Shown: positions 1-28,846 of the stretch, piece by piece
Layout of the letters: each line of letters starts with the position of its first letter
How positions within the stretch are numbered: position 1 is the stretch's first letter
IMG/VR virus record: IMGVR_UViG_3300031576_000238
Location: 1 to 28,846 of that record
DNA from: a virus
DNA: 28,846 nucleotides
Reading direction: 5' to 3' (one strand)
The notes under the pieces: model-generated
Database searches by the model: none
What the model was told of the DNA's origin: nothing
What the model saw: the letters and a program-made list of their open reading frames with translations, nothing else
Translations under genes and position numbers: made by a program

Positions 1-2
1 TA

Positions 3-74
3 GATAAGAATATATTAGCTGATGAAGTAGTAAGAAAAGCAAAAGAAAAATTACAATCTGAAGGACAACTATAA
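3..74 (+). CDS. C-terminal end of an unidentified gene (partial)
   Basis: An open frame enters from the left edge and ends at TAA 72-74, giving 23 residues rich in Lys and Glu and ending in SEGQL. The stop shares one base with the next ATG (TAATG), the spacing seen throughout this run, so it is probably the end of a real co-transcribed gene. The visible part looks helical and charged. Its function cannot be judged from this fragment. Confidence 0.6.
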   Translation, partial: DKNILADEVVRKAKEKLQSEGQL

Positions 75-295
75 TGAGAGTTAAACGATATTTCTGGAAC
101 ATTTTGCTTTCTATAGATCAGTTTTTCAATGCACTAACTGGTGGTGATCCAGATGAAACCATGAGTTCAAGAATTGGAAAGAATAAAGACAAAAGTAGAC
201 TTGCTAGATTTTTGTCTGGATTCTTAGATTTATTTGAGTGGAACCACAGTGAAAAGTCTATAGAAAAGGATGAGGGAAAAGACGAATCAGTATAA
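74..295 (+). CDS. Small conserved phage protein with GDPDET motif
   Basis: A 73-aa protein. Residues 1-35 contain an amphipathic stretch followed by the motif GGDPDETMSSRIGK, a signature I associate with small uncharacterised proteins in many tailed phages and prophages. The middle (about 42-56) is hydrophobic/aromatic (LARFLSGFLDLFEW) and the C-terminus is Lys/Glu-rich. No convincing membrane-spanning segment or enzyme motif is seen. The start overlaps the previous stop by one base and AAGGA lies 8 bases upstream, so it is probably translationally coupled. In other phages such proteins can lie near lysis genes, and the next gene encodes a membrane protein, but a lysis role here is only a guess. 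Confidence 0.75.
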   Translation: MRVKRYFWNILLSIDQFFNALTGGDPDETMSSRIGKNKDKSRLARFLSGFLDLFEWNHSEKSIEKDEGKDESV

Positions 296-306
296 GTGAG
301 GGAGTA

Positions 307-516
307 ATGAGGATAATTGACACTAAGTCAGATCTTACGGAAGAGGGAAAGCAAAAACATATTGAGATCAAAGGCAAAATCAGAGTGAAGAAAAATAAGA
401 GAGCCTTGATGCTTAAAATTGCAATAGTGGTTGGAATAGCAGATTTTATTGTTACGTCGCTTCTCCTTCTTCAAATGATGGGAGTATTGCAACCGTGGCT
501 ACAAAAGATCTTATAA
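307..516 (+). CDS. Small single-pass membrane protein
   Basis: A 69-aa protein. Residues 1-35 are polar and basic (ending KVKKNKRA-like) and would be predicted cytoplasmic. Residues about 36-63 form one long hydrophobic helix (MLKIAIVVGIADFIVTSLLL), followed by a short tail. GGGAG lies just upstream of ATG 307. One transmembrane segment with a basic N-terminus is compatible with a one-helix holin or a spanin/antiholin partner, but also with any small inner-membrane protein. No endolysin lies in the window to support a lysis cassette. Its end overlaps the next gene by 22 bases. Confidence 0.65.
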   Translation: MRIIDTKSDLTEEGKQKHIEIKGKIRVKKNKRALMLKIAIVVGIADFIVTSLLLLQMMGVLQPWLQKIL

Positions 517-860
517 AGAAATTTAAGTCCTACTTAGACACTAAGCCTGGGCAGTTAAAACCAATTCAGCAAAAAGAATCTGAAATGCCGGAAGTACGCA
601 AAATTGTATTAGAAAACAAAACTGCAGAAGAACGAATTAAGAAAGAAGTGGAAGATATTAAGAAGCTAGATGAAACTCCTGATAGACGGTACATTGAAGA
701 AAAGATGGACAGTCTTCAGAGTGAAGTTAGACTTCTAAGGGAACAATTTGGAGCAATCCAAGAGAACCTTGAACTTCTTCTTGAAACTAATATAAGACTT
801 CGAGAGTTTTTGGCACAGCGAGAAAAGTCTAAGCTAAAGAGGTTATTTAAATGGCTGTAA
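495..860 (+). CDS. Coiled-coil protein of unknown function
   Basis: A 121-aa protein starting at GTG 495, with GGAG at 481-484 placed about 10 bases upstream; the start lies inside the previous gene. The sequence is highly charged. Residues about 63-115 show heptad-like spacing of Leu/Ile (MDSLQSEVRLLREQFGAIQ onward), predicting a long helix or coiled coil, and the C-terminus is basic (KSKLKRLFKWL). No catalytic motif is visible. Its position directly before neck genes suggests a minor structural, scaffolding or accessory role, but I do not recognise the family. Confidence 0.7.
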   Translation: MATKDLIKKFKSYLDTKPGQLKPIQQKESEMPEVRKIVLENKTAEERIKKEVEDIKKLDETPDRRYIEEKMDSLQSEVRLLREQFGAIQENLELLLETNIRLREFLAQREKSKLKRLFKWL

Positions 861-2140
861 CTATAAGTTTTTCATCTCCTGGGAATCCCCCGCACAATAT
901 AGTCAGCTTTCGAGTTGAACGAAGTGTGCGTCCAGCCGCAGGTTCTATTGCGCTGGTAGGTGATGTAAATAACGTTACTAAGGTAGTCATTGTTGCTTTC
1001 TCAGGTCCTGTGCCTGCAATAGGAGCATTAGCTGGCGACCAAATGCACATTGGGGGAACTTTATATAGAGTTCTTACTAACACTGCAACTACAATAACGT
1101 TTACAGCCGACACAGATCTTTCTACTATTGTGTCTTTTCCTGCTGCATTTGTCATTGTAAATGACTTAGCAGAGTTTTCTAGTTTTGAATTTGTAGGATT
1201 AGTCAGCCCTACACTACCATTCCCAGCTACGTTGGTTCATCAATTTAATGATCCTACTGGAACTCAGTTTGACTTTTATCAAGTTAAAACTATAGATTCA
1301 GGCGGAAATATAAGTCTAGAGCCATTAACTAAGCCTTTTAGACCAGGGCAAGTTATCACTCTTGCAATTGATGAAATCAGAAAAGCCCCTAAAGATAGTC
1401 TTACAGGAATCATTGGTGGGAGTATTACTTTTGAAGTAGAAGTAATAGTTGGTGGTAGACGACAAGATCCAAAGGATAATGTCGTTAATGCTGAAATTTT
1501 TATCCCCTCTTACTTGGCTCCTGATGGTCAATTTAGAGTGGTTGAATCAATCGTAATGGCAAGGGTAGGTCCTGCAAGATACAGGGCTACTTGGGCAGTA
1601 CCAACAAACATTAGCAATCCGTTTGGTAACTTCACAGTATACCCAGCCGATGATTACGTAGTCTCTTATAAAGCAAATTTCATAGGGTTAGTTGGCTCTG
1701 CGCCAGATAGCTTCATCGAGTTTGCTAGTGAAATGTTTACACTTGTAGCAAGTGACGGACCTATCTTCGGAAGGTTTCCTTCTTATGCAAGTGTCGAAGA
1801 TTTAAGACAGACTTTATTTGAAATTGATGCTTACCTACCAGAATCAATTCCAAAGACAGACCTAAATGGTAGGAATAAGGTGCTTCAATACCATATTGAA
1901 CGTGCTTCTGACAAATTACGTGAAGAGTTGAATTACCACCAACTGAGGGGTAATTCTTCAGATCGTCAAGAGTATGTATCAGTTAGATCAATATATACGT
2001 TATTGATGGCTGCTCGTGGGCAGAACTCATCTGCTGTTTCAGACAAGTTTCTGGAACAATGGGAGAAGAGAGCAATCTATATCTTGGCTCAATTGAAACG
2101 AGAAGGGGTAGCTCAGGGTATTCCTCTAGGTAGAGGTTAA
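851..2140 (+). CDS. Neck protein: beta-domain N-terminus plus helical adaptor-like C-terminus
   Basis: A 429-aa protein. Residues about 30-105 carry a small beta domain with GDQMHIGGTLYRVL, similar to a domain repeated in the sheath. Residues about 190-300 are beta-rich and Ig/fibronectin-like. Residues about 310-418 switch to all-helical sequence (SVEDLRQTLFEIDAYLP; VLQYHIERASDKLREELN; FLEQWEKRAIYILAQLK), the size and character of a head-tail connector of the gp6/adaptor type. It sits immediately before tail-completion and terminator candidates, where connector proteins are usually encoded. The start overlaps the previous gene by 10 bases, with AAGAGG upstream. The connector role is inferred from order and helical pattern; the beta domains are unusual for that family. 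Confidence 0.7.
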   Translation: MAVTISFSSPGNPPHNIVSFRVERSVRPAAGSIALVGDVNNVTKVVIVAFSGPVPAIGALAGDQMHIGGTLYRVLTNTATTITFTADTDLSTIVSFPAAFVIVNDLAEFSSFEFVGLVSPTLPFPATLVHQFNDPTGTQFDFYQVKTIDSGGNISLEPLTKPFRPGQVITLAIDEIRKAPKDSLTGIIGGSITFEVEVIVGGRRQDPKDNVVNAEIFIPSYLAPDGQFRVVESIVMARVGPARYRATWAVPTNISNPFGNFTVYPADDYVVSYKANFIGLVGSAPDSFIEFASEMFTLVASDGPIFGRFPSYASVEDLRQTLFEIDAYLPESIPKTDLNGRNKVLQYHIERASDKLREELNYHQLRGNSSDRQEYVSVRSIYTLLMAARGQNSSAVSDKFLEQWEKRAIYILAQLKREGVAQGIPLGRG

Positions 2141-2141
2141 T

Positions 2142-2771
2142 ATGGACTGGGTGCTCGAAGTCGAAGGTGCAGAAGAAGTTGAACAATTTCTTGCACACTT
2201 AGAGCCAAGACTATTAGAAAATTTATTTATCGGTTTTAAAGAATACGCAAAGCGTTACTTAGTACCGAGAATTAAAGCTCGTTTAGCTCAAGCAGCTCAA
2301 CCCCATCAACCCTCTAAAATGGGTCTAGATGGTCAACCAAGTGCAGGTGGTGGTTACGGTGTCCCCAGTAACTCCACCAAATATGCAGAATGGAAGGCTT
2401 CACGCTCTAATCTGCCACTAGTCGGGACTTTATCTTCGAGAGAACTGGTAGCAACCGGCTTTCTTGTTGAATCAATAGACATACTAAAGCTAGAGAAGCT
2501 GATGGATGGTTTTACCATTGAAGTTGGTCATAAACCAGGAATGCGACCTACAGCAACTCCACATAGCAATAATCCGCCTGGTAGTAACCAAGCTGATGTA
2601 TCTAAGGTCGTAGAAAATACCCAATTAGCAGAATGGATAGAAGATTCTAAATATGCGTTTTGGGTGACAGAATACGAAGACGTTATGAGAAACATAGAAC
2701 CCCTAGTCTTAAGTATTCTGAAAAAGACAATCCACCAATTGTGGTCTGAATATGTCAAGAAAGTAGCGTAA
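2142..2771 (+). CDS. HK97-gp10-like tail completion / neck protein
   Basis: A 209-aa protein. Residues 1-50 are helical and resemble the N-terminus of HK97 gp10/phage virion morphogenesis proteins, with a basic helix (PRIKARLAQAAQ). A Gly/Pro/Ser-rich loop follows (54-75), then YAEWKASRSNLPLVGTLSS (81-99), which matches the family pattern in which a substrate-like 'Y..WK....PL...G.L..S' segment precedes beta strands. The C-terminus (about 160-209) is helical and aromatic. Such proteins complete the head-tail joint. It begins 2 bases after the previous stop and shares one base with the next start, so the neck genes are probably co-translated. Confidence 0.7.
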   Translation: MDWVLEVEGAEEVEQFLAHLEPRLLENLFIGFKEYAKRYLVPRIKARLAQAAQPHQPSKMGLDGQPSAGGGYGVPSNSTKYAEWKASRSNLPLVGTLSSRELVATGFLVESIDILKLEKLMDGFTIEVGHKPGMRPTATPHSNNPPGSNQADVSKVVENTQLAEWIEDSKYAFWVTEYEDVMRNIEPLVLSILKKTIHQLWSEYVKKVA

Positions 2772-4219
2772 TGGCTCGACAGTTCGCAAGGATACTAAAT
2801 GACATTGAGGAAGCTCTTGCTAGAGAAGTTCGCAGAATTATATTTTTCGAGACAAGAGATAGAACTCCCCAAGATGTCGCATTTAGAGAAATGTTTGATC
2901 CTTTCACTGGGGAACTTGTAAAGAAGCCCATTGAGCCTAAATTTTTTGATGATACCGCAGATGCTACAATATCCACAAGTCCAAGATTCTCAGTTAGACT
3001 TTTAAAGTTATATGAAGATCTTGAGACAAATAGATTGCTCCCTCCTTATGGAAACGAATTGGTAGAGGTTTTACCTTCACCAGCAGCGTATGAAGTTGTA
3101 CTAGGAGGTCCAGATGCAATCACTACCAATGGTGGTGGAGATAGCACAGTTGAGATAACTCACCGTGAAATTCTCTCAGTTACTAATACTCACATACTTA
3201 GACTTATTACAGGTAGTAATCAAGGAACATACCGAATTGCGTCAATAACGCTAAATGGAAATGGTCCTCATACAATTACCCTTAGTAATGATTTGTTAGT
3301 GGCTTTGCCTGACTTTGACTATAATAAAGATGCTGGTATAGTAACTTTTAGGGAATTTACAGATTTACAAGCAGTAAGAGCAGGAGATACAATCGTAGAT
3401 GCTGCACTTACCTCGTTTGTTATTACAGCGGTAAATGCTTTTAACTCAACTCTCTCCGTAGCTCCTGGCAGCACTATAGCTAGTGGTGTAGGTGCCAAAA
3501 TTAATAGAGCAGGAAACGTACTACAGAATGATGATTTAGGTGAAGAACAATGTTACCTAATATTAGATCCCTCACAACCTATCATAGGCAGGGGAACTAG
3601 ATATCAAGTAAGTAGTCAGTTAATTCCTTATACGTTCTTGTACTTTATTAAGATATCTTCAAGAGAAAGAGACGAGCACATCTCTATTGCAAATAGAATG
3701 ATGCAAGTATTTAATCCTCCACGAGGTTCTCTGTTCACAGTTATTAGAACAGAAACATCTTTTGAATCAGAGCTTCTTAAAGATGTAAACGTAGGAGATA
3801 AAGTTATATACGTAAAAGATGCTACTAAGTTTTATGTGAATGATCGAGTTAGGTTGTTCGATGATTTAGAACTTGGTGAAGATCTTGTAATAAAGAGTGT
3901 AAATTTAACTAGCAACGCAGTTACTGTTGTAACACCTGTATCTAAACAGTATACAGCAGATCACTGTGCTAGACTAGTTAGTAACTTTTGTATTGCAATT
4001 CTTGAAAGAGATTTTAAGAATCACGTAACAGAAGATAGAGAAGAAAGCCAATTTTGGATTCATAGATTCACCTACCGTATTGAAGGTTGGGTTGATTCTA
4101 GAATTCCTCCTTATACTACAGAACAGATTTCTGAAGATCAAGGGGATGTAAATTTCGTCGGTATAGTATTAGAAGATTTTGAGGGGAATATACTTGACGA
4201 TACTGGCCTAGTGCCATAA
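2771..4219 (+). CDS. Virion neck protein, probable tail terminator with inserted beta domains
   Basis: A 482-aa protein. It has an N-terminal helix with an acidic segment (1-50), then an inserted 'GD' beta domain at about 188-232 (AGDTIVDAALTSFVITAVNA) like those in the sheath, and a second GD-type segment near 341-400. Between them, residues 276-320 (SQLIPYTFLYFIKISSRERD) followed by a helix, and the later strand FWIHRFTYRIEGWV (428-441), look like the alternating strands and helix of tail terminator proteins. Its position just before the sheath is where terminators (lambda gpU, T4 gp15) are encoded. It is much longer than usual (terminators are often 130-270 aa), which the inserted domains would explain. 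A role in neck assembly is likely; the exact function is inferred. Confidence 0.65.
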   Translation: MARQFARILNDIEEALAREVRRIIFFETRDRTPQDVAFREMFDPFTGELVKKPIEPKFFDDTADATISTSPRFSVRLLKLYEDLETNRLLPPYGNELVEVLPSPAAYEVVLGGPDAITTNGGGDSTVEITHREILSVTNTHILRLITGSNQGTYRIASITLNGNGPHTITLSNDLLVALPDFDYNKDAGIVTFREFTDLQAVRAGDTIVDAALTSFVITAVNAFNSTLSVAPGSTIASGVGAKINRAGNVLQNDDLGEEQCYLILDPSQPIIGRGTRYQVSSQLIPYTFLYFIKISSRERDEHISIANRMMQVFNPPRGSLFTVIRTETSFESELLKDVNVGDKVIYVKDATKFYVNDRVRLFDDLELGEDLVIKSVNLTSNAVTVVTPVSKQYTADHCARLVSNFCIAILERDFKNHVTEDREESQFWIHRFTYRIEGWVDSRIPPYTTEQISEDQGDVNFVGIVLEDFEGNILDDTGLVP

Positions 4220-4231
4220 CATGGAGGAGTC

Positions 4232-4522
4232 ATGCAGAAATACAAAAACGTCTCTAACGATACATTGCATTTAGATAGCATGACACACACTATTCATTTA
4301 AGTCCTGGGGAAACAATGACTCTTCCTGCTTCGCGGGATGTTAGATATTACTCTGGGTTGAAAAAATTAATAGTAGTTAGAGACAATAAACATGAGGGTA
4401 AACCTCGTGAATTACCGAGGTTTTCAAAACCAAAAGTAATAAGTAAAAAGCCTAAGTCTTTTAAGAAATTAGAAGACAAGGTTGATATTAACAATGAAAA
4501 TAATGAAATGGAGAACAAATAA
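4232..4522 (+). CDS. Small protein with basic tail, upstream of sheath
   Basis: A 96-aa protein. Residues 1-48 look like a compact beta domain (YKNVSNDTLHLDS, then LSPGETMTLPASRDVRYYSG), and residues 50-96 are a Lys-rich, probably disordered tail. GGAGGAG lies just before ATG 4232, and the stop overlaps the sheath start by one base. Small proteins of this kind often sit between neck and sheath genes in myophages, but I do not recognise a named family. No membrane segment or enzyme motif is seen. Confidence 0.7.
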   Translation: MQKYKNVSNDTLHLDSMTHTIHLSPGETMTLPASRDVRYYSGLKKLIVVRDNKHEGKPRELPRFSKPKVISKKPKSFKKLEDKVDINNENNEMENK

Positions 4523-7113
4523 TGGCGGCTGATTTGCTTAATACAAATATTGGCCCAGAACGCATTGAAGTTATCTCCCAACCAACAGGAGTTATACCGA
4601 TTCCTGGGGTTTCTACAGCGAATACAGCGTTTATTCTACGCAGTTCGTTGGCAGACGCACCAGTGGATTTCCCTGTTGAAGTTCTTAACCTCGACTCTTT
4701 TGTAGAGCAGTTCGGGGATGAGGATGAATTGGGGTTGGCTTACTTTGCGCTTCAAGGCTTTTACGCCAATGCTGGATCGGGTAATAAAGCCATTATCGTA
4801 AATATAGCTCCAACTGCGTCTGGTTCACAAGTTGATGAAAGAGGCGTGGCAGAAGTCGGGGCCGGTGGGTTTATTGAGGATGAGAACGAGATCGTAACAG
4901 GTCTTGCCGTCTCAGGCTATACCCCAGCGACTGGCTTACTGTCCTTCTCAGGATTACCAAACTTGTCACTAGTTGAAGTCGGTGACTTTTTCAAAGACGA
5001 TAATGGAAGATTATTCCTAATCTCTGCGGTAGATGATGCTGCAGATACACTAACGATTCCAGCAAATTTGAATGCTGGCAGTCCAATTTACTCAGCAGGA
5101 GGCTTAAATACAGCTTCTGTTGCTGGTAAAGTCCTACGCTTGTTTGATGCTGATGAGCACAACTCAAAAGCACTTATTCAAGAAGGTGCCCTTAAAGGGG
5201 CAGTGATTGTAACCGCAGTTTCAAACCGAGAAGTAACTGCTTCTGCTGGTGGTTTCCTAAATATGGGAGCCAGAGTAGGAGATTTACTCTTGGATTTTGC
5301 TTCTGCTCTTTTCTACATTACATCAGTAATTGATGATGACAAAGTAGAAGTTGATAGAGCTGGAGCTGCTTTGGGTGCGGCTAGTGTTAAAACTGGTGTA
5401 GTAAACATAATTCAAGACACAAAGAGAAGCTCAAGTAATAATGCTTCAGTATCCCCACAGAACAGCGTTCCGTTTGCGAGTTCTGGTGCAGGATTCGGAT
5501 TACTTCCAACATCAGTTGGACCATATCCGGCTGGCAGTTTAAACCAGCATTTTATGACCCTAAATGGAGAAGAGAAAGAAATTCTTTCTCAAATAATCGT
5601 TGCAAGTGGTACATTGAATGTTCTCTTCGGAACTTCGGTTAATACCTTAGTTTATACCTCCGCGACTGGACTTGTTCAGTTTGCTGGTTTAGAAAATCTT
5701 TCAACTGTTTCCCCTGGTGACGTATGGCGTGATGCAAGCAATAACGACTTCGTAATTGATGCCGTTAACGATGCAGGCGACAATATCACGATTGCAAAAG
5801 GACAAGTAGTAAATACGGCTGCTGGTTCTACAATTCGTGATGGGCAAGTGCGAATCAATTTACTTGATTCAGCATTTAACCCAGGAACTGCGAACATCCC
5901 AACCTTTTTTGAGCCAGCGAATGAATTAGATATTCCGGCTACATCAAGTGGTGCTGCTGATGATTACTTCATTGCAGATGCTATGGTCCAAGATTCGGAC
6001 TTTATTGGGACACAAGCTAATGGTAAAGGGCTTCATGCTCTTGACCGAGTTGACGATGTAAACTTAATCTGTATGCCCGAAGTAACAGGTAGAGCACTTC
6101 AAAATGCCCTAATTGATTATTGCGAAACAGGTAGGGATGATTGCTTTGCACTTATCGCTGTCCCTCGTAATATTACTAACGCGGTTGTAGATAGAGTCAA
6201 AGTCAATGTTACTATAAGTACCATTACTGTTGGAACTAGCTCCAGCACTGTACTCTTTTCAGGAAGTCCAAATCTTTCTGCAGTTGCAGTTGGTGACTTG
6301 TTAGATTTCAATGGTTCTAAGTACCTAATTCTTGATGTTGATGACCAAGACGACAAAGTAACAGTCGAATCAACTTCTATTAGCGGGTCGGGTTCAGCGG
6401 CTATCGTTGCACCAAGCGCCATTACGTATAAGGAGATTATAGTTAATAATCCTAGTAAACGTGCCGCATGGTATTTTAACTTCGTGAAAGTCCTTAGACC
6501 TTCCGATAGTTCTATCGTGGTTGTTGATCCTTGTGGCTATGCCGCAGGAGTGATGGCTCGAATTGATGCTAACACGGCGATTGGTGGAGTAAGTCATGCC
6601 CCAGCAGGTATCTCATTTGCTGGTCTAGCAGACACAGTAGGACTTGATTTGAAAGTATCAGAAAAAGAAGATGCTGGTCCATTAAGACTAAATAGGATTA
6701 ACCGAATTACAGAATTCCCTGGTGCCGGAAGATTTATCTTCGGTGGTTACACTGCAGACAGTGGAACCTCTCCTGCATTTACTGCAGAGGAACAGTTGAT
6801 TCAAGTAATCAGAGCTAATCTCTTTATTAAGGGATCTCTTGAAAGAGGCTTACGAAGCTTCATTTGGGAGAACTTCTCACCCGCGACCCAATTGCAGGTT
6901 AAAAATGCTATTGAGTCATTTTTGCGGAATAACTCATATCTCTTCCCCGCTGGTCTTCCAGAGAAGGAACAGTTTAGAGTAATTGCAGTGGATACCACAG
7001 CAGAAGCTCTAGCCAAGGGATTAATGAAGTTCCGTGTTCAAGTACGTACAAACGTTGGATTGAGATTCATAGAGATCGCTCTTGAGTTTCCAATTCCGCA
7101 GGCACAAGGATAA
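4522..7113 (+). CDS. Contractile tail sheath protein
   Basis: An 863-aa protein that would form the contractile outer sheath. The N-terminus has PGVSTANTAFILRSS and a strand/helix pattern typical of sheath subunits. The C-terminus carries the conserved sheath core: LNRINRITEFPGAGRFIFGG (723-742), RSFIWENFSPATQLQVKNAI (778-797) and a final strand pair ending FIEIALEFPIPQAQG, used for subunit interlocking. T4 gp18 is 659 aa and P2 gpFI 396 aa, so this sheath is large. The excess is largely four related insertions at about residues 136-184, 240-282, 381-428 and 573-619, each with a GD dipeptide and an aromatic/Ile-Val strand. Such insertions would be expected on the outer surface of the tail. 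The start overlaps the preceding stop by one base and the tube gene follows directly. Confidence 0.95.
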   Translation: MAADLLNTNIGPERIEVISQPTGVIPIPGVSTANTAFILRSSLADAPVDFPVEVLNLDSFVEQFGDEDELGLAYFALQGFYANAGSGNKAIIVNIAPTASGSQVDERGVAEVGAGGFIEDENEIVTGLAVSGYTPATGLLSFSGLPNLSLVEVGDFFKDDNGRLFLISAVDDAADTLTIPANLNAGSPIYSAGGLNTASVAGKVLRLFDADEHNSKALIQEGALKGAVIVTAVSNREVTASAGGFLNMGARVGDLLLDFASALFYITSVIDDDKVEVDRAGAALGAASVKTGVVNIIQDTKRSSSNNASVSPQNSVPFASSGAGFGLLPTSVGPYPAGSLNQHFMTLNGEEKEILSQIIVASGTLNVLFGTSVNTLVYTSATGLVQFAGLENLSTVSPGDVWRDASNNDFVIDAVNDAGDNITIAKGQVVNTAAGSTIRDGQVRINLLDSAFNPGTANIPTFFEPANELDIPATSSGAADDYFIADAMVQDSDFIGTQANGKGLHALDRVDDVNLICMPEVTGRALQNALIDYCETGRDDCFALIAVPRNITNAVVDRVKVNVTISTITVGTSSSTVLFSGSPNLSAVAVGDLLDFNGSKYLILDVDDQDDKVTVESTSISGSGSAAIVAPSAITYKEIIVNNPSKRAAWYFNFVKVLRPSDSSIVVVDPCGYAAGVMARIDANTAIGGVSHAPAGISFAGLADTVGLDLKVSEKEDAGPLRLNRINRITEFPGAGRFIFGGYTADSGTSPAFTAEEQLIQVIRANLFIKGSLERGLRSFIWENFSPATQLQVKNAIESFLRNNSYLFPAGLPEKEQFRVIAVDTTAEALAKGLMKFRVQVRTNVGLRFIEIALEFPIPQAQG
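4927..6378 (+). repeat. Four diverged copies of a small GD domain inside the sheath gene
   Basis: Protein-level repeats encoded at about 4927-5073, 5239-5367, 5662-5805 and 6238-6378. Three copies begin with a phrase like LLSFSGLPNLS, LVQFAGLENLS or VLFSGSPNLS, then V..GD, a polar turn, a strand such as FLISAV, FVIDAV or YLILDV, an Asp-rich turn and a final strand (TLTI, NITI, KVTV). The second copy keeps only the GD-strand-turn part. At nucleotide level they are well diverged, so these are old domain duplications rather than recent repeats. Confidence 0.8.
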
Positions 7114-7124
7114 GGAGATAACCA

Positions 7125-7676
7125 ATGGCAAGAACAGGTAAAATAGACGCTATTGAAAAATTCCGATTCACTGTCGCCTTCACGGGACTGGGTAGAGCGG
7201 GCTTTAGCGAAGTATCAATTCCTAAGTATACTATTACTAAAGGCGAATACAGAGAGGGTAATGCCCCTGATAACGTTCAGCTCTTTCCAGGGCTAACGCG
7301 AACAGAAGACGTTGTTCTTTCTCGTGGTTCGACCACAAGTCAGGATCTTTATGAGTGGTTAAGATTGGTATTTGATCCTGAAAAGCTTCCCAATGGCTTA
7401 CCACAAGCTGGACAAGGCCAAAACCAAGTCCCACTTGGGAACACAGATGACTATCGTAAAGAAGTAACAGTTACGCTGTTTCGTCGAAACGGAGTCCCTG
7501 CAAAACAATGGGTTCTCAGAAACGCATTTCCAATCGCGTTTCAGCCTGGTTCAGACCTTAACGCAAACGAAGATGGAGAAAAGTCAATTGAACAAATCAC
7601 TTTGGCTTACGAAACCTTCGAGGAAATCTCAGGCGTTGAGATCTCTGCACCATTAGCTGGTGAGAATCAAGAGTAA
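7125..7676 (+). CDS. Major tail tube protein (gp19-like)
   Basis: A 183-aa protein of the T4 gp19-like tube family (also the Afp1/Pvc1 family). Signs are the opening DAIEKFRFTVAFTGLGRAGF, SEVSIPKYTITKGEYREGN, the PGLTR..DVVLSRG strand, and the late NEDGEKSIEQITLAYETFEE. It would stack as hexameric rings to form the rigid inner tube through which DNA passes. It directly follows the sheath, with AAGGAG upstream, and is followed by a strong hairpin. Seven of its ten Asn codons are AAC, against four of ten and one of six in its two downstream paralogues. This fits it being the abundant tube subunit. Confidence 0.92.
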   Translation: MARTGKIDAIEKFRFTVAFTGLGRAGFSEVSIPKYTITKGEYREGNAPDNVQLFPGLTRTEDVVLSRGSTTSQDLYEWLRLVFDPEKLPNGLPQAGQGQNQVPLGNTDDYRKEVTVTLFRRNGVPAKQWVLRNAFPIAFQPGSDLNANEDGEKSIEQITLAYETFEEISGVEISAPLAGENQE

Positions 7677-7684
7677 ATAAATAG

Positions 7685-7719
7685 GTTAGGGAGGGGGCTT
7701 AATCGCTCCCTCCCTTAAC
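7685..7719 (+). terminator. GC-rich hairpin after the major tube gene
   Basis: A perfect 10-bp stem, 7689-7698 with 7705-7714 (GGGAGGGGGC / GCTCCCTCCC, one G-U pair), closes a 6-base loop TTAATC. The stem extends by four more pairs (7685-7688 with 7716-7719) across one bulged T. A short TTT follows (7720-7722), so it is a weak intrinsic terminator at best. It may instead act as a partial terminator, or protect the 3' end of sheath-tube mRNA so these two genes are expressed more strongly than those downstream. It is the strongest hairpin I noticed in the window. Confidence 0.7.
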
Positions 7720-7733
7720 TTTCGGAGGAAAAT

Positions 7734-7880
7734 ATGCCATATAAGTCGGATGCACAAAGAAAGTTTTTTCATACAGCCAGTGCTAAAAAAGCTGGAATTA
7801 CTAAGAAACAAGTAAAAGAGTTTGATAAAGCTTCAAAAGGAAAGAAACTTCCTGCGAAGAAAAAAGCAAAAAAGAAGTAA
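7734..7880 (+). CDS. Small basic protein (MPxKSxAQRxFF type)
   Basis: A 48-aa protein with ATG at 7734, preceded by a good site (CGGAGGAAAAT). It starts MPYKSDAQRKFF, has a helical middle (GITKKQVKEFDKASKGKKLP) and ends in a run of Lys and Ala. Short proteins beginning MPxKSxAQRRFF and ending GKKLP plus Lys are common, uncharacterised phage and prophage proteins. Lys makes up more than a third of the residues, so nucleic-acid or membrane contact is plausible, but the function is unknown. It lies between two tube paralogues, just downstream of the hairpin. Confidence 0.8.
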   Translation: MPYKSDAQRKFFHTASAKKAGITKKQVKEFDKASKGKKLPAKKKAKKK

Positions 7881-7895
7881 TTTTAAGGTGGGTAA

Positions 7896-8498
7896 ATGGC
7901 TAGAACCTCATCAGTTGATGCAATCGAGAAGTTTCGATTTAACGTCTTCATCCTAAATATATCATTGGACCCAGTGTCCCTTGTTACTAATTTTACGGGA
8001 TTTTTGAGGGGCGGATTCTCAGAGGTTACCTTACCGAGACAAACTACTGGAATCATTGAGTATCGTGAAAATGTAGATGCGGCTCACCCCAGTTTAATAC
8101 CAGGGCTAACTAGATATGATTCAGTTTCCCTAAAAAGAGGAGTTACGGGAAGCTCAGATTTTTTGAGATGGGCTAATAACGTACACGATCCAAACCAACT
8201 AATAGCCACGGCCATTCAACGAATGCGTGGAGATCCTAATGAATCCCCTCCATCAGAGAGTTTAAACTTTCGGAGGGATATTTTAATAGTCGCCTATGAT
8301 AGAGCAGGAAAACCTACTAAGGGGTGGTTACTCCGAGATTGTTGGGTCACTTCCTACAAACCTGGCGACGATATGTCAGCCACTGAAGATGGTGCCAAAT
8401 TAATTGAAGAAATAGAGCTACGTTATGAGTCTTTTGAAGAATTGACTCTTGAAGCTCTAGTCAGCGGCACCTTCAATAGTTTATTAGGAGCATTATAA
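7896..8498 (+). CDS. Tail tube paralogue 2 (gp19-like, possible tube initiator)
   Basis: A 200-aa protein clearly related to the main tube gene: both open MART..(I/V)DAIEKFRF and share GFSEV, EYRE, PGLTR and the late ATEDG..LIEEI.L.YESFEE block. It has an extra 10-15 residues near the N-terminus (LDPVSLVTNFTG) and a hydrophobic C-terminal tail (SGTFNSLLGAL). In contractile systems extra gp19-like proteins form the first rings between baseplate hub and tube (as Afp5 does, and T4 gp48/gp54 functionally). That role is likely here but inferred. The stop overlaps the next ATG by one base (ATAATG). Confidence 0.85.
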   Translation: MARTSSVDAIEKFRFNVFILNISLDPVSLVTNFTGFLRGGFSEVTLPRQTTGIIEYRENVDAAHPSLIPGLTRYDSVSLKRGVTGSSDFLRWANNVHDPNQLIATAIQRMRGDPNESPPSESLNFRRDILIVAYDRAGKPTKGWLLRDCWVTSYKPGDDMSATEDGAKLIEEIELRYESFEELTLEALVSGTFNSLLGAL

Positions 8499-9052
8499 TG
8501 TCAAGAAGTAGTGGTTTTGATCCATTGGATAGGTTCCGATGGAAGGTATATGTATTTTCACCTGCTGGAGCACTTTGGGCTAGAGCTGGATTCACCAGTT
8601 GTACTACGCCTGATGTTACAGTTAATTTTAAGACTTATCAAGAAGGTGGAAGGCATATGATGCCACGAAAGATACATGATAGTGCTGGTTTTTCGCCTAT
8701 AACCCTTGCAAGAGGAGTTATTGCTAGGCAGGGATCTGATGATTTTGCTAAGTGGATGAATGACCTATTTAAGGTAACTCACCAAGAGCCAGGGGCAGCA
8801 GATGCTCCAAATTATAGGAATGATATTGTAATTGAGCACTTGGATAGAGATTCTACTGTAGTAAAACGATATGTACTGTTTAACTGTGTTCCATCTCATT
8901 ATAAACCAGCTTCCGATTTCAGTGCTTTAGATGAGGCTGAAATTAGCGTTGAGACACTTTCCTTTGAGTACGAAGGTTTCAAAGAAGAAAGAGTAAATAG
9001 TCTCGAAGATGTTGGTGATTACGTTAGAAGATTTACTAGAGGTATCTTTTAA
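8498..9052 (+). CDS. Tail tube paralogue 3 (gp19-like, possible hub-tube adaptor)
   Basis: A 184-aa protein with the same fold signature: FDPLDRFRWKVYVF at the start, FTSCTTPDVTVNFKTYQEGG, SPITLARGV, and ISVETLSFEYEGFKEE near the end. It is the most diverged of the three tube homologues and has the lowest AAC use for Asn (one of six), which suits a low-copy protein. It is coupled to paralogue 2 by a one-base overlap and lies directly before the assembly chaperone. It most likely makes one of the tube-initiating rings contacting the gp27-like hub. The order of the two adaptor rings cannot be told from sequence. Confidence 0.82.
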   Translation: MSRSSGFDPLDRFRWKVYVFSPAGALWARAGFTSCTTPDVTVNFKTYQEGGRHMMPRKIHDSAGFSPITLARGVIARQGSDDFAKWMNDLFKVTHQEPGAADAPNYRNDIVIEHLDRDSTVVKRYVLFNCVPSHYKPASDFSALDEAEISVETLSFEYEGFKEERVNSLEDVGDYVRRFTRGIF

Positions 9053-9079
9053 CACAAACTTACAAGTTATGGAGGAATC

Positions 9080-9820
9080 ATGCTTGTTGAATTACCTTGT
9101 GGTATTCTAAAAGACGGCGAAATATATGACCGTGTTTTAGTTAAAGAACTAACTGGCCGACAACAGAACTATCTCATTGATATGGAGTTAGTAGCTGACA
9201 GTCTTGGTCACGTTCCAAAACTCTTAGAGGAGTTAACAATAGATTATCAAACCAGGGAAGGAAAACCATTAGGTTTACCCTCCAGTGAGGCGATTTATCT
9301 GTTGCCATCAGAAGATGTAGAATGCTTATTGCTCAAAATTCGAGAAGTAACTTATGGGGCTGCCTATGCTATACCAGTACGGTGCCCACATTGCACTAAA
9401 CAGCAAATGAAGCAAGTTAAGCTCGATGCAATTGAGATGACTAAATTACCGGACAAAACAGTACGAACAAAAGTTATAAAACTGCCAAGAACCGCAATGG
9501 ATGCAGAAATCAAACTTCTGTACCTAAAGGACTTATTTAACCTATATAAAGCATTAAAGGATAATCCTAAGAAGCTTTATACAGGTACTTTATATTTGTC
9601 CTTGAAACGATTAGGCGACAAAGAACAGGTTAAAGAGGAAGATCTTTTAGATCTTCCTGTAGCCGACCTAGCAGCTATTGAAGACGCCTTCTCAGAGTTG
9701 AGGGGATCAGTTGACACCTTGCTAACGCATGAGTGTGATGATTGCGAAAAGGAGTTTGATACTCCACTGCCCGTGATGGACCCAAGTTTTTTCGTCCAGT
9801 CGCGGACCCCTTTAACATAA
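9080..9820 (+). CDS. Tail assembly chaperone / T4 gp26-like, zinc-ribbon (unshifted product)
   Basis: A 246-aa protein. The N-terminal part (1-97) has the form of T4-gp26/tail-chaperone relatives: MLVELPCGILKDG, then KELTGRQQNYL. Two Cys pairs, CPHC at 102-105 and CDDC at 219-222, would bind one zinc if folded together. The intervening region (about 140-210) is helical. It sits between the tube genes and the tape measure, where tail assembly chaperones are encoded in lambda, P2 and Mu-type phages. GGAGG precedes ATG 9080. Near its end the reading frame crosses a T TTT TTC slippery heptamer, after which only eight more residues are read in this frame. Confidence 0.8.
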   Translation: MLVELPCGILKDGEIYDRVLVKELTGRQQNYLIDMELVADSLGHVPKLLEELTIDYQTREGKPLGLPSSEAIYLLPSEDVECLLLKIREVTYGAAYAIPVRCPHCTKQQMKQVKLDAIEMTKLPDKTVRTKVIKLPRTAMDAEIKLLYLKDLFNLYKALKDNPKKLYTGTLYLSLKRLGDKEQVKEEDLLDLPVADLAAIEDAFSELRGSVDTLLTHECDDCEKEFDTPLPVMDPSFFVQSRTPLT

Positions 9821-9999
9821 TTCCAACAGAGTACATCAGCCACAAAACTGATCTTTTGAACGATTACGCCTATCTGGGACAAGCTTTCAGATGGGGTCCA
9901 GATCAGATTGATTACTTAGGTTGGACTTACCGTAAACAACTCGTAGAAGACCACAGACAAGCTATGAAAGAGGTCGAGAGACGTGCCAAGTCCAAATAA
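9080..9999 (+). CDS. Frameshifted tail assembly chaperone (-1 product)
   Basis: If the ribosome slips -1 on TTTTTTC (9787-9793), the first 238 residues of the preceding gene continue into an otherwise start-less open frame to TAA 9997-9999, giving a 306-residue product. The 68-residue extension begins RPVADPFNIIPTEYISHKTD and is rich in aromatic and charged residues, with YLGQAFRWGPDQIDYLGW in its middle; it looks like real protein. The frame has no ATG until 9964, so independent translation is unlikely. The tape measure GTG lies inside the last codons. This matches the lambda gpG/gpGT arrangement (known) where the long form links chaperone to tape measure. Slippage itself is inferred. Confidence 0.78.
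9787..9793 (+). promoter_or_regulatory. -1 ribosomal frameshift slippery heptamer
   Basis: T TTT TTC in the phase of the chaperone gene (codons TTT 9788-9790, TTC 9791-9793) fits the X XXY YYZ rule for simultaneous -1 slippage. After slipping, the next codon is CGT 9793-9795 in the open frame that ends just inside the tape measure. A small hairpin, GTCC 9794-9797 with GGAC 9804-9807, follows at once, but it is short and closer than typical stimulators. AAAAGGAG at 9747-9754 is further upstream than a classical Shine-Dalgarno stimulator. Confidence 0.78.
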
Positions 10000-12088
10000 C
10001 ATTAATATTCTAATTAGTGTTCGTAATAAGGCTTCCGCGCCCATACGTGAAGCACGAAAAGATATTCGTGACTTCAGGGACGAACTAGTAAAGTTCAACA
10101 GACGCCTGTTTACAGCAAGTGCAGTTTACGCAACCTTCTCACAAGGGTTTCGACGAGCCTTTAATTTAGCTGGAGTGGGTGCCGAGTTCGATTATCTTAG
10201 AACTCAATTCAATAATACTTTCGGTAGTTCCTACCTAAAGACTTTCCGCGAAGCGGCTAGGAATACTATAGACGCTACATCCCTTATGCAGATCGCTCTG
10301 CAAAATCACGCCAGAGGGATGAAAAAATACGAAACTCAAAAGATATTCAGTTTGTCAGTTGGAGCTGCTAAGTTAATGGGCACATCGACGGCAGATGCTG
10401 CAAAGAAGATGTCTAAGGCTTTCAACGACCTTTCTGTTACTGGCCTTCAGAATTTCTTCGTTGCTCTTAACGCTAATAACCAGTTTAAAAATATGAACTT
10501 GATTATTCGGCGCTTAACTCACGGCTTTAACGCTGCAAAAATGTCAGCTGAAAACTTCCGAAAGATTGGTATGGAGCATCTAACTAAAGCTCTAGAACAG
10601 TTTATTGGTGGAACAGAAGACACACTTACCCTCTTTATGATGACTAAAGCAGGATTTGAAGACCTACGAAAAGTCAGTGGAGCTTTCATTTCTCGTGCTA
10701 TTAATCCACTTTTAAAGAGTGTTTCGATGCTTAGTTTTAAGGCTTTTGACAGATTAAATTCAGCGTTGGATGATAGTGAAAGTAAATTTGGTAGATTACG
10801 ACTTGGACTAGTTGACTTCCTACAAGTTGGTGGTGGAGTCTTGGCTGGATCAACTGCGCTAGTGGGAGGATTATCTCTCTTAGCTCTAGTATCTTCTACT
10901 CTAGGGGTTACATTTGGTGCATTAACTGGTCTAATAACCTTATTCACTATTGGCTTAAAAACTGCCAAAGGTGAAGGTAGATCATGGCTTGAATTCATTG
11001 CAGACGTAGGAACTGAATTAAAGTTTTATTATCAAGCATTCTCTTCATATTCAGATGGTGTTTCCACCTTTTCTAAAGATGTCACTGATAGACTCTCACA
11101 GATGCCAGAAGCAACTCAGAACAGAATTATGTTCATTGCAAAAGCATTTGTTCTAGCGAGAGTAGCTCTTGATGGTTTTACACAAGGCGTAGCAGAAACT
11201 GTTGATCGAATCACAGCGGTTCTATCAAAATTTGGTTTATGGGACGAGAAAACTAAACAATTTACACAGCGAACTGAAAACTTGGTAAAAACACTAGGTA
11301 AGGTTGCTGGTGCTCTAGCTGTCATGTGGGGCATAAAATCAGGTATTGGTGCTCTAAAGAATATACTTGGTGGAGTTCCTATAGTTGGTCGTCTATTTGG
11401 AGGCGGCAAAGGGGGCAAAGGTCCTAGTGGTACGCAAGGTGATCCTATCTATACTAAAGATGCAAGCATCCTTGGTGGAGTAGGCAAAGTTGGCGGTATA
11501 TTAGCTTCTGGTGGTATTATAAGCAAGATTTTAACTACTTTAGGCAATACAACACTAGGATATAAACTATTTGGTTGGGGAGTCAATGTAGTAGCATTTG
11601 TTACACCTTTACTAACTATGGTAGGTGGTTGGTTAATGGTTGCTCTTAATGGAGTAATTATTCCAGCGATTATCGGGGCTGCTATTGGCACACTTGCTGA
11701 TTATGCATTTAATATCTTTGGAAAAGGAAACTTTTCAGATTACTTAGCTAATTCTTGGTTTGAAGCCCTTCACCCAAAAGAAGCTGCAGAAGCCAAAGGA
11801 AAAACATTTACCCCTGATGCAATGATGGGGGGTGGACAATTACGTAATGAATTGTCAGCTTTAACCCCAGTTGATGAAGAAGCACGTAATAGACAAAAAG
11901 AGATGTATACTCAAGTAAGTGCTCTAAAAGCTTCAGGCGGGGAAATAGACGAAAATTTTGTTAGAGAGATTACAAGAGGCGGGAATTTGACTGGAGCAGA
12001 AACTAATAAGTTGTTAGAGAAAATTGCTAAGATTCTTGCACAGAAAAGAAGTGCATCTAATAAAATGAATGCTCAGGATACGGAGTAA
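9983..12088 (+). CDS. Tape measure protein
   Basis: A 701-aa protein from GTG 9983, with AAAGAGGT about 9 bases upstream. The start lies inside the end of the frameshifted chaperone reading. Residues 1-270 are helical and charged (NILISVRNKASAPIREARKD; later AAKLMGTSTADAAKKMSKAF). Hydrophobic helices lie at about 282-326 and 533-572, and a Gly-rich stretch at about 453-512. This is the usual make-up of a tape measure: it sets tail length inside the tube and can enter the host membrane on infection. At the commonly used 1.5 angstrom per residue the tail would be about 100 nm, short to medium. No lysozyme or peptidase motif was recognised in it. Confidence 0.88.
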   Translation: MPSPNNINILISVRNKASAPIREARKDIRDFRDELVKFNRRLFTASAVYATFSQGFRRAFNLAGVGAEFDYLRTQFNNTFGSSYLKTFREAARNTIDATSLMQIALQNHARGMKKYETQKIFSLSVGAAKLMGTSTADAAKKMSKAFNDLSVTGLQNFFVALNANNQFKNMNLIIRRLTHGFNAAKMSAENFRKIGMEHLTKALEQFIGGTEDTLTLFMMTKAGFEDLRKVSGAFISRAINPLLKSVSMLSFKAFDRLNSALDDSESKFGRLRLGLVDFLQVGGGVLAGSTALVGGLSLLALVSSTLGVTFGALTGLITLFTIGLKTAKGEGRSWLEFIADVGTELKFYYQAFSSYSDGVSTFSKDVTDRLSQMPEATQNRIMFIAKAFVLARVALDGFTQGVAETVDRITAVLSKFGLWDEKTKQFTQRTENLVKTLGKVAGALAVMWGIKSGIGALKNILGGVPIVGRLFGGGKGGKGPSGTQGDPIYTKDASILGGVGKVGGILASGGIISKILTTLGNTTLGYKLFGWGVNVVAFVTPLLTMVGGWLMVALNGVIIPAIIGAAIGTLADYAFNIFGKGNFSDYLANSWFEALHPKEAAEAKGKTFTPDAMMGGGQLRNELSALTPVDEEARNRQKEMYTQVSALKASGGEIDENFVREITRGGNLTGAETNKLLEKIAKILAQKRSASNKMNAQDTE

Positions 12089-12090
12089 AT

Positions 12091-12819
12091 ATGGCCTTTA
12101 TATTTGGTCCTCACGCGCCTGGTAAGTATGTTCATGCAGAAATTAAACTAGTTCGTACTGTAGAAAATGGAGTTCTAGAAGACGTTGCTACTGGATCTAA
12201 AGGTAAGTTTTATTTAAATCCTGATATGATTCAGGAGTCTAAAGCAAGTGGATGGGTAAAAAAAGCCATTCCTGGGCTTAGTGACCCTCATCAACAGTGG
12301 ATTGCAGGTGGGGCTAGAACAATAACTTTTAAGGCTTTAGTAACTAATGACAGAGCTGAAGGACATATTCCTGATAATACTCCTTTTACAGGAGCAGTAC
12401 AAGCAACTACAGGCAAACTAAGTTTTGTAAAAAAGGTTGCTGGAATTGCTGCTCAGGTATTTAATATACCTGAATTATCTGCTCTTGGATCATTAGAGGC
12501 TCAAGATAGAAATACAGGAACGTCTCTTCTTCTAAGCATAACAGAGAAATTAGCTTTTTATAGGAGTTTAACATATCCTAGAGCTTTTGATGCAAATGGC
12601 GCTGTCACTGCTCCTTATTTAGTAAGACTAGATATAGGGCAAACATTTGGCAAAGGTGAAAAAGTACGTGATGCTGTTTTTGTTGTAGATAAAGTAGAAA
12701 TTGAAATTAATAGATGGTTGCCTGATCTTACACCAATTGAGGCAGCTGTAACTTTTACCATGACTGAAATAACCAATAAATCGTTAACCTCAGACATAGA
12801 TGTGATGTTTAACTACTAA
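12091..12819 (+). CDS. CIS-tube-type baseplate protein (Afp7 N-terminal-like)
   Basis: A 242-aa protein. Residues 41-81 contain NPDMIQESKASGWVKKAIPG and SDPHQQWIAGGARTITFKAL, which match the pattern of the CIS tube / Afp7 N-terminal domain: a (Y/F)NP..I..SK....W segment, then P...PL/HQ...GG.RT(I/L)(S/T)F. The rest is beta-rich, with a helical middle near 110-150. In injection systems this family forms a collar around the hub/tube near the baseplate, usually fused to a LysM domain. Here the LysM-like part is the next gene, which starts on the last base of this stop codon. Baseplate assignment is good; the family name is from recalled pattern. Confidence 0.72.
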   Translation: MAFIFGPHAPGKYVHAEIKLVRTVENGVLEDVATGSKGKFYLNPDMIQESKASGWVKKAIPGLSDPHQQWIAGGARTITFKALVTNDRAEGHIPDNTPFTGAVQATTGKLSFVKKVAGIAAQVFNIPELSALGSLEAQDRNTGTSLLLSITEKLAFYRSLTYPRAFDANGAVTAPYLVRLDIGQTFGKGEKVRDAVFVVDKVEIEINRWLPDLTPIEAAVTFTMTEITNKSLTSDIDVMFNY

Positions 12820-13142
12820 TGGCAAATTTTAGACCAGGATCAAGATATACAAATGGAACATTCACGAATACCGAAGATAACAAGTCTTTCTTGTTACTTA
12901 GGAATCGACTAGAAGTTCCTGAATCTGGTCAAGATATTTTCCTTACTGTTGAAGGCAGACATCTTAAAAGGCCCGACCTAATAGCATCAGATACATATAA
13001 AAGAGTTGAATTATTTTGGGTTATTATGGATATCAACAATATTCGACAGCCATTGTTTGATTTAAGAGTAGGACAGCAAATAAGAATTCCTCCTTTAAAC
13101 AATGTTTTGGAAGCTATCGAAAAATTAAACGCAGAGGGATAA
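12819..13142 (+). CDS. gp53/LysM-like baseplate protein
   Basis: A 107-aa protein. The core runs YKRVELFWVIMDINNIRQPL then LRVGQQIRIPPLNN. This is the 'rlWWviAd.NnI.dP....G..l.iP' pattern of LysM-like baseplate proteins (T4 gp53, P2 gpX, C-terminus of Afp7), which use the fold for packing in the baseplate rather than for peptidoglycan binding. It is coupled by one base to the CIS-tube-like gene and lies 1 base before the hub gene. Length and position fit a minor wedge/hub clamp. The N-terminal 30 residues look flexible. Confidence 0.75.
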   Translation: MANFRPGSRYTNGTFTNTEDNKSFLLLRNRLEVPESGQDIFLTVEGRHLKRPDLIASDTYKRVELFWVIMDINNIRQPLFDLRVGQQIRIPPLNNVLEAIEKLNAEG

Positions 13143-13143
13143 T

Positions 13144-14820
13144 ATGGCTTTTATAGATCTAGCTCTAATGAGAGATCCATACTTTGAAGTCCGTATAGGC
13201 CCTCCAGGTGCTCAAGATAAAGACTTAATACCTCTAAGTCCAGAGGTTCACGCGCTCATAGACAGTTTTGAGTTTAATGAGATGCGAGATGGCGGTAATG
13301 GATCAGCAAGCCAAATTAAACTTGTGTTTTATGAAGATTTGAACAGAGCTGGATCAGTTTTAGACTTAGTTCTAGATAAAAGCGGCCCAGGTTTAATCAA
13401 ATTTTTAAGTCCTGAAACTGTTGCTACAGGAAAGCAAGAGCAAAAGGCAGTAGAGCAAGCAGCATCTGAACAAGGAAAAGATACCTCTGACCCTAAGAAA
13501 AGTGGTGAATTAAAGAAGTCACTAGAGAAAAGGGTAACCGATTTAAAGAAAAAACAAGCTGAAGATGCCCCAACTTTCATGCTTCAAGAGAGAAATACAG
13601 TTCAAGTTACATGGGGCTATCGGACAACAAGCAGTAATAGTAAACTCCACCCCCGAACAGTTAGAGGAGAAATTCTTCAAATAACTCATAGGGCATCAGA
13701 AGGAGATATTCCTGTAACAGAGATAAATGCTGTTGATTTCGGTAGTGGAGAAATGTCTAAACTTTATCCTGTTGAAGGAAAGGCATTCACCCGTGGAATA
13801 GTAAAGCAACTTCTTGGGGGATATGGGCTTCTTGATAAAAGTAGTAGACCAGATACTGCTCCTGCTAGACTTGATGATATTGTAAGAGCAATCGCTTTAG
13901 GGGGCATAATTCTTAATGCAGAGACAAATATTGATCTTACTGCAGAAGAATTAAAACTTGATATACAAGATGAAACAAGTTCTAGAACATGGGCTACTCA
14001 TACAAATTTACATGGTTTTTTAAAAGGTCTTGCTGAAAAGATTCATGCTCATTACTTTGTTACCTCTCATTCAGTTGGTGGGCAACTTAAAGTAGTCCTA
14101 AATCTTATCTCAAGACGAAAGATTGAAGGAAGTAACAAGTTCCGATTTATATGGAAAGGTGGAGCACAAGGTATCAATAGTGGAGACCAAAACTCACTTT
14201 CATATAATACAGTTTTAAATTACAATCTCCAACTATACCCTGGTGGAGGAGAAGGAGCAGCATCTAATGGTGTTTGTTCTGAAGAGAAACAATTAGTAGG
14301 GCATGTTGCTACAACCTCTGTTCAATTTAGAACTAACATGGGTAAACCGGCTGCTAATTTAAAAGTTAAAGAGCCTGGTAAAGGACAAGCTGCAAAAGTA
14401 GTAGATCCAAAACAGCAAAAAGCAGCAAATGCTGTTGGTATCTCAACATATAATGCTTCGTGTTCCCCTGAGAACCATGTGGCAGAAGCTGATAGAATTG
14501 CTGGTAGAATGGACAAAAGCCTTCGGCTTGAGTTTAATACTATCGGTATTCCACAACTTCAACCAGGCGTTATAGAGATGCAAAACATCGGACAAAGGTA
14601 CAGTGGGCTTTATTACCTATTAGGGGTTACCCATAAAATCAGTGCTGATGATGGATATACCTGTAATTGTGTTGGAGAGTCTAATAGCGTTTCAACTGGT
14701 GGAACATCAGTAGTAGCTCCTCCTGTTAGAAATGATTTGGCTGAACAAGTTAGATTAGGATTTAGAGGAGATAAAGAATTAAGTTTATCTAATCTTGAAA
14801 AAGTAAAACAGGGGAAATAA
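13144..14820 (+). CDS. Baseplate hub protein (gp27 / gpD-like)
   Basis: A 558-aa protein with the layout of T4 gp27/P2 gpD/VgrG N-terminal hubs. It has an N-terminal beta domain (PYFEVRIGPPG; DSFEFNEMRDG), a second strand set ending TEINAVDFGSGEM (about 192-204), a helix-containing FTRGIVKQLLGGYGL block (215-229), a HGFLKGLAEKIHAHYFVTS segment, and a late SGLYYLLGVTHKISADDGY (about 482-500) typical of the domain that sits on the spike. It would form the trimer that joins spike to tube. A charged, Lys/Glu-rich insertion (about 95-142) looks helical or disordered and is not part of the usual fold. The spike gene follows 2 bases later. Confidence 0.83.
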   Translation: MAFIDLALMRDPYFEVRIGPPGAQDKDLIPLSPEVHALIDSFEFNEMRDGGNGSASQIKLVFYEDLNRAGSVLDLVLDKSGPGLIKFLSPETVATGKQEQKAVEQAASEQGKDTSDPKKSGELKKSLEKRVTDLKKKQAEDAPTFMLQERNTVQVTWGYRTTSSNSKLHPRTVRGEILQITHRASEGDIPVTEINAVDFGSGEMSKLYPVEGKAFTRGIVKQLLGGYGLLDKSSRPDTAPARLDDIVRAIALGGIILNAETNIDLTAEELKLDIQDETSSRTWATHTNLHGFLKGLAEKIHAHYFVTSHSVGGQLKVVLNLISRRKIEGSNKFRFIWKGGAQGINSGDQNSLSYNTVLNYNLQLYPGGGEGAASNGVCSEEKQLVGHVATTSVQFRTNMGKPAANLKVKEPGKGQAAKVVDPKQQKAANAVGISTYNASCSPENHVAEADRIAGRMDKSLRLEFNTIGIPQLQPGVIEMQNIGQRYSGLYYLLGVTHKISADDGYTCNCVGESNSVSTGGTSVVAPPVRNDLAEQVRLGFRGDKELSLSNLEKVKQGK

Positions 14821-14822
14821 CT

Positions 14823-15806
14823 ATGAGTGTACGGGTTAAAAATTGGATGGGCGAGGCAGTTTATCTTGGCCCATCTAAAGCTATAGTCATAGATAATAAA
14901 GACCCTTCTAAAAAAGGACGAATCAGAGTTAAAAGTCCTGTTTTTGGAGATACTGCTTTTATACATTATGTTTATCCAGATGATGGATTCTTTGGTCCTC
15001 CTGATGTAGGCTCTATTGTTTATATTGTTCCAGATGGTGGTGATCCAGACTTTTTAATAGCTTGGGCTACCATTAACGATGGAGATAGAGTAAATCCAGA
15101 TACAAGACTTCAATTTAGACGAGATGTGCCTACCAATCGTGGTTGGGCATCTCCTGGGGATCTTGAAGGTTCTGGTAAACCTATAGGGGTTAATGCAGGG
15201 CATCTGTTTGAAATGGATGATGGGATAGCAATGGTTGCTTCTAATGGCACCGTTACCCATACTAAAGAGAAAAAAGGAATACGTTTCACAACCTCTGGTG
15301 GGCATTTTTTAAAGATGCTAGAAGAGGAAACTGCTGGAGCTACGCAGAATAGAGTTGAATTAGGTTCAATTGGTGGGCATAAGTTCTCATTATATGATGA
15401 GGCTTCACGCTCTAGTAAGCTACAACGAGCAGAGATAAGCACAACTGGTGGACAGTTTTTGTCCCTTATTGATGATGCTGATTCTGTTAAACAACAGGTA
15501 ATTTTAAGAGATGTCGATAACAGAACTATTGAAATCATCAAAGAAAGTGATCGTATCCGCATTAGAAATTCGGCTGGTACGATTTTTATTGATATCGACT
15601 TTGCTAATGATATTATTGAAATTGATGCAAATAATGTAAAAATAGGTACTGCGGCAGCAGAAGCCCTAGTTAGAGGGGATACGTTTAGAACGTTATTCAA
15701 TGCTCACTTCCATCAAACCGGAACTGGGCCAACTTCTCCTCCAGTTGTACCGATGGACCCTTCATCAGCAAATACGCATTTATCTAGTCACCATACAGTG
15801 GAGTAA
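14823..15806 (+). CDS. Central tail spike (gp5/gpV-like), no lysozyme domain
   Basis: A 327-aa protein. Residues about 18-100 form an OB-fold: IDNKDPSKKGRIRVKSPV, then the strand pattern DVGSIVYIVPDGGDPDFLIA. From about 125 a repetitive beta region carries GHLFEMDDG, GGHFLKMLEE, GGHKFSLYDE and GGQFLSLIDD spaced about 25 residues apart, as in the gp5-type beta-prism/helix. The C-terminus has AHFH (294-297) and GPTSPP. An HxH near the tip of P2 gpV binds iron (known); the same role here is inferred. Unlike T4 gp5 there is no lysozyme insertion. It follows the hub, as expected for the hub-spike complex. Confidence 0.87.
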   Translation: MSVRVKNWMGEAVYLGPSKAIVIDNKDPSKKGRIRVKSPVFGDTAFIHYVYPDDGFFGPPDVGSIVYIVPDGGDPDFLIAWATINDGDRVNPDTRLQFRRDVPTNRGWASPGDLEGSGKPIGVNAGHLFEMDDGIAMVASNGTVTHTKEKKGIRFTTSGGHFLKMLEEETAGATQNRVELGSIGGHKFSLYDEASRSSKLQRAEISTTGGQFLSLIDDADSVKQQVILRDVDNRTIEIIKESDRIRIRNSAGTIFIDIDFANDIIEIDANNVKIGTAAAEALVRGDTFRTLFNAHFHQTGTGPTSPPVVPMDPSSANTHLSSHHTVE

Positions 15807-15809
15807 ACT

Positions 15810-16010
15810 ATGTCTCAACCAGTAAGTACACTTGCTGCAAATCTTAAAGCAGCGTTTGATGCAGAATATGCAAAACAAGCTCCAGGTGAGCAAGGAATGA
15901 TGACAGCTTTATCAAATGCAATGGCTACAGCTATTGACAGTTTTGTAAAGTCTCATAATGCTACTGGGAGCGATTCTGGCGGCGATTCACACAATTTAAC
16001 GATAGTATAA
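15810..16010 (+). CDS. Small spike-adjacent protein, unknown
   Basis: A 66-aa protein with GGAG shortly before ATG 15810. Two helical Ala-rich segments (STLAANLKAAFDAEYAKQA and ALSNAMATAIDSFVKSHN) are followed by a Gly/Ser/Asp tail. It lies between the spike and the gp25-like wedge, where other contractile phages often encode a similar small helical protein. It has no PAAR motif and no transmembrane segment. Function unknown; low-copy baseplate component or assembly factor are both possible. Confidence 0.7.
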   Translation: MSQPVSTLAANLKAAFDAEYAKQAPGEQGMMTALSNAMATAIDSFVKSHNATGSDSGGDSHNLTIV

Positions 16011-16011
16011 T

Positions 16012-16398
16012 ATGGCGACACCCTTCTTAGGCAAAGGTCTTAAATTCCCAATCAATGGTAAGTTTTTACCTGAAGATGGGATACAAAAAGTAATAGAGAG
16101 TATTCAACTTCTTCTTCTAACTAATTTAGGAGAACGAGTTATGCGCCCTACTTTTGGTAGTAACCTTGGTGCTAGAGTTTGGGAAAATCTAGATTTTATA
16201 TCTAGACAAGGGCCTTCTGATATTGCTACCTCAATTAGACGATTTGAACCTCGTGTAACATTAATTGAAGTGGCTCCAGTAATTCGGAGATCAGAGGGTT
16301 TAGTGTATTTCCATATAAGATTTCTAGTTAAAGAGGCAAACGTGGAAGCAAATCTTGTGTTTCCGTTTAAGCCTTCTTCTCAGATTAGTACGAGATAA
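16012..16398 (+). CDS. Baseplate wedge protein (gp25/gpW-like)
   Basis: A 128-aa protein of the T4 gp25 / P2 gpW family. The diagnostic segment is LLLLTNLGERVMRPTFGSNL (about 34-53), in which the GERVMRP.FGS motif is nearly invariant, followed by helices and a strand pair (RFEPRVTLIEVAPVIR; GLVYFHIRFLVK). Gp25 forms part of the wedge core and nucleates sheath assembly at the baseplate. Length is typical (about 110-135). It starts 1 base after the previous stop and is followed by the J/gp6-like wedge gene, the usual pair. Confidence 0.92.
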   Translation: MATPFLGKGLKFPINGKFLPEDGIQKVIESIQLLLLTNLGERVMRPTFGSNLGARVWENLDFISRQGPSDIATSIRRFEPRVTLIEVAPVIRRSEGLVYFHIRFLVKEANVEANLVFPFKPSSQISTR

Positions 16399-16409
16399 GG
16401 AGCCGACTA

Positions 16410-19400
16410 ATGGCGAATATTCGCTCCATAGATTATGTAGCTAAAGATTTCGATTCTATCGTCGATGCACTAATTTCGTTTGCGACTGTTAATTTTGGTC
16501 CAACTACGAATGCAAATAGACAATGGACAGACTTCAACGCAGATGATTTCAGCCGTACTTGGTTGGAGTTATTAGCTTACGTTGGCGACTTAATTTTCTT
16601 CTATCTTGATATTCAAGCGACCCAAAGTAATCTTGTAACTGCTACAATTCGTAAGAACGTTTTAGACATAGCGAAACAATTTGGTTTCGTTGTATCTACT
16701 GCTTCTTCCGCATCTGGAGTAGCCAAGTTTAGTTTGAGCGCACCAGGAACTATTCCAGTAGGTTTTAGAGTATCTGCTGAGAATGGGCAAGAGTTTTTCA
16801 CATCTAGTAGTTCTCCGATTCCAGGGTCTACTATTTTTGAAATCTTCTTACCTGTTGTTCAAGGTGTCCAGAGAGAAGAAACTTTTATAGCTAGAGGAGT
16901 ACAAAATGAAGAGATTACGTTGGGTGTTACTGGATTGGTTATTGACACTACAAATCCTATTTCATCCCTTATCTCACCAAGCGTTATTGTTAACGCCGAT
17001 GTTTATGAGTTAGTAAACACGTTTATCAGAAGTTTTCCAACTGATAAGCACTTCAGAGTCTTGGTTGATCCTGAAGGTCGAGCAATTATACGATTTGGTG
17101 ATGGTATTTTTGGAAAGCAACTTACCCCTAATGATGCTATTGAAGTAGATTATAGAACTGGTGGAGGAGCAGCTGGAAACATTCCTGCTAATACACTAGT
17201 AACTTTACTCGATGCATCTAGCTTCGTTAGTGCTGTTAGTAATGATACAGCCTTTAGTGGTGGGGCAGACGAGCCTTCTCTTGCTCAATTAAAAGAGTTA
17301 GTTCCTGCATCTTTGCGTACATTAGAGAGAGCAGTCACTACAAAAGATTATGCAGACATTATCTTAGTTAACTTTAATAGTGTATCTAAGGCATCTGCTG
17401 CAAATAATATTTCAGATCCTGGTGTTGATGTTGATATCTTTGTGGTTCCTTCTGGTAACTCAATTACTAAGATTACTGACAATCTACCTTTGTTTAATGC
17501 TATCTCAGACTTTATAGATGAGAGAAAACCAGTAACAACTGTGTTCAAGATTCTTGACGCATTTGGTATGGATGCACTACTTAAGATAGTAGTTTTCCTA
17601 TCAGCTGGTGCTTCTAGATCATTAGTACAATCAAATATGACAACTGCATTAGACGGTTTCTTCTCTTTTAATAGTGGGGATGTAGACGGTACAGGCACTA
17701 AATTTGCTCAAAAAGTACGTTTAAACGATCTTTATGACCTTATAAGTGCTATTGAAGGTATCGAAAGATTTGAAATAACAAAGCTTCATTATAGGCCGCG
17801 AGTTGAACCTTTGGTTGCACTTGGAACCAATTACCTTATTTCTGAAGTTGAAGTATTCCAAAATGCTGAATCATCTGAGTGGTTAATCGGGGCAAACTCA
17901 AACATTGATACTCCAAATTTTAATAGTTACACGGTATTTAAGAAATTTCCAGGGCGTGTAAGTAACCTAAGTGAAGGAAGTTTAGCAGATGATACTCTAA
18001 ACTTTTCAGTAGTTGAAAGCACCGCAACAGGAATAAATATAGATGGAACTACTAATATTCTATTTGATTTAAATAAAACATTTCTAGTAGATGAGTTTGT
18101 TGGAGGTACTTCAGTTATAACTCTTAGTAATCTATCAGGTTTTACTTTCGATCATATTGGGTCATCTTTTATCCCAAGAGTGGGAGATCGAGTTATCCAG
18201 GGCGGAAATACTGCTAGAATCATTTCTGTTGTTGACTCAGATACTTTTGTAGTATCAAATGGATTTCCTTTAAATCTTGTGAACGGTGCCGCAACCCTAA
18301 AAAGAGATGAATTTCTTCTTGTAGATGCTTCGGGCAACGTATGGGCAATCGAAGATAATGATGCTCATTCGCTTGTATTGTCAGCTTTTGCTATTAACAA
18401 TACGATTGTTTCTGATGTGTCCGGTGGAGCGTACAAAATTGTAAGAAGTTTAATCGGCAAAAACCTTATATTTCATGACCTTATTTTCGCAGGAATTGAG
18501 TATAACAACAGTAATACCATTTTTAGAGCAAGTTCAAGTTTTAACCTTGTAGGAACAATCGGAGATGAATTCTTTGTTTCTGAACCACAAGACAATATTG
18601 GAGACTTTGGGCTTCCATTAACATTAGATGATTTCACCCCTAATACACCAGCGGCTGGATATGGGGAAGTACATTGTGCTGGTAATGCTGATTTAAGTAC
18701 AATTATTGGCGGACCTAGTAGTAATTTTGTGCTTATTGATACTAATTTAAATGTTTATGAGATTGTTTCAATAAATAATTTAGCAAAGACTATTGTTATC
18801 TTGCACGATGCTACAGTTACTCCCGCGCCTGCGGTAGGACTTCCATTAGGACCTACATCAACAGGCAAAGCTGCTTCTGCCGTAAAACGGTATTACAGTG
18901 ATGACAATGAAGTAAGTTTTGTAATAGGATTAGGCAATAGACCAAGTGGACTAGGATTTCAAGCTGTAGGAGCAATCTCCTTTGCAGTCAGAGATGTTCC
19001 AACTAGTGGAGCTATTAGATTTGCTAACGTAGTTACTTTGAATACAGTAACTCCTCATCCATTTGTAGTAGGCCAAACCATCCAAGTAGCAAATATGACA
19101 GATGGTACTTTTAATGGTACGTTTGTTATCGTAACTACGCCTACTTCAAGTGCTCTTACTTATGCTCAAATAGCAGCTGATGCAACAAGCGGAGATGGAA
19201 ATATTTCTTTAACAGGAGCGAATATTGCAGACGGTACGTTGCTTAAACTAAAGGACTCAACTGCAAATCCTGAGACAACGTTTGAATTTAACAAAACAGG
19301 TGGAGTAGCTTTCGGCAACGTTGCTATTACCTATGCTGATGCAAGTGACTCTGCAGCCCTTAAATCGGCTGTCATTTCAGCAGTAAATGGTGCCCCATCG

Positions 19401-19763
19401 TTAGGAATCACTGCAACAGATGGTACAGGACTTTCTGGACCAGATGAAGTAGTATTTCTACAAAATGATAACACTGGGTCAGATGGGAATCAAGGTATCG
19501 TAGATACAATCGCAGAACCTGGCGTAACTATCGCAGGAATGTCTGGTGGTATCGGAAGTGGACATAGTGTCCCAACGCCCGTAATCCCAAATCCTGGCGA
19601 CAATGTAACTGATTTAGGTATTTCATCGGATGGGACAACCGTGGATCACTTTGAATTTAGAATTTCTGGATTCGTCGATGACATCGTTAACTTGAGAAAT
19701 AGTGAAATTCCTCAAGTAGATGACGACGATATTGAACTTGACTTTAGAGGAGGGGTAACATAA
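16410..19763 (+). CDS. Baseplate J / gp6-like wedge protein with long C-terminal extension
   Basis: A 1117-aa protein; AAGGAG precedes ATG 16410. Residues 1-460 are a gp6/J-type wedge: RTWLELLAYVGDLIFFYLDI (49-68), then IIRFGDGIFGKQL (226-238), DYRTGGGAAGNIPANTL (248-264) and SLRTLERAVTTKDYADI (301-317). P2 gpJ is about 300 aa and T4 gp6 about 660, so over 600 residues are extra. The extension has a GD beta domain (PRVGDRVIQGGNTARIIS), further beta segments to about 870, a TPHPFVVGQTIQVANMTDG module (about 870-936) and a TFEFNKTGGVAFGNVAITYA module (about 957-1050) ending MSGGIG. It ends in an acidic tail. The extension may replace a separate gp7/I protein or anchor fibres; this is inference. 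Confidence 0.85.
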   Translation: MANIRSIDYVAKDFDSIVDALISFATVNFGPTTNANRQWTDFNADDFSRTWLELLAYVGDLIFFYLDIQATQSNLVTATIRKNVLDIAKQFGFVVSTASSASGVAKFSLSAPGTIPVGFRVSAENGQEFFTSSSSPIPGSTIFEIFLPVVQGVQREETFIARGVQNEEITLGVTGLVIDTTNPISSLISPSVIVNADVYELVNTFIRSFPTDKHFRVLVDPEGRAIIRFGDGIFGKQLTPNDAIEVDYRTGGGAAGNIPANTLVTLLDASSFVSAVSNDTAFSGGADEPSLAQLKELVPASLRTLERAVTTKDYADIILVNFNSVSKASAANNISDPGVDVDIFVVPSGNSITKITDNLPLFNAISDFIDERKPVTTVFKILDAFGMDALLKIVVFLSAGASRSLVQSNMTTALDGFFSFNSGDVDGTGTKFAQKVRLNDLYDLISAIEGIERFEITKLHYRPRVEPLVALGTNYLISEVEVFQNAESSEWLIGANSNIDTPNFNSYTVFKKFPGRVSNLSEGSLADDTLNFSVVESTATGINIDGTTNILFDLNKTFLVDEFVGGTSVITLSNLSGFTFDHIGSSFIPRVGDRVIQGGNTARIISVVDSDTFVVSNGFPLNLVNGAATLKRDEFLLVDASGNVWAIEDNDAHSLVLSAFAINNTIVSDVSGGAYKIVRSLIGKNLIFHDLIFAGIEYNNSNTIFRASSSFNLVGTIGDEFFVSEPQDNIGDFGLPLTLDDFTPNTPAAGYGEVHCAGNADLSTIIGGPSSNFVLIDTNLNVYEIVSINNLAKTIVILHDATVTPAPAVGLPLGPTSTGKAASAVKRYYSDDNEVSFVIGLGNRPSGLGFQAVGAISFAVRDVPTSGAIRFANVVTLNTVTPHPFVVGQTIQVANMTDGTFNGTFVIVTTPTSSALTYAQIAADATSGDGNISLTGANIADGTLLKLKDSTANPETTFEFNKTGGVAFGNVAITYADASDSAALKSAVISAVNGAPSLGITATDGTGLSGPDEVVFLQNDNTGSDGNQGIVDTIAEPGVTIAGMSGGIGSGHSVPTPVIPNPGDNVTDLGISSDGTTVDHFEFRISGFVDDIVNLRNSEIPQVDDDDIELDFRGGVT

Positions 19764-19764
19764 A

Positions 19765-22700
19765 ATGCCTTTACTCGTTATAACTAGACCACCACAGTTT
19801 TTGGACCCTTGGTTCAACGAGATTGAACAGGTATGGGACGAGCTAGAATTTTCTGTCAATAACCTCGACGGAAGAGTAACTACTCTCGAAACCCAAATTA
19901 TCAATGACGTTGTTACTTCTGTATCGAACTCAGGAGATCCTCAACTACAAGGTGATGTAACTTTTTCAGATAGTGGATCAATCTCAATAACCCAAGTTGG
20001 TAATAACATTGATATCGGTGGCGGTGGTGCCACAGATCACGGTGCGCTAACTGGACTATTAGATGATGACCATACACAATATTTACTTGCAAATGGTACA
20101 AGAGCTTTAGCAGGCAACTGGTCAGTAGGTAACTTCCAACTTCTACTTATGAGGTTAGAGAACCTAGCTGTCGCTCCTGCTCCAGGTAACTCTGGTCGAT
20201 TAATCTTTAATACAACTGATTTACGAGTCAAAGTTGATAACGGTACGTCCTTTGTAGACGTAGGTGTTACCGACCACGGACTCTTAATGGGTTTAGGAGA
20301 TGATGACCATCTTCAATATTTATTAGTTGATGGCACAAGAGCTGTTACTGGTGACTTCACTGTTAATGGTAAATATAAGAATTTAGCTGCTTCTTCAATG
20401 ACTTATGAGTCACAAGAAGATGATTCAGGAAGTCCTGTAGCACATATATTAGATACTTTAACTATGTTGACGATCCCAGGATCAAGACTAGTATCAGTAC
20501 GAAATGCAGGAGTAGAGAAGTTTTATATTGACAAAGATGGTAACATCTTTATGAACAATAACTCTCTAACTTCTACAACTTCGCTATATGCATTGATTGA
20601 TACTGATAATGATAGTTCATTAGAACGGTTTGTAATTGCACATGATGATCCAAATCCATTCCTCGCTACTGTTTTAATGGCGGTAAATGAGTCTGGAGAA
20701 ATGAGTCTTCCAAGTGCAAGTGCCAGAATAAGGGTAGGTTCAGCTGGTGCCCCAACACACACATTAGATGTTGATGGTGATGCTGATATCGCACAAGACT
20801 TAACTTTATCGGTTTCTCAACTATTAAGAAGCCCTGGAGATTTGAATTTCCAAGTCGATTATGACAACAATGGATCTAATCAATTCAACTGGAAAGATGG
20901 TACTGGAATAACAGTAATGTCCTTAACTGAGCCTGGAGACCTAGATGTCGCTGGCTTACTTAGGATAAATAGTTCTGATGCAAGTTCTGGTGGTGGTATA
21001 TTCAACATTGGTAATGGTGGTCAAGTCACTCAGGGAATGAGATTTGATGTAGATGACTCTACATTTGGTGCAGGACTTATTGAGACTGCACTTCAAGTTC
21101 AGATTAGAATGGAGTCATTGCCTACTAGGGCAACTGTACTTATTAATCCTCAAATGGATGTTCCAGATGGGGAACACGTATTCCGAGTTCTAAATAATAC
21201 TGGAGCAGATCAACTTCTTAATGTTTATGGTAATGGTGACCTAGAAGTATTTGGGACACTTATTGGTGGCTCTAGTCCATTTAAATTTAGTAGTAAAACA
21301 GCAATAAATGATGGAGCATCAGCTTTTGCGACACTCACAGTTATCAATAATACTCTTGATGCTGGTGATTCATTCACAATTACTGACCTTGGACCTGTTG
21401 CTTATACGTTCACAGAGGGCGTTGATTTCGTAGCCGGTATAGATGCAGATGCAACGGCGTTCAATATAGCAAGTGCTATTAACGGCGTATATCCAGCTTT
21501 AGCAGCTCAAGTAGAGGCAGAATCACTTCTTAACGTAGTTACAATTACAGTAACTGCACCAGGAACAGCAGGTAACGGATTCCTAATTAGTGAATCTGAT
21601 GCACCGACTGATAACTTTACTTTATCTGGAGCAACCTTCAGTGGTGGTACAGATATTGCACCAGTTGCTTATGAACTAGATACAGATAATGATTTAACAT
21701 TAACAGGCTCTAAGTTACTAAGCTTAAAACGATTTGGAGTTGAGAAATTCTCTATCGACAAGGACGGTAACTTCAGCGGATTATTTGTTACGACAGTTGA
21801 TCCTAGTGCAGGTGATGCAGGTATTCAAGCTGCTATGATTACTGTAAGTGCAGCAGGCGGCGGTATTGTTCAACTTAAAAAGGGAACATATATCATTAAT
21901 GCCGGTGTAGTAACTCCTGCAATTAACAACGTTATTTTACGCGGTGTTGGTAAAGGAACTATCTTAGCTCACGATGGAATACATGGAAATGAAGTTCTAG
22001 ACATTACAGCGGCAGCTTCTGGTGGTCCTTATGCGTGTAACGCAATAACATCAGGTAACACTTCAATAACTACTACAGCTGCAGCAGATGCAGGAAACGT
22101 TCTTTTAGGAGATTTGGTAGTTATCGAGGGTACTGATGTACAATCAAATGCTGATATTGAGTACAATTTAGCTACTGCTAACGGAAACCCTGGAACAGGC
22201 GTTATTACACTTAAATACCCAATTCAGCGTACAATGTCTTCGGTTAATATTAGAGCACGCAGACAAATGAGAAATATCGAGATTCAAGACTTGACTGTTA
22301 CAGTGCCTAGTGCAGTAGCGGCAGCCGGTATAATTCTTCGTGGTGGTGTAGATTGTAAGATTGTCAACGTAAGAGTAGAAGGACAATTTGATACGTCAAT
22401 TGATCTTGGAGATTGTGCTAGAAGCTCTGTTGAAGGGTGTGAAATTGAAAAAGCTCAAAGTTTTGGTATTAGAGGAGCAACCGTATTCAATCTAGAACTT
22501 TTAAAGAATCAGATTGTCGATATTGATTCTGGTGCATCAGAAGGGGCTATTCAACTTTATCTGGAGGCGGTTGAGTGTGTTATCAGCGAAAATATGATAC
22601 GCAATACTTCAGCTTACGGTATTACTGTTGTTTCTGGTGGGGCACCTAACCCAAGACGAAGAACACTAATTTCTGACAATAAGATATATGATACTTCTGA

Positions 22701-23250
22701 AGCTGCAATTCAATGTGCTGCGGGAGAAGTGGTTATATCTAACAACTATATAGAAAATTGTGCAAAGAATGGTGGATCAGCTTCCAGTATTGAAATAAAT
22801 GGTAGTGACTCTGTTGTGAGTGGAAACTACGTAAAAGGTGGGGGCAGGAACTTATCTGTATTCTCCGGTTCATCAAGAGTCATAGTTTCTGACAATATGT
22901 TACTATATGCTACTGCTCAAGAAGCTCTATCAGGAAATGGTAGCTTCTGCGTATATTCAGGAAACATCATAAAAGGTGGTGCTACTATCGGATTATATGT
23001 AGGAGATAATGGCAACTCAGCAACTGGAAACGTTGTAGAAGGAAATGGTACTGATGGTATCTTCGTAGCAAGCAATGCTACAAACTGTGTGATTTCAAAC
23101 AACACTTCCCGTAATAATACAGGAGATGAAATTGAAGTTCACAACTCTGCCGCAGATAACCTTCTTATGGGAAACAATTGTACTGGTGGTACGATACGAG
23201 AGGGTACTGGCTCTAATACATTTATTGGCAACTTAGGTACGGTGGTATAA
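19765..23250 (+). CDS. Tail fibre with C-terminal beta-helix (possible depolymerase)
   Basis: A 1161-aa protein; AGAGGAGGGG precedes the start. In order: a helical/coiled N-terminus (15-45), two TDHGxLxGLxDDDHxQYLL fibre repeats (about 91-117 and 170-197), fibre modules of the IDKDG type (225-260 and 634-670), a beta domain with GDSFTITDLGPVAYTF (534-549) and TAGNGFLIS, then a right-handed parallel beta-helix from about 672 to 1155 opening with AGDAGIQAAM...GGGIVQLKKGTY. The latter is the pectin-lyase-like opening seen in many phage tailspikes. The helix region has many S.N.I..C/T turns. It probably binds or cleaves surface polysaccharide; catalytic residues cannot be assigned by eye. Being first and longest, it is the likeliest to attach to the baseplate. 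Confidence 0.85.
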   Translation: MPLLVITRPPQFLDPWFNEIEQVWDELEFSVNNLDGRVTTLETQIINDVVTSVSNSGDPQLQGDVTFSDSGSISITQVGNNIDIGGGGATDHGALTGLLDDDHTQYLLANGTRALAGNWSVGNFQLLLMRLENLAVAPAPGNSGRLIFNTTDLRVKVDNGTSFVDVGVTDHGLLMGLGDDDHLQYLLVDGTRAVTGDFTVNGKYKNLAASSMTYESQEDDSGSPVAHILDTLTMLTIPGSRLVSVRNAGVEKFYIDKDGNIFMNNNSLTSTTSLYALIDTDNDSSLERFVIAHDDPNPFLATVLMAVNESGEMSLPSASARIRVGSAGAPTHTLDVDGDADIAQDLTLSVSQLLRSPGDLNFQVDYDNNGSNQFNWKDGTGITVMSLTEPGDLDVAGLLRINSSDASSGGGIFNIGNGGQVTQGMRFDVDDSTFGAGLIETALQVQIRMESLPTRATVLINPQMDVPDGEHVFRVLNNTGADQLLNVYGNGDLEVFGTLIGGSSPFKFSSKTAINDGASAFATLTVINNTLDAGDSFTITDLGPVAYTFTEGVDFVAGIDADATAFNIASAINGVYPALAAQVEAESLLNVVTITVTAPGTAGNGFLISESDAPTDNFTLSGATFSGGTDIAPVAYELDTDNDLTLTGSKLLSLKRFGVEKFSIDKDGNFSGLFVTTVDPSAGDAGIQAAMITVSAAGGGIVQLKKGTYIINAGVVTPAINNVILRGVGKGTILAHDGIHGNEVLDITAAASGGPYACNAITSGNTSITTTAAADAGNVLLGDLVVIEGTDVQSNADIEYNLATANGNPGTGVITLKYPIQRTMSSVNIRARRQMRNIEIQDLTVTVPSAVAAAGIILRGGVDCKIVNVRVEGQFDTSIDLGDCARSSVEGCEIEKAQSFGIRGATVFNLELLKNQIVDIDSGASEGAIQLYLEAVECVISENMIRNTSAYGITVVSGGAPNPRRRTLISDNKIYDTSEAAIQCAAGEVVISNNYIENCAKNGGSASSIEINGSDSVVSGNYVKGGGRNLSVFSGSSRVIVSDNMLLYATAQEALSGNGSFCVYSGNIIKGGATIGLYVGDNGNSATGNVVEGNGTDGIFVASNATNCVISNNTSRNNTGDEIEVHNSAADNLLMGNNCTGGTIREGTGSNTFIGNLGTVV
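20035..20355 (+). repeat. Two DHxxLxGLxDDDHxQYLL fibre repeats
   Basis: Encoded at about 20035-20115 and 20272-20355. Copy one reads DHGALTGLLDDDHTQYLL then GTRALAGNW; copy two reads DHGLLMGLGDDDHLQYLL then GTRAVTGDF. This motif is common in tail fibres and is usually part of a trimeric shaft. The copies are 79 residues apart and well diverged at DNA level. Confidence 0.88.
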
Positions 23251-23251
23251 C

Positions 23252-24931
23252 ATGGCTAAAATACGGAATAAATCAAACGAAGCAAATGGCGCATCAGCCA
23301 TAGCCCATGAGTTAGATACAGCTAATAATTTTACAACTGCTGGAGCGAAACTACTCTCTGTTAAAAACTTTGGAGTAGAAAAGATTGCTTTTGATAAAGA
23401 CGGTAACTTTTTATCAGCTGGTGCTAATAGTACATGGGTAGTTCGACCTGAAGAAGGATCAGCAGGTATTCAGGCTGCTATGGATGCAGCTTCTGCTGCT
23501 GGTGGAGGTCTAGTTCAGCTTCTTGAAGGCACATACTCTATAACAGCTAACATAACTAATAATACATGGAATAATGTAGAACTTCGGGGAATGGGCGATT
23601 CTACTATTCTTGAACATAGTGGGTTTGGACTTAATTCTACGTTAATAGTTAACATATTAAATTCAGGACCACACGCAGGTAATAACGTAGTTGCTGAAGC
23701 TTCTTCTGTATTTACCACTACAGCGGCTAATGCAGGAAACTATTTAGCTGGTGATATATTAACTATCTATACTACAGTTGGAGATCCTGATGGTTTTGAA
23801 GAATCTGAAATACATGAAGTAGCTGTTAATGGAAATGCAGGAACAGGTGAAATTCAATTAAAGACTAAAGTTCAACGTACTTTGACTTCCATAACTCTTT
23901 CAAGAACTAGAAATGGGCTAAATAATAAGATTAGAGATTTAAAATTTACTTTTGCTAATAGTACCAATTTTGGTGCAATGACACTTAACGGTCACTATAG
24001 TTTAATTGAAAATGTTACTGTAGTAGGCGGAAATAGTACAGGAACAGGACAAATAGGTATAAGTGGTGCTAATAGTGGACCTCACTCTTCTAAGAACGTA
24101 ATTAGAAATTGTAGAATGAGAGACTGTGATTTTAGGGGAATTTTTATGCAAGGACAGCACGAAAGCGTTATTGAAAATTGTGTTGTTGAAAATGTAAATA
24201 GATTAGGCACTGCCTTTACATATGCTTTGGTTATGGACTTTGATTGCAGAGATTGTTCTATTCGAGATAATATTGTAAGACATTGTATAGAAGGCGGAGG
24301 AATTATAACTAGAGGAACTCAACCTAGACGAACAATTATTAGTAATAATAAAGTCTTTAATATTTATAGACAAGGAATTAGTGGAATAAACTGTCAAATA
24401 GTAGGAAATTATGTTGAAGATTGTGGACATACTCCAGTATTTAACTCAGGGTTTGGAGCTGGAATTATTATACAAACAAACGGATTTGATAATAATATAG
24501 TAGCAAATAATATTATTAAAAACTGTTACTTTGCTATTCAAGTGGGATTTAACGCTAAACCAACAGTAGTTTCAGGTAATACAGTACAAAAAACTAGAAC
24601 TGGAAATGGATTAGAAGCTCTGTCAATCGACGCTGTAGGATGTTCAGTTATAGGCAATGTTGTTACAGACACAGGAAGTCATGGTATTTACGCGGCTCGA
24701 AAAGGAACTACGTGTATAGGAAACGTTGTAAGAAATGCAGGCGGAAATGGTCTACACATTGTTGGAGATCAAAGTGTTGTGTCAAACAACTCAACATTCA
24801 ATAGTACCGGCGCAGGTTTGTTTGTGGATAACTCTACCGTGGATACAATCTTTATGGGCAATAACTGTCTTGGAGATGGTATCACTGTAGGAACTGGCAC
24901 TGGTAACGACTTCATAGGAAATAAGGAGTAA
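23252..24931 (+). CDS. Tailspike 2: beta-helix protein paralogous to preceding fibre
   Basis: A 559-aa protein starting 1 base after the previous stop. It has a short N-terminus and one IDKDG-type module (16-52), then a beta-helix from about 60 (EGSAGIQAAMDAASAAGGGL). An inserted beta segment at about 152-215 holds EIHEVAVNGNAGTGEIQLKT, and helix rungs run to the end, e.g. RRTIISNNKVFNIYRQGISG. The rungs, the insert and the C-terminal cap (IFMGNNCLGD...FIGNKE) are homologous to residues about 670-1160 of the preceding protein. No baseplate-binding N-domain is evident, so it probably joins another fibre through the shared module. Likely receptor binding or polysaccharide cleavage. Its DNA is more A+T-rich than the sheath-tube region. 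Confidence 0.83.
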   Translation: MAKIRNKSNEANGASAIAHELDTANNFTTAGAKLLSVKNFGVEKIAFDKDGNFLSAGANSTWVVRPEEGSAGIQAAMDAASAAGGGLVQLLEGTYSITANITNNTWNNVELRGMGDSTILEHSGFGLNSTLIVNILNSGPHAGNNVVAEASSVFTTTAANAGNYLAGDILTIYTTVGDPDGFEESEIHEVAVNGNAGTGEIQLKTKVQRTLTSITLSRTRNGLNNKIRDLKFTFANSTNFGAMTLNGHYSLIENVTVVGGNSTGTGQIGISGANSGPHSSKNVIRNCRMRDCDFRGIFMQGQHESVIENCVVENVNRLGTAFTYALVMDFDCRDCSIRDNIVRHCIEGGGIITRGTQPRRTIISNNKVFNIYRQGISGINCQIVGNYVEDCGHTPVFNSGFGAGIIIQTNGFDNNIVANNIIKNCYFAIQVGFNAKPTVVSGNTVQKTRTGNGLEALSIDAVGCSVIGNVVTDTGSHGIYAARKGTTCIGNVVRNAGGNGLHIVGDQSVVSNNSTFNSTGAGLFVDNSTVDTIFMGNNCLGDGITVGTGTGNDFIGNKE

Positions 24932-24933
24932 TC

Positions 24934-26613
24934 ATGGCTGGTGTTAAGATTAAACATAGATCAGGTGCTGCCGATGGCGCAACAGCTATTGGACATGAGT
25001 TTGATACTAAAGAATCACTAGTAACAGCGGGAGCAAAACTTCTTTCCGTAAAGAATGCTGGAACGGAAAAGTTCTCAGTTGATAAAGACGGAAACGTAAA
25101 TACTCAGTCAGTAATAACAGTTGCTCCTGCTGCTGGTTCAGCAGGAATTAATGCTGCAATTACAACACTTAACGCCCTTGGTGGTGGAAAAGTTCAACTA
25201 CTTCCTGGTACATATTCAGTTGTTACAGTAGCTATTGGAACATTTTATATTCCAGTATTTAATAATATCACTATTGAAGGTGCTGGGGATTCAACAATTT
25301 TAGATGTACAATCAGGAGCAGGATTTACCGGAGGTTGTGGCATAGCAATAAATTATACAGGGTATGCTACTTCACAAGCAATAAACAACGTTACTAAAGG
25401 AGATACTTCTATATTTACTACAACTCCAGGTAATGCTTCTGCTTATCTAGTTGGAGATCGAGTAAGGATAAGTGGTCTAGATACTGATGGAAATTTTGAT
25501 TCAGAATGGCATGAAGTTGCTGTTAATGGAATTGGAGGAACAGGGGAAGTTCAATTAAGGACCCCAGTTCTTAGAACAATGACAGGTGTAACATCTGCGG
25601 CAGGTAGAGGTAATAAGAATAATCATTTAAAAAATTTCAAGGTAACTCATAGTTCTGGGGTTTTTCAAGCCCTTATCTCATTTAATAGTGGACTTCAGTG
25701 TTCTATTGAAGGAGTTACTATGGAAGAAATTACTACAGTTTCTGATGGTGCAATAGGATTTCAAAGTCACATTAAAGGCTTATTAAAAGATTGCCGAGTA
25801 AGAAGTGTGCCTAGAACGGGTATAGCTATTGATTCTAGCTTAGATTCTATATTAGAAAATTGTTATGTAGATAAAGCAAATTCAGATTCTGCTAGTGGAG
25901 AATACGGGATTAAAGTAAATGGTTCAGTAGATTGTGTAATAAGAAATAATACAGTATTAAATACTGCTGTAACAGCCGGTATTTCAAATAGATACGGTAG
26001 TGGGGCTGTAAGTAGAAGATTACTTTTAGAAGGAAATCATGTAGCAGTAGCTGGTACATATGGTATAGAAATTGGATCTACTTTAGGCAATGATGGTGAA
26101 TATAACAACGACAATACGTTTTTAAACAATAAAGTAGAAGGAATTACTGCTGGAGTTGGTTTAGAGTTACAGGCTCAAAAGAAAGCCGTTGTAAAAGGAA
26201 ATCATGTCTATAACTGTGCAACAGGATTTAGAACTCAAGGTGGATCAGATTATACTATAGTAGGCAATACTTTTGAAAGAATTGGAACAGGAGAAGGAAT
26301 TTCTATCCAAACCAATCGAAATAGATTTGCGATTATAGGTAATATTTTTCGTACTTGTGGTGGTATAGGTATTTATGTGGACGGAAGTAAATCTACTGTT
26401 ATAGGGAATACGATAGAAACTACTACAGGTCATGGGATACAAATTCTTCAAGATAACAATATCGTTCAGGGAAACTTAGTAAGTGGTATTGGTGGAACTG
26501 GTATCCATATCACTGCTACTGCAAGCGACAATTTAGTTGTTGGAAATAATGCTAATGGCGAGGGCATTACTGACCTTGGAACCAATAATATATTAGGATT
26601 AAATAAGGAGTAA
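24934..26613 (+). CDS. Tailspike 3: beta-helix protein, second paralogue
   Basis: Also 559 aa, with AAGGAG before ATG 24934. It repeats the layout of tailspike 2: short N-terminus, module 17-53 (AGAKLLSVKNAGTEKFSVDK), beta-helix opening GSAGINAAITTLNALGGGKV, the inserted segment at about 155-216 (EWHEVAVNGIGGTGEVQL), rungs with RNNTVLN and SKSTVIGNTIETTT, and a cap ending NILGLNKE. Identity to tailspike 2 is high in the first 100 residues and in the insert, and low in the middle rungs, where ligand specificity is expected. The pair looks like tandem duplication followed by divergence of the receptor-facing surface. Confidence 0.83.
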   Translation: MAGVKIKHRSGAADGATAIGHEFDTKESLVTAGAKLLSVKNAGTEKFSVDKDGNVNTQSVITVAPAAGSAGINAAITTLNALGGGKVQLLPGTYSVVTVAIGTFYIPVFNNITIEGAGDSTILDVQSGAGFTGGCGIAINYTGYATSQAINNVTKGDTSIFTTTPGNASAYLVGDRVRISGLDTDGNFDSEWHEVAVNGIGGTGEVQLRTPVLRTMTGVTSAAGRGNKNNHLKNFKVTHSSGVFQALISFNSGLQCSIEGVTMEEITTVSDGAIGFQSHIKGLLKDCRVRSVPRTGIAIDSSLDSILENCYVDKANSDSASGEYGIKVNGSVDCVIRNNTVLNTAVTAGISNRYGSGAVSRRLLLEGNHVAVAGTYGIEIGSTLGNDGEYNNDNTFLNNKVEGITAGVGLELQAQKKAVVKGNHVYNCATGFRTQGGSDYTIVGNTFERIGTGEGISIQTNRNRFAIIGNIFRTCGGIGIYVDGSKSTVIGNTIETTTGHGIQILQDNNIVQGNLVSGIGGTGIHITATASDNLVVGNNANGEGITDLGTNNILGLNKE

Positions 26614-26616
26614 CCG

Positions 26617-28209
26617 ATGTCAAGTAGAGTTAAATTTATATCAGGTGAAACAGTCGCCAACAATGAAGCTTTCATACTAGATTCTACACAAGATTTTAGT
26701 GGTGGTGGCAATTGGATGACCTGGAAAAATCTCGGTACTACTTTTGCCGATATTCGACCTACACTATTTTCTCACTTAGGAACAGGGAATAGTTCTTTCG
26801 GCGGTAAGCTTAATGTAAACGCTACAGGAAGTAGTTCAATTGGATTAGATGTTCGTGGCGATATTAATATGTCTACTACTGGGACTATTACTCGTGGTAG
26901 TGCTACAATGGTTCTTATTGATACCCATGTGGCTTCTCCATTGGAGCATGTACTTAATTTTAATGATAGAGTATCACTAAGAATTCAAGGTATTCCAGAT
27001 AGTATTTTGGGAGATAGACAGTTTCCGAGAATCAGAACATTAATGTCTCCAACCATTTTTAATGCTGCTTTCCAAATTTATGAAGAAAATAATCATACTA
27101 CTTCTGGAAATAAAGCTTTACAACTTTTACATAATAGTGGCGCTAAAACAGTATTAGATGTGGACTTTGATGGTACGGTTCGTGGACAAGATTTAGCAAA
27201 TGGTGGTGGTACAAATAACCCATTTAAATTCTTAACAAGAGAACAAGATAACGCAACAGGAGTTGGATATATATTCGATTCTGCTACCTTATCTAATGCA
27301 AGCTCACGACTAGCTTCTTTTAGAAATAACGGAACTGAAAAAGTCAGAGTTAAGTTTAATGGTTACACATGGTTAGGAGGTACTCCAAGTTATACCCCAG
27401 ATGCAAATGCTGGATTGGTAGTTAACTCTTCTCTAATTCAATTAGGGGATGGAACTAGTAACGTAGGATTAGATTTAAAGTGTGGAAGTTCTGGAGCTTA
27501 TATTTCTGATGCTTCTATCTTCTGGTTACACTTCTTAAAGTCACCAAATAAAGTTGAATTCGACGTTAAACAATCATTTGCTAACAACGTAGGTATTATA
27601 GAGACACAGCAAGCAAATGGTAGTGCAGGAGCAGGTTCTCCTGGTTTTAAAATTAATGCTGTAAATGCTCTTTCTACTGCTGGTGATAGACTCCTATCAT
27701 TACATAATGGTGGAAGTGAACGACTTTATGTTGAGTACGATGGTACAATCTATGCCGGTCAAGTAAATAACCCGTTTAATATGAAATCGTTAGAAGACGA
27801 TGGAAGTACAGCAATTGGATATATCTTTGATACAGTTAACTCTCTTACTACAACTACTGCTAAACTATTCTCTTTTAGGAATGGTGGAACAGAGAAGTTT
27901 GGGCTTGCTAAAAATGGTGGTATTAATGCTGGTTCTAAAGGAGTAGCAGTTAGCGCAAGCAGTACGGGTGAAACTCTTATAGGAGTAACAGATACTTCTG
28001 CGGCTAGAACAATTACACTAGATCAAGATGATGAAGTAGATGGTAGAGTAGTTATTATTAAGGATGAATCGGGGGCGGCTGCAACAAATAACATTACAGT
28101 TGATACCGAAGGTTCTTCTACTATTGACGGAGCAGCTTCAGTAGCTATTACAGCTAACTATGGAGTTCTTAGAGTATACTTCCGTAATGGAAACTGGTTT
28201 AGCTTCTAA
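26617..28209 (+). CDS. Tail fibre built of repeated modules
   Basis: A 530-aa protein, with AAGGAG upstream of ATG 26617. It contains up to five copies of the module that precedes the beta-helices (about 17-47, 154-187, 216-250, 342-377, 399-434), e.g. SSRLASFRNNGTEKVRVKFN and GDRLLSLHNGGSERLYVEYD, separated by beta-rich linkers. It has no beta-helix. The C-terminus (about 463-530: ARTITLDQDDEVDGRVVIIK, then VLRVYFRNGNWFSF) is a compact beta domain of a kind often found at fibre ends. It probably forms a trimeric shaft with a terminal receptor-binding head, or a scaffold on which other fibres hang. Confidence 0.82.
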   Translation: MSSRVKFISGETVANNEAFILDSTQDFSGGGNWMTWKNLGTTFADIRPTLFSHLGTGNSSFGGKLNVNATGSSSIGLDVRGDINMSTTGTITRGSATMVLIDTHVASPLEHVLNFNDRVSLRIQGIPDSILGDRQFPRIRTLMSPTIFNAAFQIYEENNHTTSGNKALQLLHNSGAKTVLDVDFDGTVRGQDLANGGGTNNPFKFLTREQDNATGVGYIFDSATLSNASSRLASFRNNGTEKVRVKFNGYTWLGGTPSYTPDANAGLVVNSSLIQLGDGTSNVGLDLKCGSSGAYISDASIFWLHFLKSPNKVEFDVKQSFANNVGIIETQQANGSAGAGSPGFKINAVNALSTAGDRLLSLHNGGSERLYVEYDGTIYAGQVNNPFNMKSLEDDGSTAIGYIFDTVNSLTTTTAKLFSFRNGGTEKFGLAKNGGINAGSKGVAVSASSTGETLIGVTDTSAARTITLDQDDEVDGRVVIIKDESGAAATNNITVDTEGSSTIDGAASVAITANYGVLRVYFRNGNWFSF

Positions 28210-28218
28210 GGAGATTCA

Positions 28219-28704
28219 ATGTCAGGTATAAATTTCAATGACACAGATAATAAAGCTGGTGCTACTGGACAATCGACAAGTTCATTCTCTTGGCAAAATT
28301 TTACACCAACTGTTACCTTAGTGGGTGGTGCAGGAAATGTAGTTCCACAATATAGTACAAATGCTGGCCGATATTTAATAGTAGGAAAAATAGTATTTGT
28401 GGACATTCTTCTAGCTGGAGATGGTGGTAATGAAGGAGCTGGAACTGGACAAATAAATGTGGCTTTGCCTATCGCTGCTGGATCAAATTCAGTTTTGGGA
28501 GATGCTTTTCCAGCAGGTCACTTAAAGGATGGCACTCTACCAGGATCTGCAAATACTCATGTTCTTGCTTCTATTATACCTAGTGCAACAACGGCAGCAC
28601 TGTATCAGTTCACTGGAGCTACTACAACTGCAAATGCAACTGGAGCGGATCAAGCTACAGCAAATCGAACTATAAGACTTCATTTTAGTTATGAAATAAA
28701 TTAA
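28219..28704 (+). CDS. Short fibre-tip / receptor-binding-like protein
   Basis: A 161-aa protein, with AAGGAGATTC before ATG 28219. After a polar start it has SFSWQNFTPTVTLVGGAGNV then GRYLIVGKIVFVDILLAGDG, and NVALPIAAG further on. A WxxFTPTVT opening, a GRY..VGK strand and a LPI strand are typical of a beta-sandwich domain at the distal end of tail fibres. A strand-rich C-terminus ends RTIRLHFSYEIN. As a separate gene after the fibres it may be a tip protein that binds the fibre, or a small decorating protein. No catalytic motif seen. Confidence 0.75.
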   Translation: MSGINFNDTDNKAGATGQSTSSFSWQNFTPTVTLVGGAGNVVPQYSTNAGRYLIVGKIVFVDILLAGDGGNEGAGTGQINVALPIAAGSNSVLGDAFPAGHLKDGTLPGSANTHVLASIIPSATTAALYQFTGATTTANATGADQATANRTIRLHFSYEIN

Positions 28705-28722
28705 TAATTAAGGAGATAAAAA

Positions 28723-28846
28723 ATGGCATTAGTTAAACTTTTGGCTCAGGCCGAAGCACAACCATCTATTGATAAAGCAAAGCTTCTCAGCGTAGAAGTT
28801 GAACCAGCAAGCAAGCGCATGAAGGTTCAATTAGCTAAAGGCTATG
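28723..28846 (+). CDS. N-terminal part of an unidentified gene (cut by window edge)
   Basis: ATG 28723 is preceded by TAAGGAGATAAAAA, a strong ribosome binding site. The 41 readable residues begin MALVKLLAQAEAQPSIDKAK and continue LLSVEVEPASKRMKVQLAKG, a pattern of short helices with a possible strand. It continues the same operon after the fibre genes. Too little is visible to assign a family. Confidence 0.7.
   Translation, partial: MALVKLLAQAEAQPSIDKAKLLSVEVEPASKRMKVQLAKGY

Follow-up and report, generated by a model that had tools for sequence, protein, structure and literature searches.

Tailed-phage structural proteins reportedly bear Ig-like domains, as Fraser et al. are said to have described in 2006. 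That phage structural proteins can have domains in common is already known, as is the presence of additional domains on tail sheath proteins, the latter being treated in the cited part of the sheath review by Evseev et al. (2022; PMC9230969). In the portions of the structural reports cited here, the extra domain 3 of the Streptomyces sheath is described as flexible and located on the sheath surface (PMC10066040), and domain 3 of the Halogeometricum sheath is described as the most variable part, with domains 1 and 2 facing inward (PMC11566945). For phage 812, the cited portion of the report describes an accessory beta-sandwich domain of the terminator that binds the sheath, with terminator-sheath and sheath-sheath interfaces that are alike (PMC12886913). 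Among the papers listed by our literature searches, none was seen to describe a domain family that a single tail has in its terminator, its sheath, and its wedge alike, with both fixed and swapped copies.

The window analyzed here is a 28,846-base viral record, the phage having an environmental sample as its sole source. It has tail genes of a contractile-tailed phage, namely, neck genes, a probable terminator, the sheath, three tube genes, baseplate genes, and fibre-like genes. An earlier note, made from the letters of this DNA, had pointed to a small beta domain marked by a GD turn (hence, GD domain) in neck, terminator, sheath, and wedge proteins and had read it as a common decoration, a surface for cell binding, or one for contact between proteins. 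Of this proposal, the homology among sheath, terminator, and wedge stands, and a likely surface location of some of the sheath copies fits decoration; membership of the neck protein is not supported, and the wedge segment that the note had named (VGDRVIQ) is suggestive only. Judged by sequence similarity, one homologous domain is reused in the sheath, the terminator, and the wedge, as well as in fibre-like proteins of relatives.

Relatives of the window locus were found on 32 other viral contigs. No relative of the window sheath or terminator was found among named phages, where two single GD copies likewise had no match at E values up to 1, and none was found in the bacterial and archaeal genomes scanned. 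Two further groups of paralogs were observed in the window. Three related tube genes lie in tandem at 7125 to 9052 (27 to 41% identical), and several relatives likewise have three related genes 3' of the sheath. At 19765 to 28209, three fibre-like proteins are 32 to 35% identical across about 550 residues. All four proteins encoded there also have a short recurring module, some 45 to 60 residues in length.

Recurrence in the sheath and the probable terminator

The protein with four copies is identified as a sheath by its C-terminal core, which matches sheath families (Table 1) and, as a profile of the relatives, the solved sheath 8bl4 (E = 3.1e-24), and by a sheath fold predicted from its N- and C-terminal parts together (VIA against 9gtp; rmsd of 6.0, 314 aligned, model range 31 to 844). 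Each of the four segments was omitted in turn and sought with a profile built from the other three, with the reversed window proteins as a control. All four copies that the earlier note had distinguished were recovered in this manner, the best match to a reversed protein having an E value of 0.065 across the four runs. The domain spans about 75 residues and is predicted to be all beta.

Table 1. Positions in the window of the proteins and segments discussed, with the evidence for each
Feature	Positions	Strand	Evidence
Neck segment named earlier, not supported as a copy	953..1150	+	Out-of-register weak matches; hhalign within shuffles
Probable tail terminator	2771..4219	+	Named solely from its position between neck genes and sheath
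GD copy T, terminator residues 177-254	3299..3532	+	BLASTP E 4e-5 to sheath copy 3; four-copy profile E 1.6e-7; 33/33 contigs
Tail sheath protein	4522..7113	+	phrog_23 E 1.2e-26; VIA Z 28.0 to Streptomyces contractile system sheath
Sheath insert of ~390 residues (~96-489) with copies 1-3	4807..5988	+	Missing in short sheaths (alignments); site of the long inserts of 8bl4 and 9ezm
GD copy 1, sheath residues 123-210	4888..5151	+	Leave-one-out profile E 7.5e-15; 10/33 contigs
GD copy 2, sheath residues 225-302, most diverged	5194..5427	+	Leave-one-out E 6.3e-4; 10/33 contigs
GD copy 3, sheath residues 366-451	5617..5874	+	Leave-one-out E 1e-12; 10/33 contigs; single-domain model core pLDDT 84-96
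GD copy 4, sheath residues 557-646, in short sheaths too	6190..6459	+	Leave-one-out E 5.9e-12; 32/32 sheaths reaching that point
Baseplate wedge protein, long C-terminal extension	16410..19763	+	Baseplate_J E 2.8e-16; phrog_219 E 2.6e-27
VGDRVIQ segment, wedge residues 563-633, small insert	18096..18308	+	10.4 bits alone vs null top of 12.0; missing in G003
Diverged GD copy, wedge residues 746-809	18645..18836	+	hhalign 26.1 vs <=18.1 in 30 shuffles; E 5.4e-4; aligned with relatives' clearer copies

The claim of a copy in the probable terminator was borne out both by direct comparison with sheath copy 3 and by the profile seeded with all four sheath copies, which recovered the terminator in the window (best reversed match, 0.84) and in the first six relatives (E values of 4.5e-10 to 4.1e-5). 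The terminator itself had no match in the PDB up to an E value of 1 and weak matches in PHROGs to unknown families only. An iterated profile search was then made over the 2,011 reading frames of the 32 contigs and the window proteins with a cutoff E value of 1e-3. It retrieved 94 domains, which, among the matches listed, all lie in the sheath or the terminator; the best reversed match was 0.32, and the wedge and fibre genes were scarcely represented in the loci searched.

Across the window and its relatives, the terminator copy occurs in every one of the 33 contigs and copy 4 in all 32 sheaths long enough to include its site (one contig ends before it), counts that are inflated and reflect nonindependent events, as several of the contigs are near-copies of one another. 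The faintest copy 4, that of 32893_86, has an E value of 0.002 in the iterated search and 8.3e-8 in a whole-record profile search. For these two copies, which every relative has kept, a structural role seems more apt than an optional one.

Wedge copies, and the neck segment as an unsupported candidate

A whole-record search with a profile built from sheath and terminator copies only also matched wedge homologs, with E values down to 1e-16. Among 13 wedge homologs from relatives, some of them cut short, all had at least one copy at an E value of <0.05, and several had three. Fibre-like proteins of several relatives also bear a copy. In the window wedge, the copy at residues 746 to 809 is diverged and fell short of the 0.05 cutoff in the wedge-homolog search. 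It was nevertheless retrieved by a profile without any wedge copy, it exceeded all 30 column shuffles in hhalign (Table 1), and, once wedge copies of relatives were included in the profile, it reached 23.2 bits, where the null did not exceed 12.0. The wedge extension does contain a copy, as had been claimed, at a place other than the one named. The VGDRVIQ segment scored 5.9 bits within the whole protein and rose to its best score when searched alone, below the top of 3,000 shuffled 100-mers; it may be regarded as a suggestive candidate.

In an alignment of ten wedge proteins, the window's included, small segments are present or absent as whole units. The clade of the window is without the first and third wedge copies, the relative G021 has an additional copy adjoining the third, and the VGDRVIQ segment, a clean inserted segment, is missing both in the relative G003 and in the other clade. 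The middle wedge copy is present in both clades. A further wedge stretch of about 70 residues (18975 to 19214), largely missing from the relative G001, gave matches to phrog_9998 (E = 7.6e-5) and to a tail fibre family.

The first neck protein (851 to 2140) was dropped as a family member despite the likeness of its residues by eye. Its best profile matches are out of register (3.3 to 7.8 bits), and its hhalign score of 20.2 lies within those of 30 shuffles, which reached 21.9, so the earlier claim of a copy there is not sustained. The segment is part of an N-terminal extension (851 to 1375; roughly 175 residues), which more distant relatives are without and which had no family match.

The behavior of the neck and VGDRVIQ segments bears on the reading that there is no common domain at all and that the likeness is a chance one among short hairpins of beta strands with GD at the turn. 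The pattern is indeed short, and these two by-eye look-alikes score no higher than shuffles. The sheath-terminator matches, however, have E values of 1e-7 or better with clean reversed controls, the copies recur at the same positions in relatives, and wedge copies are found at up to 1e-16 by a profile that contains none. With the neck and VGDRVIQ segments set aside, chance resemblance is already contradicted for the sheath, the terminator, and the wedges of relatives, and we consider it very improbable as a general account.

The sheath insert site and the history of the copies

Sheath copies 1 to 3 form a cassette within an insert whose distribution is patchy. The 10 contigs that have them comprise eight from the clade of the window and two near-identical distant ones. 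The 23 without them fall into 3 in which that site is occupied by an insert of another kind, about 120 residues long, 3 with another insert immediately before copy 4, and 17 with neither, whose sheath reading frames are 467 to 492 residues long (sheath alignment A4, with 25 nonidentical locus rows of the 32 contigs plus the window). The insert of about 120 residues (L022:10286-10654, similar in L023 and L025) had no Pfam or PHROG match. A segment of the window's fibre-like protein (21319 to 21654) and a sheath insert of L039 (12073 to 12462) both match phrog_28344 (E values of 5.2e-5 and 9e-4, respectively), which suggests that sheath and fibre have a second domain in common.

When the sheath family profile was placed on solved sheaths, the Streptomyces (8bl4) and Halogeometricum (9ezm) proteins proved to have their long inserts directly after profile position 94, which is the place of the window's block of about 390 residues. 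From their residue ranges, these inserts would correspond to the published domain 3. The position of copy 4 is a second stretch where 8bl4 and 9ezm have far fewer residues. Since the site of copies 1 to 3 is thus the loop that bears a surface domain in related contractile systems, these copies most likely coat the sheath exterior in the window phage, which fits the proposal of decoration.

In a tree of 100 copies (all 94 locus copies and 6 from the window), there is a single group for the terminator copies, another for copies 1 of the sheath, and another for copies 2, suggesting that copies have mostly been inherited in place. Copies 1 and 3 group with those of the terminator and the wedge; copies 2 and 4 group together. 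Derivation of all sheath copies from one expansion of copy 4 was considered and set aside, since the tree favors two groups; yet a topology test did not reject a single sheath clade (P = 0.221), and the cassette may have arisen by duplication or may have come from another gene.

The tree also bears on the idea that the fixed copies form a like-with-like series of contacts, in which the barrel that one sheath disc offers to the next would also be offered by the terminator to the first disc and by the wedge at the other end. In its favor, copy T of the terminator and copy 4 of the sheath occur throughout, and both clades have the middle wedge copy. The interfaces of phage 812 also favor it: in the cited portion of the report, terminator-sheath contacts resemble sheath-sheath contacts, and the sheath is bound by an accessory domain of the terminator (PMC12886913). 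However, terminator copies and sheath copies 4 lie on opposite sides of the copy tree, and the middle wedge copy is strongly diverged, and we regard such a series as unlikely. A related scheme, in which the fixed copies would touch one another along the whole tail, from the neck through terminator, sheath, and wedge to the baseplate, and would help to transmit or lock contraction, the sheath cassette being the same unit freed for decoration, appears to us to be just as doubtful.

Predicted fold, likely roles, and comparison with known systems

The sheath model (mean pLDDT of 66.7) has an identical strand order in all four copies, and a single-domain model from 95 copies is all beta, with a well-scored core (Table 1). 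We read the GD domain as a small, independently folding all-beta unit, probably with a barrel shape. The alignment of copies (A7) holds 90 of the 94 locus copies and 5 window copies, four being omitted. With the single-domain model, Foldseek gave a phage tail tube first (E = 8.7e-3), followed by the JBD30 hub (8rk3_b; E = 0.10) and ATPase chains, and the best match in a viral structure library was a tail fibre protein (E = 2e-3). VIA Z scores reached at most 7.5, with lambda gpJ residues 490 to 567 at 6.5 (rmsd of 2.9, 70 aligned), a range that is common for chance arrangements. The best match of a PDB profile search with the family was residues 492 to 541 of JBD30 gp53, at a nonsignificant E value of 0.094; this and the Foldseek signal are two weak signals that agree in pointing to the same protein, no more.

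Family searches with 52 of 53 cluster representatives (alignment A6; one sheath copy of L039 omitted) gave scattered weak matches in Pfam and PHROGs and no firm name for the domain. The Ig-like family PF13205 (Big_5) was matched by 3 of the 52 copies (best E value, 0.001) and phrog_8121 by 4 (best E value, 3.1e-4). No Ig chains were among the structural matches listed by Foldseek and VIA. In view of the Big_5 matches, the domain may nevertheless have an Ig-like origin.

The main rival to a structural and coating role is adhesion, a role proposed for phage Ig-like domains: copies of the GD domain on the sheath, at the neck end, and on the baseplate would bind cell-surface glycans or debris and keep the phage near its host. 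Copy number is variable, copies 1 to 3 are likely at the surface, the fibre-like proteins of relatives also bear copies, and the cited part of the sheath review suggests this role for extra Ig-like sheath domains (PMC9230969). Against this, no known binding family gave a good match, and the copies kept in every relative are located in terminator and sheath, not in adhesins alone. We regard adhesion as a possible role of lesser likelihood than the reading favored next.

With modest confidence, we favor a reusable accessory tail domain, the fixed copies of which would be structural and the variable ones displayed on the sheath surface. A unit of about 75 residues would have been reused as a plug-in within the tail proteins of this myophage group. 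The old fixed copies (terminator, sheath copy 4, and probably the middle wedge copy) would most likely make contacts between adjacent tail subunits, a role rendered plausible by the terminator-sheath binding and like interfaces of phage 812. Sheath copies 1 to 3, the outer wedge copies, and the fibre copies would have been gained and lost at insert-tolerant loops, with copies 1 to 3 most likely on the sheath exterior, where they may stabilize it or provide weak adhesion.

Pfam and PHROGs have no more than weak, scattered matches to this family, whose distribution offers a clear natural record of how domains were gained, lost, and replaced at a single loop of the contractile sheath. The attachment of outer domains at that loop appears to be general among contractile machines. 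The division into fixed copies and those added or swapped hints at how contractile tails acquire outer decoration without breaking the machine, and, with one domain common to terminator, sheath, and wedge, the idea of contact surfaces shared along a single tail becomes testable.

Like the phage Ig-like domains, the GD domain is an accessory beta domain in several unrelated virion proteins (here, sheath, terminator, wedge, and fibre-like proteins) that is gained and lost between relatives; unlike them, its top structural matches are not Ig chains, and some of its copies are fixed in every relative. Any likeness to siphophage tail hubs (JBD30 gp53 and lambda gpJ) would lie in their small barrel domains, which are among its weak matches; JBD30 gp53, the best PDB sequence match and the second Foldseek match, is significant in neither. 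With the phage 812 terminator, for which the cited portion of the report shows sheath binding (PMC12886913), the window's probable terminator has in common an accessory beta domain, whereas there is no sequence link between the two and the window protein matches no solved chain. Domain 3 of contractile injection system sheaths, as described in the cited portions (PMC10066040 and PMC11566945), is an insert at the same place in the chain as copies 1 to 3, a comparison of sites only, made with a profile that aligns just the sheath core. In contrast to the additional sheath domains treated in the cited part of Evseev et al. (PMC9230969), the inserts of the window sheath are repeats of one family, which also occurs in the terminator and the wedge.

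Follow-up and report, generated by a model that had tools for sequence, protein, structure and literature searches.

Does the tail assembly chaperone gene of an uncultivated myophage (IMG/VR record IMGVR_UViG_3300031576_000238) yield one protein, or does a change of reading frame near its end yield a second, longer one? An earlier note on the 28,846-nucleotide stretch of DNA analysed here, which we call the window, had proposed a programmed -1 frameshift that joins the chaperone to a hidden extension, following the logic of lambda G/GT in a myophage. Long-tailed phages in general make such a chaperone pair by frameshifting, P2-like myophages among them, and T4 is named as the exception (PMC5009743, a review from 2016). 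According to Vladimirov et al. 2022, as cited in PMC10274946, some T4-like phages instead pair a short chaperone gene with a long, fused one, and PMC12846349 cites the same work on the poly-T slippage sites of T4-like phages. A -1 site has also been described in the chaperone gene of Vandenendeviridae (PMC12846349). The comparative analysis below supports the proposed chaperone pair, but P2, the Vandenendeviridae and the T4-like phages with poly-T sites already provide examples of a frameshifting chaperone among myophages. The features under discussion are collected in Table 1.

Table 1. Coordinates of the features in the window, and of the T4 paralogs for comparison
Feature	Position	Strand	Basis
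gp19-like tail tube gene, just upstream of the chaperone gene	8498..9052	+	PF06841, E 2e-20
Short form, tail assembly chaperone (gp26-type)	9080..9820	+	PF12322, phrog_150, relatives
Slippery heptamer T TTT TTC, in phase with the chaperone frame	9787..9793	+	sequence; identical in all six lineages
-1 frame extension, 68 residues and stop TAA	9793..9999	+	open frame, relatives, synonymous bias, model
End of the short form in the 0 frame, VQSRTPLT and stop; overlaps the extension	9794..9820	+	change pattern
Next ORF, probable tape measure, 701 aa, GTG start	9983..12088	+	place, length, synteny in relatives
T4 gp26 and gp51, paralogs of one Pfam family	L027 3803-5229		

The chaperone gene and its neighbours

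ORF 9080-9820 reads directly from an ATG through 246 codons to a TAA at 9818-9820. Its product matches PF12322 (Pfam T4_baseplate, the family of T4 gp26 and gp51) with an E-value of 5.1e-10, and also PHROG 150 (phrog_150), labelled 'baseplate hub', which bears out the earlier suggestion of a resemblance to the T4 gp26 family. The PF12322 score is 39.8 bits for the window and 55.1 for one of its relatives (L014), both above the Pfam gathering score of 24.5. The two CxxC pairs that had been claimed are present, at C102/C105 and C219/C222, and the protein is conserved in five related loci (L001, L006, L009, L014 and L120). Its structure model, with a mean pLDDT of 55, was of too low quality for a fold search. 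Judged by these matches, the gene is a gp26-type tail assembly chaperone gene of a contractile-tailed phage.

The chaperone gene follows a sheath gene and three gp19-like tube genes. The latter lie in a row (7125-7676, 7896-8498 and 8498-9052), an arrangement that resembles the triplicated tube locus of Vandenendeviridae (PMC12846349). Between the first two, a lysine-rich ORF of 48 residues, preceded by a good ribosome binding site, occupies positions 7734-7880, and the gap that matches this region in L009 and L014 measures about 700-870 nt. Sheath profiles match the 863-residue product of the sheath gene (4522-7113) mainly near its C-terminal end, so the protein carries a large extra region.

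On its other side, the chaperone gene is followed by a long ORF that overlaps the extension by 17 nt. No profile matched this ORF, so its assignment as a tape measure gene rests on position and length; together with synteny in relatives, these make a tape measure protein its probable product. The earlier claim that the extension ends inside the tape measure start is accordingly right about the position, as the extension, with its TAA, covers the first 17 nt of the ORF beginning with GTG at 9983, while the name of that ORF follows from place and length.

The heptamer and the extension in relatives

At the heptamer, the 0-frame codons are AGT TTT TTC GTC, which corresponds to the X XXY YYZ pattern in phase, and 24 nt separate its end from the 0-frame stop codon; here every coordinate of the earlier note was correct. 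By itself, such a heptamer is not significant, because X XXY YYZ heptamers occur in phase 39 times across the 25 ORFs of the window, although this is the only in-phase TTTTTTC among them. We found neither a conserved stimulatory RNA structure nor a Shine-Dalgarno-like stimulator near the slip site. A GGAGT...ACTCC hairpin upstream of it is present in the window and in the relative L001, but L006 lacks it.

Just as had been claimed, no stop interrupts the -1 frame between 9760 and the TAA at 9997-9999, and its first ATG comes at 9964 (extension codon 58). A TTG at extension codon 22 is not conserved. After the slip this frame (RPVADPF...RAKSK) reads in full RPVADPFNIIPTEYISHKTDLLNDYAYLGQAFRWGPDQIDYLGWTYRKQLVEDHRQAMKEVERRAKSK, and the fused product, join(9080..9793,9793..9999), has 306 residues. 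An AlphaFold model of the extension (mean pLDDT 74) has a loose linker followed by a helical hairpin, with helices at residues 12-32, 36-40 and 44-67. Profile searches with the extension gave no significant match, a Foldseek search with the model returned nothing below E 0.3, and tblastn against known phages found nothing significant. In profile comparisons, the extension did not match the T4-type set, and with the Streptomyces phage set it reached only E 0.002. We also considered DUF6760 (PF20546), a domain of contractile injection systems, as a candidate for the extension, and rejected it when its profile was not matched.

The five distinct IMG/VR lineages related to the window, whose chaperones are 38-81% identical to that of the window, all have T TTT TTC in phase and a -1 extension. 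Chaperone and extension identities are 81% and 90% for L001, 64% and 71% for L006, 46% and 60% for L009/L010, and 43% and 54% for L013/L014, in each case with the extension aligned over 68 residues, and the fused length in these four lineages is exactly 238+68 residues. Since L009 and L013 were retrieved through the extension, which biases the sample, we also searched with the neighbouring tube gene. This search yielded L120 (tube 33% and chaperone 38% identical, extension 48% over 48 residues), the sole locus fetched independently of the junction and thus a small sample. Scans of genome contigs for further relatives found none.

T TTT TTC is thus present at the junction in 6/6 lineages including the window, and among the other Phe-Phe pairs of the five loci counted it is used in 0/25. 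Such conservation across lineages takes the motif, as judged from the alignment, far beyond chance. The earlier note had called for an alignment of related phages, and in the alignment the heptamer and the -1 frame are both conserved in the window and all five lineages; no relative has lost the heptamer while keeping the frames.

Reading-frame selection and the choice between explanations

We compared the patterns of nucleotide change on the two sides of the heptamer. Between the window and L001, the part of the extension beyond the 0-frame stop has a pS of 0.62 and a pN of 0.05 in the -1 frame, and the other two frames lack such a pattern. For this pair, the dN/dS of the -1 frame is about 0.04, which, with the absence of stops, answers the earlier concern that this frame might be interrupted or evolve neutrally. 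Taken over five lineages, the ratio of amino-acid changes to base changes is 0.39 in the 0 frame versus 0.67 in the -1 frame before the heptamer, 0.70 versus 0.28 in the overlap just after it, and 0.62 versus 0.37 beyond the 0-frame stop. Most base changes within the 24-nt overlap are synonymous when read in the -1 frame, yet they change the protein read in the 0 frame. These ratios indicate that the coding frame changes at the heptamer, and on these comparisons we regard a conserved frame change at this point as solid.

A run of six T is a site prone to indel errors, and the two pieces could in principle be one ORF broken by a sequencing or assembly error or by decay of the gene. However, the same arrangement recurs in divergent lineages from several metagenomes, and each half shows synonymous bias in its own frame. 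A broken ORF is already contradicted by these observations and is hardly credible.

Transcriptional slippage, in which RNA polymerase adds one U in the six-base run and the ribosome reads on normally, would give the same protein, and six T are found in every lineage. Yet a pure T-run would suffice for slippage, with no need for a fixed T TTT TTC phase and a final C, whereas this C is constant in the window family and in all 80 of the cyanophage-type loci described below. Moreover, by the standards of E. coli, six T make a short run for polymerase slippage. We therefore consider this explanation very improbable.

Alternatively, the extension could be a small gene in its own right, on which ribosomes start by re-initiation or coupling once they have terminated at the chaperone stop; the small gp51-like ORFs of KVP40 and cyanophages have been annotated in this way. 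In the window, the open -1 frame does continue after termination at 9820, and in 78/80 of the cyanophage-type loci an ATG follows soon after the heptamer, so that both routes are open there. However, if the -1 frame of the window family is followed from the stop upstream of the heptamer, no conserved ATG, GTG or TTG is met before extension codon 19 at the earliest, and this lack of a start counts against a gene of its own. The -1 frame of L006 stays open further upstream, back to 57 nt before the heptamer, and includes two start-like codons there (ATG at -45, GTG at -54). The RPVADPF segment, which comes right after the heptamer, is under selection upstream of any start. A separate gene is thus very improbable for the window.

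The frame switch, combined with the lack of a conserved start for the extension, points to a fusion of 306 residues beside the 246-residue form. A programmed -1 frameshift at T TTT TTC is very probably the means by which both are made, and the comparative tests (heptamer kept, no stops, synonymous bias) all favour it. Under this mechanism, most ribosomes would make the short form, and a minority would slip back one base at the heptamer; a slip on the ribosome is what we infer from the comparisons. In the simplest account, two Phe-tRNAs would re-pair in tandem, from TTT TTC to TTT TTT, and the slipped ribosomes would read CGT CCA GTC and onwards to the TAA ending at 9999. By analogy with lambda, many short and few long chaperones may then bind the tape measure protein encoded by the next gene, and the extension may recruit tail tube subunits. 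In lambda, gpG and gpGT bind the tape measure protein and the T part recruits the tube subunit (PMC5009743). By the same analogy, the product of the gp19-like tube gene just upstream of the chaperone gene is a possible partner of the extension.

Relation to known chaperone pairs and the PF12322 family

The slippery heptamers of lambda and P2 are G GGA AAG and T TTT TTG, respectively, whereas that of the window is T TTT TTC, in a pair predicted from sequence. As in lambda gpG/gpGT and P2 E/E+E', a short chaperone would be accompanied by a minor -1 product; the gene lies just before the tape measure gene in those phages (PMC5009743) and just before the probable one in the window. Unlike the chaperones of these phages, that of the window belongs to the T4 gp26 family and carries two CxxC pairs. 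Compared by description, phage Adele and its group (Vandenendeviridae/Andersonviridae) are also myophages with a poly-T site, in their case an invariant GTTTTT, and they too have three tail tube genes and an open -1 frame that extends in the direction of the tape measure gene (PMC12846349).

Parallels also exist within PF12322. T TTT TTC stands in phase at the end of gp26 in KVP40, cyanophage Bellamy and Agrobacterium phage Atu_ph07, where the -1 frame continues into a stretch annotated as gp51 or hypothetical. These phages and the cyanophages thus share with the window the family, the heptamer, its place and a -1 extension, but, unlike the KVP40/cyanophage type, the window has no ATG following closely on the heptamer. 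In the cyanophage-type gp26 genes (L028-L107), which are interrelated and do not count as independent events, the terminal Phe-Phe pair is encoded by T TTT TTC in 80/80, compared with 2/224 of the other Phe-Phe pairs. The flanking bases vary around this constant heptamer, which is followed by one codon and a stop, and the -1 extension has about 60 residues.

T4, unlike the window, has two paralogous genes. Its gp26 (208 residues) and gp51 (249 residues) both match PF12322, with E-values of 9e-64 and 4e-52, and match each other (blastp E 2e-6); both are listed as hub assembly chaperones (PMC3004832). T4 gp51 consists of the chaperone and an extra C-terminal piece, which is homologous to the small ORFs of KVP40 and Bellamy (phrog_634). 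The window extension, alone or fused, did not match phrog_634, and homology to the gp51 C-terminus is not detectable.

In a further group of loci (L003, L004, L015-L020, L022 and L023), an open extension in the +1 frame starts from the same Phe position, often at TTT C. These belong to Streptomyces BRock-group phages, a huge phage, Streptococcus GXN1, SP-15, LIS04, Mel-JY01 and Flavobacterium immuto, and existing annotations either show parts of their extensions as small ORFs of their own or leave these parts empty. Other phages with gp26-family chaperones thus seem, from their reading frames, to use a putative +1-type shift at this position.

We give an even chance to the reading that recoding throughout PF12322 goes back to a single ancestral site, a conserved Phe or Phe-Phe where the chaperone ends, with a -1 branch (the window family, cyanophages, KVP40 and Atu_ph07), a +1 (or -2) branch, and the T4 paralog branch. 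Part of this reading has already been published by Vladimirov et al. 2022, as far as the papers citing that work convey. For the same reason we dropped the notion that a gp26/gp51 chaperone pair is a new idea, as Vladimirov et al. 2022 is cited in PMC10274946 and PMC12846349. The window instead provides a clear new case of a known kind of frameshift, in the gp26-type chaperone family.

The gp26-type chaperones from uncultivated myophages thereby gain one well-supported frameshift gene, a kind of gene that standard gene callers miss. The case also supports the view that T4 gp26 and gp51 serve as a short and a long tail assembly chaperone and are not parts of the hub, and the relatives in which a single gene carries the heptamer suggest how the T4 exception to the G/GT rule arose.
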